Shown one piece after another: positions 1-64,000 of a stretch of 64,000 nucleotides of DNA. Below the pieces are notes generated by a model, which worked only from the letters and a program-made list of their open reading frames with translations, searched no databases and was not told the DNA's origin. Made by a program: the position numbers and the translations under genes. How positions within the stretch are numbered: the first letter of the stretch is position 1; each line of letters starts with the position of its first letter. Origin of the DNA: Effrenium voratum (Eukaryota > Sar > Dinophyceae > Suessiales > Symbiodiniaceae); the NCBI GenBank assembly GCA_963377175.1, contig CAUJNA010003502.1, forward strand, positions 368,985 through 432,984. The letters run 5' to 3'.

Positions 1-3000
1 TAAATTGGAGCGCGTTTTACATGGAACATGGGCAATGGACGCTGGGGAGTAGCTGGCACAGACCACTATCCAAGGAGGTCCAAACGAGCGTGGCCGGCAA
101 GACGCCTTAGGCCGCCTGACGTGGCCCGCCGAAAGATGCCTTGGGCAGTTCAGCTAAAGTTTCACCCCGGTAGATGTGAAGACTGAGCCACTGTCAATGT
201 CCTTTGTGTTGTTTCTTCCGCACCCTGGGATGGAATGCTCATAATAGCTGTCTTCATTGTCACCTGCGTGAGCGAGGCCGCTATGAGCAGGACACTCGAC
301 GTTTGACAGAGGCTCCCTCATCAAGCTTGCCTCAGTCACGGGCCAGCCTGTGTAAGACCGAGGCAACTTAGGCACCCCTTCACCTTCCCGCGCAGTGGTT
401 TGCATGGCTGCTGCAGAATGCCCCCCCAATTTTCCGGGCCAAAGAACTACAGGATTGGCTCCCCCAGTTTCCATTGAATTCAGCGCTGCCGGGCAGGCCA
501 CACACACATGCGAGGCAATAAGATTCCGGAAGCTGGCTGAAGACAAAGGCAGAAGGCCGCGAGTCCATGCATGAAATTACATTCTGATCAATGCCGCATC
601 AAGCGATCAGATGTTTGAACTTCTCAGAAGCGCTGTTCGTGTGGATTCACTGTGCTAGCCGGCCGGCCGGCTGGGATGACAGCCCAAGGTTCAGCCTGCA
701 GTGACGCTGGACCTGACTCTATGCCGACCTATGCGTCAAGTCAATAACATGCATGTGTCACAATAATGGGGACCCCGCCAAAAGAAAGCAAAGCAAACGA
801 CAACGAATGTTAATTATGTCTTTTGGTTGTCCTTTAAACCAAGGCAAAAAGGATACCCTCAAATATACACCCCATTCGGCAAAAAGTAGTCTTCTGTGAA
901 GGCGCCTCAGAGAGATTCTACACAGTTGCTCGACTTCATCATGCACCAGGAGATTAAGGTGTGCACATGGCTATCAACGCTTCTGAGATTGGCTGATTGA
1001 GTCACAGGGGGGTGGTTGAGGGAGACCAGCAGCAACAGGCAAATTGGCAATCCATCCCATGAGGCATATCCTGATCTGTCAGTTTCCACTGAGCTTCAGC
1101 GGCTCAAGCTGAGGAAATACGTGTTCACGTGTCAGTGTGTTTGTCCAGATTGAATTCGGACAGAGTGGTCGTCCCTTTGCCGCGGCATTGAGGATGTAAG
1201 CCCACGTCTTTCAACTGCAAGCCGCCCCGGCGCCCCCGAGAGCTCGCTCCCTCTCGGCGGCCGATCTTCCGCATGGCCGGGCCAAGGGTCCCTTGGCCCC
1301 GCGACTTTTTGCACCACTGCTCCTGGCCTGGGTTGCTCAATCGGGTCGCATGACGGACCAGTGAACCACAAAGGGTTTCTTTCGGGTGTTCCCCGAAAAA
1401 ACCCAACCAGGGTTTGTTACTCTTGGGCCCCCATTATGTCAGAGCAATCCGAGAGCCCAGTTTGAACAACCCCAGTTTGCAGCGGATGGATGCCCGATGC
1501 CGTACGCAGCCATAGCAACAGCCAAAGCATTGGTGGGGGCTGCTGCCAACACTGTTCAGCCTTTGGCTGGAATGCTTTGATCCAAAGTGTTGACTCAAAG
1601 TTTGCGCTGGGCCGAGGGGCCTGAACAACAGACAGCTCCATCGCTTGTTCATTTGCGGAATTCAGAGGTTTTACCTCAGTTGAACGGTCAATGCTCCTGA
1701 TGGAGCCAAATGCCATCTCGCGCCGCTTGGTCCGGCCAGAGCTTTGCTAGCCCGCTCGCGTCTCTCGGCAAACTGTTTTTTCCATGCAACCGAGTGTGGC
1801 AAACATGTTTCTTATCTTCGGTCACTGGGCCAAAGGACATGTGTCAAGTGGAGGAGGCCAGAGTCATTGGAAGGCCATTTTTGGTTAATTAAGGATGCGT
1901 AAAGAGTTGAATTTGTGTTTCCTTGGTGTCAGGGCCGCAAAAGAAAGGACGTCCATGCAACGGGCCACAAAAGATCCTCAGCGAAGAATGGTTTAAATCG
2001 GATCCACGAGTTCAACATCGGAGTGAGTTTGCCACACTGGACTTGCAAGTTGCTGGCTGGGGCTGCTTAGCCACTCCTTGCTTGCCTGGTCCGGTGTGAC
2101 GTATTTCGCCAGGCCTGCGTGCTGAACTCCACGTTTGTCATTTTCCCGCATAACGCACTCTTTGCGCAAGGGCCAGACCAATCTGATAAGATGCTTATGC
2201 AGCGAACATGTTTGTTATCAGGCTTCGGTATGGGCGTGCTCAGTGGGATATCAGATATGCTTGATCCTGGCCTCACATTGGCAGGCCCAAGTGATGGTCA
2301 CGAGCGGGATCCAGTTTAAACAAATAGATAAATAACATATGCGAATCAAGACACATTGCAGTGAACGGAACACGGTTCATGGCTCTCAGACACCACAGGC
2401 CGAGGCCGCACGTCCATTGCAGCTTTGGAATGACCCGCGGAGCGCGCGGAATTTTAATAACCAGGGTCCGATCCGAATTCACAGCGTGCCACAAAAGGAA
2501 TGAGGGTGAAGTATTGCCAGTATTGCTATGTTGTGAATGCTGTCATTGGTTGAAACACTTTTTGAGTGGTTCTTGCAGGAAACCCATTAAGCAAAAAAAA
2601 CTGTTTTGCTTGAGAGGGACCGACGTCGGCTTCTGAGCACGGCCTGTCCCGAGCCTCACGCGGGGTTCGCAAGGTGCTGGCACCCAGTTGCACTTTGCAT
2701 TTTCGATGCCAGGTGCTGGTCAGCTGCTAGTCTCTTGAAAGCCTCGTGTTGCGCAGTGACGGATCGGGCACTTGGAACATTTAAAAATTCAGCTCCCTAC
2801 ACATGCAGGACGAAATGGACAGAAAACATGGTCTTAGCCTGCGTGCGGTCAGTGCCAGGGTGAGGGAACGAACCTGGTATACGACATTGGGTTTTTTGAG
2901 CGACACTTAGGGACACACTCACAAATGCTCCATGTGCAACTGAGAGACCAATGAAAGGCAATTGTCGTGCTGCTCTCCATTGCGGTTTGGATTTGCTGGC

Positions 3001-4689
3001 AGGGTGGGTTTGAGCATGTTGGCCTCAGATTGATACGCCAAGGATGCTGCCTTGCCTGCTTGCATATGGATTCCTCTGAAAGTTTTTGTTAGCCTTGGAC
3101 AGAGCCTTTCCAAATTGTGCCCACCGTCACAGGCCTCTTGAGACAGAGCCGCAGCGGCTGGTGGCCGAGGATGTGATATGGGAAGGCCCAGGTACGAGCT
3201 TACCGAAGATCCAGGGAACTGGGAGGCAGACTTTGCCCAAATCCAAATTGAATCCGAGCCGTCGGTTATAGTTTGGGGTCGGGATCCATGCCTGGTTCAA
3301 CGTCGCTGGTTTGCAGTTGTGAAGCCTGGGGCAGTTTCTGCTGCCATGAGAAGATGCTGCTCAGCACTCGGTTGGGAAATCAGGTGATGCTAGCAGATTT
3401 ATCCTTGACGCCATTCGCATGGCATTATATTTGATCTTTGCAACCTGGCTGACTGCGCAGTATTGCGCACTGCTTGAAAGCCAATCTTGTTTGGGATCTT
3501 GTATAAGTGCTTCATAGCTTCGTGGAATGTAAGGTCTGCCCTTAGCACACCAGGAGAGCAGTGAGGTCAGAGCATGACGCCATCAACCTCACATGAATCG
3601 ATGAATTCCTTTAGGTGCTATAGGTCCTTGCCACTGCCACGGATGGCTCCGCATTCAAAAACCGGATCTTGGAGGCTGACTTCCTTCGTAGGAGCCCGAG
3701 AAGTTGACGCGCTTCTGGAGCCTCACCTTTCACTTGAACAGGTGCTGGTTGCGTTGCAGGTGGCCTGTCTTAGCGCTTAGTAGGAAACAAGGAAATGACC
3801 GCTCCATGAACCATCCAATTGTGGGTTCATGCAAAGAGATCCCTAGGGTTTCCACAACCATGATGATTCCCTGCTGAAATTCCGTCGGTTTTGCAAAGAT
3901 GACGCAATTCTGCCTATTCAAGATGGGAGATTCAGGGCCAAGGAAACAATCAGTGGGCTGCAAGCCGGAACTCAAACTGGTCTTCAGAAGAATGTGCATG
4001 GCTTGCCAAAATGGTTTGAGGGCCCATCAGGGATGTACGGGGAAACGCTAGTAACCCAATTTCGAGCCCGTTCTCTGGTTATGCTGAATAGCTTGGATTT
4101 CTCCGTGTGGAACTTGGCGATGCAGGTTGAATTGTTGGGGACCGGGTTTCACGGCGGCTCCCCTCACGTTGTTGTGGGACTGCAGGGCTTCATAGGAGTG
4201 GAACGTGCGGAAGGAAGGCATTCGCATGGGCATGTTGAGCTGGTTGGATTTCTTTCAGCATCGAGGAAATGCAGTGCTGACAACCTGAATGACTGCCCAA
4301 GTCTAGGAGACAACCGCTTATGTTCGCCAGAGATACTGTGGATGGACAGCATCCACTTCGCAGGGCTGTTGGCAGGCAGTTTATCTCAGTGTCAGGATTT
4401 GAATCGTCCCAACTGGTGCTGATCGGCGGTTTTTCTCCCAATGGTCAATCTTCAGTCGCCAGATTCCCCCAGTGAAACCTGCCAGGCTGTATGCTCTCCT
4501 GCATGGCTACCGTTTCCGCCGGCGCGGGGCTAAGGTCGAAGCTCGGCAAAACGTGCCCCAGAGAAAGCCGGCGAAAGGGCCTTGTCCTTTTGGAAGCAAA
4601 GGCTTTCTATTGGACCTACCAAGGTGGTCGACCAAAGGGCGGTCGACCTTTTGCCCCAGGACCAGTAACCCAGAGAAACAAGGCCTGCT
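1..4689. other. Left flank, no recognisable gene
   Basis: I find no coding exon here that I can assign to a family. Open frames are short, overlap on both strands and show no domain. The aldo-keto reductase gene begins further right (recognisable from about 8948), so this may be its upstream region or first intron, or ordinary intergenic DNA. A diverged copy of a dispersed repeat (see 7046-7135) seems to lie near 765-890, sharing a CCTTTAAACCAAGG core. Exons of a rapidly evolving gene could be missed. Confidence 0.5.
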
Positions 4690-4715
4690 CAACTAGTCTC
4701 AATTCCAGAACCAAT

Positions 4716-4890
4716 ACTAAATAAAATGGAAACTCAGACCCAGCAATACTGATACTCAATCAAATTGAATCCAGCAATACTCATAGTCAATCATATGGAA
4801 TACTAATTTAATGGAAACTCAACTCGGACTCAGACGCAGCAATGCCAAACCACTCGGACCCAGCAATAATTACTGAATCAAATGTAAAAG
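4716..4890. repeat. Degenerate minisatellite, first locus
   Basis: Short imperfect tandem units of the form GGAAACTCAGACCCAGCAAT followed by ACT(G)AATCAAAT recur at a period of about 30 nt. The same unit builds a much longer array at 43130-44110, almost 40 kb away, so the two loci belong to one repeat family. No coding potential is suggested. Confidence 0.75.
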
Positions 4891-5356
4891 CATGCTGGAC
4901 GCGCCGCATTCCCGGCCAACGCCCCGCCTTCCCAGCCCAGCTTCCGAGTCCCATTGGCAGGGAGAGAGGTATAGGCGCAGTTCAGTGGAGTCCCCTGAAG
5001 GATACATGGCCCGCCACTGGGCCTCCATGGGGTTACCATTGGCTTGGCGCAAGCCTCAGCTCTTGTGAGGCCAGACGTGAGCCACGGCGAGCTGGGGCGG
5101 ATGCTGTCGGACGGAATGGAGCCACCAAGGCAGGCCAACATGAAGATGTTTGCGAGGGTCGACCTGTGTAGAATCCTGAGGCACGGGCAACAGAAAGCAT
5201 CATGAATAAACCTTGCGAGGCTTTTGCACCAACGCGGCTGCAATCGGCTGCATCTCATCTCGAACGTTACAAATCTGAAATCCGGAATCCCCAAAGGAAG
5301 GAACTACATGATGGGCTTTCGCGCCATGAAGCCAAATTGAGGACACCCATCCATGC

Positions 5357-5397
5357 TACTACTAGTACTACTAGTACTACTAGTACTACTACTACTA

Positions 5398-5491
<94 letters not shown>
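5357..5491. repeat. (ACT)n trinucleotide microsatellite
   Basis: A nearly pure run of ACT/CTA/TAC triplets covers about 130 nt, beginning with interspersed ACTAGT units and one CCACTA variant. The apparent poly-threonine reading frame through it is a by-product of the repeat and is not a gene. Confidence 0.95.
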
Positions 5492-5493
<2 letters not shown>

Positions 5494-5639
5494 ATCAGTA
5501 TTTTCAGAGGGCATGCAACAAGGTGGGGTTGACATTTTTGCTGGAAAGCCCCAATGAATCAAATGAATAATAGTAATAACAACACTAAATACTAACAATA
5601 GTAACAACAATTACATATAGGTGTATACATAAAATCAAC

Positions 5640-6180
5640 GAAACCAATCAGGCCTACCAAATCAATCAAATCAGGCATTAATCAAATCAAGCAATTCACA
5701 TCAGTCAAACCAGATGGATCAAGTCAACCAAATCAGGCAAACCAACCAAGCCAATCAAAACAAGATACGATACGTTGACCCAATCAATCAACCAAGCCAT
5801 CAAGCAAATCAATCAATCAACGAAACAATGAATCAATGCACTTCCAGCAACAATCGAACCATATCATATGACATTAAATCACATGAAAACAAATCAACTC
5901 AAATAATCAACCAACCTGACCAACCAACTAACCAACCAGCCAACGAGCCAGCCAGCCAATCAATAAGTCAATCCAATCTAATCCAATGCAATCCAATCCA
6001 ATCAATCAAAGCAAAGCTCATCAAACAAACGTTCAATCAACACCTAGTTGTTGAGTGCCAGCTTTCCCCTTTTGGTTTGCTGACTGATTTGATTGGTTGA
6101 TTGACTGACTGATTGATTGATTGGTTGGTTGGTTGGTTGGTTAATCGGTCGGTCGATCTGTCGATCGATTGATTTGTTGA
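5640..6180. repeat. CAAT-rich array followed by inverted ATTG/TTGG array
   Basis: From about 5640 to 6040 the plus strand is built of CAATCAA, CCAACCAA and similar 4-nt-based units. From about 6074 to 6180 the complementary units appear (TTGATTGACTGACTGATTGA and repeated TTGG, then GGTCGGTCGATCGATTGATT). The two parts are therefore imperfect inverted repeats of simple sequence and could pair over about 100 nt. Confidence 0.8.
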
Positions 6181-6370
6181 TCTATGTTGTTTTGCTGTTT
6201 ATAGTTGATCGTATTGCTTGCGTGTTTGTTTGCGAGTTGTTTTGTTGTGTGTTGCTTGTCTTCGTGGGTTTTTTCGGTGAACGCCAGTGGCTCGCAAGGC
6301 GGGTGCAGTGGGCTATTGTTCGTTTGGTGCAGCAGGAGCTGGAAGACAGGAGGGCTGAGAAGAAAAATCG

Positions 6371-6410
6371 GGGGGGGGGGGAAGGGGGGAAGGGGGGGGG
6401 GGGGGGGGGG
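6371..6410 (+). repeat. Long G-run, possible G-quadruplex
   Basis: Three consecutive G-tracts of about 11, 6 and more than 20 bases are separated only by AA. This would form G-quadruplexes readily on the plus strand, and it is also a likely sequencing and assembly trouble spot, so its exact length is uncertain. The glycine-rich frames through it are artefacts. Confidence 0.9.
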
Positions 6411-6411
6411 C

Positions 6412-8947
6412 GAGGTCTTACTTCTCGGGTGCCTGGATGCCCTTCCCACTTTTGGTTGGAAGAGCGTGGTTGGCCATGGAGGTGAGGGGCTGTACTCCAA
6501 CCAAAGCAGCAGCTTCACATTCGCATAGGTTGTACAAACCCCGGTTTGATGCATAGAGGGGATCCTTCACGTCCCCCCGGTACTCAAGCAGGTTGATAAG
6601 TCTGGGCTGACATTACATGCTTGCACCAGCCAGCAATGGCACACGTACACTACGTCTTGCAACATGGCGTCTGGCGATCGAGTCGTGGGCTGGCGTCAAA
6701 GTTCATTGATCACATTCCGGGGGACCAATTGCGAGAACAAGTGCCAGATGGATGGCATGTCCTGTTCGGGGGAATGCAAAGCAAGGCCCATCCTCAGGTT
6801 TGGACACATCAGCGCTGCAAAGACGAACGCACACACAGTGTCCATGCCTACTCTTTTGCCAGCAAGTGGATGTCCTTGGGCCTTTTAAGAGGCTGGGGCC
6901 TTTCAAGAGGCTGGCGGTCTTCCAGTTCTTTTTCGAAAGTCAACTTTCATGTTTGGAAAGAGGGTGCAACGTTATGTTCTGCTTCGACGTGCCCGTTCAG
7001 TCAAGCCCGGGATCAAGTGCTGGAGCTTGAAGAACATCGGGGGTATGTGTCAAAATAGGGGTCCGCCCCCTTCCCAACAAAAACAACGGTTTCCTTTTGG
7101 TTTCCCTTCAAAGCAAGGTGAGAGGAGTACAGTGGAAAAAACACTAATTGAAATGCCTTGTTCTATTTGGCATTTTGTTCGTCAGGAGTTGCGACTTTGT
7201 GGCTTGGCTTGACAGCGACGCCTACATTGCTTCCTCTGAGCCTTTGGAGACGGCGCGGATCCGAATTCGCAGTTTTCGCTGAAGGGAGTGCATGGTAAAC
7301 GAGCTCAGCAAAGTTGCAGACAGCGCAAACGAGACTTGTAAGCAGCTGACCGAATAGCTATTTTGAGCGAGTTTGCGTTTTTGGTTTGAACGCAGCAAGG
7401 CTGTTTCGGCGTCGAAGGCAAGGGCAGCATTGCTTACGAATTCAAAGTGTTTTGTGGTTGGTCTGATGTGCCCGCCATGGTAAAAAGATGACCTCTTCCA
7501 GTAGTTTTTGGATGCAGACTGCAAGACCTCCTATAGTGACCTAGCGCCAGGTCTTGGAGCAGTATGGGCTGCTGAACAAGTCTGGCCCGAAGCTCAGAAG
7601 CCCAGGGTGAGGTGTGGCACATGGTCTTTTTCCGGTTCCTTTTCTTGAAGTTGGCATGGCTAAAAAACCGGTACCCAAAATGGAACCCTGGTAAGTGGAA
7701 ACATGGACCAAAAAGTGCGCAACCTCTGCTGTTTAATGTTGAGCCGCACCCAAGTCTCCTTCAAGGAAAATTGACAACTTTGGGCCATTGCGCACCCTGA
7801 CCTAGAGCCTCATGTTCTGCAATGTTCAAATCGGTAAGCTTCCAAAATGGCAGGAATGCTTCGCAGCTTCCTTTGGTGATTTTTGGAAACAAATTTGCCG
7901 CGGTACGGCAGGCAGTCAAACATGAAGGTCGCTGCTATCAAACATCGGAGGAGCCATCAACCATCATCCCGGCCATTTGCAGCCAGGTCTATGCAGCGTT
8001 TCGGATATCACCAAGCTGCAAGACTTGCCATGTGCTAGCCATGTTCGTCATGGTGGAAACTGCTGTGGGCCATCATCGGTTATCACTTCATGAGTTGTAA
8101 TCTTTGCCATGTCTAAAATCCCTGGAGGGTGACCATCCCTGCCCCAAAACCATAAGAGGACGGTTATGTTAAGTTATGTTTCTGTTTTTCCTCACCCTAT
8201 TCAGCACCTAGAGGTTTGCCACTGGAGCGCCAAGTCGAACTCGGCTCAACGGGCTCAAGTCAGAGGGGCGGTCATGCGGCGCTTGGATGTGCTGAGCAGC
8301 CAGGTCATGGCGTTCGGGGCCTCAGCGTTCGGTCAAAATTACCAGTAGTGCATGGTTCACATTAAATTTGGGATGGACATGGGGAGCTTGCGAAATGTCC
8401 CACAAGAAGCACAGAGACTCACATATTTCCCATGTGCTCTGGGGCAACTAAGCAAGATTGTTTGCGGCTCAAGTAGACATGTTTGACGTGTGCTTAGGGC
8501 TTGGGGTGGCTAGAAGCAGCAAGCATCTGGCCCAACGTGGCTCAGGTTGGTTGTCGGGACAGCTTGTGTGTGTGAAAGGGAACGCCCAAAGTGGCCTTCC
8601 TTTTGGTTTTGCTCTAAACCAATCGGACAAGGGTAGCAACTCAAGAAAGCACAGGCCGCTGGGTGCGGTGGCATATCTGGTGGTTTGGCGCAGTTGCAGG
8701 TTTGCGGCCTTGTCCGTGGAATTTTGGAGTGAGTGGAAGAAACTTCTGCCCAACCCTCCTGAAAAGAGCTGTCTTGAACCGAACCACGCTTCAATTCTGA
8801 AACTTTCACCTGGTGACTCGATCTCAATGGGCTCACCCGAATCTCAAATCCGTCACGTTCCCATGAAGCCTATGTGGCTGGATCCGGCGTCGTAACTTCG
8901 GCACAAGCAGAAGCGGTTCGGGCAAGCGAAGGGACCATCCCAATCAG
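6412..8947. other. Non-coding flank upstream of the first recognised reductase exon
   Basis: No exon could be assigned. The stretch 7046-7135 belongs to a dispersed repeat family (see that entry), and a related piece lies near 8575-8660. The region probably holds upstream introns or untranslated exons of the aldo-keto reductase gene. Confidence 0.45.
7046..7135 (+). repeat. Copy of a dispersed repeat (GTCAAAATAGGG...GGTTTCCCTT)
   Basis: The segment starts with GTGTCAAAATAGGGG and carries a GGTTTCCCTTCAAAGCAAGG core about 50 nt later. Similar starts and cores occur at 45110-45330 and 54485-54590, and the core alone near 820-835 and 8600-8620. The spacing and order are conserved while the intervening sequence is not. 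I do not recognise the family; it may be a short non-autonomous element. Confidence 0.5.
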
Positions 8948-9010
8948 AAGTCGGTGCGGATAAGGCGTGCCATGACCATGCCAGCTGTGGGCCTGGGATG
9001 CTGGAAGGCA
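8948..9010 (+). CDS. Aldo-keto reductase, exon with MPAVGLGCWK
   Basis: After an acceptor-like AATCAG the frame reads through MTMPAVGLGCWKA, which matches the N-terminal MPxVGLGxW strand of the aldo-keto reductase barrel. ATG codons at 8972 and 8978 could be starts if this is the first coding exon, but family members usually carry a few more residues before this point. A GA donor (GAGAAGG) may follow at 9011. The exon is supported mainly by its order and frame relative to the stronger exons downstream. Confidence 0.6.
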
Positions 9011-9408
9011 GAGAAGGGCGTCACAGAGGACGGGGAAAGGTCCTTAAAAGGGCGGCTGATTCTTAAATGTTGAAGAACCGCCATCGTTGAAACTGAGTCC
9101 CGAAAACCGTGGCGGCACTTTGAGGGGTTCTCAGATTGCCTTTGGGGGTGGGACCCTGAGGATAGTTTTGAGGATTTCACAGTCACGTTAACCCACCCAG
9201 TCAAGCAATGGATGCAGACGCCGTGTGCATATTCGCGCAAAAGGCACAAAACGATCGAAGGGTTGGCGAATCCAACAGCCGACGCAACTTGTTTTCTTCA
9301 GAATCCTCGGTTTGCTTCAGAATCCCATCTTAAGCAACCTCATGCCACAACAAATGGACCCGGGCTTGGTTGTCCAAACACCTTCCCGGCTTTCACCTGA
9401 AGCAACAG

Positions 9409-9432
9409 GAGGTCGTCTACAATGCCATTAAG
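9409..9432 (+). CDS. Aldo-keto reductase, micro-exon EVVYNAIK
   Basis: Bounded by CAACAG and a GC donor (GCGCCGGG), this short exon encodes EVVYNAIK. Joined to the next exon it reads [12 protein letters not shown], the classical helix 1/strand 2 segment of aldo-keto reductases. An alternative acceptor six bases upstream would add QQ. There may be a further undetected micro-exon between this one and 9010, since a few family residues are missing. Confidence 0.7.
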
Positions 9433-9689
9433 GCGCCGGGGATGCGAGGCTGCCGTAGAAGTCGTGTGCCTTTGACCCATTTGAACACACCTTTGGCCGA
9501 AGAATTCGGCCCCCACTTAAAAGTAGCACACTTGTCAAGAGGGGTCCCTGTTTGGTGGGAGTTGCCTTTATTCCTCCAGAACCCCTTTGTCAATGACTGG
9601 GGGATTTCACAACTGCAGTTGAGACCATTGTCGACAAATTCTCTTTGAAAGGACAACGAGTTTGTAGCAGCATGGGTCGACTCCGGCAG

Positions 9690-9726
9690 GTAGGCTACCG
9701 CCACATTGACAGTGCTGCTGACTATG
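9690..9726 (+). CDS. Aldo-keto reductase, exon [13 protein letters not shown]
   Basis: The exon follows CCGGCAG and ends in a split glycine codon with a GC donor (GCGCCTCG). It encodes [12 protein letters not shown], which carries two members of the catalytic tetrad: the Asp of HID and the Tyr of DYG. The intron to the next exon is 184 nt with GC-AG ends, typical of dinoflagellate non-canonical introns. Confidence 0.88.
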
Positions 9727-9910
9727 GCGCCTCGTTTGAACTTTTCGTTTGACATGCAGATGTATTTTTGGCTCGCTACCATTTACATGCTCGAATCGAA
9801 AACCGGCGACTTGGAATTCAAACAGTCCGTCCTGTTGGAAGAGAGAGGGGGTATGCAAGCCGCGCCACTCGCTGCTTCGAATCGCATATTATGTTCCACC
9901 CTTGCCCCAG

Positions 9911-10022
9911 GCAACGAGACGGAGGTGGGCGCCGGCATCCGGCGAGCCATCGCTGACGAGCTCTGCACCCGAAGTGACCTCTGGGTCACCTCGAAGCTTT
10001 GGAACACCTACCACCACCGAGA
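9911..10022 (+). CDS. Aldo-keto reductase, exon [13 protein letters not shown]...[11 protein letters not shown]
   Basis: The frame reads [17 protein letters not shown], then [19 protein letters not shown], an unmistakable aldo-keto reductase segment containing the catalytic Lys of SKLW. The best junction to the next exon (35084) splits the glutamate codon GA|G and uses a GC donor, restoring the family motif HHREHV. An alternative GT donor at 10030 would put the next exon out of frame. The 25-kb intron that follows contains the whole LTR retrotransposon. Confidence 0.9.
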
Positions 10023-10342
10023 GCCGCTCGTAAGAGCCTGGTGTGCGGGCGGATGGGCCCACGAGTCCCACGAAAAGGTGGCACTCCTTTGTTTCCATGG
10101 ATTTTGTTGAAGTAGCTTTTGTTTCTGGTTTTTGGCAAATGTTGGCGGGGATGTCTGCACTTTGTGTGGGCTTTCCTGTTTTGAACCAGAGTCCCTTACC
10201 CTGGTGCTGACACGGGTCCCCTCGACCCCTTAAACTGCCCTCTCTTTTCCTTGGCCTGAATCGTGACAGAACAGAATTGTGCAAACATGGCTTGTTGAGC
10301 AAGCAATGTTCACCAACGGTCAGTTGTGTTTGCCCGTGTTTC

Positions 10343-10347
10343 CAAAA
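10343..10347. repeat. Target-site duplication, left copy (CAAAA)
   Basis: CAAAA immediately precedes the TGTGATT start of the 5' LTR and is repeated directly after the 3' LTR at 34234-34238. A 5-bp duplication is the length normally left by Ty1/copia integrases and fixes the element boundaries. Confidence 0.92.
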
Positions 10348-10382
10348 TGTGATTGGCCATGATTCATTTCATCATCAGGGAT

Positions 10383-10396
10383 GTCGCGGTAGTGAC
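10383..10396 (+). promoter_or_regulatory. LTR copy of the GDTA hairpin
   Basis: GTCGC-GGTA-GTGAC forms a 5-bp stem (one G-T wobble) closed by C-G around a GGTA loop, the same architecture as the hairpins scattered through the element body. The 3' LTR copy is at 33886-33899, so one would lie near an end of the genomic RNA depending on where R begins. Confidence 0.6.
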
Positions 10397-10408
10397 TGAC
10401 CTGTGATG

Positions 10409-10419
10409 TTTGGCTCAAG
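10409..10419 (+). promoter_or_regulatory. Spliced-leader relic in the 5' LTR (TTTGGCTCAAG)
   Basis: TTTGGCTCAAG is identical to the last 11 nt of the 22-nt dinoflagellate spliced leader. The preceding bases ACCTGTGATG can be aligned with small gaps to the leader's 5' part. The sequence could be a fossil of a trans-spliced transcript that was reverse-transcribed, or a built-in imitation of the leader. If so, the start of R lies at or just before this site, leaving a U3 of only about 60 nt. Confidence 0.6.
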
Positions 10420-10731
10420 ATTTTGGGTTCCGTCGCGCCTCGAATGGGCGTCGCCGAACCCCTGCGTCGACCGACGGCATCTCGGGGGAGAAAGAGACCT
10501 CGGGCTGCCGCCAGGTTGGTAGGGACCAGTCGTGCGGCCTGTTGTCGATCAAGGTTGCGGGTTAACCCTTTTCTTGTTTGGTTTGTTTCCCTTTTGGTTG
10601 TTGTTCTCTGGTGTGTGGGAAACCCTGATCTTTGGGACCGGGGATTGGTTTGCTTTTGGGGAACCTTTCTTTTGTGGCTTGTTTACCCCAACTTACCCAT
10701 TGCCTGGGCACAGGCTCGTGCCCGAATCACA

Positions 10732-10743
10732 GGTTATCAGCCG
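10732..10743 (+). promoter_or_regulatory. Possible primer-binding site
   Basis: GGTTATCAGCCG directly abuts the 5' LTR. It resembles but does not equal the initiator-tRNA complement TGGTATCAGAGC common in copia elements. Another tRNA, or an internal tRNA fragment as in some copia elements, could prime instead. Position supports the call more than sequence does. Confidence 0.4.
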
Positions 10744-10758
10744 TAGGACTTTCCTACG
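10742..10758 (+). promoter_or_regulatory. Leader hairpin before the first gag ATG
   Basis: CGTAGGA and TCCTACG pair perfectly (7 bp) around a CTT loop, between the primer-binding region and the first ATG at 10786. The loop differs from the dispersed motif. Its position suits a dimerisation, packaging or translational element, but nothing further can be said. Confidence 0.5.
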
Positions 10759-10785
10759 CGCTTGAGACCATCAACTACAAGCTCT

Positions 10786-13146
10786 ATGTCGACCCCACGA
10801 TCCCGGAGGAGCGTCGTGGATGAGGAGGCCATCCTACGTGGCCTCCGCTCAGGTGAGGACCTACCGGACTTCGACTATGAGGACTTCGAAGCAGGTTCGG
10901 CAGGTCAGGACCGCAGGGGTGAAGATCCCGGTAGGGACACACCCAGAAGCCGTGGCAGGTACACCGACGATGGAGATGATCGCATTTTCCGTCAGGCCAC
11001 TGATGATGAGCAGACACGAAGGGTTCGCTCCGATAGGAGCGGCTCTGAATCAGGTCACAGGCGTGGACAGTTCGACTTCATCAGCATGGCGATGAACATG
11101 GCCCGCCCTCATTCGGACGACACGGAGAACATGCCAACCCGACTCCCGAGATCTCTTGTTCAATCGCAGGTCTCGGATGAGTTTGAGGACAGGCTGCAGG
11201 GACCAGGGACTATGGTTTTGGCTCCGAGAGATATCTCGGGTCGATCCACTGGTTCTCAAAATCCAGGTCAGTTTGATGAGCGCGAGGAGCGGAAGTTCAC
11301 AGGTTTCGGATACGATGCTCTGTTGAAATCGACCGCAGGCTGGGGCAGTAGCTCAAAGCAGGGATCTGATGCCGATAGGCCCAACCCCAATACTGCCAAG
11401 TCTGAATTTTATGATGGTGAAGATTACAACTTTGCGGATGAGGAGGAGGACCATTCGCGCCGAAATGCGGGAAACCGTACTACTGCAAGGCCTAGCCCTG
11501 CCACTGCCAAGTTTGAGTTCGATGATGATGATGAATATGCCGCATTTGCGGATCGTCGTGATGAGGAAGAGAACCAATCACGCCGAAATGCTAGGATCCG
11601 TGCTGCTGCGAGGCCCAGGAGCCTCTCTCGTGGAGACGCTAGGGACCTTCGAGTTGACAGGGACGCCCGAAGCGAGAGAGAGAGAGCGAGGGATAGCCGG
11701 GAAGTTCTTCGAGGATTGGAGGCCATCCATCACAAGGAGGGGCCGGTAGGTCCCCCAGTGATCGGTGATGCCCCAAATGTTCCCCCCTTTCCCAACATTA
11801 CATTTGGAGGTTCGTTGAATCAGAGAGACGAGAACTCGAACCGGGTTACTGGTTCACCGAGAATCACTGAGCGGGCTGCCGATGCCGTTGGGGCAGGTGT
11901 GAAAGATGGTCGGCTAGCCGATGCGCTCGGAATCGAGGATCGTCCGTCGATCGCTAGCCCGTTAGGGCGAGATCCCAGTGACCTAGAAACACTAAGGTCT
12001 AGCAACGAGTTCACCCCTCAATGGGGATCGACCGCCAGGGAACGTAGTGCTTCTGCGAAGAGGCCGTCACCCCTGGTTGAGACCGATAGGTCAAAGGCGA
12101 GGAGGGCTAGCCCCTCACCAATGGGTTCAACTCCGCAGGATGAGGAGATGCCTGATCCTGCTGATGTTCACATTCACTCTACTCCCGAGTCTCGTGCATC
12201 CAACATTGATCCCCGATCTGGCGATAGCCGGAGAAGGGGATCTACCCCTAGCAGGCCGTCCAGGATAGGTGATAGTCCTGTAGGCGAACCCAGAAGGCTT
12301 GCTAAAGCTAGTGGGGCTCCTGAGAGGATCGAGATAGCGACTCCTCCAGCACGCAGGTCCCATTCTTCCGGTGAGTCAGGTGACGCCAGGGCAAAGGAGG
12401 TGTTTGATTTGCACATCCAGGAGATGCTCGAGAGGGGTGAGGTGTCTAGTTCAGTCGCGAAAGCGTTCCATATCTTTGCTGACCAAATCAGGTTACTGAA
12501 CGGTCAGGTGGGTTCCATGCGAAAGGAGTGGAGCGACGAGAATCAGCAGACGAAGGACAGGGTCAATCGTTTGGCGACTGAGGTTGCGACTCAATCTGAT
12601 GCCGGTAGGATGCGAATGATAGTTCAACGGTTTGCCAGCGAAGTTATTCCTGACAGCAAGGCCATTGTGAGGCAAGCCATCGATGAACAGGCTGAAGCCG
12701 TGGATCAGAGGATCAATCTGCTTTCCCACGAGGTTCATGAGTCTGTTAAGGACAGTGAAATCGCAACAGATCAGCTTCGTCAGATGATTCAAGAGAATCG
12801 TGAGGCCACCCGCAGGAGCCATGCTGCTTCCGAGGATGAGATCCTTAAGGACTTGGACAAGCTTGAGGGGCGGATGTTCTCGGTAGAGAAAACCGTTGGG
12901 ATGCGGACGCCAGCAGGTGAATGGAATTTGAATCCTGCTGCCCAACCGCCCGATAGGGCTACCAGCAGTGGGGCGAACGCGAGTTTCAGGGAGTTAAACC
13001 TGAAGCTCGAGAAGGTTCTTCTTGAACACGAGAAGTTTGCTAAGTGGGCCTCCGAATCTATTGGTGGACAAATCATTCTTGCTGATCGAATGTCGAGGCT
13101 GCAAAGTGGAAGGGGGTCCCAGGCGGTCGATAGACCATCAGGGTGA
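10786..13146 (+). CDS. ORF1: coiled-coil gag-like protein
   Basis: The first ATG of the open frame is at 10786 (the frame is open from 10762), giving about 786 residues. The N-terminal two thirds are charged and low in complexity, rich in Arg, Ser and Asp. A tandem duplication of about 37 residues with FADE...RRNA...ARP lies around 11395-11620. Residues from about 535 to 710 form a long coiled coil (GQVGSMRKEW to LEGRMFSVEKTVG). No known enzyme domain is present. Position as the first frame after the LTR argues for a structural role. The stop is eight bases beyond a motif hairpin (13125-13136), and the coiled-coil character continues in the +1 frame (ORF2), which has no early ATG. Confidence 0.75.
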   Translation: MSTPRSRRSVVDEEAILRGLRSGEDLPDFDYEDFEAGSAGQDRRGEDPGRDTPRSRGRYTDDGDDRIFRQATDDEQTRRVRSDRSGSESGHRRGQFDFISMAMNMARPHSDDTENMPTRLPRSLVQSQVSDEFEDRLQGPGTMVLAPRDISGRSTGSQNPGQFDEREERKFTGFGYDALLKSTAGWGSSSKQGSDADRPNPNTAKSEFYDGEDYNFADEEEDHSRRNAGNRTTARPSPATAKFEFDDDDEYAAFADRRDEEENQSRRNARIRAAARPRSLSRGDARDLRVDRDARSERERARDSREVLRGLEAIHHKEGPVGPPVIGDAPNVPPFPNITFGGSLNQRDENSNRVTGSPRITERAADAVGAGVKDGRLADALGIEDRPSIASPLGRDPSDLETLRSSNEFTPQWGSTARERSASAKRPSPLVETDRSKARRASPSPMGSTPQDEEMPDPADVHIHSTPESRASNIDPRSGDSRRRGSTPSRPSRIGDSPVGEPRRLAKASGAPERIEIATPPARRSHSSGESGDARAKEVFDLHIQEMLERGEVSSSVAKAFHIFADQIRLLNGQVGSMRKEWSDENQQTKDRVNRLATEVATQSDAGRMRMIVQRFASEVIPDSKAIVRQAIDEQAEAVDQRINLLSHEVHESVKDSEIATDQLRQMIQENREATRRSHAASEDEILKDLDKLEGRMFSVEKTVGMRTPAGEWNLNPAAQPPDRATSSGANASFRELNLKLEKVLLEHEKFAKWASESIGGQIILADRMSRLQSGRGSQAVDRPSG

Positions 13147-16100
13147 TTCCCCGCAGGACTGGCATGAGGCAATTGACGAGGTCAATCGGAAGGTCCAGGA
13201 CCTATCTCGCGGAGTTCAACGCCAACATCGGGATCACGACGATGTCATCGCGAGATTTGAGACCGTGAAGTCCCACGTTGAGCAGTATGAAGCGAGATCG
13301 GGAATTCTGAACCGGGTCCTTGATGACATCAGAAGGCAGATCCGCAATCTCCCTGCGAATAGTGATCAAGCGCGGTCTGCCGTTAGGCGTGAGCTCGATT
13401 CATTTCGGAACACGCTTGATGGCGCAATGCGGAGAATCAACACTGTCGAGAGTAACATGCGTACTCTTAATGGAATGAACAACAGAATCATGGCTCAGCT
13501 CTCTGAGATTGAAGGTCATGTTGATGAGGCCGCTGGCATCATTCAGGGTGTCCAGGATAATCAGATGAATCCTCAAGTACCCAGAGAAAGACGGAATGTT
13601 GGATACAATGCTTTTGCGGGGCAGGGACATAGAATCAGGTCTCCGACGCCCACTCCTGGGGAAGGTAACGGTCGGGGTACTGGCCTTCCGGTGAGACCGG
13701 GCGGGGGTGTTGATTTGACTGATCATGTTCTGCCAAATGTGCCCGGTAGGGTCGATCCTTCTCGTGCAGACAGGCATCCCATTCATCCCGATAGGGAGAG
13801 GGCTGACAGCAGAAGCAGAAGAGCTCGGGGACTGCCTGACAGGTCGCATTCCCCGCCAGGGCGAGTGAGGGCGCATTCACCGCCGGAGCGTGCGAGGGAT
13901 GGCCCCGGCGCGCGCGCAAGGGGGGACATTTCTGTTTCCCCCAACAGGGATGTGGGTAGAAATAGGAGCCCGAGGCCTGCTGCCGTCCCCGATAGGGGAT
14001 CTGAGGTCCGGAGTCGGCAATCGAGGGGGGAAAGGCCAATCCGCGATAGCGGGAGCATTTCTCCGAACCTGGAAAGGCCGCTCCGCGATAGCGGGAGCGT
14101 CTCTCCGAACCCAGACCGTCATCCAGGAGGTGGTAGGGGTACTAGGGCCCATACCGACATCCAGAGTCCCGGCGATAGCTGGAGGACTCCTGGGAGCAGA
14201 GCTCGTGCTGATATCCAGAGTCCCGGCGATAGCTGGAGGACCCCTGGAACTCCATCCGATCGTGGACGGGCCTCGGCACCGGCCGCAAGAGGAGCGCCTG
14301 GTACCGGTGGCCCAGGTGCGCCAAAGATCTGTGCCCTCGATGATCCGAGTGACCGCAGGCACCCGGACGCTGAATTCTCGTGTGTTACGTGCAATCGTGA
14401 GTTTTGCAGGCTTTGCCGGGGCGACGATGGGGACTGTTGCAATTGTCACTTCTTGAAGATGAAATGTTGGGCATGTCGTAAAAGTGCCCAGGAGGTCTCT
14501 ATGTATTCCTGCACGGAGTGTGGGAACCACATCTGTGAGGATCACAGTCATTTTGGCAGTGATGGCCTCGAGCGATGTGCGCGCTGTAATATTCGGCATG
14601 AACGCGCTGAAGCTGGACCGCCCCCTCCTCCTCCTCCTGGGGGAGGAGGTGGGCAAGGCGGACCATCCGGCCAAGGTGGGGGCGGAAGTGATGGTCATGG
14701 ACATGCTCCATTTCCACCACCAGGACCTGGGCATCCCGGCGGAGGCCAAGGTCCCGCTGGACCTCCTGGAGGCCCGAGTGGTGGGGCTCCTACCGGTGGA
14801 GCACCCGGGTTCTATGGTAGTGCTGCTGACTCTCATGGAGCTGAGAACAACCAGTGTGGTTCGAGTTTCTATGGTCCAGCCTTTGGGGGTGGTGTCTACA
14901 GTCAGGGCGTTGGTGCTGGCGTTAGTCAGCCCAATGTTGCTCCAGGCTACCCTGCAAGCATCGGGCATGCCAGTAATCCTGGAGCGGGTCAGTGCCATGG
15001 CTATGGCGCAAATGGTGCCGATAGGCCGGGGGATGGCGGTCTTCTTCCTGAAACAATCAGAGGAGACGAGGGCGAGACAGGTGCACCAAGTGTAACCTCA
15101 GGGTCCCCGTTACCGGCCCTCCTTTGGTCCCATGCGTTGGTTGTGGAATGAGGGCTTGTGAAATATGCTGTCCGTTACCGGCTAGGCTGTGTGAGAGCTG
15201 CAGGATCACGTCATGTACCCCGATAGGGGCCCTGATTTCAACCGTTGCTGATAAGGATCGGTACCATCACAAATGCAACACTATCACGTTGCCTCCTGAA
15301 CCGACAGCTGATAAGCTTCGGGAATGGATTTCCGAGGTTAAGGAGAGGGTCAGGAACGCTTTCAGTTTTGACTCTGATTACGCGTTAGCGTGGATTTCAG
15401 AGACTGAAAGGCTCGACTATGACGCTCTTGGAGGGCCCTGCAAGTATCCGGTCTTGGATTCCAACTTCACGAGTGCTATCAGGGATTGCATCAAGACGAG
15501 GGCCGTTAGGGATAAGATGAATCGCTTAACAGAGGCTGCTCAGAACATGACCCCTCCTCAGGGCATCAAGGGAAGGCAGATCTTGAAGCTCTTGCTGAAC
15601 CATCTGCAGACTGGAGTCGAGGACGACCAGACGTTCAAGATTGCCGAGTTGACCAGTCTCAAATGTCGACAGACAGGTCACTCCGATGACGAGGCTAGGC
15701 TCCGGAGTTATCTGAGCACCTGGGATAATCTCATCTATGGGATCAAGAGGAAGATCGATGATGGGGTGCTGCTAGCCGTGTTCATTGAGAACGTTCGCCA
15801 TCTACGCTGTATGCGGCCTGACATTGAGAGGTGGGATCGCGATGAGACCGTTAGGTCTTTTCCATGGCTCTATAAAGCTTGTCAGGACTGTGTTGAGCGA
15901 TGGCAGAAGCGACAGAACACGCTTCAGATGTATCAGACCTTTCATGAGCAGAGATCCCGGTCGGGCTCGCACTCTCGTGAAAGGGATCGGCATCCTGGAG
16001 CTCCTGGGGTTGTTCGAAGATACGACCCACTCGCGAGGAAAAGCGACCCGAGCCCTTCAAGGTCCGTTAGGTCCGGAAGGGATGGGAAACCCGACGGGAA

Positions 16101-16555
16101 GCCAAGATCATCTTCGCCCGGAAGAAGCAGTCAGAGAGACAGAGCTTCTCCTGGAAGAGGCAGTCAGAGGGACAAGCGCACACCGTCTCCCAAGTCGCCG
16201 AGAAGACAGTCCCCCGCTGGGCCTGCTGATCGGGTATGCTGGGAGTATACGAAGACTGGGAAGTGCCAGTATGGCCGGGAGTGCAGGTTCGAGCACGACA
16301 AGAGCCCAAGGAACCCTGCTGCACCCTCTACACCGAGGACTGGTGATAGGCCCGTTAGGGACAGGCCTATGTTCTTCGGATACTGCTACGACTGGATGTA
16401 TGGCAAGTGCACAGCTCAGCCGTGCAAGTACCTGCATCAGAAGCCACCACCAGGTACGAAGCCCATCACGCCTCGTTCTACTGCTGGTCCGGTTGTTGAG
16501 GATGAAGAGGGGGATACCCCTAGATCGCCTACGCCCAGTCCTCCCGATAGGGAGG
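10926..16555 (+). repeat. GDTA hairpin array, gag-like part
   Basis: Each member is a stem closed by C-G around a GATA, GTTA or GGTA loop. Approximate spans: 10926-10937, 11025-11042, 11223-11240, 11371-11380, 11739-11754, 11957-11968, 12081-12092, 12217-12232, 12602-12609, 12948-12959, 13125-13136, 13379-13388, 13741-13752, 13786-13797, 13985-14000, 14041-14052, 14082-14095, 14169-14182, 14223-14236, 15017-15026, 15218-15229, 15503-15510, 15844-15859, 16064-16071, 16351-16360, 16508-16521, 16540-16555. Those at 11223 and 16508 have A-T or G-C next to the loop. Stems vary: GACC...GGTC at 12081 is inverted to GGTC...GACC at 13125, GCTCC...GGAGC at 11027, CCTCCC...GGGAGG at 16540. A few (12602, 15503, 16064) have only 2 bp and are weak alone. 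Confidence 0.85.
13022..15151 (+). CDS. ORF2: coiled coil, SR/PD-rich linker, Cys-rich and Gly/Pro-rich tail
   Basis: Open in +1 relative to ORF1, with a 125-nt overlap and no ATG until 13474, so it is probably reached from ORF1 by frameshifting or is separated from it by an indel. It starts with coiled coil (HEAIDEVNRKVQDLSRGV onward), then an Arg/Ser/Pro/Asp linker with an exact 18-residue tandem repeat containing DIQSPGDSWRTPG (54-nt period, 14151-14258). Next comes a Cys-dense zinc-binding segment (CVTCNREFCRLC...CWACRKS...CTECGNHICEDH...CARC) of B-box or RING-like spacing, followed by a Gly/Pro tail. A gag accessory or nucleic-acid-binding role is inferred. Confidence 0.65.
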   Translation: MNTRSLLSGPPNLLVDKSFLLIECRGCKVEGGPRRSIDHQGDSPQDWHEAIDEVNRKVQDLSRGVQRQHRDHDDVIARFETVKSHVEQYEARSGILNRVLDDIRRQIRNLPANSDQARSAVRRELDSFRNTLDGAMRRINTVESNMRTLNGMNNRIMAQLSEIEGHVDEAAGIIQGVQDNQMNPQVPRERRNVGYNAFAGQGHRIRSPTPTPGEGNGRGTGLPVRPGGGVDLTDHVLPNVPGRVDPSRADRHPIHPDRERADSRSRRARGLPDRSHSPPGRVRAHSPPERARDGPGARARGDISVSPNRDVGRNRSPRPAAVPDRGSEVRSRQSRGERPIRDSGSISPNLERPLRDSGSVSPNPDRHPGGGRGTRAHTDIQSPGDSWRTPGSRARADIQSPGDSWRTPGTPSDRGRASAPAARGAPGTGGPGAPKICALDDPSDRRHPDAEFSCVTCNREFCRLCRGDDGDCCNCHFLKMKCWACRKSAQEVSMYSCTECGNHICEDHSHFGSDGLERCARCNIRHERAEAGPPPPPPPGGGGGQGGPSGQGGGGSDGHGHAPFPPPGPGHPGGGQGPAGPPGGPSGGAPTGGAPGFYGSAADSHGAENNQCGSSFYGPAFGGGVYSQGVGAGVSQPNVAPGYPASIGHASNPGAGQCHGYGANGADRPGDGGLLPETIRGDEGETGAPSVTSGSPLPALLWSHALVVE

Positions 16556-16599
16556 CGAGGCGTCTCGACAGCCCCGCTCAAGGATTGACGGATTTTTAG
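15082..16599 (+). CDS. ORF3: zinc ribbon, capsid-like domain and two CCCH zinc fingers
   Basis: The frame is open from 15052, and its CxxC pairs begin upstream of any ATG (CTKC near 15082, then CVGC, CEIC, CESC). It is thus most likely expressed as a -1 fusion with ORF2. A helical region from about 15300 to 15930, including LRSYLSTWDNLIYGIKRK, resembles copia gag/capsid. Near the C-terminus are two CCCH fingers: C-x8-C-x5-C-x3-H at about 16237-16296 and C-x7-C-x4-C-x3-H at about 16384-16437. CCCH fingers bind RNA and here replace the CCHC knuckle usual in gag. The stop follows GAT TTT TAG, a run allowing -1 slippage into ORF4. Confidence 0.8.
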   Translation, partial: CTKCNLRVPVTGPPLVPCVGCGMRACEICCPLPARLCESCRITSCTPIGALISTVADKDRYHHKCNTITLPPEPTADKLREWISEVKERVRNAFSFDSDYALAWISETERLDYDALGGPCKYPVLDSNFTSAIRDCIKTRAVRDKMNRLTEAAQNMTPPQGIKGRQILKLLLNHLQTGVEDDQTFKIAELTSLKCRQTGHSDDEARLRSYLSTWDNLIYGIKRKIDDGVLLAVFIENVRHLRCMRPDIERWDRDETVRSFPWLYKACQDCVERWQKRQNTLQMYQTFHEQRSRSGSHSRERDRHPGAPGVVRRYDPLARKSDPSPSRSVRSGRDGKPDGKPRSSSPGRSSQRDRASPGRGSQRDKRTPSPKSPRRQSPAGPADRVCWEYTKTGKCQYGRECRFEHDKSPRNPAAPSTPRTGDRPVRDRPMFFGYCYDWMYGKCTAQPCKYLHQKPPPGTKPITPRSTAGPVVEDEEGDTPRSPTPSPPDREARRLDSPAQGLTDF

Positions 16600-19538
16600 G
16601 CGGGGCGGGCCGTTACCCTGAGGCCAACCGTGTTGTTGTGGCGTGTCCAGCTATGTGGGCTGTTGCCCCAGCTACCGGTGGGTCTGCACCGGGTTGCCTC
16701 CCTCCTTGCGTTAGCAGTTGGGAGAAAAGCGAGCGAGGCGCGTTGTTCTTCTCCGGTACTACTGGTGGAGGTCCTAAATGGGACCAAGTCATTTGGAGAC
16801 GGACCGTTGACGCAAATGGGACCGTGATCGAGGATATCGGGGTGAACTTCGGTGATCGCCGAGAGTCCTTGTTCAGGAGACTCCCTAGGCGAAGTGATAC
16901 CAAGACGACTTTTTGGTACTGCGATGATGCGGAGGTTGTGCTGTCCTGGAGGAACAAGTACTTCCCGAAGGGTCCCGATAGGGAACCTCTGGGAGTCCAG
17001 ATCCCCGATCTCCCTGATGTGTTTGTTGTCTCAATTGAGAATGACAATACGGGCAGAGTCGTGAATCGCTGTCGAGAGGCTGGATACGGCCATCCCAATG
17101 CGATCAAGTTCCCTTCTCGCAAGAAAATTGCTAGGGAGGTTCAAAGTGCTCTGATAAGAGCTGCGGCTGTTCACGCCCAAGTGCTCTTAGACAACGACGA
17201 AGACATCGACACCAACCCTGGAGATGTGCGGGGACATCGAGTTGTTCGAAAGCCGAAATACACACAGAAGGTTGCTGCACCCGTTGGTTACGGCGGGGTG
17301 AGGTGGCTGGTAGATACTGGTTGCCCAATGGATCTGGTAGGTCTTGGTGATTTGAAAGGACCCGATAGGGCCCTAATTGCCAAAGGCGGACACACTCACG
17401 CGCTGCACACCGCCAACGGGGCGACTCGCACCGCTGGTCGTGTTGATGCTGACGTCGGCAACCTGGACGAGGTGATTGAGGCACACGTCCTTGAGTCTAC
17501 TCCATCCATCATATCCGTTGGAAAGCGCTGTATGGACATGGGGTACTCGTTTGTGTGGACTGCAGGTTGCAAGCCTACTCTCACATGTCCTTCGGGCCGC
17601 ACGGTGGCATTGGATGTCGTCAATAACGTGCCGTACCTTCCTCATGGTGACACTCAGTTCGTTTCTCCCACTCTCGATGATGCTGAACCACTTCCTGCTA
17701 TGCCTGCCCCCGGCGCGGCATATCAAGGGCTCGAAGTCAGCGAGGTTCCGCCATGTAAGTCTGAACTAATGGTCAAGAGTGAACTACAGGACACCTGGCG
17801 CACGGAGCGATCCGGCCATGTTGTGAAGGAGCACCGACTTCCGCGAAAGGCGAAGTTTGTGCCGACTGGTGATGATTGTCCCGTTAGGGTCGATCAATTG
17901 GACAACTACAGGAAAACAATCGTTCACCGAAATGGGGTTACCCATGAGGTGCTGGTCGACAATCTGTGGGAGTTGTCCGAAAGAGATCAGCATGCGATAG
18001 CAGCTGATGTTCCTTGGACGGGTGAGACATGGTTTCAGGTCAAGTGCGAGACCGTTGCTCTTCCCGGAAAGGCAGAACAGGGGGGTGAGGGCGATCGCCA
18101 CTCACCACCTTTTCCTGGCTCAGGGGAAGGGGACGATGGTGACATTGTCGAGATAAACTTTCTCTCCGGGCTACGCACAGAGGCTGAGTGGAGGGCGGAT
18201 GCTAAGACGCTCCGTCATATGCTCACGCATCTCCCGAAGAACCCCTATTGCCCGCACTGTCAGCGAGCGAAAATGGAGAATGTCAAGCTTCGCCGCAAAG
18301 GTGGTGCTGCCGCGCATGACGTGGTGAGCTTCGGGGACCTAACCACCGCTGACACAATGGTGTTGAGAGGACTGAAGGATCGAGGCTTTCATGGCGAGGC
18401 AGACGCGATAGTGTTCTATGACCTCGCTACTGATTACCTCGAGGCTTTCCCTGTGCAATCCAGATCCCGTAGCAATACGCTGGAGGCATTTCGCAGGTTT
18501 GCAGGGGGGCAAACTCTGAAGTTAGTGTACAGCGACCAGGCCCCAGAGCTGAAGAATGCTGTCACTACACTTGGTGCATTGCACCGACTTTCCACGCCGG
18601 GCATGCCCAAGACCAACGGCCTGATCGAGAATAAGGTCAAGCTTGTCCTCCATGGGGCACGTGTGCTCCTGCGTCAAGCCGGATTTGAACCTCGATGGTG
18701 GCCATTTGCCGTTAGGCATTTCTCCATGGCAAGGAATATTGAAAATCGCGGTGAGGGATCACCGTGGATGCGACGTCACGGTGACGGGAACTTCAGCGGA
18801 GTCATTCTGCCGTTTGGTTGTCTGGTCGACTTCTACCCCATTGCTCCCAAAATTCGCAGGGATAGAAAGGGGGGAGTTCAAAACGCCCAAAACGACTTCA
18901 GACACGCTGGAAAGGTCGACTCAGAGGACGTTAATGAGGGAGGAGACCACTGGATCGCAAATGAAGACGAGAAGGTTCTCACTCGCGTCCACGTTGAAGC
19001 GCGAACCGAGCTCTTTATCCCGATAGGGACGAGCTGTCCAGTCAAGATCAAAGACCTTGGCAGGAGGCGGAGCACAGTCCTCAACTATCTGGACGGATCG
19101 ACCGAATTCGTTGTTGACGAAAACTGGCTCCGTGGAGGTAACCACGAATGGACTGGAGAAACTCATTTCGACTGTGATTTTGATCAGATCGATGAGGATG
19201 AGGCCGAGATCTATGAGAACGAGGAGTACGAACCCGAGTGCAACGACGAACCGGACTTTGTTCCCATTGATGAGGTAGAGGTTGAAGAGACAAGTGTCAC
19301 CACTGCCCTGCCCGCCGAGAAGAAAGAGCGGGACTTCATCAAGATAGAGGAAGATCCAAAGTTCGCCCCATCGTCCAAGCCAGGCCTATTTTTGGGCTAT
19401 CGGTTAGAACCAGGGGGCCTGTGGAAGGGCGACTATCTCGTTGCTGATCTCGAGCACATCCAAAGGGGTCTCAGGAAGCCAAGTATACACCAGGTCAAGC
19501 GCATCTGGAAGAACCCTGAGGAGCCCTGGGGGCGATAG
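16600..19538 (+). CDS. ORF4: retropepsin-like protease and DDE integrase
   Basis: The frame is open through the ORF3 stop; the first ATG is at 16653, but entry by -1 frameshift is equally plausible. The protease motif WLVDTGCPMDLVG has Asp-Thr-Gly at 17313-17321. Integrase shows the HHCC finger (HMLTH...CPHC, about 18214-18264) and a DDE core: Asp at 18336, Asp in YSDQAPEL at 18534 and Glu in NGLIENK at 18627. The C-terminus GLFLGYRLEPGG...GDYLVADL is typical of dinoflagellate copia polyproteins. Two similar modules (FVPTGDDCPVRV...WTGETWF and FIPIGTSCPVKI...WTGETHF) flank the integrase. The TAG stop at 19536 lies inside a motif hairpin (19528-19543). Confidence 0.93.
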
Positions 19539-22317
19539 CTCTTCCAAATCCGATGGGGCCAATCAGAGCAAGGCTGTCCAAGGAGGTGGTGACGCATGCG
19601 TCTCAGATTACTGGGAGCGGCACGACGAGGACAGTGCCTGGTATCGTATCCACGTTGAGGTGCGGAAGAAGTTCTTCGGAGCAACAAACGAGGACCTTCC
19701 TCCTGGTGGTCCTTCGCATGAGGAGCTTGACACCGTTAGGGTCACTCACATGCGGGGGCTTGATGCCGTTGGAAATTGGATAAGGGACGATCGTCACCAC
19801 GATGCTCCTAACCATCGGCACTTCACGCGTGGTTTTTGGACTGGTGTGACCATCCTTTTCGATAAGGGATGCGCTCCCCATGGTAGGTTCAAGCCAAAGG
19901 AAGAAGGAGCGAAGCATGCCGGAGATTCAAAGAAGAGTCACAAACTGCACGGAGACAAGATCGACTATGGCCAATCTGCCGATAGGCGTGAGCGGCCATA
20001 CGCCGGCACAGGAAAGCCTAACTCAATCGACGCCGACAGTTGGAGACAGATGTCTGCCCGATCGCGGGAGATATATGTTCAAACCGAACGGGAATTATCC
20101 CTAAGGGAAGAACGACGCCGAGAACATCCCGATAGGGACCCGGCCGCTCCAGCGCCCGGCCGTAGGCTCCTCATCGAGTTTGCGTGTGAACCTGACTCAC
20201 GTCTATCCGCAGTGATGATGGAGTGTGGAGGCGAGGCAATTCGCGTTCACATTGGCTCATTTGACATCACCAAGGCCAAGGACGTTAGTCGGCTCATTGC
20301 GATCATCGAGGATAATCCTGGGTGTGATCTCTGGGCGTCAATTCCGTGTGGACCGTGGAGTACATGGCAGTACGTTAACCTTTCAATCCACGGCGCTGAA
20401 TTTGCATCCCACCTGAATGATCTAAGAAGAAACTCTCAGGTGATGTTTGCAGCATTCCTGCGGGCCTCCCGAGCCGTTAGGCGAGGAGGGGGCAAGGTTG
20501 CATTTGAATGGCCTAGACACTGTCTTGGGTGGAAGCAACCGTTCATGCAGAGGTTTCTTGCTGATCCTGATGTCGAGACCGTAGATTTTGACGGCTGTGA
20601 CTTCGGTATGCAGGATAAGGACGGTATGCCGATCAGGAAGCAGTGGAAGGTTGCGACGACCTCCAAGGAGCTCATTGATGAGCTGTCAGGTCGGAAGTGC
20701 AAGCACGAGAAGGGATACCTTCATGCACGCATTGAGGGATCGGTTACCCCGACAACTGCCCTCTATCCAAGTGAAATGTGCGAGGCTATCGTTAGGGCGT
20801 GGTATCCAGATGGCACGTTCAAGAAGGTCGCGAGTGCAATGCCGGTCGAAGTTGACCCTGTTGAACAGCGATGGAAGAAGAAGCCGAACACCTTGTACGT
20901 TAGTCTTAACAGCGAGACTGCCAAGATCCCGACGCGGGCTACTTCGGGGAGTGCGGGTTTGGATACCTATGCCTCTGAGGGAGCGTGTATTCCCGCAGGG
21001 GGGTCAGGTTTGGTTAGCACCGGAATCTCGATAGAGATGCCCACTGGGGTATACGCTAGGATAGCTCCCAGGTCAGGACTAGCCGTGAAGAACAGGATCG
21101 CAGTAGGCGGTGGGGTCATTGATCCCGACTACGACGGGGAAGTTAAGGTCATCCTCTTCAATCATGGGGATGAGGACTTCATCGTGAATCCTGGGGACCG
21201 TGTTGCGCAGATCGTATTGGAGCGCGTTATGCTCATTGACGCGTCCATCGTTCCCAGGAAAGCCAAGCGGGGAACCGATCGGGGATCCGCTGGTTTCGGA
21301 AGCACTGGTATAGCTGCTGCCGCTCCTACGATTGGATCTGATGGAAAGACCTTTGAGTTCTCTATGCCCAGGGGGGAGATATCCCTCTCTCATCGGCCAA
21401 AGAGCTCGGGTGTCTTTCCTCCCTTGTACGCTTGTGTCGCTAGGCCAGTAAACAAGAAGGAACAAGCTGGAAATGCCAAGGCTAAGGCCGCTCTTCAGAA
21501 GGAGTGGGACAAGTTAACATCGCAAGGATGCTGGGACTTGTCGACTGTCCAAGAATGGCATGATGTTGCGGCCAAGGCACGTAAGGAAGGGGAGAAGATC
21601 CATGTTGGTAGGATTTTCGACATCTGCGTCGAGAAGAATCACGAGCTGCCGGAAGACGATCCGAATCGCAAATACAAAGGGCGAGTCGTGTTCGAGGGAT
21701 GTTTCGTCCGTGATGAGATCGGGCATTGGGCCTTGTTCTCCGAGAACACCTCCTGCCCCGCCACTATGGCGGCGGGTAAGATGGGTGATGCTCACGGGTT
21801 ACTCCCAGGGAATCTTCTGGAAGTGAGTGATGGGGAGTCTGCGTACACTCAGGCCCGCTTGAAGGGAAAGAAGACTTGGGTGAGGATTCCTCGTGACCAG
21901 TGGCCACCTGAGTGGTTCGACAGCAGCGGAAATCCCAGGTATAAGGACCCAGTCGTTGTCCTCGTGCTCGCACTATATGGACATCCGGACGCTGGTACCT
22001 TTTGGGAACAGCACTGCGAGGCAATGCTGAAGAAAGTCGGATACGTCAAGGTGAAGGATTGGGCCAGCGTGTTTAGGCATGAGGAGCTCGACCTCTTCCT
22101 TGTCGTGTACGTGGATGACTTCAAGATGAGTGGGCCGGCGAAGAATATCGCAGAAGGATGGGCGCTGATCTCGAAGGTCATCAAAATGGAGGAACCAAGG
22201 CAGCTCAAGAGATATCTTGGCTGCGAGCACGAATTCACGCAACAGGTGGTCAAGGGTCACTTTGACCCGAGACTGGCGTGGACGGTCGGCAATCCTCCTT
22301 GGAGCAACCCGACTTGA
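19441..22317 (+). CDS. ORF5: methyltransferase-like domain, dUTPase and reverse transcriptase
   Basis: Overlaps ORF4 by 98 nt in the +1 frame; the first ATG is only at 19748. About 20160-20790 encodes a Rossmann-like region, LLIEFACEPDSRLSAV...DLWASIPCGPWSTWQ...FEWPRH, recalling motifs I and IV of cytosine methyltransferases but with PCGP instead of PCQ. About 20893-21306 is a full trimeric dUTPase with all five motifs (SAGLDTYA, RIAPRSGLAV, GGGVIDPDYDGEV, GDRVAQIVLE, RGSAGFGSTG). From about 21450 the copia reverse transcriptase follows, with DGESAYTQA, LALYGHPDAGTFW and the catalytic YVDD at 22108-22119. The frame ends just after the RT thumb. Confidence 0.93.
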   Translation: MLISSTSKGVSGSQVYTRSSASGRTLRSPGGDSSSKSDGANQSKAVQGGGDACVSDYWERHDEDSAWYRIHVEVRKKFFGATNEDLPPGGPSHEELDTVRVTHMRGLDAVGNWIRDDRHHDAPNHRHFTRGFWTGVTILFDKGCAPHGRFKPKEEGAKHAGDSKKSHKLHGDKIDYGQSADRRERPYAGTGKPNSIDADSWRQMSARSREIYVQTERELSLREERRREHPDRDPAAPAPGRRLLIEFACEPDSRLSAVMMECGGEAIRVHIGSFDITKAKDVSRLIAIIEDNPGCDLWASIPCGPWSTWQYVNLSIHGAEFASHLNDLRRNSQVMFAAFLRASRAVRRGGGKVAFEWPRHCLGWKQPFMQRFLADPDVETVDFDGCDFGMQDKDGMPIRKQWKVATTSKELIDELSGRKCKHEKGYLHARIEGSVTPTTALYPSEMCEAIVRAWYPDGTFKKVASAMPVEVDPVEQRWKKKPNTLYVSLNSETAKIPTRATSGSAGLDTYASEGACIPAGGSGLVSTGISIEMPTGVYARIAPRSGLAVKNRIAVGGGVIDPDYDGEVKVILFNHGDEDFIVNPGDRVAQIVLERVMLIDASIVPRKAKRGTDRGSAGFGSTGIAAAAPTIGSDGKTFEFSMPRGEISLSHRPKSSGVFPPLYACVARPVNKKEQAGNAKAKAALQKEWDKLTSQGCWDLSTVQEWHDVAAKARKEGEKIHVGRIFDICVEKNHELPEDDPNRKYKGRVVFEGCFVRDEIGHWALFSENTSCPATMAAGKMGDAHGLLPGNLLEVSDGESAYTQARLKGKKTWVRIPRDQWPPEWFDSSGNPRYKDPVVVLVLALYGHPDAGTFWEQHCEAMLKKVGYVKVKDWASVFRHEELDLFLVVYVDDFKMSGPAKNIAEGWALISKVIKMEEPRQLKRYLGCEHEFTQQVVKGHFDPRLAWTVGNPPWSNPT
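20893..21306 (+). other. Embedded dUTPase domain
   Basis: This domain lies between the methyltransferase-like region and reverse transcriptase in ORF5. All five conserved motifs of homotrimeric dUTPases are present in order with normal spacing (about 138 residues), including the catalytic Asp of GVIDPDYDG and the C-terminal phosphate-binding RGSAGFGSTG. The enzyme hydrolyses dUTP to dUMP, keeping uracil out of newly made DNA. dUTPases are known in some retroviruses and endogenous retroviruses; I know of no standard copia element carrying one at this position. Confidence 0.93.
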
Positions 22318-24062
22318 GGTTTGGTCCAGAGGGGTTACTCTCTAAGGACATCCCCAAGCCGGAAACCACGATAAGGTTCATCAAGTACAGCGAGAGTAGC
22401 TTCATGCAGGCGTGTGTCGATAGATACATTGAGCTGTGTCAGGGAAAGTACCCGAAGAAGCTGCAGAAGGTTGAAACTCCGTTCCTGGACGAGAGCAAGC
22501 CGGAGTTTGACGAGAATTCCGTCAATCCTGAATTTGACAAGCTCTTCAACCAGGCGATGGACATTGAGACCGTCAACGCACAGCCGGGATGCCTCGGGAA
22601 TGACGCGGCGGCGGTGCTGATGAAAGTTCTCTACGGGGCTCGGATGGGCAGGTATGACCTAATTCGTCCCGTGCAGGCGTTAGCCAGCCGGGTCACGAAG
22701 TGGAATCATCTGTGTGACCGCAAGCTCCACAGGTTAATTTCATATGTGAACTCTACGCTCGACCTTCATTTGTACGGTTGGGTGGGCGATAGCCCAGAGT
22801 TCATTGAGTTGGTTGCTTACTGTGATGCGGATCTGGCTGGGGATCGTACTGATTCCAAGAGCACATCGGGAGTGCTTATTTGCCTTGTGGGTCCTAGGAC
22901 CTACATGCCCATCACTGGAGTAAGCAAGAAACAGACTTCCGTTTCGAAGTCGACTCCTGAAGCGGAGATTGTTGCTCTCGACCATGGAGTGTCTAAGGAG
23001 GGAATGGCATTAGCTACCCTCTGGCAGCACGCTATTGGGAAGGGGAAGGAGACCCAGCCGTTCATTATCAACGTGCTGGAGGATAACGAATCGGCGTGCC
23101 GAATCGTTATAACTGGGAATAATCCCAACATGCGCTATATGTCAAGGACGCAGCGCATTGACATCTCTTGGCTCAACGAACGTTTTAATGATGGAATTTT
23201 TCGGTTCGTTGCGTGCCCGTCTCACTACCAAGGTGCAGACATTTTCACTAAGGCCTGCATTGACAAGGTCGTATGGAATCGAAATCTGCACACCCTTGGT
23301 ATGTTCCTGCCGGGATACCTGCAGGAATATTTGGCCCAACCCACCCAACCCTGTCTTAAGCCCCCTGCCGCTCCTGGGCTGCCCCCGCTTAGGGGGGTAC
23401 GCATGGAATCAGGTGCAAAATCCGGTTTCAATCGGCTAATGGAAAGGTTACTCTCCGAGTACGAGGGAGTCGTGATTGACGAGGAAAAAGGAGGGAAAAG
23501 AAGCGAGAAAACTATTATTGCGGATCAGGCGATAGCCGATGTTCTTGCTCATAGTGATCTCTGCAGGGTTGTCACGCTTCAAGTTGCTCCTGGATACAGG
23601 AACCACATTATTCGGTCTGGTAGGATTGAAGGCGATAGCCTTTGTTATGTTGTACTTGTTCTCAACGATCTTGCACCCGATAGGGTTGATTCCAGGACTG
23701 GGAAGTGGGGACAGACCAGAAAGCTTAGGGATAGGACCGATGTCGCCGTTAGGCAAAGGTTCAACTTGGCTTGTGATGCTCGGACCTGTGGATGTGTTCC
23801 TATCATCCTCTATCGACCTAAATGCAACATCTTGAAGGAAGGTGAGGTTGAAGGGATCGCCACCATGCATGGATTCGATTGCAGGTCTGTTTGTGCTTGC
23901 CAATGCGGTCTCAAGAGACATGGTGTCGTGTTTAGGTGCTTCTCTTCTAAGTCATTCAATTCGTTTTGGAGCACTTGCAAGATGCGAGGAGGGGATACCC
24001 TCTCTCAGCATGACCGAACGCTTGCTGTTGGGAAGTGGTTGAATAACTTCGTTGCCGCGTAG
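22278..24062 (+). CDS. ORF6: RNase H and a C-terminal extension
   Basis: In -1 relative to ORF5 with a 40-nt overlap; no ATG before 22402, so it depends on frameshifting or results from an indel. It begins with the RT-RNase H connection and then the copia RNase H: Asp in YCDADLAGDR (about 22824), Glu in STPEAEIVALD (about 22960), Asp in VLEDNESA, and the late FTKAC motif. About 250 further residues after GYLQEYLAQ have no recognised domain; they include a Cys-rich stretch (CDARTCGCV...CRSVCACQCG). The RT and RNase H of copia pol are normally one polypeptide. Confidence 0.9.
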   Translation: MDGRQSSLEQPDLRFGPEGLLSKDIPKPETTIRFIKYSESSFMQACVDRYIELCQGKYPKKLQKVETPFLDESKPEFDENSVNPEFDKLFNQAMDIETVNAQPGCLGNDAAAVLMKVLYGARMGRYDLIRPVQALASRVTKWNHLCDRKLHRLISYVNSTLDLHLYGWVGDSPEFIELVAYCDADLAGDRTDSKSTSGVLICLVGPRTYMPITGVSKKQTSVSKSTPEAEIVALDHGVSKEGMALATLWQHAIGKGKETQPFIINVLEDNESACRIVITGNNPNMRYMSRTQRIDISWLNERFNDGIFRFVACPSHYQGADIFTKACIDKVVWNRNLHTLGMFLPGYLQEYLAQPTQPCLKPPAAPGLPPLRGVRMESGAKSGFNRLMERLLSEYEGVVIDEEKGGKRSEKTIIADQAIADVLAHSDLCRVVTLQVAPGYRNHIIRSGRIEGDSLCYVVLVLNDLAPDRVDSRTGKWGQTRKLRDRTDVAVRQRFNLACDARTCGCVPIILYRPKCNILKEGEVEGIATMHGFDCRSVCACQCGLKRHGVVFRCFSSKSFNSFWSTCKMRGGDTLSQHDRTLAVGKWLNNFVAA

Positions 24063-24352
24063 CAGTTGCTTGATCAAGCTGGCTCATGCGCGGGCAACCG
24101 CTTCACAGGCAGCTCAATGCGCTCACAGACCGGAATGAAAGCATGAGGCAGATATGCCTGTCACTAAGGTTTGATTATTCTGCTTCGTGAAGGACAGACT
24201 CTGTCAATTTCTCTATCTTTGAGGTTTTGTTCTAGGAAGAGGGTCTCTGGCCGATAGGCTGAGCCTTCCGAGGAATAGGGGAATTCTGGCCGGTAGGCTG
24301 GGTTCCTGGTTCATCCGTGGTTCCGTGGCCGGTGGCCCGAACCTGCTGACGC
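24063..24352 (+). other. Inter-frame gap with two motif hairpins
   Basis: This 290-nt stretch lies between the ORF6 stop and the ORF7 ATG. It holds two dispersed-motif hairpins, 24245-24263 (GATA loop, one bulged T) and 24285-24302 (GGTA loop). They are 40 nt apart and have similar stems (TCTGGCC), which suggests a local duplication. It could act as an internal leader for the downstream frames. Confidence 0.6.
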
Positions 24353-25090
24353 ATGGCGGCGGCTGGCGGAATGGGCATGGGGCGCTGCATGGCGACGCCT
24401 CCGCGGCCGTCCTGGGACCTGGCGATGGGGCTGGGCATGGAGAAGCCGAAGGCCGTGGCCCACTGTTTGCTTGCGGGATACCGCGAGTGGACAGTTAAGG
24501 GGTTTAAGGGACGGGATCCGAAGCTCACCACGATTGATCCAGATATGGAGAGGGCTGGTCAGCTGATTGAGGATGACAGTGCCGCGAAGTTCGATGAACT
24601 GGTTGGCAGGGTATCCCACATCAGTAAGGACAAGCTCGACAAATCCCTCCTGGCGTGGCCGGAACACGAAAAGTTGCTTCGGTACCGTGCGGTCAGGACT
24701 GCTGCGATAGTGGCGGAAATGAAACTCCGGAGTGTGGAGGTCACAGAGATGAACGCCGTGCACTTGGCGGCCATCTTGTGCGCTGCGGTTCCAACGGACC
24801 CTGCTTTCTTGCTTCCTTATCACGCTGTCTTTGCGTTCGAGGAGAGCATCGAGATTGGCGGGAATGCGTTACCCGTGGACAGCAGTACGGAGCCAGCCGC
24901 TCAACCATGCGGCGGGATGTGGGTAGGTGACCCGAAATCCTGGCCGGAATGGAAGACGGTTCATCAGCAGACGGCCTTGGTAAAGACGGTCGCTGATCAG
25001 GCCGAGGTGGCATTCGCGCATCACCCTCTGTATAGCGGAGATGATTTCGGTGATGCAGAGCACCATTTCCATGCACTCCGTGCTGGATGA
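24353..25090 (+). CDS. ORF7: unknown protein, 245 residues
   Basis: Starts with ATG in a Met/Ala/Gly-rich leader, then reads as a compact, probably helical protein (DDSAAKFDELVGRVSHISKD, AAIVAEMKLRSVEVTEM, LAAILCAAVPTDPAFLLPYH). I recognise no family. The stop overlaps the next ATG as ATGA at 25087-25090, a termination-reinitiation arrangement, or else marks a -1 change within one protein. It lies downstream of RNase H, where copia elements normally have nothing. Confidence 0.6.
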   Translation: MAAAGGMGMGRCMATPPRPSWDLAMGLGMEKPKAVAHCLLAGYREWTVKGFKGRDPKLTTIDPDMERAGQLIEDDSAAKFDELVGRVSHISKDKLDKSLLAWPEHEKLLRYRAVRTAAIVAEMKLRSVEVTEMNAVHLAAILCAAVPTDPAFLLPYHAVFAFEESIEIGGNALPVDSSTEPAAQPCGGMWVGDPKSWPEWKTVHQQTALVKTVADQAEVAFAHHPLYSGDDFGDAEHHFHALRAG

Positions 25091-25404
25091 GCGAGAGGCC
25101 GAACGCGTTGTTCACTCCTCCGGAGGTGGTCGTCGATGCGATGATGCTGACCGAGGGAAGGAACAGGGAGGAAATCGTTAGGTGTTCCTCGGGACGGCGG
25201 CTATCATCGGTCCCGTCGGTCAAGAAGTTCGCAACGGCCGATAGGCCAGGAATGCGGGGATACCTGCACGCAATGGGACAAATGTCAGGTGTGGTCACTT
25301 CCTTGGGTGATGCCATCAACTGGGACAATAGACAGGTGTTGAGGATCTCACCTAAGAACCAGGCGAGCACCACTGACATTGAGAGAAGGGTGGGCATTCT
25401 TTGA
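25087..25404 (+). CDS. ORF7b: short bridging frame, 105 residues
   Basis: Begins at the ATGA overlap with ORF7 and runs in the -1 frame to 25404, overlapping ORF8 by 26 nt. It reads MSERPNALFTPPEVVVDAMM and later PGMRGYLHAMGQMSGVV; no family is recognised. It contains two motif hairpins: 25168-25190, one of the longest stems, and 25236-25247. It may be the middle piece of a protein that continues from ORF7 into ORF8. Confidence 0.5.
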   Translation: MSERPNALFTPPEVVVDAMMLTEGRNREEIVRCSSGRRLSSVPSVKKFATADRPGMRGYLHAMGQMSGVVTSLGDAINWDNRQVLRISPKNQASTTDIERRVGIL

Positions 25405-27136
25405 ACTGGCCATCAACTTCAGAAGCCAGACAGACACTGAGAAGGTCCTCATTCATGGAACTTCGCAGTCATCGTTGTGGAGCATTCTGGGTGGTATGCA
25501 GGTTACCGCGTCCACCGCGAGCGATGAGGCTGTTGGTGTATGGACGTCGTTGAAGACGATTGAGGCCCTGGGGTACAGCACCCTATCGCACTACGGCCAG
25601 AACACCTGGGCGAGGGTCGGGATTTGCATCGCACAGCCGGATGAAACCGAAAACCTATTCGGCGACAATCCCTACCTGAAGGGCGTCAAGAGAGGGGCCC
25701 AGCGAGTGTTCCCGAACGCGAGGCTGGGGATCTGTGGAATCTGCGTCAAGCTCGAGAAGCCTGCGGCAGACTCACAATTCGTGGAGCTATGCAACTCAGG
25801 GGGCGATAGCACCCTGCAGTACTACAACCCGTTCGTTGAATGGAATCCGCATGCTCCCTCAGTCGTGTGGGCTATGCACAAGTTCTTCCCTGAGAACTAC
25901 ATGGGACCGATAGGTCTATCAGTTGAAGAGGAGAACATGCGTGCTGCTCCAGGAACACCACAGGCTGCCGAGGCGGATGGCGGTGCACTTTTTGCCAAGA
26001 TAGTGCCGAAGTCGAACATGCATGAGGCGATTCGAGGCGAGACGTTTGAAATCACCCTAACGAAGGGGTACTTCACCGAGGCCAAGGAGGAAGCAAGGGC
26101 CGTCGGACGGGGAGCGCTCATCCCGAGGGAGCTCGAGTGTTTTGAGCAAGCCAGGAAGGTGATGCGTCTCATCAGGAACAGAAAGGTTGTTCCACCGACC
26201 GTAGAGCTGCCAAGGGGAGGATACTCCCGTGTGGCGGTTGATTCTGCACAGATGGAGAGGCAGTGGGACGCATGGGCAACTGCCGTGTTAGCGGATGTGA
26301 TGCTTTCTATCTACCCATCCATCGTGCTGAACGAGATGAGTCGCTGCCAAGACAAGATGGTAATCTTGCTTCGGTGCTTAGCGGCTAGTGGGACGGGCGC
26401 TGCGGTAAGGATCGCTGCGGCCTTATCGGCCGGATACGGCCCCCCGGTATACAAGGAGGAGTCCGCGGCCCCGGATGCGACCGTGTTCTACCTGCTGGAT
26501 CAGACGTTCAACACTGCATCGACGAAGAACAAGAGAGGGATGGACCCAGCAGTGTTGGCGGAGAATATCCTCACGTGCAGGACGAAGAACGATAGGTTGA
26601 GGGGTTCCCCGGATAACCGACCGTTCAAGAACTATGAGGTGCATTACGTGACCAGTACTCGTGATAACGAGGAGACATCCCTTCGGATGATGATCGACAA
26701 GGCATACGAGTTGATGGACAAGCGGACGGAGGAGTGCGTCCAGAAGTACGGAAACGCGGACGCCGCGAGGTCCGACCTGTATGTCTTCGGCTTCCGTGGT
26801 TCCTACCTGTACAGGTGGGAGAGGAACGCATGGAGGGCGAGAAGCGATGCGGCCACCGTGTGGAGTAAGGACGTAGAGTCGCTGAACGCGCTCAACAACA
26901 AGGTGAAGGTGTTGGTTTGTGGCCCGGGGCGATCGTTAGATCGAGAGGGCGACCAGGGGGTTCACATGCAGAAGGAGATCCAGTTTAAGATGAGTGATAT
27001 CCGCATGAATCTGATCCCAGTGGTTTCGGCCGACGCTGTGTCGTGGGGGAGTGAAGTTGACAACTACGGCAGGAACCGGCCAGTCCAGAGGGCATGGATT
27101 GTGGTGCCGGCCTATCTTGGGACCTTTTCTCCTTGA
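25379..27136 (+). CDS. ORF8: ADP-ribosyltransferase-like N-terminus, remainder unknown
   Basis: The frame is in the same phase as ORF7 and lacks an early ATG (it opens with TTG), so it is probably reached from ORF7b. Near the start is VLIHGTSQSSLWSILGG, then AVGVWTSLKTIEALGY. This HGT...GVW/Y...Y pattern resembles the NAD-binding core of PARP/Tpt1-type ADP-ribosyltransferases, and the fit is suggestive only. The remaining 480 residues, including ILLRCLAASGTGAAVRIAAA and VYVFGFRGSYL-type segments, have no recognised family. It ends with a 43-nt overlap onto the ATG of ORF9. Confidence 0.6.
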   Translation: MREGWAFFELAINFRSQTDTEKVLIHGTSQSSLWSILGGMQVTASTASDEAVGVWTSLKTIEALGYSTLSHYGQNTWARVGICIAQPDETENLFGDNPYLKGVKRGAQRVFPNARLGICGICVKLEKPAADSQFVELCNSGGDSTLQYYNPFVEWNPHAPSVVWAMHKFFPENYMGPIGLSVEEENMRAAPGTPQAAEADGGALFAKIVPKSNMHEAIRGETFEITLTKGYFTEAKEEARAVGRGALIPRELECFEQARKVMRLIRNRKVVPPTVELPRGGYSRVAVDSAQMERQWDAWATAVLADVMLSIYPSIVLNEMSRCQDKMVILLRCLAASGTGAAVRIAAALSAGYGPPVYKEESAAPDATVFYLLDQTFNTASTKNKRGMDPAVLAENILTCRTKNDRLRGSPDNRPFKNYEVHYVTSTRDNEETSLRMMIDKAYELMDKRTEECVQKYGNADAARSDLYVFGFRGSYLYRWERNAWRARSDAATVWSKDVESLNALNNKVKVLVCGPGRSLDREGDQGVHMQKEIQFKMSDIRMNLIPVVSADAVSWGSEVDNYGRNRPVQRAWIVVPAYLGTFSP

Positions 27137-30100
27137 CTAGGACTACATGGCCTGGCGCTACCACGTTGTTCATCAGGGACAACATTTTCAAGCATCTGAA
27201 GGAGGATACTTCTTCGAAGATGGGTGATGGCGGCTCAATGTCTGAGTCTGAGGATGTCAACATGACGGATGGCGCTCAGGGAGGGCCGCCGATAGGCGTA
27301 ACCCCTGGTGGGCAATCGTCCGACGCAGGTCAACGTGCGGAAGGTCATACCGCTGGCCCGAAAGCCCCTCCTAAGGCGTTAGTCACGAAGGAGATGTTGA
27401 CATCGGTGAGACCGAAGTCTCCGCCGAACCCACCTCGGAGTCCGAGGGTTTCTTCCCCTCAGGTCACTGCGACCGAAGTTGGAAATCGATGGTCATCGAA
27501 TCTTCGGACGCCCAGAGCGACGATCGAGGAGGAGAACACAGGTGGATCCAATGAGGTCGATGATCTCCTGCCCGATAGGGAAGGGATCAATCTCCCTACG
27601 GATACCTTCAATGATGGTGAGGGTCCGACTGAGGCCGAGCAACAAGAGTTCGCCGGGGACGTTGAGATGGAGCCAGAGAAGGAGGCCGACGTTCCTGCTG
27701 AAGGCGAGGGAGAGACTCCCGATAGGGAGGCTGAGGTACCTCAGGACGCTGCAGCCACAACCGAACCATCCGTTAAACCGTCTGCGGCGAAGCGAGCAGT
27801 GTCGCCCGGTAGGGAAGGACGTAGGGATCAGGATCCTGTTGACACCCAGAAGAAGGATGAGACGCCGAATCCGGCTGGTCCAGGTGTGCCGGTTTCCTAC
27901 GCTCCCAAGTACACGGACGACGATGGGGATTTGCGGGATACCGCAGCGACCCCAAAGGCGGCTTCGACCCAGGAGTCACGAGGGGGCATGCACAATTATG
28001 CGAACACGCCCTACCCGGAGCACCCGGGGGAAGCGCCCGAGCTGAAGCCTGCGGAGGTTCGGCATCATCGTGAGCATAGTTCCTACATGTCATCTAGGGG
28101 CTCACGGACTTCGGCGAGGCCGGCGGAGAACCGGACAAACAGGAGGTTCATCGTTCAGCATATCCTGGCAAGGGAGGCTGGTGAGCCCTTCATCTATGCC
28201 GTGATCCGGAACAAGGCAATCACTCGAGAGCGGGTTACCGCCGAGGAGTGGAAGAAGGCAAGCGAGACTAGCCACATAGTGTTCCCTAATCGCGATAGCG
28301 AGTGGAGTGCAGTGTTGGATCGAGCTGTGCATAATGACTACATGTACGGAGCATTGGATGCTTCCCGAGCAGCTGGGAGGATCGATCAGGAGTACATCAA
28401 TCCTCGAGATCGGAAGTCTACGCCATGGGCTGATCAACAATGGAACATGAAGAAGGTGGCGGCTGAGGCTGCCCACATCCCGTTAGGGATGAGGCAGAAC
28501 ATTCAGGCGAAGTACCATCATGGACGAGCACCCCCGGGGGACTGGGCAGATATGCCCGATCGGGATGATTACATGGTTCGTGGTGTCGTTAGTGACCCGA
28601 ACCGCAGGGCGTATGACTGTCTCCGAGCGCCAGGAGTAAGGGCAACCTTGCTGAACGCGCAGACGGGCCAGTGCATTCCTTTGGACGATCCGACGTGGGT
28701 GCCGGAGATTGCATCATCACATCTGCTGGTAGGGACGATCACCACGATCGCATCGCACGTGGATTGCGCCCTTGGGCGCGCATGGCGTATGCCTATGTTC
28801 CACCCTCAGCTGATGGCGGCGACTGCAATGCTGGAGAAGTTGCAGAAGTACTTCAACGCGCTGAACGAAGCGGTACTAGGCAAGCGATTGGGTACTGCGC
28901 CTTTCAGCATGATAGCCGGTCACCTTGCTCCGGAGTTGCGGACTATCCCGACGAGGGAACAGATGTCCGACACGCTGGCGCAGTCAGCAGCTGAAATCAT
29001 GCTGTCCCATGTGTCGGCGCTATCTCATTCAGGGTCAACTTCCGATAGGAAGGAGATCCTTGATAGGGATGGCAACCCGTTCGGGAAGTCATGGTTTGAA
29101 GACGATCCTGAAGGGGTCACATGGCCTGGACACCACATGGCTGGGGGTGTCGCCATTCCTCTGAAGCCGAAGACGAAGATCGTATGGGGAAAGCGACCGC
29201 AAGTGGATGACGAGGGTGATGTGGATCCAGAGGCGAGCTCTTCTGGGCAACCGAGGACCGAGCCGGTCCCCGATAGGGGTGCCGGGTCAGGAAAGGATGA
29301 TGATGTGACACTTCCTGACATTGGGAAACTTTCCATGACGGAGGAGAAGAAAGATGACATGGAGGTGGATCAGGAAGGCTCCAAGAAGGGTCCCGCTGGA
29401 ACGGGCGAGCCCAAGCCTCGGACTGAGGCTGGGAAGACAGACCCGAGCGAAATTACCAACTTCAAAGGCGCTACCTTTGAGGAGTACCGCAAGACTGCTC
29501 CAGACTATGTGTACAGCGGGGAGGGAGATGATCGAGGGATCCTTCCCAAGAACACTCCGATCAACATGGAGAAGTTGTTGCCTGCTGAGGCAGCGCTCTT
29601 GATTCCCAGGGCCGTGGCCACACAAGAGGAGGCTGAGGAGGCTGAGGGGGCCGCAATGGAGGCCATCCGCGGGGATTTCAGGCTTCCTGACGTTGGTCAG
29701 GCGGACAGGGAGAAGGTCGACCCCCACACAGTGACGAGTGAAGACTTGGCTGCGTCGATAGACGCGCTGACCAAGAGGCTGAGTGACGTGCCTGGATGGT
29801 CGGGAAATTTGCTCGACCCTGTAAAGTCTGCCGAACTGGTTGCGGCAAGGTGGGGCGGAAAGGCGAGCTATGACAAGCCTGAAGCTCCTCTTACTGAAGC
29901 AGGAATGAAGAGTGCGTCACTGGAGGATCGAGCCTACGCCTTATCGCAGCTGAATGAGATGGTGAACTTCCACAAGAAGCACCTGTGCTCTGGGAGGGGG
30001 GCGCCAATGGTAAGTGCATCTGCTCCCAGTGGGCCCTTTGCACCTGATCAGGTTGACGCAAGCAGGAATTTCCGCCCGAATGTGGCGGCAAGCAAGATGA

Positions 30101-33100
30101 CGTACAACCTCGTGATCCTGGATGGAAGGAAGGACTACCTCGCCGATAGGCAGGAGATCAATCCAGAATTGCGGGAAACTGGGGTCGTGCCTGATGAGGC
30201 TGTCACTTGCCAGATCGTGGTCCCATCGAAGACGAGATTGAGCGAGTACGTTCCGAACTACGAGGAGACCGCGAGCACTGTCGCAGGACGAGAGGCGGCT
30301 CAGGAGTTGATGAAGCTGCTCTCGTGTGACGTTGAAGGTTTGATGATCAACTCGAAAAGAGTCTCGGAGTTATTCGAGGAGAACGTACTGAAGGAAACTG
30401 GACGAGAGACTGGAAACTGGGTGAGTAGTGACCAGGCCATCTGGTTCCTGAGAGAGGTAACGGGTATGGAGAACGCCGAGATGTCATGGAAGTTCTTTAT
30501 CCCGACGATCAAAGCTTTCCCGGTAGGGCAGGTTGAGGCAATGCTCATGATCATGTATGATGGGAATGGTGTCCTCCTCAGGGAGTGCACTAGATTGGTG
30601 GCCGTTAGGTACACGCGGATCGGTCGAGACATGAGTTTCAGCGCCGTTAGGCAAAGATACACTCAGGAGGATGCACCTGGCGGATCTCTGATGTACGAGA
30701 TGCACTGGAATGAACTCCCTATGGTGGGGTACGTCATCATGAAGTTCTTAGACTTCAGGAAGGCAGTCCAACTCCAGAAGATGAGGCGCAACGGGAAGGC
30801 CATGATCGAGATATTGATCACGAGGCCCGATGCGTACGAGACCATTGGGGATGGAAGGCTGGATGAGGGCCTGATTCCAATTGTGGAGACTATGGCGCCG
30901 AATGCCGAGGTGTCGCCGTCGTGGTACGTTAGGGACAGGCTGCGGAACTACTCAGGTAGGTACGTGGTGGTCATGGCGGACCTTCGGGTGCACCGGTCGT
31001 TGGTTGGACCTGTGTTTCTGACAAGGAGAAAGACCCTTGCTGTTCGAAATGAGATCCACATGAGTGCGTGGAAGGCTGCGTACATGTTCGATGATTACAC
31101 GATAGTGTACCATCGTGCCTGGGACTATGGTGACCTCACCCCCGATAGGGGGGAGCACAAGCGGTCACGTGAGGAAGTCAGGTTGAACGTGACTACCACC
31201 TTCTGTTTGAGGTGCGCGGAGATGACGCCTAATGGGATGCATTTGTGCCCCGGGCGCGCACTCCCGGTGTTCTACCCGAACTTCATCCCCAACGCGGACG
31301 AAGATGACTTCGACCGGTGTGGCATCATCCCGGACTGGGTGAAGAGTATGAGGCAATTTAAGCCCAAGAGGATCCCAACCGAGGTGGTCGGAGTTATCAA
31401 GAGGAATTTGATTTCCTATTCGATGGCGTCTGACCTGAGGATGACGGTGCAGAGCGGCATCAGACTGCCCCCTTATCTTGGTGAGGACAAGGGAGGAGTT
31501 GATGCGGCGTGGGATGAGCTGGCGAAGGTGCTATTTCAGTTCTCCTATGTGTCTGGGATTTCGGCCTCGGACGCGTTCGTGGAGAAGTGGGTGGCGAAGC
31601 ACCTCATCAAGACCAATCAAGTCGATAGATTTGATTCGGTCACTGAGTATTTCCGGGCAAATCCGATTCATGCGGCCCAATGGGGTAGGCGTATGACGAC
31701 TTCCGTTAGGAAGTTCGCCCGCCACGACACTTATCTGTCTTTCTATATCCCAATGGCGTACGTGATTGGTGCTGCGGCTGGTCATCTGACTCCTTTGTAT
31801 CCGACCCACAGGAAGGATGCAGACATACTGGCTAGCCACGTCTTGATGACGGATCTCAGGAACTACATGGTCTCGGCAACAGGATACGACGAGAAAAAGA
31901 GATTGAGGGAGGCGGTAGCCAAAGTGCAGAAGGCAATCAGTGCTGGGCAATCAGAGCCTCCTGCTCCCTTCCGTGATCCGTTCGTCTACGTTAGTGACGA
32001 AAGGGTGAGGACGATTCTTGATGGTCGTCAGCCGGAGCCGCTGGATGTGAACGTTGAAGAGCTCCAGTCGGTGCATCATGCTGCGCAGGGTCCTGGTCCG
32101 AAGCAGGAGCCGATCGTCAAGGGCGGGAAAGGAAAAGGAAAGAAAGGAGAGAAGGGCGGTAAGGGCGGTAGTCCTTCCGGCCCACCACCAAAGTCAGGTG
32201 AAGCGCCAGAGAAAGGGTCTGGTAAGGGCGATAGTCCTTCTGTCCCACAGGCAAAAGCGAAAGCTGATGCAGGGCCGGCTCCGATGGAGGTTGATACCCC
32301 TGTGGCTCAACCAAAGAAGACTTGGGTCGCGATAGCGGTTGAAGGAGCCCGGCCAAGTGCAAAGGCAAAGATGACTCCGGTCCCAAAGGCTGAGCCGAAG
32401 GGAAGGGCTGCCTCAGTGACTGAGGCGAAGAGTGCTTCAGCCCCGAAGGCTGAGCCTAAGGGGACGAAGCAGGCCGACCCGAAAGTTGAAGTCAAGAAGG
32501 AGAAGGTAGGCGGTGCTGATGCTCCCGGCGGTAGTCGAGGCTCAGCTGAAGGGCAGAAGAGAGAAAGGAAGTCCCGTTGGGATCCTGACGAGACTGTGAA
32601 GGAGTCGACGAAGCGGGAGGCATCGACAAGGCCTGATGACGTTGACAGCAGACCAGGTGCGGCAGCAAGAGAGGCTAGTGCGGATGATCTTCACTCTGCA
32701 CTTGGTAGGTCTTCGGCAAAGGACGCGGTAGCACCTCTGACGGCCTCCAAGGCAATGGCAAAGAAGCCTGAAAGTGGGGAGGTCAGGTTGCAGTCGGCTG
32801 AACGAATTGCGGCGAGTCCGGTAGAAGGTCACTTTCTAGCGCTGCCTGAGAGTTCGGTGGTGGACGCTCTCCTGTCGGTTTCTACCAATAGAGTGCTGAA
32901 CAGGCAGGTCAGGGAGTTCATCACAAATGGTGAAGAAGCTTCAGCACTGGAGGCTCTCAATCAGATCGTGACGAACTCTCGTTCTGGGAGGAGACGCAGG
33001 GACTCGGACGTCTCCCGCACTCCATCTCGGAGGTCCGTTAGGACCGTGGACTCCAGGGATTCCCGAGAATCGAGAAGGCGCAGATACCGTCCGCGGCGCG

Positions 33101-33270
33101 AGGATGATCGTGACCGGAGGAGGGACGATGCTCGAGATCGTCATGATGATGACTCACTCGATCGGGAGCGGGATCGAAGGCGAGATGATCGCAGGAGATC
33201 CGAGAGGGATCGTGATAGAGACCGTGCGCGGGGCGGACGTGACCGGAGGAGACGTGACGATAGCCGATAG
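27094..33270 (+). CDS. ORF9: 2058-residue orphan protein with RD/RS-rich tail
   Basis: A real ATG at 27094 opens the longest frame of the window. The first 350 residues are acidic and low-complexity; the middle (about 28140-31950) is well-mixed globular sequence with no recognised enzyme; a C-x2-C...H-x3-C cluster (CLRCAEMTPNGMHLC) lies near 31205-31250. From about 32090 it becomes Lys/Gly/Pro-rich, and it ends in an Arg-Asp/Arg-Ser repeat tail (about 33000-33270) like SR splicing factors. The TAG stop at 33268 is part of a motif hairpin (33253-33281). An RNA-binding, structural or nuclear role is inferred from composition only. An envelope role is not supported: no signal peptide or membrane segment is seen. 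Confidence 0.75.
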   Translation: MDCGAGLSWDLFSLTRTTWPGATTLFIRDNIFKHLKEDTSSKMGDGGSMSESEDVNMTDGAQGGPPIGVTPGGQSSDAGQRAEGHTAGPKAPPKALVTKEMLTSVRPKSPPNPPRSPRVSSPQVTATEVGNRWSSNLRTPRATIEEENTGGSNEVDDLLPDREGINLPTDTFNDGEGPTEAEQQEFAGDVEMEPEKEADVPAEGEGETPDREAEVPQDAAATTEPSVKPSAAKRAVSPGREGRRDQDPVDTQKKDETPNPAGPGVPVSYAPKYTDDDGDLRDTAATPKAASTQESRGGMHNYANTPYPEHPGEAPELKPAEVRHHREHSSYMSSRGSRTSARPAENRTNRRFIVQHILAREAGEPFIYAVIRNKAITRERVTAEEWKKASETSHIVFPNRDSEWSAVLDRAVHNDYMYGALDASRAAGRIDQEYINPRDRKSTPWADQQWNMKKVAAEAAHIPLGMRQNIQAKYHHGRAPPGDWADMPDRDDYMVRGVVSDPNRRAYDCLRAPGVRATLLNAQTGQCIPLDDPTWVPEIASSHLLVGTITTIASHVDCALGRAWRMPMFHPQLMAATAMLEKLQKYFNALNEAVLGKRLGTAPFSMIAGHLAPELRTIPTREQMSDTLAQSAAEIMLSHVSALSHSGSTSDRKEILDRDGNPFGKSWFEDDPEGVTWPGHHMAGGVAIPLKPKTKIVWGKRPQVDDEGDVDPEASSSGQPRTEPVPDRGAGSGKDDDVTLPDIGKLSMTEEKKDDMEVDQEGSKKGPAGTGEPKPRTEAGKTDPSEITNFKGATFEEYRKTAPDYVYSGEGDDRGILPKNTPINMEKLLPAEAALLIPRAVATQEEAEEAEGAAMEAIRGDFRLPDVGQADREKVDPHTVTSEDLAASIDALTKRLSDVPGWSGNLLDPVKSAELVAARWGGKASYDKPEAPLTEAGMKSASLEDRAYALSQLNEMVNFHKKHLCSGRGAPMVSASAPSGPFAPDQVDASRNFRPNVAASKMTYNLVILDGRKDYLADRQEINPELRETGVVPDEAVTCQIVVPSKTRLSEYVPNYEETASTVAGREAAQELMKLLSCDVEGLMINSKRVSELFEENVLKETGRETGNWVSSDQAIWFLREVTGMENAEMSWKFFIPTIKAFPVGQVEAMLMIMYDGNGVLLRECTRLVAVRYTRIGRDMSFSAVRQRYTQEDAPGGSLMYEMHWNELPMVGYVIMKFLDFRKAVQLQKMRRNGKAMIEILITRPDAYETIGDGRLDEGLIPIVETMAPNAEVSPSWYVRDRLRNYSGRYVVVMADLRVHRSLVGPVFLTRRKTLAVRNEIHMSAWKAAYMFDDYTIVYHRAWDYGDLTPDRGEHKRSREEVRLNVTTTFCLRCAEMTPNGMHLCPGRALPVFYPNFIPNADEDDFDRCGIIPDWVKSMRQFKPKRIPTEVVGVIKRNLISYSMASDLRMTVQSGIRLPPYLGEDKGGVDAAWDELAKVLFQFSYVSGISASDAFVEKWVAKHLIKTNQVDRFDSVTEYFRANPIHAAQWGRRMTTSVRKFARHDTYLSFYIPMAYVIGAAAGHLTPLYPTHRKDADILASHVLMTDLRNYMVSATGYDEKKRLREAVAKVQKAISAGQSEPPAPFRDPFVYVSDERVRTILDGRQPEPLDVNVEELQSVHHAAQGPGPKQEPIVKGGKGKGKKGEKGGKGGSPSGPPPKSGEAPEKGSGKGDSPSVPQAKAKADAGPAPMEVDTPVAQPKKTWVAIAVEGARPSAKAKMTPVPKAEPKGRAASVTEAKSASAPKAEPKGTKQADPKVEVKKEKVGGADAPGGSRGSAEGQKRERKSRWDPDETVKESTKREASTRPDDVDSRPGAAAREASADDLHSALGRSSAKDAVAPLTASKAMAKKPESGEVRLQSAERIAASPVEGHFLALPESSVVDALLSVSTNRVLNRQVREFITNGEEASALEALNQIVTNSRSGRRRRDSDVSRTPSRRSVRTVDSRDSRESRRRRYRPRREDDRDRRRDDARDRHDDDSLDRERDRRRDDRRRSERDRDRDRARGGRDRRRRDDSR

Positions 33271-33820
33271 GCTGGGTCACGAGGATTGCGGCCGATAGGC
33301 TTGCGTCCGTTCTCCGATGGTTGGCGCGGTGTGGAGATGGTGATGCTCCTCCCGAACCGCTGAGGCGCGGAGATCATGTCTCTCCCGTACCGCTGCTGGG
33401 CTGCTGGTCGTGTTCATCAGGAAGCAGTGTGAGTGAGAGGGAAAGCAAGCTAATGGGGGGTTACTCCCGGGTTTGCGGAATTCAAGCATTTTTCAGGTAC
33501 GCATGGTCAGGAGTACCTCTTGCCGATAGGCGAGGGTACTATTGGACATACGTTATCTTTTATTTCATGGCTTCTGATAAGAATTAAACTTCTTGCATTG
33601 CTGATGCAAACAGTTGTGGCCTAGTGTCGTCACGTGGACTCTTCCACAAGGTGTGTTGGACAGCGTTACCCCGATTAATTCGGGGTGGTGGCGGGAATTT
33701 AATGCCCGGGATGTCGCGCAACTGCCTTTGTGGGTTTGCTCCACCGCTGACGGCGGTAGTGTCCAGCTGTTTGCGGACGCATGCGAGCAGTTAAATCCTA
33801 TCAGTAAATGGCACGCTCCA

Positions 33821-33836
33821 CCCGTCATATGACGGG
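33821..33836. repeat. Perfect 16-bp palindrome near the 3' LTR
   Basis: CCCGTCATATGACGGG is fully self-complementary. As RNA it forms a 6-bp stem with an ATAT loop, or two molecules can pair through it. It sits 9 nt before the purine tract, a position where it could affect plus-strand priming or RNA dimerisation; function is inferred. Confidence 0.7.
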
Positions 33837-33844
33837 CTCCTCGT

Positions 33845-33852
33845 GAGGGGGG
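33845..33852 (+). promoter_or_regulatory. Polypurine tract
   Basis: GAGGGGGG directly abuts the TGTGATT start of the 3' LTR, the expected site for plus-strand DNA priming after RNase H cleavage. Confidence 0.85.
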
Positions 33853-34233
33853 TGTGATTAGCCATGTCATTTCATCATCAGGGATGTCGCGGTAGTGACT
33901 GACCTGTGATGTTTGGCTCAAGTTTTGGGTTCCGTCGCGCCTCGAATGGGCGTCGCCGAACCCCTGCGTCGACCGACGGCATCTCGGGGGAGAAAGAGAC
34001 CTCGGGCCGCCGCCAGGTTGGTAGGGACCAGTCGTGCGGCCTGTTGTCGATCAAGGTTGCGGGTTAACCCTTTTCTTGTTTGGTTTGTTTCCCTTTTGGT
34101 TGTTGTTCTCTGGTGTGTGGGAAACCCTGATCTTTGGGACCGGGGATTGGTTTGCTTTTGGGGAACCTTTCTTTTGTGGCTTGTTTACCCCAACTTACCC
34201 ATTGCCTGGGCACAGGCTCGTGCCCGAATCACA
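33853..34233 (+). repeat. 3' LTR
   Basis: This 381-bp copy has the same TGTGATT/AATCACA ends as the 5' LTR. It carries the second copies of the LTR hairpin (33886-33899) and the spliced-leader match (33912-33922). Confidence 0.95.
33912..33922 (+). promoter_or_regulatory. Spliced-leader relic in the 3' LTR
   Basis: TTTGGCTCAAG is conserved at the same position as in the 5' LTR, followed by TTTTGGG rather than ATTTTGGG. Conservation between LTRs is expected from reverse transcription and is not independent evidence. Confidence 0.6.
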
Positions 34234-34238
34234 CAAAA
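34234..34238. repeat. Target-site duplication, right copy (CAAAA)
   Basis: CAAAA directly follows AATCACA and equals the five bases before the 5' LTR. Confidence 0.92.
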
Positions 34239-35083
34239 TAACAAGATCAACTAGCGGGCAACCCTTAATTGGTGGATTGGATTGTGGTTTGGGGAAACAT
34301 CCCTAACCCCCACACCATCAATCCACCAAATTAGAGGGAAGGAGATTAGTCATGGCTGGTGGGCATTTGGGCAAATTGCGGAAGTGGAATCCGCCAGGGC
34401 CGTAGAATGATGGGAGCCTTCTTCGGGGGAAGTGAGTTCTTGAAATCAGACTATTCGAATTGAACAAACATATGCCAGTGTATAGGGACTCCCGCCATTT
34501 TCGACCTATCTCCCTTAGTACAATCAAATTATTGAGTTTAGGAAGCAACTTGCTCGCTCTTAAATGGATTCCAATACGCACATGTTTCACACGTTCTAGA
34601 CTTTGCTCTTGATTGATTGTAGTTGGGGCAATCCCCCGTTGCTCTCATGCGCGAAGTGACGAAGAGAGCCATAGATTGCAGGAATCGCATGGCTGGCCTT
34701 TTTGTTGCTTGCACATTTGTTGGCTTTGCCATTTTTATCCATTCCATCAGTCGCTATTTGTGTTTCCAACTCCCCCACATCGTTTGCTCCGTATTGATAT
34801 TGGATGCAACTTGGTACGACAAGTAGTTTGCACGGCGGTTTTTTTCAGTACACACAGTACACTCCAAAGGGGCATGGTACATGTCTCCCTCAGTTTTGCC
34901 TGAATTGCTGACTTGCTTGAAAATGAGCAGGGCCTCTTTAGTGTTTATCCAGATCAAGCACCCTGGCAGATGTACGGGGGGTGTTTCCGGTGTTTCCAAC
35001 CAGTCCCCAACAAAGTGAAGGGTTCCATATAGGATGGGCCGCCCAGCCCCTATCGATCAACTGGGGGTCCGTGACATTCTGAG
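34239..35083. other. Reductase intron, right remainder
   Basis: This is intron sequence between the retrotransposon and the next reductase exon. I see no exon, RNA gene or repeat family in it. Confidence 0.6.
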
Positions 35084-35129
35084 GCATGTGCCAATGGCAT
35101 GCCAGCGCACGCTCGATGATTTGGGGCTG
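35084..35129 (+). CDS. Aldo-keto reductase, exon HVPMACQRTLDDLGL
   Basis: Following CTGAG, the frame (after one base completing the previous Glu codon) reads HVPMACQRTLDDLGL. This fits exactly between HHRE of the preceding exon and DYLDLYLIH of the next one. A GA donor (GAGTCTT) at 35130 gives the correct junction. The exon is short, but it is fixed by frame and family pattern on both sides. Confidence 0.82.
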
Positions 35130-35492
35130 GAGTCTTGGCAGAACCCAGAACCTCAGCAAAGTACCTGATGACTTGCTTCACGCATTCAATGTGTCGGTAG
35201 CATGACTGGCAGAAGTCCTGATCTCTTGCTTTTGTTGTATGGGGACCACCCCAGGTGGATTCCTTTCAGGAGATGCCCAAACAGCCCACTCAATCAAAGC
35301 CACGATGAGTACATTGGTTCTGCCTTTTGCGCTAGCTGACATGAGGTCGCTAGTGCAACTGCAATGTGGCTATGTGACTTGGGGGTTTCTCAGGCGTGCT
35401 TTTCCGCTTGACTTGTGTCCGGATGTTCAACATCCACGAATCAATCGCATGGTGTGTTGCAAACTGACTCGCTTCTGGTTGCTGGGTTCAAG

Positions 35493-35657
35493 GATTACCT
35501 GGACTTGTACCTGATCCACTTCCCCATCTCGCTGGCCTTCGTTCCCTTCGAGGAGCGCTACCCCCCCGAGTGGACGGACAAACGTGGCAATGCTGGGCAC
35601 CTGGTTCTGGATCCAGTGCCCTACCGTGCCCTGGAAAAGGGTCTAAGGACATGGGAG
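35493..35657 (+). CDS. Aldo-keto reductase, exon DYLDLYLIHFPISLAF
   Basis: After TTCAAG the frame reads DYLDLYLIHFPISLAF, then VPFEERYPPEWTDKRGNAG and LVLDPVPYRALEK...RTWE. It carries the catalytic His of LIHFP, completing the Asp-Tyr-Lys-His tetrad. The VPFEERYPPEW segment is characteristic of the xylose/aldose-reductase branch. The 3' boundary is uncertain: ends at 35633 (GA donor) or about 35657 (after TWE) both give sensible joins. Confidence 0.9.
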
Positions 35658-37648
35658 CCAATCTTTTTGTTGGGTTCGAATTGGTTTGAAATGGCTTAGT
35701 ATTGGTTCCAAAATGTCCCCTCAGACTGGAGTTTGGTCGACGGGAAGTTGCTCGTTTGGAATTGGGTGCGCATTGGCTAATTCTAGTTGATAGTATCAGA
35801 GATTTGGAATCTTAGCCATGGCATTTGTTCATAGGGGGAATGAACTAGATGAGATCACAATTGTTTTGCATCGAGTTCACTAGTGTGCCAATTTGCGTCA
35901 TCGATTTTTTCGGAAAGAATCTTGGGCAGCACTGCGTTTTGGACATGTTGGCAATGTCATTCCGGTTTGATGAAGCGATGTGAAGCAATGCAAGTTTAAG
36001 AGTGGGATCCCTGGGCTTCATAGGATGTCACTGACCCAGACTGGGCAGATTCGACTCAGGGGAGACCTGGGAGGCCATGGAGGCGCTTCAGGACTCCGTT
36101 CGCCTGGGAAGAGATCGGTTCCCGGCCATCGACTTTTGGGGGGTTGGGGTTTATGATTGACATACTGATATGTTTGTATCTCACTATTCTGACTAAAGGA
36201 TAGCACGACATGTGTCTAGCCTGGCTGTGACTTGTTCAGGGCCAATTTGCAACTCCAGCGGCTCAGACCCTCAGATGCAAAGTCTCCGAATGATTTTCGG
36301 CTTCAAGCTTCCTTCAGCAACTGGAAAAAGGCCGTTTCAGGAATGAGCCAGGGCCAGCATTGCACATGTTCCCACCCTTTCAACAACAACTTAATCTCTC
36401 AAGACCTGCATTGTTCATGGTGGCTCCTGGATTCGGCTGAAAAAAGCTGCACTCCACGTCGGACTCCTCACAGGTACGCGCCTGCAATCTGCTCAACAGC
36501 ACAGAATCCTCGCAGTATCCCTCAATGTCTCGAGCAAAACGATGCCCATTTTGAGGTTCCGCATTCAAGGAAATGTGTCCGACAACGCTTAAGCACAAAC
36601 TGCGAGGTTGCGTGACCGATTGGTCTGTCAAACGCTGGCTGAGCACGGCCGAGCACGGCTGAGCGGATGAGCACGTGTGAGTATGACCAAGCACTAACGT
36701 GAGGTTTCATGACCAACAAGCGGCATGTGTCGCGACGTCCAGTCACTGGCAAACCATGACGATGTTACGGTCACATATGCACAGAGCGTCAGCAGCTGGC
36801 GTAGCAAGCTGAATGCAATCTGTGGAGTGATTCGCAGCCCCCTAGACGCTCAACCCAAGAGATCCTATGCTCCAAGCTTTCTTTTAGCATTGGCACACAT
36901 TTGCAGCAAAGACAAACACCAAAGGACAAATGCAGGGTTTGCACCCCCTAGATTTCGACCCTGAGAGTAGTCAAAACCAGCACTACCAGCATCACCTACC
37001 AGCGCGGGGATGGTGAGGATGCAGGCCTGCAACCAAACACACTGGCCTTTCGCACTTTTCAGAAAACACGGTTCCTGAAAGGATTTAGTTTTGCCACCTT
37101 TGCCTGCTGTTTCAAGGGGGTTCTACACCTACCACATGTGTTTTGTGTGTATCCTGGAAAAAACTGTTTGGAGCAACATGCCTCGAGCAAAGCGCACATG
37201 TGCAGATTCAGGGAGCTGTTTGCCTGTAGACGCTCTCAGAGCCCAAAATGCCCAACACCTTCTGAAACAGCCGCACATGCGCAAAATTCAAACTCTTTAG
37301 ACTCAGACTGACCTCGATGATGCTGAGCTGCTGGGGATGCAGCACCTGCCATCCTTGAATCCTGAAGCAACCAGACATGCCAACAAATGCGGGTTTTTGC
37401 ACACCTGGATTTGTGGGCACCCAAAATGCAGGCCCCAAAGAGACCAATTGCGTTTTTTCTGCATGGTTCACCATGATGAGCAACACAGAGTCTTATGCGG
37501 ATTTGAGAGGTAAGAGCTCAGCTCCATAGCGCGCAGTCAACATGGACTCCACTGACCCGAGAGATCTCTTACGCCTTGCTTCCGACATAGACGTTTACCC
37601 TCCTCTTTACTGGTCCTGATCCGCGGCTTTCATGGAATCGCTTTGCTG
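35658..37648. other. Reductase intron
   Basis: I see no coding exon here. Short tandem GAGCACGGC-type units occur at 36640-36675. Confidence 0.5.
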
Positions 37649-37763
37649 TCCATGCTTGAAGATGTTGCGAGTGAGGACTTGGGGAAAGCCAAGCACATCG
37701 GGGTCAGCAACCTAACAGTGCAGAGCCTCATGGATGTGCTCTCCTACTGTAGGGTGAAGCCAG
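37649..37763 (+). CDS. Aldo-keto reductase, exon SMLEDVASEDLGKAKHIGVSN
   Basis: The frame reads through MLEDVASEDLGKAKHIGVSN, then LTVQSLMDVLSYCRVKP, matching the barrel strand 6 region (IGVSNF) of the family. The donor at 37764 is GC and splits the codon so that KP joins AVNQ in the next exon. The 5' boundary is not resolved because no AG lies immediately upstream of the family match. Confidence 0.85.
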
Positions 37764-37987
37764 GCGCTGGGTTGATTCTGAGGAATAGCCAATGGGTCAA
37801 GGCATTCGGAAGGACAAAGCTGACGTGGTTCATTTAGCGCCCAGATATGCCCGGCCCCCATTCTTGATCATGTTCGGAGGCCAATGCCGGCTGTTTTCTT
37901 GCTTGGATGTTTGTACAAAAATGTTGGGAGTTGTGTTTGGGTTTGCGCCATGAAATCATATGCCAATCGCCGGCGCCACGCGGCCAG

Positions 37988-38093
37988 CTGTCAACCAGAT
38001 TGAGAGCCACGTCTACTTGCAGCAGCCAGACCTAGTCCAATTCTGCATCCAGCAGGGCATTGGGGTCACCTGCTTCTCACCCTTCGGCGCGAG
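37988..38093 (+). CDS. Aldo-keto reductase, exon AVNQIESHVYLQQPDLV
   Basis: After GGCCAG the sequence encodes AVNQIESHVYLQQPDLVQF, then QQGIGVTCFSPFGA, the conserved substrate and cofactor loop region. The family has ExHPY where this protein has ESHVY. The preceding intron is 224 nt with GC-AG ends. The 3' end near 38093 is approximate, since no standard donor gives the expected join. Confidence 0.88.
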
Positions 38094-39541
38094 TCCTGGC
38101 ACAGGGGCAGAGATGGCAGAGCTTCCACGGAAAACGACGGGGGGCCATTTGCGACCATGGGGTCACTTTCCACGTGTTTGCTGGCGTTCCTCGGTGGCCA
38201 GCGATATCTTTTCACACTGGGAGATCGGAAAGATTGTCCCATCGAAAGAAACTCTTCGGCCCGGATCAACAAAGCATTCAGTTTGCGATTCGTTTGCTCC
38301 GGCTCCTTTCTGGAGACGGTGGTCCGTCGCAGGCATGCTTTGCCCGCTGACAGCAAAAAAAGGTGCAGTGCGGAACAAGTCAAACACACACACACACACA
38401 CTAAGCAAGGCTGACTCAACATGTAGATTGTGTGGTGTGTGAGTGTTGTTTGTGCGCGGTGTAAGTACAGCAGGACTTCGCTTTGCAGGAGTCGCTTCGG
38501 CATTCCACCCCATGGCTGTTGCGTCGCGAACATGCAAGTAGTGTGTCTCCTTGATGCAAGGCAGTATCCCAATCAAGTCCAAACAGCAATTGCGCCACGC
38601 ACCTGGTTGCCGAGCGACAAGAGGTCCGGCATTCCATTCAGAAAGTTGCAATCAGAAAGGGCAGTCCAAAACGGCAGTACCTTTTTGACTGGGGAGAGTG
38701 TGAAAAATGCACATGGCTCACTTTCCGCTAGCTCCAAGCAATCAGTCTGGCGCAAGCATGCGCAAAGCTGCTAAATGGATCGACCCTCATGCGCGCGCGC
38801 GCGTTTTGAACGATGTTGATGAGAAAGCGAAGGCAGTGCTACGGGTGTGCAGACAGACTTGGCTGCGCAAAACTCTGACGGGGCATGCCATTTTGAGAGC
38901 TGCAGCTCGCAACTTTCAGGCACCTTTCATTGTGCCTTGTAACATCGCTGCCAGGTACCTGCAGCTTGAGCTTGGTAGCAACTTTGAATAAGAGCCAGAC
39001 AAGAACAAGCCCAGTCCAGTGTCAAGGAGGTACCTTTTTGTGGGCGATGCTACACTAAGCAACGCTCCGCACAGGAGAGACTTTTTTTTTTATGAAAGCT
39101 CCTGAGCAAAAACGACGTATTAAAGACTCTGGCTGGCATTCGACCTTCAAGGTATGGATGCATGTGACATGCCAGCTACATTCGGCAAGCCAGGTCAGGA
39201 GATGTTGGATTGGATGCCTTGCAAACTTCTCCTGTGACCCAATCTTTATGAAGGTGTCTGATTTTTTTCCGGGTCCATGTGTCTTTTGTACCTTGAACTC
39301 GGTTTCCTTTGGCATGCTTTGCAGGCAGATTCTTCCCCAAGCTTTGGACAGGGCTCAATCAAGGATACATACAACCACTTGCCCGGGCCGCCAGGGTTTG
39401 GATCCTCGAAATCAGGTATTTGGTGTGAGCTGGCCCAAACATATCCTACAAACTGCCAAACAATCCCCTTTCCCCCCCCCCCAAAAAAAAAACCTCAGAA
39501 AGTTCCCGCGGCCAACGGGACTCCAGCTGTCCGGTTTTCAG
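38094..39541. other. Reductase intron
   Basis: No exon recognised. It includes a (CA)n tract at 38388-38401 and an alternating GCGCGC run near 38793-38804. Confidence 0.5.
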
Positions 39542-39639
39542 GAAGAGTTACGTGTCCATCGGCCTGGCGGCGCCGGAGGAGGACTGCTTTCACGAGGTCC
39601 TGCTGCAAGGTCTGGCCGCGAAGCACCAGAAGTCTGTGG
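39542..39639 (+). CDS. Aldo-keto reductase, exon SYVSIGLAAPEED...AAKHQKSVG
   Basis: After TTTTCAG the frame reads KSYVSIGLAAPEEDCF, then LAAKHQKSVG. In the family this segment is followed by QVILRFLVQRG, exactly what the next exon supplies through a GC donor at 39640 that splits the Gly codon. Confidence 0.85.
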
Positions 39640-39752
39640 GCACCTGGACCAAGTTGGACTCCAAATAGGTTCCCCAATTAAATAGCGCTTGTGGTTCTGA
39701 TACCCTAGAAGCGCAAAGGTTGCTACCAATTCTAGAAAGGGAAGCTATGCTG

Positions 39753-39789
39753 CTTGTGAGGGCTTCTCATTGTGAGAAGCCCTCGCAAG
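39753..39789 (+). ncRNA. Long intronic hairpin
   Basis: CTTGTGAGGGCTTCTCA pairs with TGAGAAGCCCTCGCAAG over 17 consecutive pairs (one G-T) around a TTG loop. Flanks at about 39738-39752 and 39790-39806 (GAAGCTATGCTG and GAAGCAACAGCTTTC) extend the pairing imperfectly. It lies in the reductase intron. It could be a miRNA-like precursor, a tiny foldback element or a fortuitous palindrome; there is no expression evidence. Confidence 0.45.
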
Positions 39790-40542
39790 GGAAGCAACAG
39801 CTTTCGGGATGGCTTCCTTTTTGCAGAATCGATGTTGCGGATGCGACTTCAATGAATCCAGACAGTTGTCCAGATGCGCCGGATTGGTTCCCACACCATT
39901 GGCGGCGGAAAACCCTAAGCCCTAAACATGCACCCAAAGAGGAGGGGGTTGGCACACAAAACATGAACATGCCACAATGAATGTGCTTCGTTTTGACCAT
40001 GGCTATTGGCCATTGTTGGCCGTTTGTTCACGTTACTTTGGTTTCAGGGTTGTGAGAAGGTTCCGGCTTGATGCAAAGGAACCTGTTGGCAACCTTCAAG
40101 CCTTTTAATATATGCATCACAGAAGCAGGCAATTCCCTGTTTTGATGTCCTTGCTCAGCTCAGCTGTTGCTTGTGCTGCCTCCCCAGGAGCTGAAAACAT
40201 GGTACCTTGGACCGATTTGAGCAAGATCCTGAGTCAGCATATCGAGCATCAGGAAACCGGCACCCGTAGGACAGTGTGCAACTCTCGGATCAGCTTGACT
40301 CTGAGGTCCTGAATGTCCTTTGCTTGGCATGCTGAAATATTTTTGAGAAGCAGATCCCCCTAGTAATGGCATCCGACTATGGGCTCTTGAAGGATGCATT
40401 TGGACTAAAGGCCAAGTTTGCCAGCTAGTTTAAAGGGCAGGTTTGCCAGCTGTGTTTTCATCAGGTTGGTTTTGGACGCATCGTTTAAGGAGCCCTGTGA
40501 CGGAACATTGGACGGTTTGGGGTCTCCCGTTCACGCTTCGAG

Positions 40543-40600
40543 GTCAGATCATTCTCAGGTTCCTGGTGCAGCGCGGTTGCTCGGTGGTGCCTAAGAGCCA
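40543..40600 (+). CDS. Aldo-keto reductase, exon QIILRFLVQRGCSVVPKSQ
   Basis: After TTCGAG the frame reads QIILRFLVQRGCSVVPKSQ, the NADPH-binding VxPKS motif of the family. A GA donor (GACGCTT) at 40601 splits the last Gln codon and gives PKSQSVERLKENL across the junction. Confidence 0.9.
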
Positions 40601-41555
40601 GACGCTTGCACGCAAGGCCGGCTTTCAGCCTTCGAGTCCCTTGCTTATCTCCGGACCATCTCCGGACCCTCCAAAAAAGGTCAACCCCAAGAAGGGTTCC
40701 CTGTTGCGAATGTGTCCCTCAGGCATGGTCCGATGCCATCGGATCAGTTAGCATTCGTGGAAAGCCACTTTGGGGAAGAGGCCTTCGAGCGGTTCAGAGG
40801 GGGCACAGGTGATGACCCGGCAAAGAACCAACATTCAACATGTTCTTTCTGTGTTGGAATTCATTCGTTGTTTTCGGGGACTTGTCATCATTGCAAGGCT
40901 TGCAGAGTTTGCCAAAGAGCTTGCTAGAAATATACGAGCTGCAAGACATTATGACATGTGCTGAAGATGTTCGAAGCGCGGTGCAGACGTCGGATGAGTT
41001 GCGGTGTGAGGAACATTAGTTGGTTTGATGTTCTTGTTTGCTTTGCGGGCTAAACACAGAAGAGCTGAACACACTTCCTTGTCGCATTCAGTTTTGGATC
41101 CACGCGGCAAGAGCTGCAGCGGCAATGACAGACAGGATGCATCGTCAAAGTTGCACGCAGAGATGTTTTGTGAGAGATGCGTTGGCTGTGCAACATCTGG
41201 AAATGCTATGGAAGCTGCAGTGAAACGTCCATAATTGTCTTCTTTGTCTGTGCATCTCCGAGCCCATGAGAACAGCAGCCGCGTCGGACCTATTGCTGAA
41301 GGTTGTTGACTGACGGAGTGGCCGCGACTGGCGACATGTTGCTTTGTTTGCTTACCAGCGCATGTCCTTTCTCTTATCCAGGGTCCGCAAGTATGGCTGG
41401 CAATCTTCTGCTCCCCAGATCCCCAGATCATGGCCGGAACCCGTTCGGTGTAACACGCGCGGTGCTTGTGAATTCAATGTGTGTGTGTGTGTGCGTTGGT
41501 GGTTAGTCGCTAAAGTCAGAAGAGAGAACAACACTTGGTTGACAAGTGTCCCGAG

Positions 41556-41640
41556 GAGTGTGGAGAGACTAAAGGAGAATCTGGATGTCTTCGGCTTTGA
41601 GCTCTCTGCTGAGGAGATGCAACAAGTGCGGAAGTTGGAG
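41556..41640 (+). CDS. Aldo-keto reductase, exon SVERLKENLDVFGFELSAEEM
   Basis: After CCCGAG the frame reads SVERLKENLDVFGFELSAEE, then MQQVRKLE, the C-terminal helix of the family that contacts the cofactor adenosine. The exon end is approximate (a GT follows GGAG at 41640). The expected last 20-30 residues were not found with confidence. Confidence 0.9.
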
Positions 41641-42716
41641 TTCCTGGGCACGAATGTGTATGTGCATGTTTGCGGACCTTGTTGGACATTTCTGGGACCG
41701 CCCAGAAGACATTTAAATCACACCCATATGTAGTGCTTGCCGAGATTGAAATGCGACAAAGTTGCAGCTGCCGTAGGTTTGAATCAGAGTGTAGCTTGAC
41801 CAACATGGTTCGAGGGACTAGCTGCAGAACATGTCAGAACATGCAATTATATTAAGCAGGCAAACCCAACACGCACAAGATGCCTAGAGTAAAGCATTGT
41901 ACGGCGAGTTTGCCCAGCGCTATACTGGGCTTATGTTTGTTACCCGAAAAGGAGTTGGCTTGGGATGCAGGCGTGGGCGACGCTTCAATGACCCCGGGGT
42001 CTTCGCGCGTGGCTGGGGTGCTCCTGGATCGGTGGTGGCAGCCGTTGGGTGCCCCATCTATGCCTAGCGGGCGCTGTGGGGCCGTGAGCCGTGAGCCCAT
42101 CTCACGTTGTTGGCCCCTGGTGTGGAAAACAGGGGATGCCCTTTGTGGCCTTTCCAAGGGAAACCTTGGACGATGAGGTGGCCATGTACAGAGGAGCATG
42201 CGGCGACGTTGGCCCATGAGTCCATGCTTTACTTTGGGTGCCATGCGCGTCACTGCAATCATATCAGCAATGGCCAGTATGCAACCCCATGCTGAACCCC
42301 ACAATCAACAACAGCTGCTTCTCTTGGCACACGCCGAGCAGAATGTTGGAGCATGAGTTGCGTTCATATTAATTAATATTGTTGCTTCGCTGAATCCATG
42401 GCTCTTTCGTGCAACTGCACTGCAATGGCGTATTCGACTCGCACCAAACCTGTGGCAAGTTCATGTGGAAAAGCCCAAGGCAGTTTGATTGGTGATGTGA
42501 CGCCGCCGGAGTTTGGACTCAGAGATGGGCATGAGCCATGACAGTTTGCATTTATCCCCGCCCCCGATATCGCTTGCCAGGTGGCGGGAGGAATATTCCA
42601 ATAGCCCATATTCAACTTGATTGTTTTTGCAGAGGCCACCACTAGGCCTGACACCTGTCCTGGTTTTTGCCAGAAATTCCCCCACGCACCGATCCCTCTG
42701 CCGATCCCGGGCCGCC
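41641..42716. other. Reductase 3' region and intergenic spacer
   Basis: The last reductase exon and 3' untranslated region should lie here but could not be identified. Pyrimidine-rich stretches ending in AG just before 42717 (TTGTTTTTGCAG, GGTTTTTGCCAG) would suit cis- or spliced-leader acceptor sites for the next gene. Confidence 0.45.
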
Positions 42717-42900
42717 ATGTCGTTGCCTGACCTTCGACGTTTGGTTCAGCGGGCCTCCCCCCGGGTGGAGGACGTGCGCTCGCCGGACCGCACGGATATC
42801 ATCCGCCGGGAGCACGGCCATTTGCCCCTCCGCGAAGCCGTGGATGCCTTGGACGCTTTGCAGTTCTCAACGGCGTCCTTCCTTAGGCGCTTCCAGGCCG
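42717..42900 (+). CDS. TPR protein, first coding exon
   Basis: The ATG at 42717 opens MSLPDLRRLVQRASPRV, then RTDIIRREHGHLPLREAVDA and FLRRFQAEEFDQCTEC. No named domain covers this part. It is placed in the TPR gene because it is the nearest upstream protein-like exon on the same strand; it could be a separate gene. The 3' boundary is uncertain. Confidence 0.5.
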
Positions 42901-43129
42901 AAGAGTTCGATCAATGCACCGAATGTCTCCAAAGATCGAAAGCTTGACAGGCCTTTGACACACGTTACAGGAAAACGCAAAGCATCAATGTAACAAGGCC
43001 ATTGATGAGGGCATCAAGACTTGTCTTTGAAAGCCCACGTTCAAGCCAGGGCAGCTCCAACATTACAACAGTGCTTTTGTAACAGTCGCAAAGGCACAGA
43101 TGAATCGGAGACCCGTAATGAATACTTTT

Positions 43130-44110
43130 TCCCCCTTCCTGGGCTTGCAATACTAAATCAATTGGAAGCTCAAATTGAACCAAATGGAAACTCAAACCGG
43201 ATACCAAGTCAAATGCAAGCAGGCCCAGAAACTCAGACCCAGCGATACTAAATGAAATGGAAGCTCAGACCCAGGACAATCATTTCAATTGGAAACTCAG
43301 ACCGAGCAATACTGAATCATGCGGAAGCTCGGAACCAGCGATACGAAATCAAATTGACACACAGCCATACCAAATCAAACGCAAGCTTAAACCCAGCAAT
43401 ACGAATCAAATGGAAGCTCAGACCCAGCAAATCTAAATCACTTGGATCCAGCAATGCCACATCAAGTGGAAACTCAGATCCAGCAATACTGAATCAAAGG
43501 GGAACTTAGCCGCACTGAATCAAATGAGTACCAAAAGCTGAAGCAGAATTGAATGGGATCTCCGATCCAGCAATACTGATGCTGAATCAATTGGAACTCA
43601 AGACTCAAGTCCATCAATACTAAATCAAACATAAAGCCAACCTCAGACCCAGCAATACTAGGTAACTCGAACCCAGCAACTAAATCCAATGCACTCAAAT
43701 CCAGCAGTAGCAAGTCAAATGGAAACTCAGATCCAGCAATACTGAATCAACACTCAATCGATTGGAAGCTCAGACCCAGGAACCAAGTCAATTGCAAACT
43801 CAGACTCAGACTCAGCAATAGCAAACCAATACGCAGTCAAACGGAAGGTCAGACCCAGCAATACTGAATCAATTGGAAACTTAAACCCAGGAACACCGAA
43901 TCACCAGGAACCTAGACCGGCAATACAAAGTCAAATGCAGACTTTGCTCAATAATCGAACGGAAACTCAAAATGCAGCAATGCTGAATCGAATATAATTT
44001 CAGACTCACAAACTCACACCCAGCAATACATTTAAGCAAATGAACACTTGAAGCCAGCGATGCTGCATAAAACGGAAACTCAAACCCAGTAATGCTAAAT
44101 CAAAGGTCAA
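43130..44110. repeat. Degenerate minisatellite, main array
   Basis: About thirty imperfect copies of a 30-32-nt unit, (T)GAATCAAATGGAAACTCAG followed by ACCCAGCAATAC, fill almost 1 kb within an intron of the TPR gene. Units vary by substitutions and small indels, indicating an old array. It shares its unit with 4716-4890. Confidence 0.9.
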
Positions 44111-44238
44111 ATCCAATGTCGCTAGGACGCCCCATCAATTCTAAAGCATGTTTGGGGCTGCGCCTAAAAGTTGTTCAGGTGTCTTTCCTTGTTTGGGACA
44201 CTACGCGGACGGATGTTGACAGGTGTTTTGTTTTCCAG

Positions 44239-44324
44239 AGATCGAATGCCTGAGGAGCTCCAGCAAGAGCCTCAAGAAGAGGGTGCCGCAGAAGAAGCGA
44301 ATGCCGTAGCTTCCAAAACAGCAG
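44239..44324 (+). CDS. TPR protein, possible exon (acidic Gln/Glu-rich)
   Basis: After TTTTCCAG one frame reads RMPEELQQEPQEEGAAEE, then ANAV before a GC donor. The composition is plausible for a linker, but there is no domain, so this exon is tentative. Confidence 0.35.
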
Positions 44325-44613
44325 CTTGGGCAGCTTTGGTTTGGGACGAGTCCCCTTTGTGGTTACCTTCTAGGGATTCCTACAGTCAACAGTGGGGAAT
44401 ATGGATTAGGATTGGCCAACTCTTGTCATTGAACAGCCTGGAGGGACGTCGAGAAGAAGCAGCCGAGAAGAGTCTTAACAGCGTGGACGAGGGCTTGTTG
44501 AATTCCCGACCTTGTGTACCATGCTCACCGGCTACAAAGGCTCAAGTAGTGTGAGCAAATTTTTGAAACAACACGCTTCGTCCCTTACCTTGAACACCCA
44601 CTGATCTTTCCAG

Positions 44614-44724
44614 ACCCAGGAGCAGTTGAAGCAGTACTGCGCGGCACAGGAAGCGAAGCCACTGGTTGAGATGTCGGAGGACACTGTCGTGCATCAGCTG
44701 CAGAGGCTGATGAGTGGCTTGAAG
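44614..44724 (+). CDS. TPR protein, exon TQEQLKQYCAAQ...
   Basis: After CTTTCCAG the frame reads TQEQLKQYCAAQEAKPL, then VEMSEDTVVHQLQRLMSGLK, a helical segment with a good acceptor. The end is approximate. Confidence 0.55.
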
Positions 44725-44961
44725 CTTCTTGGCGTTCAGGCGGGCTTGGCGGGCACATATTCGGTGCCTCTTTTGTAGCTTTCCAGCTGACTGGTTCTGC
44801 GGTGAAACGAGCTTATCATCCACGCTGCCATGGCACACCGGAGATGTTTTGTTCTCCGCGCACCTTCCCACAGGTGCTGCTCTTCTAAGGGTTGATTCCC
44901 CATTCTTTCTAAGTTTCCGGAGGTTTTCTAGAAAGAAGGATCCCTGGAAAGAATGGAAAAG

Positions 44962-45099
44962 GTAGCACTAGAACTGTGGATGGACAAAGCTCACTTTGCG
45001 CCAGTCGGCCAGGCGCCTCCGCAGGGCGTGGAGCCATCATTGCCGAAGGAGTGGACGGATGCCCCGGAGGAGGGCTGGCAGCAGGTGCTCAATGACCGG
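44962..45099 (+). CDS. TPR protein, exon LELWMDKAHFAPVGQ...
   Basis: The frame reads VALELWMDKAHFAPVG, then PPQGVEPSLPKEWTDAPEEG and WQQVLNDR, followed by a GC donor. Codon-like composition and boundaries support an exon; no domain is recognised. Confidence 0.55.
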
Positions 45100-45766
45100 G
45101 CTTGACTCAAAATAGGGGAACCCCAGAGTGGTGGTTCTCCGTCTTGTGTCCCCTCAAAAGTGTTTTTTTCTTTGTTGGAAACTGAAATTGAGGTGATTCA
45201 AAGCAAACCAATCACTTTGTGAGTGCGTTCGCGTGTGTCAAGGGAGCGGAAAATAGCAAAGCAGTTGCTTTCCTGTTTGTTTCCCTGTTAGTTAAACCCA
45301 AGGTGAAAGGTTGGCCTCAACAAAGCACTCACACAGACTTGTATCTTGATTGAAAGCTGGAGGGCCGAAACAGAAGTTGTCATACATGTGCGAAACTGCA
45401 TGTTTGCCGCCTGCTCACTTACCTATTTGCACATTTACATCCCCGTACCTCTGCGCACTTACGCGCATAACATCTACAAGCCGATAAGCCAAGCCTACAG
45501 AGTTGCTAGCCTGCCTACACGACGCTTCCCTACCTTCCTACCTGCCTATCTTCTTTCCTGCTACCTTCTTACCTCGCTGACCTACCTACCAGCACCTAAT
45601 ACACGCGCATACCTTTCATGCATACATGCGTTTTGGTGGCCCCCTTTGATGTGGGGAGCTCGAGGGGTTAGCAGGCTGTGAAAATCTGCGAACTTTATTT
45701 CGGGACCCCTTGTCCGCCAGCCACGTTTGAGGTGGCCCAAGGTTCATGGCAGATGGGTGAATGTCA

Positions 45767-45827
45767 GGTGGCTTCTGAGGAGAAGGCCAAGGGCAGCGAG
45801 GCCTTCAAGCAGAAGAACTACCAAGGC
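45767..45827 (+). CDS. TPR protein, exon EEKAKGSEAFKQKNYQG
   Basis: Bounded by TGTCAG and a GC donor, it encodes VASEEKAKGSEAFKQKNYQG, the first helix of a tetratricopeptide repeat of the STI1/CHIP type (AxxxKxxGNExFKxxxYxxA). It joins in frame to AVEHYSKAIQ of the next exon. Confidence 0.8.
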
Positions 45828-46162
45828 GCCCCTTGGCAAACGAGGCAACTTGGCGCCGGGCACGTAGGGTTTCTGGTACATCCAAAACATGCAAACGGAA
45901 TCCGGTCAAAGTCAGCTGGTAAAAGTGACTTTGTAGCTGGCACACATGCATCGATTTAAGGCGGCCTGTGTGCTGCAGTGTTTGTTTTTCTATTTCTCCG
46001 GAAGTCGGCAAAAATCGGACACGCAATTCGATGCCTGCCCGACACGTCGTTCAGAGGATGTTCTCAAATATTCACCTTGGATTCTGATAAGAAAGAAGCT
46101 CTCCAATCGGGTCACATTGAGACTGGCAGACAGAGAAGGCTGCGAGAATCTTTCTGGCTAAG

Positions 46163-46192
46163 GCTGTGGAGCACTACAGCAAGGCCATCCAG
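46163..46192 (+). CDS. TPR protein, micro-exon AVEHYSKAIQ
   Basis: This ten-codon exon lies between GCTAAG and a GC donor and encodes AVEHYSKAIQ, the second helix of the same TPR. Its size and exact fit to the preceding exon leave little doubt despite its shortness. Confidence 0.82.
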
Positions 46193-46605
46193 GCAAGGGG
46201 AGTTCCAGGGTGCGGCCACGACGCTGGACAGCTCGATTGGTCGGCGTGTGCAGTCCACATCCCGGCTCTGTTGAAGACAAACTGCTTGCCAGACGCGTGC
46301 CCGAACGTTTCACAGCAACACGCCAACAAATGCGGGGTATACAGTGGGAAGAACTGATCGCATGCAACGTGAGCAGATATGAATTGGAGTTCATGCAGGT
46401 ATCCCTTCCGTAAAGTTGCGTGATGTTGCTTGGCCATTACTCGTTCATTTTGGGTTACTAAATTTGCTTCCTACATTTCGTTTTCCAGCGCTCTCGTAGT
46501 TTGCGCTTGATGTGGCATGCGGCATGTAGCAACAGCCAACATGCGCACATACACACAGACACTTTCGCAGAAGCAAGCCACTATCATGTTCAAGCTGAAT
46601 AATTG

Positions 46606-46622
46606 TTTTTTTTTTTTTTTTT
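46606..46622. repeat. Poly-T tract
   Basis: Seventeen consecutive T residues in an intron of the TPR gene. Confidence 0.9.
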
Positions 46623-46825
46623 GTGAGGACATTCGGACACACTCTCTCAAGAGGAAGATGCTCGAAGCAGAGATCGTCAACAGATCAAGCAACACAGAAC
46701 ACAAGCAAGCCGAGCAATCATTTTTTGCAGGTACGCTCAGAGAGCGTCCCTTCCGAATATCAGGATCAAGCCATCACTATCTTCGCAGTTGTGAAAAAAA
46801 CTGTGTTCCAAGGTGTGTCACATAT

Positions 46826-47098
46826 ACACACAATACACAATACACAATATACACAATACACAATATACACACACACGCGCACGCACGCACGCACCCACCC
46901 ACGCACTCCACGCACTCCACGCACCCACGCACCTGCGCACCTGCGCACCCACGCACCCACGCACCCACGCACCCACCCACCCACCCACCCACCCACTCAC
47001 CCACCCCCCCACCTACCCACCCACACACGCGCACACGCGCACACGCGCGCACACGCGCACAAGCGCACGCGCGCACGCGCACACGCACACGCACACTC
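46826..47098. repeat. CA/CACCC/CGCA microsatellite block
   Basis: Contiguous runs of (CA)n with AATA interruptions, then GCACCCAC-type units, a CACC array and finally GCGCACAC units. Thr/His/Pro-rich frames through it on the plus strand, and Val/Gly/Cys-rich ones on the minus strand, are artefacts. Confidence 0.95.
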
Positions 47099-47181
47099 CA
47101 GCTGATCTAGGGGACCTCTGGAAAAGCAGGTGGTTTGTGGTTCCTAGGCATATTCTTTTTGTATAAGGTTCGCTTCGCCAG

Positions 47182-47310
47182 GTCTCAGCCGACCCGGACG
47201 TAGCGCTGTTCTCCAACCGCTGCGCCGCGCGGCTGCTGCTGGGCCTTCCTTCGGAGGCGCTGCAGGATGCGCTGCGAAGCGTCCAACTGGGGCCCCAGTG
47301 GCCCAAAGGC
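47182..47310 (+). CDS. TPR protein, exon DPDVALFSNRCAARL...
   Basis: After CGCCAG the frame reads VSADPDVALFSNRCAARLLL, then GLPSEALQDALRSVQLGPQW and PKG. It matches TPR consensus (NRAAxxLxLGxxxxALxDAxxxxxLxPxWxKG), as in STI1-like co-chaperones. Confidence 0.85.
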
Positions 47311-47561
47311 GCCTCGGCAATCTGAGTGGCTGCAATGCAAAAAAAGGAAGTGGCACCTGCAATGAGCTTCGATCCGTGCAAGACAGGTCCAGGATGGCTT
47401 GATTTCTCAGGGGGGCACCCTCTTTCAACAATGATGGAAGTGGGCAGGGGGCTTCCGCAGAAGGAAGGTCTTTTAAAACCCTCGTGCTAGCTTCCATGTT
47501 GGTTGGAAAGAGTAAGGAGCTCCAGCCGCTTCTCCGGTCGCGCCCAAAAGTGAAGCCCGAG

Positions 47562-47675
47562 GCTTTTTTCGCCTGGGCTGCTGCTGGCGGCAGCTGGGGC
47601 ACCTGGAGCAAGCGCTGGTGGCCTTTGCCACTGGCCAGAAGCTGGAGCCAGAGAACAAGGAGATGTGGGAAGCTG
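47562..47675 (+). CDS. TPR protein, exon WRQLGHLEQALVAFATGQKL
   Basis: The frame reads CCWRQLGHLEQALVAFATG, then QKLEPENKEMWEAG, the next TPR with the usual LxPxN turn. A GC donor follows. The 5' boundary is approximate. Confidence 0.8.
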
Positions 47676-47945
47676 GCATCATGTAGCTGTCACTCACCTT
47701 TGGATAGGGAGATTGATGGCCAGGGCGGCCAGGGACAGAGTCTGGTGCCACCAAGTGGACCACGGTAAACCTGGATTTCAGCAATGAAGCATGCCTTGGC
47801 TGCATGGATGGTTTCCCGAATGAGCCTGGAAGAGGCTTTGCTTGAGGTGAACGGTGCCAGCCTTTCTCAAGTTGTTTACTTGGCGAGCTCATCAACTGCT
47901 GAAGTTCTTGGATTTGATTCCCATGTCCTCACATCATGCGTCCAG

Positions 47946-48031
47946 ATCCAGGATGAGCAGTTTGCAAGGCAGAGGCTGCTTCCGCAGGACTGGCAAAAAG
48001 AGCTGGAGAAGACAGAGAAGATGCAGCAAGC
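47946..48031 (+). CDS. TPR protein, exon IQDEQFARQRLLPQDW...
   Basis: After GTCCAG the frame reads IQDEQFARQRLLPQDWQKEL and EKTEKMQQAEP, a charged helical segment typical of linkers after TPRs. Any further exons or the stop were not located. Confidence 0.6.
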
Positions 48032-48946
48032 AGAACCCTTCCAGCAGGCTGGTCGGGTCGCAGTTACTTGTATGGGAATGGGTCGGGTGGCGCCTTTGAT
48101 GCACAGGCGCGGCACTTTGCCGAGTCACGCAGACCTCCGTTCTTGAAGCACTTTTCGTTCAAAAAAGGTCCGCCGCGCGCGCAGAATGGAGAATGCACGC
48201 CGAAACAGGGGCTGAGCGGCGACACGCTTCCCGCGCAACCACCGCGTTCCGCGCGTGCCACCGTGCTTCACGTCTTCCACTGTGCTCCGCGAATTGGGCG
48301 CTTCGGCAGCATTAGGGAAGCGTGCGTCAGGGCGCGCCCACGTAGTTGGGCAAGAATGAAACTACTTACGCGCGCGCGTGCCTGTGCAAGCGTGTGCGCA
48401 GCCCATCACCCGTCCTGATTGAAGGAAACCCTCGGCATTGCTCTGCCTGGGTGAATCATCTGACAGGTCTCCAGGAGCCTTGGAGGCAAGCGTGAATCAG
48501 ACTGAAACTTTATTCTCATTGCAACATAGGCCATCAAAACCTGGCAGGGAGTAAAAAGACTTGCCATCTGGCGACCTGAAGGCATCCTGTGCGAATTCAG
48601 CGAATAGCAAAGGCGCGTAGCAAAGGCGAGTAGCAAAGGCGCCTTGCAAACGCGTTGCGAACTCTGGACGCACCAAGGAACAACAAAATATATTCACACC
48701 AGGCTGTTGTGGCGGGCTGAAACTGAATTGCTGGGTTCCCTTTTTGCACGGAGCCTTGACTTGGTTGAAAACGAGGGCCACCGTCCGCTCCATCTGCTCC
48801 CTCCGGCGAACTGCCTCCAGCTTTTGCGTTTGCTGGTGCTCCTGCAGGTTTGACGCGTCTCAAGCCCCAACTCAAATCAAACTACAACTGAAAAATCGAC
48901 GCGTCGAGCTGAGCAGTTTTTTAGTGTTTGCCAATCGTTGCAAGCT
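48032..48946. other. Unassigned region with short tandem repeats
   Basis: No exon assigned. Units of AGCAAAGGCG(A/C)GT repeat three to four times at 48605-48645. A GC-rich, CpG-rich stretch lies at 48175-48400. Confidence 0.5.
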
Positions 48947-49345
48947 GGAAACGAAACAGGGCCCTGGCCTCTCGCTTTCGAATGCGTCTGAGCTCGCCTC
49001 CCATTCCAAGCGTCTCTCCCTCAGACGCATCTGGGAGTGATGTGTAAAGGCATGCATGGAAAAACCCACGAGGAGAACAATCTTGATGTCCACCTGAAGG
49101 TGTGGGTTGGTGGTCGTCCAGCATGCAGACAGCGCAGCCAGGATCCATGCAACGTGCACGGCAGGATGGTTTCCCATACTTACCATGACCTGGGAATTAA
49201 AGACGGATGCGCACAATAAGTTGACCTCCGCGGCGTCAGTTGGCAGCAGCTTCTGCGAAATGAGGTTTTCGTACACCCGGCTAGTGTAAAAGATCATGAA
49301 AAATGAGAAAATTGTAAAAACAAATCCACCCACATAGCTGCAGGT
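48947..49345 (-). CDS. Probable multi-pass membrane protein, downstream exon(s)
   Basis: On the minus strand the frame reads GGFVFTIFSFFMIFY (hydrophobic), SRVYENLISQKLLPTDAAE, then AWILAALSACW and IKIVLLVGFSMHAFTHHSQ, followed by a basic/acidic MRLRERRLEWEASSDAF. Three or so membrane segments and a charged cytosolic tail are visible. Family is unknown; some membrane cyclases have a similar layout, but no catalytic domain is seen. Internal splice sites are probable. Confidence 0.5.
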
Positions 49346-49358
49346 TGACTCGCTGCAA

Positions 49359-49560
49359 TGCGCGAGATGAGCAACATCAGCGCTGCCACACCATGGTGGA
49401 GCAGCCACATCTGCCATGTCATTACCGACGCCAGCATGGTTGATATCTTGTAGAGGGCAACGAAGCCAAAAACTGCGAAAATGTAGTGCCTCTGCTGCCG
49501 CCGTGCATCTTCACGAAGAAATTCCGCCTCAACATTTGCCCTCGTGAGCCGAGTAACTTG
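49359..49560 (-). CDS. Probable multi-pass membrane protein, upstream exon
   Basis: On the minus strand the frame reads VTRLTRANVEAEFLREDARR, then HYIFAVFGFVALYKISTML and TWQMWLLHHGVAALMLLISR, giving two membrane segments after a charged N-terminal part. It is in order with the exon(s) at 48947-49345. Confidence 0.5.
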
Positions 49561-51004
49561 GCAACGTGCTTTGAAAAATCTCACATACTTCACATGGGGC
49601 ACATGCCAAACTACAGCAACACATTTGGTGACATATCATCTTCCCTGTAGGTGAGCCCGCCTCGGTGCTCCTGTCCCACGACCAGCTGAAATGACACCAG
49701 CAAACACGCCAAACAAACACTTCTAATGAGTGATCCCCCATCCTGCAACAACAATCCAATACCATGGGTCACACCGTTCTCACTAAACAAAACTGCTTTG
49801 GGACATGGTTTTTGCGCTCAAACTCCACAAATCTGAACTCAACCTGACTAAAACTTTGGTTCATGGCGCCCAGCTTCAGGAGCTGAGCTGATGCTCATGG
49901 ATTTACATGTGCACTTCCTGACTTCAAAACACCGTGCGCCAGAGTTCTCCTCGCCGTGCGTAAACCAGCCTTTCCCGAGCATACGGACAAGCGCGCGTAT
50001 GTCCGTGCTCCACACCGCGGCAGCCGCGCGCCCCGCGTGCGGGCGTGCTGCAGTGCGCCGCGCATGCGCGTAACGGACACGTTCCCCATGTCCAGCCGTT
50101 CTACGTCGCCGGCTCCTGTTTGTTCCACGCGTCCGAAAAGAAGTAAAGTAAAGAGTCCGTCGCCGTGTCGGTTCGGCACTCAGCAGCTCAGCTTTTCCAC
50201 GTGGCTGTCGTACAGTGAATGGACAAAATCCTGCACCATCAGGTTGCTTATCAGCCAGTATTCACAGGGTTTCGTCCATCCCTTGTGGATTTTGTCCTCA
50301 TGGTGGGATTGACTGGTTCATTTATTTGGAAGCCTGAAGGCTATGCCTCACTGCAGCGAGCCAATGATATGATTTGTCCTTTTGGCATGCCTTGTCGCCG
50401 CGGCTTTCCATGAAGCGGCTGGGTTCAAAGCAAAATGCCTTATCAAGGCAGCGTATCTCCAAGCGGCAAATCAGCAAGATCCTTGAGTCAGTGAGTAGTG
50501 GTTTTCCTTGTTCTGCCACCACGGATGACAGAAAATGGGGAAGTCGTGATCCGCGCAATTTGAACAACCAGTCTTCCAGGTGCGGCAACTGCTGCAGCAC
50601 TTGCTGCCAGACATTTTGGCAGCCTGGCTGCGAGCTGCATCTCCCACTTCAGTGCTGCAGCTGCAGGTGACCTTTGGCTGCAAGCTGCACCCGCGACACC
50701 AGAGGGTGCTTCTCTGGGTTTAGTCGTGTGTTAATGTTCTTGTTTCTCAAGTTAGAAGTGCCCTTCGAGCCATTGGCACAGCTGTTTTCCGAGGAACGGC
50801 TCCTTTCAGCAGCTGGCAACCTGCAAGTGGCGCCACTTGCAGGAGGGCACAACTCCGCCAAAAGCGCAGATCCGCTACGCAGTGCTGGATCAGTTGCCTG
50901 CCTAAGGCCTCTCTGAGGCTCCAGTCCCGCATGGCAAGCACATGTCAGAGTAAGACTTGTAAGCCGACACGACATGGAGTGCCATTTGAGCAGGTGAGGC
51001 TCAT
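49561..51004. other. Unassigned region
   Basis: No confident exon. A plus-strand frame around 50756-50900 (LPFEPLAQLFSEERLLSAAG) and GC-rich, CpG-rich DNA at 49950-50110 are visible, but neither has a recognisable domain. Confidence 0.4.
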
Positions 51005-51007
51005 GTG

Positions 51008-51448
51008 CAACCTGGCCAGTTGCTTGCACCATTGCCCCATCTAAGGAAGGCATACTTGGCCAACCTGGCCGCAAACCTTCAGAGCTCCTCAGCGGAGGGC
51101 TTCGCGATTTGTGACCTTGCGGGCAAGGCTTTAAGCATCCCTGACATCAGCAAGTTCACATCCGAAGCCGGTGCAGTAGTGCATGTTGACGTCAAGGATG
51201 ACCGAGATGGAAAGATGAAAGCAATCATCGCCTCCGTCCCTTTGGAGGAGGGGCTAAAGCGCTTCATCAGCAAGCCCAAAGACCCTGATCCACCAAAAGC
51301 ATCCGTGGAGAGTGTGCTCACGATCCAAAGGCGGAGCGGTTTTCCAAGGACTTTGCCTAGATACATAGGCTTTCAGATGTTTCCCGGAGATCTCAATTTT
51401 CCTGTGATTGATCTCTTGAGAGATGCACCAGCCTTGGCCGACGCATAG
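51008..51448 (+). CDS. Possible exon of an unknown protein
   Basis: An open frame of about 147 codons with balanced composition (ANLAANLQSSSAEGFAICDL, AGAVVHVDVKDDRDGKMKAI, SVPLEEGLKRFISKPKD) ends in TAG at 51446. There is no ATG at its start, so an upstream exon is expected. No family is recognised. It precedes the cold-shock gene by 300 nt on the same strand. Confidence 0.4.
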   Translation, partial: QPGQLLAPLPHLRKAYLANLAANLQSSSAEGFAICDLAGKALSIPDISKFTSEAGAVVHVDVKDDRDGKMKAIIASVPLEEGLKRFISKPKDPDPPKASVESVLTIQRRSGFPRTLPRYIGFQMFPGDLNFPVIDLLRDAPALADA

Positions 51449-51745
51449 AGCTTAAAAGGCATTCGCTTGCGAACTGGCGAACTCGCATGATTTTCGGCAA
51501 GAAGCCGAGTCGCCCATGCTCGTGACAGCTGAGACATGGCGCTTCAACGTTTGCTCCGCTGCCATCGTGCTTACGCTGCGACCTTGCCAGGCTCTGAAAA
51601 CGGTTGATGTGCAAGACACACTTTCTAAAGTGCTTTGGCAGCCTCACTTATGCTGGCTCTTGGAGTTGAGCATCACCTGACAGCAACACTTCGCCATACT
51701 TTGCCAATGACTTAGCGCCGCGCCTGAGGGGTGCTGGCGCCCGCC

Positions 51746-52250
51746 ATGGTCGACCAGGGCCTTCCGCCCCGAAAGCGGCCCCGCTCAGAGGCGGAATCTG
51801 TGGCGCCAGATTTGCCGGCCTCGGCAACGTCCGCAGCGCCGACCAGCGGGCCTTGCAACGGCAACGGCTGCGCCTGCAGAGGCTGCGGCAACTTTGGTGG
51901 CTGTGGCAGCTGTAGCTGTGGCGGATGCGGCTGTGGCGCCTGCGGCAGCTGTGGCGCGTGCGGCAGCTGTGGCGGATGCGGCAGTTGTGGCGGATGCGGC
52001 AGTTGTGACGGATGTGGCTGCGGCGGATGCGGCGGCTGTATCGGCTGTCGCGGTTGCGGCGGCTGTGGTGGCTGCAGCAATGGCATGGACATGATGCAGC
52101 AGCAGTACATGATGCAGATGGGCATGTTCAATCAGATGATGATGATGGGGGCAATGATGGGTCAGATGATGCCCAGCCCTGATGGCATGGTAGCCGGACC
52201 TGGCATTCCCGATGCGGGGAAGCCAGAGGAGGATGACGTTCCTCGGCCGC
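51746..52250 (+). CDS. Cold-shock-domain protein, exon 1: Cys/Gly repeat and Met-rich segment
   Basis: The ATG at 51746 follows CCGCC. After a short basic stretch (RKRPRSE) come about 70 residues of nearly pure Cys/Gly/Ser repeats ([13 protein letters not shown], about 51862-52080), then a Met/Gln segment ([20 protein letters not shown]). The repeat could bind metal or act as a low-complexity RNA-binding domain. The frame continues to 52285, but the exon probably ends earlier and joins the cold-shock exon at 53118; the donor is not resolved. Confidence 0.65.
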
Positions 52251-52285
52251 AAACAGCTGGGCGAACGGGCCTCTTCAAGTCCTAA

Positions 52286-53117
52286 CTCCTGGAAAAAGTA
52301 TGTTTGCCACAGGCACCATCAGGGGTTTGTATCCGGAATCAGCAGGAACCTTGGCAATTTCTCCATGATGGAGCAAACAAACTTTTGGGATGCTTTGAGC
52401 TAAGCTAATGGGAACCCATGATCAAAACCCAAACACCATAGTTTTAGAATGTTTTAGAGTCGAGCCTTCACTTTTGGGTAGACACTTGAACATCGAACCG
52501 CTCATTGTCCCGCTGCTCCAGGCTATTGTTTGAGGCCATTGCTTTGGCTTGCACCTGAGCGAGGATGGCTGTGGCTTTTTATGTTTGGATTTCCACCCGG
52601 CCATGTCCAAATCACTTCCTTGACCAACCTAAAGAATATCCGAAACTTGAACTCCCTGAAACAAACCCAACACCCGCCCTAATGCCTAACCCCACACTAA
52701 TCCCACCCTGAACGGCCCCAATGCCAGTCTACACGAACTCTCAAGGAAGCCGACATCCACCCTAAACCAACACCGCCCCCCAAACCCTAAACTAACAAGT
52801 ACCAATCCCAAACAGAGCCTAAAGCTATCGAGCCGACCCTCCAGGACGCCAAATCGGGGCCATGATGAAGAATTGTAAGACACACTGCCCAATCCGGCAT
52901 ATTGTCCAGCGGCCAGCGGGAAAAGACGTGTCAGAGAAACTAGTTCATTCAACGGCCAATGTTGGCAAAGCATAGAAGCATGGGAACCTTCACCGCCCCA
53001 TTTTCCAACTATAAAGACTGAGGGCACAAAAACCCGAGGATGCTGTTGCAGGTTCCAGTCACATGTTTTTGGGATGCGCTTGACATCGGTTTTCTGTTCC
53101 GCCGGATGACATCCGAG
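52286..53117. other. Intron of the cold-shock gene
   Basis: No coding sequence recognised. The minus strand has CCCTAA-like and AACCC-like words at 52650-52800, but they are irregular and not a telomeric array. Confidence 0.5.
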
Positions 53118-53265
53118 ATCCCTCCGGGGCCATCCTCCAACATCAACCACCCCAACTACCGGCCGCCGGATGTGGAGCCCATCCCTGGGATCACGGACCG
53201 GCGCTGGGAAGGGCGCATCAAGATGTGGTTCGAGGATAAGGGCTATGGCTTCATCTCGAGCCATG
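53118..53265 (+). CDS. Cold-shock-domain protein, exon 2
   Basis: After ATCCGAG the frame reads IPPGPSSNINHPNYRPP, then ITDRRWEGRIKMWFEDKGYG and FISSH. WEGRIKMWFEDKGYGFI is the RNP1-containing first half of a cold-shock domain (KxWxxxxGYGFI), which binds single-stranded RNA or DNA. Such proteins are abundant in dinoflagellates. Confidence 0.88.
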
Positions 53266-53748
53266 GATGTTGTGTTGGGTTGACAAGGCAAGCCACAGGC
53301 AAAAAGAAGATCTTGTGGGTTGCCCCATTTTGAGAGATTTTGAGACACACCCAAATTGATACGTTCACGCACATCGGCACCAGTTGGGATGGAAGGAAGC
53401 CCTGGTGCAGGTCACTGTCCGTCCATTGTATAGTTTCCCCTTGGTACCGCTAGATCCATCCGCAACATGTCTCTCCAAATGGTGGTTGAAAGGGTTTCCC
53501 ACACCCAGAAGTAAGTAATCGCAGTTTGAACTCCCAAAAGGCAATCACTTTAAGGCACCCAGCGAACAAACTTGCTGGAAGAGAAGCTTCCGTGCATGCA
53601 TTTGGCGGGCGGGTGCTCGATCAGTGGTGACATTATGCTTCCCGAGGTTGGGGGGTTAGATGAACAAACTAGCGAATGGGTGGGAGGGTCGGGATGCGAT
53701 GGAATCTGCGGTCTATACCCTTATGCCGCGAGAAAGTTCAATCCGAAG

Positions 53749-53850
53749 CTGAGGAATGAGGAGCTGAAGAAAAGATTTAACGATCTGGACGTTTTCCTGC
53801 ACCTGAACCAGAAGAGACACTTCAAGCGTGGCGACACTGTTGCCTGCATT
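53749..53850 (+). CDS. Cold-shock-domain protein, exon 3
   Basis: The frame reads LRNEELKKRFNDLDVFLHLN, then QKRHFKRGDTVACI. It supplies the RNP2-like DVFLH motif and the FKRGD turn that follow exon 2 in the fold. The flanking splice signals are approximate. Confidence 0.85.
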
Positions 53851-54032
53851 TGCAATAGTTGGCCTCCTGCGTACTTTTTGTCGAAGTACTATTTGAACAT
53901 CCAAGTGTTTTGTCATGGTTCCCCGTTGTTCATTACATCCCTCATTCCCTCGAAAACCCGCAGGCACCCTCCAAGTCAGGTGAACGGAAACCTTCCGAAT
54001 CCGACGTTTTCCGCCCTCTTCAAATCCCTAAG

Positions 54033-54104
54033 GACATGGTGAGCTTCAGTGTGTACACCAACTACCGGGGCCAGCCTCAGGCCACTGAGCTGCGACGCCT
54101 CTAG
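54033..54104 (+). CDS. Cold-shock-domain protein, last exon
   Basis: After CCCTAAG the frame reads DMVSFSVYTNYRGQPQATEL and RRL and ends at TAG. It completes the domain (VxFxVxxNxxGQPQA), so the protein ends almost directly after its cold-shock domain. Confidence 0.85.
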   Translation, partial: DMVSFSVYTNYRGQPQATELRRL

Positions 54105-57100
54105 GACTTCGCCTTAGTTTCCACGGGCTTGCCACTGCTCGGGCAGAACGTGATTGCCCCTTTCAGGGAAGCTATCACTTGATTCTCGAGATCTACTTAG
54201 AGCCATTTGTCACGTGGTTCGAAAGAACTGTTCACCGTTCTGATGTTGCAAAACATGAAGAGGCGGTTGCTAGGGCAGGGGCCCAAGGATGGTGCCGGGC
54301 AATGGGCAAGGTCCACACAGCGCAAGTCCTTCCTGGGACCTTGTGTCACCTCAGGTCCCTGCATGTGTCGGCTGCGTGCGGAGGGCTTTCGCGGGGATCA
54401 CCCGCAGCGCAGGATTTGACAGGTGGGCAGTCCAAGCAGAATGCGTCCCATGGTACTGTCAGCCATTGAGCGGTGTGTGTGTGTGTGTCAAAATAGGGAG
54501 ACTCCAAAATGTGTGGTTTCCCTAGTTGTTTATTTGGTTGCCCTTTAAACCAGAGGGTACCCTCAACAACACCCACAGAGGCGACCTGCTTGTTTGCATT
54601 GTTTGCATCCCGTTTCACAGACGGCAAAGACAGCCGACAAAGACAGCCGGCAAAGACAACCATCTCAAGCATTGGCAGAAATATGATTGCCATCAACTGT
54701 TTTGTGTGGATGTGACTGCCTTGAATTGACAGAAAACATGCGCACTGCACTTTTTCTACCTGTGTGGGCGCCCGTTTCCACTTTGCGTGTTTTCGGGCCT
54801 GAGGCGAGGCTTCTGCTGGCCGGCTCTTTTTCTTCGCCTCCGCCTTGTCACGCCGGGCTGCAGTTGTCATTCCCAGCCATGGCAGACATGTCTGAAGCAT
54901 CCTCGGCTTGCGCGAATGTGATGTCCAAAACACACCAAGTTGAGCGCAACATATTGAGACAATGTCGAGGGCTATTTGGAGCTTTCGCGAGAGGCCAACC
55001 TGTGCGAGAACACGACCTTAGCAGGCAAGGTGCATGCGGAATGATGCACAGCGTTCGAGGGGCACCGCACTGCTCAGGCACAGCAAAATCAACATTTCCG
55101 ACCATTTCATGGTCGTGAGAAACACGCCGGCCGACATGGCCTTAGCTTGGGCGGGCGCCGGCCACTTGCGGGATTTTACGTGGGACCCATTGCGTTACTT
55201 TGCCGATTCCACAAAACATACGACGTTCGGAGGTTTTGATGTTTTCCATCATGTTGGCCTTTGGGGGGGGCAGGGCGGCGCAACAAATCGGAATGCGTCA
55301 ATTTGGAACATGCAGTTGGCAATACATTGGCAATGTTCAGGCCCGCCAGTTGATGGCACAATGGCCAGGAACTTGGCGATGTTGCGTCACTTTGGAATGG
55401 CTGTTCATTGCACCGCCGCAGAATGGGCCTGGTGAAAATGCACGCTGGCAGGTTTAGATGGCCGCTGTTGCACTCGCAAGGTCAGTGCTGGCCTCAATTT
55501 CGCTGGCCATCGTTGGCTTTGTGAGTTGCGAAAGTGTGAGGGTGCTGGACTAAAACGGTTCTGATTTTGTGTGTTTGTATAGTACATGTTTCGTGAAAAG
55601 ACTCAAAACTTGTTTGTTTTTATTTATTTTCTCCAAGAATGGTGCTTACACGTTGCCCACTATCCAGGACACCATGTGAATCTTGAGTTGAAACACCGAA
55701 TTTATGGCTGTCAATGGGACAATTTTCCGGCTCCCAGTCCGTTAGCCAAACGACATGGCAGATCAAATTTTACTGGAAAAACATGCGTGCCCCAAGTATG
55801 CCATTCCTGGCGCACCCCTACACCACAACCGCAAATGGTCACTCCAATCCATGAGTTTTCAAGTGCTCACAACATCCAGCATGCCGAGCCATCCGTATGT
55901 CCATGGCTGCAACTGACGTGAGTGACGCCATGGCAAGCGCCATGCCGGCCAATGCCATGCCGGCAAACGGCGTGCCGGCACACGGCATGCCGGCAAATGC
56001 CATTGCAAATTTGGTGCCGGTCATGCTGCGTGCCCCATCAGGGTGCCTCGGCAAGCATGGATATTGAAGTCCGATCCACTTCGCGAACTTTGACCGAAAA
56101 CCATTCGACCCCCACGCTCGATTGTGGATTTGGCATTGCTGTCAAACCACTCGCCAGGCGCACTGCGTTGTACTACGTGCCCAAGGAACAATCCGGGGAG
56201 GCCCATCTGCAACATTTGCTGCAAGTGGTTCTATTAACGTGATATTTCAAACAGGGTTTCATTGTTGTTGCCGGGGATCCAGGTTTTGCAATCATGCCAC
56301 ATGCAGGGAACACATAAATCGTTTTACAAAGAGTTCTGTACCTATGTATTGAATTGTTCGATTATTCTTCTGGAATTAAAGAAGGTGTTGATGTTGCATT
56401 CTACGTGGAATTCGCAGGTTCCATTTGCATCGTTCATTTTTCGGAGGAGGCAATTGGTATGCTGGTCAGGTGGCACATGCTGATATAACACATTATTTGG
56501 GAACGGTCATGCTGTGTTGGGAGTCTCATCGAGCCAGGCCTCCTCGATTGTGCCCCAACCTTTGCAACATGTGCAGCCTCAACTGGGCCAAGCCCAGCCG
56601 GAGGCTGCACTGCCAAAAGTGATGGTCGTGGAGCTGTGTCTACGAGAACTCTAGCGGATTGTTTTTTCTAATTGTGTCCATTTAAAGTCAAATCAAAGAA
56701 CATATTTCCCCAACAGATGAAAGCTATGGGGTCTTTGGCCGAATATGACCAAAAAAAATATGGGGTGATTTGGGGCAACTTTCGGGGAGGGTTCCGTAGG
56801 GTTCCAGGGGGCTCCAGGGCTGTTGGAGATGCCACCTGGGTTATTTCTATGGCCACTGGTGGTCAGGGTTGCTGATTGTTAGGTAATTATCCACATCATT
56901 GGCGCCTTTGACGGCAAATCTGCCAAAAGCGAGTGAGGATAATTGGAGGCCCTAGACTTATGACCAGACGGGCTCAGACAGGAGAGGTTTCAGCGGAACA
57001 ACAACAAAATCAAAACTCAGAAGCAACTCAGCCAAAAAACTCAACTGAAAACACATATTCGAAAAAACACAACGAAAACACGGAAAAATACAAGGAACGA

Positions 57101-57120
57101 CTTGAAAAAAAGGAAAAATA
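54105..57120. other. Unassigned region downstream of the cold-shock gene
   Basis: No exon assigned. It contains a copy of the dispersed GTCAAAATAGGG repeat (54485-54590) and a 12-nt tandem repeat at 55930-56010. Confidence 0.45.
55930..56010. repeat. 12-nt tandem repeat (CATGCCGGCAAA)
   Basis: About six imperfect 12-nt units (CATGCCGGCCAA, CATGCCGGCAAA, CGTGCCGGCACA and so on). Each unit contains the palindrome TGCCGGCA. Confidence 0.85.
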
Positions 57121-57440
57121 ACTCAGCTTTCAACTCAGAAAAACTCAGCCTTGAACTCGATCCCCCCACTTGAGTTTGAGGCTGAGTCGGGAGCTGAGTT
57201 TTTTCTGCGTTTCTATTGAGTTGTTTTTTGTGTTTTCATGGGGGGAAACTGCAGATTTCCTCCACTGGCAACCAGCCCCCTCAGCCAAAACTCCAAAAAA
57301 CACTCACAAAAATCAAACAAAACTCAAACATAACTCAAAAACAACGCAGAAAAAACTCAGCTCTCGACTCAGCCTCAAACTCGAGCGGGGGGGATCGAGT
57401 TCAAGGCTGAGTTTGTTCTGAGTTGTTTCTTAGTTGTTCT
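57121..57440. repeat. Foldback (inverted-repeat) element
   Basis: The left arm (about 57131-57240) and right arm (about 57300-57425) are near-complementary over 90-100 nt, around a spacer of about 60 nt. Each arm is itself partly palindromic: ACTCAGCCTTGAACTCGA pairs with a CTCGAGTTTGAGGCTGAGT-type sequence across a C-run. This nested structure resembles a foldback or MITE-type element. No target duplication was identified. Confidence 0.75.
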
Positions 57441-57818
57441 TGAGTCTGCCCAGGTTAGGAGTTTTCCAGATTGAGTTTTTTGGATTTAGTTTTTGTTTTG
57501 TGTTTTGCAATTTCCTGGATGTGCGGCCCGTGTGGGCGAGATCAGGTCAAATCGGCAACGTACAGTTTATTTGTGTTGTGCGTGTAAGATATGGTAACCC
57601 GGCCCGTCCACATACAATCGGCCAGAAGGTGCTGTCATGAACAAGACTTGGTTGTACAGAAGGAGACTTGTTTGTCCAGGATCATGTGCTGAACATGTGG
57701 CCTAAACCGTTTTTCAATTTTGTTGAAACCGAGGCGGAACAACGGTTGTTGAAGTTTGCATGTCGCATGCTCACCCAATTTCCACGAAAGTACGGCCAAC
57801 AACTCGAAATTTATTTGC

Positions 57819-57968
57819 AGGTGCAGCCGATGCAACAGCCAATGCAGCAGCAACCGATGCAACAGGCGCAGCCGATGCAGCATGTGCAGCCGATGCAGCA
57901 GGTGCCACCGCAAATGCAGCAGATGCAGCACGTCCAGCAAAGTCAATGGCCGCCGCTTGGGCCCCAGA
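57819..57968 (+). CDS. Possible exon with QPMQQ repeats
   Basis: After TTTGCAG the frame reads VQPMQQPMQQQPMQQAQ, continues with similar 4-5-residue units and ends near PPLGPQN. It resembles a Gln/Met/Pro low-complexity domain of an RNA-associated protein. It may equally be a repeat without coding function. Confidence 0.35.
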
Positions 57969-59603
57969 ACCACAAATCCGGAGAAATGCATTGCCTGTCA
58001 GATGACAGTATTTTGTGTGGTGAGGGTTTTGAATGTACACCTTGGCATGTATTGCCAGAATAGAACCCCCAAAGCATGAATCGTTTTAGTCAAGAATGCA
58101 ATTTGTGGGGTGGACATGGTTTGTCTGGACATCCCCTGAGCAATTTGGGCACATGTTTCATTGACTTCGTGAGTTACCGCAGCGATGGTTTTTTTTGTTG
58201 GAGCGTTTCCCTGCCGATATCAAATGGGCTCTGACAGAGTAGGCCACTGTTCTCAGGCTCAATATTCGCTCAGACCTCAAAGTGGGAGATGTTGTATATC
58301 GACAAGGCGGGCAAAACCTGCAACGACAGTGAAGGATACACACGATTGGCGTCGAGAGCTCAGTGCGGCAGCAAATGGAATGACGAACTCAATTGTAGAA
58401 ACTGATATTTGGTACCCAAGCAGCTCTCCTTGATCATGGCTCGTTATTCTTTGAGTGGATGACCCCCAACTGTTGGACCTGCAGGCAGCCATCGCCGACA
58501 TTTCATTTGTGCATTGTTGGTGTCGGTGCCATGAAACCATTTGATTGCTCGGGGTGACATGTCCCCTCTTGGGGGAGCCAAATGGAGGCCAAAGCGGCAA
58601 GCCATTGCGGGATTTCCTATTTTAACACGCACACACAGAAAATGCCATTTGTTGCATGCCTTCAAGCTTGCTCCGTCAGCGCGTTTGGACCGAAAAAAGG
58701 GTTCTAGTAGTTTGGACAGCTGTCGGTAAGGCAGCCCCGAGCTCTGAACCCCATGGCCATGGCGCTGCTGCTGTTGCTGGCCCTGTTGCCGGCCAAAGTT
58801 GTAGGCACGGCAATGCCAGCTTTGCGGACCGTGTTGTGAACATAGGTGTCCTTTTTAGGATAGTTTGGCTAAAAATAAATGGCACTGGTTTAGATGGAGT
58901 TTATTCCATTTAGCAGGGCCATCTACTTTTCCAAAAGGCCACCTATGGTTATGAACATTTGCAAATGGGAATAGTCACGGGGCACAAAGCGGTAACATAA
59001 AGGACGCATTCAGGTGAGCAGTTTCAGTGTCATAGCTATGTTCAGCGACTCGGGTTTGAAACCAAGTCGGACATGTTCCACGGATCCGGTTCGGGAGGCA
59101 ACGGCTGCACCTGGGCGCAGATCCCTGGCTTGCTCAGCAGCCACGCGACGACTTCCAGTTGCTGGACCGTCATCGCCACCTGGCAATCGCCCTTGTGTGG
59201 TTTTTCGGGCCCGAGCGTCCAAGGCTACGGCCCTCCCTTTGGGAGAAAGTGTTGAGAGATTCGAATCCAACAAGTTTGCCCGAGGCAAGCACAGTGCACA
59301 AGCTCGAATGGTTATGCAGTATACATTGGCATGTTCGAGCAGGAAGTGCATGGTTGCACCATTGGTATTCAACATTCAGCACGTTTTACAGGCCAGATCA
59401 AGCAAGCCGGGAGATGGGCGGATCAGAATCAGAGTCAGAGTGTGATGTATCAGAGTGAGCTTGTCATGTTGGCAAACATTCCAAATCCAAAAGATTTGCA
59501 GGTTGAACCGTTGCTCTCAGTCTTTGGCAAGATCGAATCGTGTTGTCAAAGTTCTGGCAAACAGGACAAGGCGAAAACGGGAGATTATTCCTCTGGAATT
59601 ATG

Positions 59604-59678
59604 ATGTTGTGTGTCTGATTCGTGGAAAGTCAGGTCGTAAACGTTGTGTGTCTGATTCGCGGAAAGTCAGGTCGTAAA
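59604..59678. repeat. Direct duplication of about 37 nt
   Basis: Two consecutive copies of TTGTGTGTCTGATTCG followed by (T/C)GGAAAGTCAGGTCGTAAAC differ at one position, indicating a recent tandem duplication. Confidence 0.85.
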
Positions 59679-61764
59679 CCGCCAGAAGGTGGTGTACGAC
59701 GTGACTCGGCTTATTCGAAACCACGAAGGCGGGCTCAGGAACGTGTCCCAGTTTACTGACATTCAAACGAGCTTGGGGGGTAAGATGAGATAAACCATGA
59801 AGGTCCCTCCTCGACTTGTTCCCAATTTCCGGCTTGTGAATGACAATTTGCCTAACATGTTAGGTTCTACCCTATAGGCTGAGATCGGAGTTTCTGCAAA
59901 AGAGATTTCAAACCTCATCCGTCGGATGGCAATCACTTTCGGCACTCGTGATTGGCTGATGGGCTGCGTTTGATTATCGTTCCTCTCATGCCATTAATCT
60001 CCTCGTCAAGCGGCAGTACTCACGGCAACAAGATGCATGAAACAATCACAATATGCCACCTGCTAGGGGCAGTGCAGTGAATGCATATGTCATGTTTTAA
60101 TCCCAAGCTGGGTGCCAAATAGAGGGTTTGGACAATATTCAAAGCCTATCCATCCTTTGTTTTGACGTGTTGGTTTCTTTTGGGTACATCCAAGTCAAGT
60201 ACTCATTGGTGTTGCTGTGTCGAGTCAAACGAAGTATATAACACGAAGTATAATCGCGGTTGTTGCAGAATCAGCCGAAAACGCCCAGAATGAGTTCCCC
60301 GGATGGACAACAGTCCTGCATCAGTCGGGCTTCATTCCCAACTGATTGGTTGGATTCTGTCGGCAGGTGGCCGACGGGTCGTCGCGCAGATGTGCGGCCT
60401 GGACGGCACCATTGGATTTTGGTGCGTCCATGGCTTGGAAGACCTGCAGGACGCTATTCGCACATCCCAAGGATGAAAGCTAACAGGGCGAATTTTGGAA
60501 GATTTTCCTTTTGGGGAGGTTCCATGATTGGAACGAAGATAAAACCCAAGAAGCCGCGATTCTGTTCCCCCTGAAGAAATGGTTGTCCGGTGTCAAGTGG
60601 CCAGCATAGAGCCACGGTGTACGGGTTGTTGCTGCTGATTGTGCGCCACATTTGCCTCAACGCTTGTTGTGTTAAAAAAACGCAAAGAACTCCTTGCACT
60701 TGCGCGCATGGAACGGTTGGCTATGGTGCTTGTTTTCCCGGTCGAGGCCTTTATTGACGTGTTCATGAATGTGTCTTCAGATCCGCCCATCGAGTCTTGC
60801 TTAACGCAACCAGTTGTTTGATCCGCATGTTTGGAGGAAACCGTTTGCAGCTCATGTTTGATTATTTTGTTTGTTTGATCCGCCTGTTCTGAGAGCAGAC
60901 GAATTTGCAGCAACCACCTGTGATTGGTGCGGGGGGGGGGGGTGGGCGACGGAATGCGTGAAGTGCCAGGAGTCTATTCAAGACGGAGACGTCACCGAGA
61001 TCTGCCGCACCAGCGCCAGTGCTATCGGCGGCCGACGCCTTGACGATGATGATTGGGATGATGAGGACTTCGTTTTTTGGTGCTCCTAAGTCCAGTCAAT
61101 GGAAATCCATTAGTTGGGGGTTGCCTCTGTTGGTCCATTTTAGGGAATAAGCATGGCCCTGCAGCATGGCTGTCAAAACAATGGGCCTAAAAAATGATGA
61201 ATTCATGAGATCAAATATAATTTGAAGAGATTCACGAGACCATGCATTGTTTGGTGTGTATGTCTTTGATAGGCTGGTGAAGCTCAAATACTCAGTGGGC
61301 ATTGTTGCCATGTGTGTGGACGAGCATGATAGTAGTAAGTAGTATAGACGAAGGTCTGAAACCAGAGATGAAGAATCTTCGAACGCGGAGCCTTTAAACC
61401 ATGTTTGCCACATCTGCCAATCGTTCAAGTGGATGTTCAATGACTATGTGTTTGCTTTACAGCGCATAGTTCCAAAGAACCTTGGACCGTGTGGGCTAGT
61501 GTATATTGGTGCTTGCATTGGCATTCTGGTTTGTGTTGTGGTTCTCGGATTCAGCAAGGATGTGGCCCTGCTTCGTTACTTCTTGTTAAGCTAGTTGAAA
61601 GTGGAATGAGTGGTTTGTGCGGATATGTCAGCCTTCCGAATTGGGTGTTTTGCGACATTTTGTGGAATGAAGCTCTATGATAGTGGTTGCAAAATCGCCC
61701 ATTTGTTTTGGGTCTATGACCAGGACGACGATGATGATGAGGGCATCAGGAATTCATGCGCGGC

Positions 61765-61865
61765 AGGTGGCAGCCTGCCAACTGCTCCATCCACAGCAGT
61801 TGCGGCCAGTGAGGTCGCCAATCATGTTTCAGCTGATGACTGCTGGACGAGTATGGAGTCTGGAA
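61765..61865 (+). CDS. Cytochrome b5-like protein, exon with first half of domain 1
   Basis: The frame reads LPTAPSTAVAASEVANH, then VSADDCWTSMESG. SEVANHVSADDCW is the start of a cytochrome b5 fold (xxEVxxHxxxxDCW). Earlier exons should lie to the left. Confidence 0.7.
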
Positions 61866-62252
61866 GCACGCCGCTTGGCCGATGATTCGGACCGCAAATC
61901 ACGCGCTCACTAGTTGTGAAAGGGTTGTGATGGACCAGTTGTTGCTTCATCCAGTTGATGATATGCTCGTGCAATTGTCAGGCAATGTGGAAGCAGGGAG
62001 GCCGAGATCAGGTTTTTTAGCATTTGCAAGCAATAGGGTACATCAAGTCGAGTGCATCGACTCAGAGTTGAGCACATGCACTTCTAAGCTAGTGCAGTGA
62101 CTGGATTTGTGTGAAATGCATCTTAGACACGCCAGACATGGAGGCAACACCTGCTAGTATCAAATATCATGCCCATCTGATATGCTTGGTTTAGTCACCC
62201 CATTGAGTCATTTGGATAGGAAACCAGCTATTGTGCGCTGGAGCCAAGGAAA

Positions 62253-62364
62253 GTTGTCATGGACATCACCGCGTATGCACATTTTCATCCTGGCGGTAAA
62301 GCTTACATCCTATCCATGTGCGGCAGAGATTCGACCGCTGCCTACCGGGCATTTCACCCCTTCT
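62253..62364 (+). CDS. Cytochrome b5-like protein, exon with second half of domain 1
   Basis: After GGAAAG the frame reads VMDITAYAHFHPGGKAYIL, then SMCGRDSTAAYRAFH. HPGG carries the first heme-ligand His and AFH the second, as in cytochrome b5. The domain binds heme b and passes electrons. Confidence 0.85.
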
Positions 62365-62516
62365 CGTATTTGACTCAGGGGGTGAAATATGGCTACATTG
62401 TCATGAAGGGTCAGCTGTCGGGCAGCTACCCTGCATCTTGCTGTGATTAGCACTCTTGATTTTTCTTGAGTTTTCTTATGCTCGCTTGAGAGAAATGTCA
62501 AGGGCCACATGCTGAG

Positions 62517-62763
62517 GTGCCTACGAGCCCTCCAACCACGACCCCTTCACCTTCCCCGGGCCCGTCGCCCACTCCAAGTCCTCCCCCGTTGCAATCTGGG
62601 ATCACAGCTGCGGTTTTAGCGCAGCACAGCAGCACCGGCGACTGCTGGGGTCGCATTGGCAGGTGGGTGGTGGACATGACAGCGCTACGCTCCACCCACC
62701 CAGCGGGAAGCTACATGTTGCTTTGCGGCATGGATGTCACGGCGTCCTTCTCGAGCGTGCATG
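62517..62763 (+). CDS. Cytochrome b5-like protein, linker and domain 2
   Basis: After GCTGAG a Pro/Thr/Ser-rich linker (PTSPPTTTPSPSPGPSPTPS) leads into AVLAQHSSTGDCWGRI, VVDMTALRSTHPAGSYML and MDVTASFSSVHA. The heme ligands are the His residues of HPAG and VHA. One exon holds an entire linker-plus-domain unit. Confidence 0.85.
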
Positions 62764-62956
62764 CTGACACTTTATCTGAAAAATATTGAAATTTGCTGCA
62801 TTCGCACGTTGCCATTTGTACATGAACAGCTACTTGCTCCATTTGAACATAGTCGCATTCATGACTCAAGTCATGTTCTTCTTGGCAAATGAAGTGATCC
62901 GTCCAGGATTCCTACATCTCGCGCATGCCGGTGATGGGCTCTTGGGACGACACAGT

Positions 62957-63180
62957 CAAACGGCCTACGCCCACACCGGTGCCCGCGCCCAATCCCACGC
63001 CGGCCACCACCACAACTGCTGCTCCAGCGCCAACGCCCACGCCGCCGCCGTCTCCGCCGTCTCCCATCATCGGAGGAGAGGGCTCCATCCTCAACCCGAC
63101 AGTTCCCTCGGAGTCCACGACACTGATCTCTGCTACCACGGTGGCCAGCCACAATGCCAAAGCCGACTGCTGGGTGATCT
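62957..63180 (+). CDS. Cytochrome b5-like protein, linker and start of domain 3
   Basis: A longer Pro/Thr/Ala linker (KRPTPTPVPAPNPTPATTTT onward) is followed by TLISATTVASHNAKADCWVI. The exon ends at a probable GA donor; the start is approximate. Confidence 0.75.
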
Positions 63181-63261
63181 TGAGGTGCAAGGCGGCTTGG
63201 CAACCTTTTGTCAACTGGAAGTTGAGCATGTTTGGGCAGCTTCTTAGCCCAACCTTGCAAG

Positions 63262-63385
63262 GTCTACGACATGACCACTTACGTTCCGATTCATACTGGC
63301 GATCGATATGCACCAGCAGGGCAGGGAGCAATCGAAAAGCTGTGCGGTATGGACTCTACATCTGCCTTTGAGGCTGGCCCTACCC
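63262..63385 (+). CDS. Cytochrome b5-like protein, second half of domain 3
   Basis: After TTGCAAG the frame reads VYDMTTYVPIHTGDRYA, then EKLCGMDSTSAFEAGP. The first heme-ligand His is present in HTGD (in place of HPGG); the second His should lie in the next exon. The gene may continue beyond the GT-rich satellite at the window end. Confidence 0.8.
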
Positions 63386-63484
63386 TTTTTAGGTGTGACT
63401 TATGTATAGTGCATGATTGGCTTACAACACACACTTTAGCCGTTGTGCGGTTGGTGCGTTCAGGAAACTTCAACTATTGAACTT

Positions 63485-64000
63485 GTGAGTGTGTGTGTGT
63501 GTGTGGATGTGGATGTGGATGTGGATGTGGATGTGGATGTGGATGTGTGCGCGTGCGCGTGCGGGTGTGTGTGTGTGGTGTCTGTGTGGTGTGTGTGTGG
63601 TGTGGTGTGTGGTGTGTGGTGTGTGGTGTGTGGTGTGTGTGTTGTGTGTTGTGTGTTGTGTGTTGTGTGTTGTGTGTTTTGTGTTTTGTGTTTTGTGTGT
63701 TGTGTGTTGTGTGGTTTGTGTTGTGTTGTGTTGTGTTGTGTTGTGGTGTGGTGTGGTGTGGTGTGGTGTGTGTGTGGGTGTGTTTGTTTGTTTGTGTTTG
63801 TGTGTGTGTTTGTGTGTGTGTGTTTGTGTGTTTGTGTGTCGCTGCGTTTCTGCATTTGTGTGTGTGTGTGTTTGTGTCGCTATGTTTCTGTGTTTCTGTG
63901 TTTCTGTTTGTTTGTGTTTATTTGTGTTTGTTTGTGTTTGTTTGTGTTTGTTTGTGTTTGTGTGTATGTGTTTGCTTGTTTTTTGTTTGTGTTTGTTTGT
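63485..64000. repeat. GT-rich satellite to the window end
   Basis: Successive blocks of (GT)n, (GGATGT)n, GTGTGGTGT, GTGTTGT, TTTTGTG, TGTTG and GTTTGTTTGT units. Thr/His-rich minus-strand frames are artefacts. The block continues beyond 64000. Confidence 0.95.

Follow-up and report, generated by a model that had tools for sequence, protein, structure and literature searches.

What are dozens of hairpins with one shared loop and unrelated flanks doing along the length of a giant retrotransposon? The question is raised by a 64-kb window of the Effrenium voratum genome (the whole stretch of 64,000 nucleotides that was analyzed), in which an LTR retrotransposon runs for 23.9 kb from LTR to LTR (10348-34233, Table 1). 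Its TG...CA ends, its LTR pair of 384 and 381 bp and the 5-bp target-site duplication on both flanks are those of a Ty1/copia-type element, as is its combination of an RVT_2 reverse transcriptase (E 1.2e-5; 25.5 bits, under the Pfam cut-off of 31.6) with a Ty1/copia RNase H. The latter assignment follows the naming of one relative (P0108, Ty1/Copia RNase HI) among the 120 RNase H-region relatives listed. ORF4 had no match in Pfam, and its protease and integrase motifs were spotted by eye; we take these to be a VDTG protease motif and an integrase-like motif. A 92% identical relative (P0003) bears PF07727. Three scans of viral contigs found no relatives of the element, and a contig of a bacterial bin (L001) holds a distant copia relative with 36% identity over 3 kb and 0 hairpins of the kind described here.

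Table 1. Features of the retrotransposon in window coordinates. Hairpin rows are the 99 sense-strand G[A/T/G]TA tetraloops with a stem of at least 4 pairs; stem length is given in bp.
Feature	Position	Strand	Remarks
Target-site duplication CAAAA, left	10343..10347	.	
5' LTR, 384 bp, TGTGATT...AATCACA	10348..10731	+	98.7% to 3' LTR
Putative primer-binding site, GGTTATCAGCC...	10732..10755	+	basis: location directly after LTR
ORF1, gag-region protein by position, coiled-coil-like	10747..13143	+	
ORF2, coiled coil and C-terminal Cys-rich part, RING-like by eye	13004..15148	+	
ORF3, Gag: predicted capsid-like helical domain and two CCCH fingers	15052..16596	+	
ORF4, protease (VDTG) and integrase-like by motif	16551..19535	+	without Pfam match
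ORF5, dUTPase and RVT_2 reverse transcriptase	19408..22314	+	
ORF6, RNase H region	22266..24059	+	basis: relative named Ty1/Copia RNase HI
ORF7-9, large extra protein, frames broken in window copy	24350..33267	+	second candidate reader
3' LTR, 381 bp	33853..34233	+	
Target-site duplication CAAAA, right	34234..34238	.	
GGTA hairpin, 5	10383..10396	+	in 5' LTR
GGTA hairpin, 4	10926..10937	+	
GATA hairpin, 7	11025..11042	+	
GATA hairpin, 7	11223..11240	+	
GGTA hairpin, 6	11739..11754	+	
GTTA hairpin, 7	11838..11855	+	
GTTA hairpin, 4	11957..11968	+	
GATA hairpin, 4	12081..12092	+	
GATA hairpin, 6	12217..12232	+	
GTTA hairpin, 4	12488..12499	+	
GATA hairpin, 4	12614..12625	+	
GGTA hairpin, 5	12877..12890	+	
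GATA hairpin, 4	12948..12959	+	
GATA hairpin, 4	13125..13136	+	
GTTA hairpin, 4	13378..13389	+	
GATA hairpin, 5	13597..13610	+	
GGTA hairpin, 6	13670..13685	+	
GGTA hairpin, 4	13741..13752	+	
GATA hairpin, 4	13786..13797	+	
GATA hairpin, 6	13985..14000	+	
GATA hairpin, 5	14040..14053	+	
GATA hairpin, 5	14082..14095	+	
GATA hairpin, 5	14169..14182	+	
GATA hairpin, 5	14223..14236	+	
GTTA hairpin, 6	14915..14930	+	
GATA hairpin, 4	15218..15229	+	
GATA hairpin, 4	15306..15317	+	
GTTA hairpin, 6	15378..15393	+	
GTTA hairpin, 4	15703..15714	+	
GTTA hairpin, 6	15844..15859	+	
GATA hairpin, 5	16508..16521	+	
GATA hairpin, 6	16540..16555	+	
GTTA hairpin, 4	16706..16717	+	
GATA hairpin, 4	16973..16984	+	
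GATA hairpin, 5	17078..17091	+	
GATA hairpin, 5	17148..17161	+	
GTTA hairpin, 7	17280..17297	+	
GTTA hairpin, 5	17932..17945	+	
GATA hairpin, 5	18402..18415	+	
GTTA hairpin, 4	18707..18718	+	
GATA hairpin, 4	19018..19029	+	
GATA hairpin, 6	19528..19543	+	
GATA hairpin, 4	19977..19988	+	
GATA hairpin, 4	20127..20138	+	
GATA hairpin, 5	20709..20722	+	
GATA hairpin, 5	21025..21038	+	
GATA hairpin, 7	21371..21388	+	
GATA hairpin, 6	22205..22220	+	
GTTA hairpin, 6	22328..22343	+	
GATA hairpin, 7	22412..22429	+	
GATA hairpin, 5	22783..22796	+	
GATA hairpin, 5	23588..23601	+	
GGTA hairpin, 8	23611..23630	+	
GATA hairpin, 7	23627..23644	+	
GATA hairpin, 4	23675..23686	+	
GATA hairpin, 6	23988..24003	+	
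GATA hairpin, 5	24146..24159	+	
GATA hairpin, 5	24248..24261	+	
GGTA hairpin, 7	24285..24302	+	
GATA hairpin, 15	24462..24495	+	
GATA hairpin, 4	24538..24549	+	
GATA hairpin, 7	24699..24716	+	
GATA hairpin, 4	25236..25247	+	
GATA hairpin, 6	25253..25268	+	
GATA hairpin, 5	25904..25917	+	
GATA hairpin, 5	26215..26228	+	
GTTA hairpin, 4	26283..26294	+	
GGTA hairpin, 6	26353..26368	+	
GATA hairpin, 5	26428..26441	+	
GATA hairpin, 5	26658..26671	+	
GTTA hairpin, 5	26930..26943	+	
GATA hairpin, 8	27197..27216	+	
GATA hairpin, 4	27287..27298	+	
GATA hairpin, 5	27716..27729	+	
GATA hairpin, 6	27931..27946	+	
GTTA hairpin, 4	28230..28241	+	
GATA hairpin, 4	28290..28301	+	
GTTA hairpin, 6	28476..28491	+	
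GATA hairpin, 6	28543..28558	+	
GATA hairpin, 5	29039..29052	+	
GATA hairpin, 4	29268..29279	+	
GATA hairpin, 6	29751..29766	+	
GTTA hairpin, 7	30362..30379	+	
GATA hairpin, 7	30803..30820	+	
GATA hairpin, 5	31096..31109	+	
GATA hairpin, 5	31139..31152	+	
GATA hairpin, 9	31615..31636	+	
GTTA hairpin, 7	31698..31715	+	
GGTA hairpin, 6	32161..32176	+	
GATA hairpin, 6	32224..32239	+	
GATA hairpin, 6	32325..32340	+	
GGTA hairpin, 4	32526..32537	+	
GTTA hairpin, 5	33032..33045	+	
GATA hairpin, 5	33261..33274	+	
GATA hairpin, 4	33290..33301	+	
GTTA hairpin, 6	33454..33469	+	
GATA hairpin, 8	33517..33536	+	
GATA hairpin, 4	33572..33583	+	
GGTA hairpin, 5	33886..33899	+	in 3' LTR

A first-pass annotation of this DNA had described about 84 hairpins built on a C-GDTA-G core (D = A, T or G), hand-counted as 50 GATA, 22 GTTA and 10 GGTA. 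Our recount of the plus strand of 10926-33767 gave 52 CGATAG, 29 CGTTAG and 14 CGGTAG, and the stretch from 10000 to 35000 has 101 C-G[N]TA-G sites, 84 of which have at least 2 further pairs when G-U is allowed (one of the 84 has a GCTA loop and two lie inside LTRs). The codon-preserving shuffle proposed at that stage was carried out as 1000 synonymous-codon shuffles of the ORF segments, and similar numbers were not obtained. The segments hold 87 CGDTAG cores versus 16.0 ± 3.8 after shuffling, 74 versus 3.5 (max 9) with at least 2 further pairs, and 34 versus 0.7 (max 4) with at least 4. Swapping flanks among the element's 97 cores lowered the fraction with at least 2 pairs from 85.6% to 21%. 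The antisense strand of 10926-33767 has 4 CGATAG, 1 CGTTAG and 2 CGGTAG, and no copy among them has 2 or more Watson-Crick pairs. As to the earlier claim that no well-paired copy was seen outside the element, neither strand has a core with at least 3 Watson-Crick pairs outside this interval.

The C-G closing pair, by contrast, had been taken as part of the constant core and was rejected, as GGATAC (12/19), AGATAT (7/8) and GGTTAC (7/11) sites also form the closing pair plus at least 3 further pairs. The hairpin set is therefore larger than the set of CGDTAG cores: among 271 GDTA tetramers in the element, 129 have a stem of at least 3 pairs and 99 of at least 4. ORFs contain 87 of the latter, versus 7.8 in synonymous-codon shuffles (max 13), whereas only 2 of 139 antisense tetramers have such a stem, and outside the element the figure is 7 of 154 versus 3.9 after swapping (max 12), which is no clear excess. 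The signature is thus the GDTA loop with about five pairs, after which excess pairing ends; loop position 2 scarcely admits C. Among the 256 possible tetraloops, strong excess is limited to GATA, GTTA and GGTA, and no comparable class was found in the element at other loop lengths from 3 to 9. GNRA hairpins, which have a purine at loop position 3 where the GDTA class has T, number 27 versus 19.1 shuffled. Selection for stable loops or for hairpins in general was rejected, since neither GNRA nor UNCG loops are comparably enriched. Stems are extended by G-U in preference to A-C pairs, so it is the sense RNA that folds; this bias, together with the strand asymmetry, led us to reject palindromes acting at the DNA level. 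The 64-kb window contains no Rfam match at gathering score and no tRNA.

Dispersal throughout the element, placed by the first-pass annotation at 10926..33767, held up, but the true span is 10383 to 33899 and includes both LTRs, with one hairpin in each. The other 97 of the 99 lie between the LTRs, the first of them at 10926 within the ORF1 frame, so the set does not have the 5' leader location of a psi-type signal. Hairpins occur across all coding regions, in all three codon phases and in the 3' UTR, and their flanks are unrelated between sites. Two short tandem duplications (14029-14111 and 14144-14247) hold four hairpins.

Pairing sites are also retained in related elements, as the earlier reading had led one to look for. 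Four close copies are 92–94% identical to the window element, and 27 of 46 hairpin sites are common to all five. The window element's family (A) has a sister family (B) in the same assembly, at 62–64% DNA identity, whose loci carry 27–30 hairpins per 6.4–8.1 kb (minus-strand matches were re-oriented before strand was assigned). Of the 37 sites in its four loci, 22 fall at exactly the positions of window-element sites, versus 0.19 expected. Loops in family B are mostly GGTA or GTTA, those of the window element mostly GATA; the second loop base differs at 14 of 20 codon-aligned shared sites and alters the amino acid at 13. A few compensatory stem changes are found in relatives. In a more distant family (P0156), whose Gag is related, each 5.6-kb locus read has 0–1 hairpins. 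At the peptide level, hairpin-compatible sites in P0001, for example, numbered 32 versus 23.5 ± 5.0 in a test of low power with only 6 shuffles, to which we give no weight. Together, the synonymous shuffles, the G-U bias and the retention of sites with loop switching and compensatory changes support selected RNA structure in this giant retrotransposon, as first proposed. The set also has two features of dispersed packaging signals, namely one loop motif on many stem-loops along the RNA and sites retained in relatives.

From the hairpins, which outnumber those expected by chance when coding is preserved, lie on the sense strand and are conserved in copies and in the sister family, and from the family difference at loop base 2, we infer that a protein may read the loop. 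We favor a reader encoded by the element itself, with the hairpins as predicted binding sites, because families A and B prefer different loop bases and the third family has at most one hairpin per locus read. Our preferred candidate is the ORF3 Gag rather than ORF7-9, a plausible one given its predicted capsid-like fold and CCCH fingers; a counterpoint is that Gag is built alike in the P0156 family, which is almost without hairpins. Gag would dock, through its predicted capsid-like domain and two CCCH fingers, on G-A/U/G-U-A loops with stems of about five pairs and any closing pair, and docking across the whole RNA could lead to selection, condensation and packaging of the very long element RNA. 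We consider it somewhat probable that the 99 predicted hairpins are dispersed docking sites by which the element's own Gag selects, condenses and packages its RNA. Each family would keep loop and reader matched, making the second loop base a family-specific mark. The stronger version, to which we give a little less than even weight, is a self-recognition code: the second base would serve as a family password on ~100 hairpins, read by that family's own Gag, and a change of password would have been made at dozens of sites in concert, taking precedence over codon choice and even over protein sequence.

The reader might instead be the large extra protein of ORF7-9, condensing, protecting or trafficking the long RNA, for example. 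Families A and B possess both the hairpins and this protein (in B, the ORF8-9 part), and a search with ORF9 residues 340-1750, in which 7990 candidates sharing five-residue words were scored, returned two proteins, both from families A/B, so the P0156 family may lack the protein. ORF7, ORF8 and ORF9, however, gave no significant domain match (the sole one listed was YlxR in ORF8, E 0.093, under its cut-off); sequence searches of solved structures in the PDB returned nothing for the ORF9 alignment and one match, E 0.26, for ORF8. We consider this reading unlikely, if worth keeping in mind. A host RNA-binding protein, or the host's RNA-decay or silencing machinery, with the element tolerating or exploiting it, seems distinctly improbable to us. 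Readers of a fixed loop on a variable stem are often cellular, as are Smaug, Roquin and Rnt1, but families in the same assembly differ in loop base, the third has at most one hairpin per locus read, and there is no clear excess outside the element. A single host reader would not predict such family differences, though host paralogues could.

The distribution across all coding regions would also suit a role in translation or reverse transcription (pausing, frameshifting, strand transfer or recombination hot spots) that needs no sequence-specific loop reader. Very stable GNRA and UNCG loops would do equally well there, yet are not comparably enriched, and loop position 2 nearly excludes C and varies by family. 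Kissing between like loops is not expected either, as GDTA loops are not self-complementary, and we regard such a role as very improbable. Hardly credible is a functionless set left by coding bias, duplication or quasi-palindrome mutation: the tandem duplications would account for four hairpins, but the synonymous-shuffle nulls, the occurrence in every codon phase and in the 3' UTR, the strand asymmetry and the unrelated flanks all oppose it, as does retention at 62–64% identity with loop differences that change amino acids.

Degenerate sites make it hard to settle what genome-wide packaging signals contribute to coat assembly, whereas here the sites are numerous and uniform enough for sequence statistics alone to reveal them. 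One assembly supplies an antisense control, a nearly hairpin-free relative and, in the sister family, a loop code that has shifted. If Gag does read the hairpins, these families would form a natural series for testing the co-evolution of protein-RNA codes, and for testing what selects and packs a 24-kb RNA and what keeps the RNAs of related elements apart.

Among the titles and abstracts searched, which cover few subscription journals, none described hairpins dispersed through a retrotransposon. Retroviral GACG packaging loops are few and lie in the 5' leader, unlike the roughly 100 hairpins along the whole RNA here. The two systems share the use of hairpins with a fixed tetraloop, which is involved in retroviral RNA packaging (PMC516450). 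Ty1, another LTR retrotransposon of this type, has a Gag that is thought to recognize its own RNA, and the region of nt 237-380 is implicated in encapsidation, but the passages on encapsidation describe no dispersed constant-loop hairpins, and the word hairpin is absent from the main text (PMC4974528). Dispersed stem-loops with a loop motif, RGAG, serve as multiple packaging signals for the core protein of HBV (PMC7612645). HBV is a reverse-transcribing virus whose capsid protein reads them; loop and protein are both different from those here.

The parechovirus genome is about one third the length of the window element. In MS2, the coat-protein hairpins have an apical loop (x)xYA, and many weaker copies are proposed along the genome (PMC6281560). 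GDUA fits xxYA, with a pyrimidine-A loop end on a short stem, but MS2 has a bulged A on the 5' side and a single-copy strong hairpin (PMC6281560), whereas no constant bulge stands out when pairing is mapped over the 97 CGDTAG sites, where off-diagonal signals are weak (highest z 3.3). In human parechovirus 1, an RNA virus, the coat protein reads dispersed packaging signals with GxU loops. They were found by SELEX, with 71 out of 73 candidate peaks assigned as such signals, and are said to be beyond the reach of a plain repeated-motif search (PMC5431903). Both RNAs thus carry dozens of stem-loops with a short common loop motif, GxU there and GDUA here, but in the present case the carrier is an LTR retrotransposon with a predicted reader, the motif is evident by statistics alone and the loop base depends on the family.

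The retrotransposon is complete from one LTR to the other, with LTRs of 384 and 381 bp (98.7% identity) whose ends read TGTGATT...AATCACA, and it is flanked on both sides by 5-bp duplications, CAAAA. Its coding parts comprise three gag-region ORFs, dUTPase and RVT_2, an RNase H region and the long extra ORF7-9; protease and integrase motifs were recognised by eye in one further ORF. The dUTPase domain (E 5.6e-37) shares one open frame with the copia reverse transcriptase, and dUTPase is an unusual cargo for a copia-type element. The start of ORF8 resembles an ADP-ribosyltransferase by eye (HGTSQSSLWSILGG), a likeness to which Pfam and PDB sequence searches lent no support. Pieces of ORF7, ORF8 and ORF9 occur in a single protein, P0002 (94% over the compared part), and the window copy has frame breaks in this region. 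Because the RNase H region has a relative in Symbiodinium sp. CCMP2592 (60%) and each LTR contains TTTGGCTCAAG, which we take to be the 3' end of the dinoflagellate trans-spliced leader, the host appears dinoflagellate-like. These are the only plus-strand places of TTTGGCTCAAG in the window, and reversed it does not occur there.

Features of the element and its surroundings (window positions)
Position	Feature	Length
5356-5497	Long array of CTA repeats to the left of the element	
10348-34233	LTR retrotransposon	23,886 bp
10409-10419	TTTGGCTCAAG in LTR	
14029-14111	Short tandem duplication, ORF2	
14144-14247	Short tandem duplication, ORF2	
19408-22314	dUTPase and copia reverse transcriptase frame	
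22550-22867	Segment inverted in copy L042	318 bp
24350-33267	Region with frame breaks (ORF7-9)	
24462-24495	GATA hairpin with longest stem	
25343-27133	ORF8	
33912-33922	TTTGGCTCAAG in LTR	

The first-pass annotation had counted C-G[A/T/G]TA-G cores by hand, and our recount bore these numbers out. Between 10000 and 35000, at least two further pairs form at 84 of 101 C-GNTA-G sites (one of the 84 being GCTA and two being in the LTRs). The codon-preserving shuffle it had proposed as a check came out in favour of the hairpins, with 87 cores in the nine ORF segments versus 16.0 after synonymous shuffling, and 74 paired cores versus 3.5. The constant C-G that it had placed around the loop did not hold, as an unbiased loop scan showed that the closing pair varies. 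This rules out a fixed C-G closing pair as the signature, and the class is therefore defined by its G[A/T/G]TA tetraloop, whatever the stem. With G-U counted, stems of at least four pairs form at 99 of 271 GDTA tetramers versus 8.7 (maximum 19) after flanks were exchanged among sites; of 139 antisense tetramers, 2 have such a stem. The ORF segments hold 87 such hairpins versus 7.8 ± 2.7 (maximum 13) in 200 synonymous shuffles. Among all 256 tetraloops only GATA, GTTA and GGTA were strong (z 25.9, 15.2 and 5.2), ACAT being next at 3.6; GCTA had stems of at least four pairs at 2 of 45 sites versus 0.9 with flanks swapped.

When all 271 sites were taken without selection for pairing, the excess over dealt partners gave z of 9.9, 10.8, 8.2, 6.3 and 4.6 for pairs 1 to 5 and just 0.7 to 1.6 for pairs 6 to 10; the stem is about five pairs long. 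A constant bulge is not evident, since off-diagonal signals in a pairing map of 97 CGDTAG sites were weak (z up to 3.3). Allowing G-U raised the number of stems of at least four pairs from 60 to 99, and allowing A-C instead raised it to 70; because G-U lengthens stems far more than A-C, the folded molecule is the sense RNA. In 124-nt contexts, 99 of the 271 sense sites had a closing-pair probability above 0.5, compared with none of the 139 antisense sites and 2 of the 154 outside the element; for the 99 sites with stems of at least four pairs the median probability was 0.97, with 80% above 0.5. The stem of one GATA hairpin runs unbroken, G-U allowed, for at least 15 pairs (where counting stopped), far longer than the rest.

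Hairpins are found in all three codon phases and in non-coding parts, and 17 of the 33 ATA codons and 10 of the 28 TTA codons fall within loops on stems of at least three pairs. Each LTR has one hairpin; in the stretch between them, density ranges from 2.5 per kb (dUTPase-RT) to 6.8 per kb (3' UTR), and spacing is slightly evener than random (CV 0.82, P 0.027). Tandem duplication is one way for hairpins to arise anew; in ORF2, each copy of two short tandem duplications has its own GATA hairpin.

In the assembly holding the window (1.156 Gb, 3699 contigs), the RT ORF was scored at no fewer than 48 places at 96–100% protein identity, a lower bound given 7044 candidates in the first look. Four more distant copies (L040-L043), 92–94% identical to the window in DNA and 95–98% among themselves, have 37–44 hairpins in 9.8 kb versus 35 in the window's matching 9.6 kb. 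Of 46 sites found in any of the five copies, all five have the hairpin at 27, four at 11, three at 3, two at another 3 and a single copy at 2; at several sites, loop position 2 shifts among A, G and T and the hairpin is kept. Copy L042 carries an inversion relative to the window, 98.4% identical.

A protein match to ORF9 (P0001, 62%) pointed to a sister family, B, at loci L044-L047 (6.4–8.1 kb each), which is 57–61% identical to the window's family, A, in protein and 62–64% in DNA. Each locus has 27–30 sense hairpins versus 2.1–2.6 with swapped flanks and no antisense ones, and the longest open frames hold 16–22 versus 1.0–1.6 in synonymous shuffles. Hairpin sites coincide exactly at 22 of 42 alignable A sites (0.19 expected), and a codon alignment gave 20 shared sites (0.2 expected). 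Across the inner 88 pairs of the 22 shared sites, which were chosen for pairing in both families, two-sided change occurred four times and always produced another pair (0.4 expected; Fisher p 9e-5). Among the 28 matches listed, four family-B copies share one contig, C2524, and more matches of this kind are on C3251; family A, unlike these, is scattered over many contigs.

Sites not chosen for pairing in both families were read in both directions. The 38 hairpins of the family-A locus L048, read in L044 and L045, showed identities of 0.54–0.61 in flanks and 0.68–0.83 in stems, and in the loop 0.76–0.78 (G), 0.35–0.36 (position 2), 0.67 (T) and 0.61–0.62 (A). In reverse, when L048 was read at the positions of the 28 L045 hairpins, the values were 0.71–0.93 in stems and 0.82, 0.36, 0.86 and 0.79 along the loop. 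Position 2 of unpaired GDTA controls was 0.75–0.81 identical, and 0.59 in the other direction. Loop use in family A (L048, L049 and the window) is GATA 15–23, GTTA 8–10 and GGTA 4–8, and in family B GATA 1–3, GTTA 8–14 and GGTA 13–16; family-B loci each contain 11–18 GATA tetramers, mostly unpaired. Position 2 differs at 14 of the 20 codon-aligned sites, altering the amino acid at 13 (e.g. D to G or V, I to V).

A more distant Gag, P0156 (37% to ORF3), is present in the same genome at 96–98%. Thirty of its 53 scored places (5.6 kb) each had 0 or 1 sense GDTA hairpin, and the longest frames of two of them, L010 and L022, had none versus 0.7 and 0.5 shuffled. A search of L010 for any other enriched loop found none comparable (best z 4.3, for gapped tetraloop patterns, versus 25 in the window). 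The distant copia relative L001 had no GDTA hairpins in 3 kb. Because of these two results the trait is not general in such elements, as judged from DNA relatives that, except L001, all come from one assembly. L001 (on a Kiritimatiellae bin contig) and P0108 (under a named bacterium) are copia-type retroelement genes filed as bacterial, and probably entered the metagenome bins as eukaryotic contaminants.

In Ty1, the region implicated in encapsidation is close to the 5' end (PMC4974528). The GDUA loop fits the patterns described for the proposed dispersed packaging signals of MS2, xxYA (PMC6281560), and of parechovirus, GxU (PMC5431903), a likeness rather than membership. The hairpin set may work as a new variant of such dispersed packaging signals, and the loop code that differs between families could well be novel.
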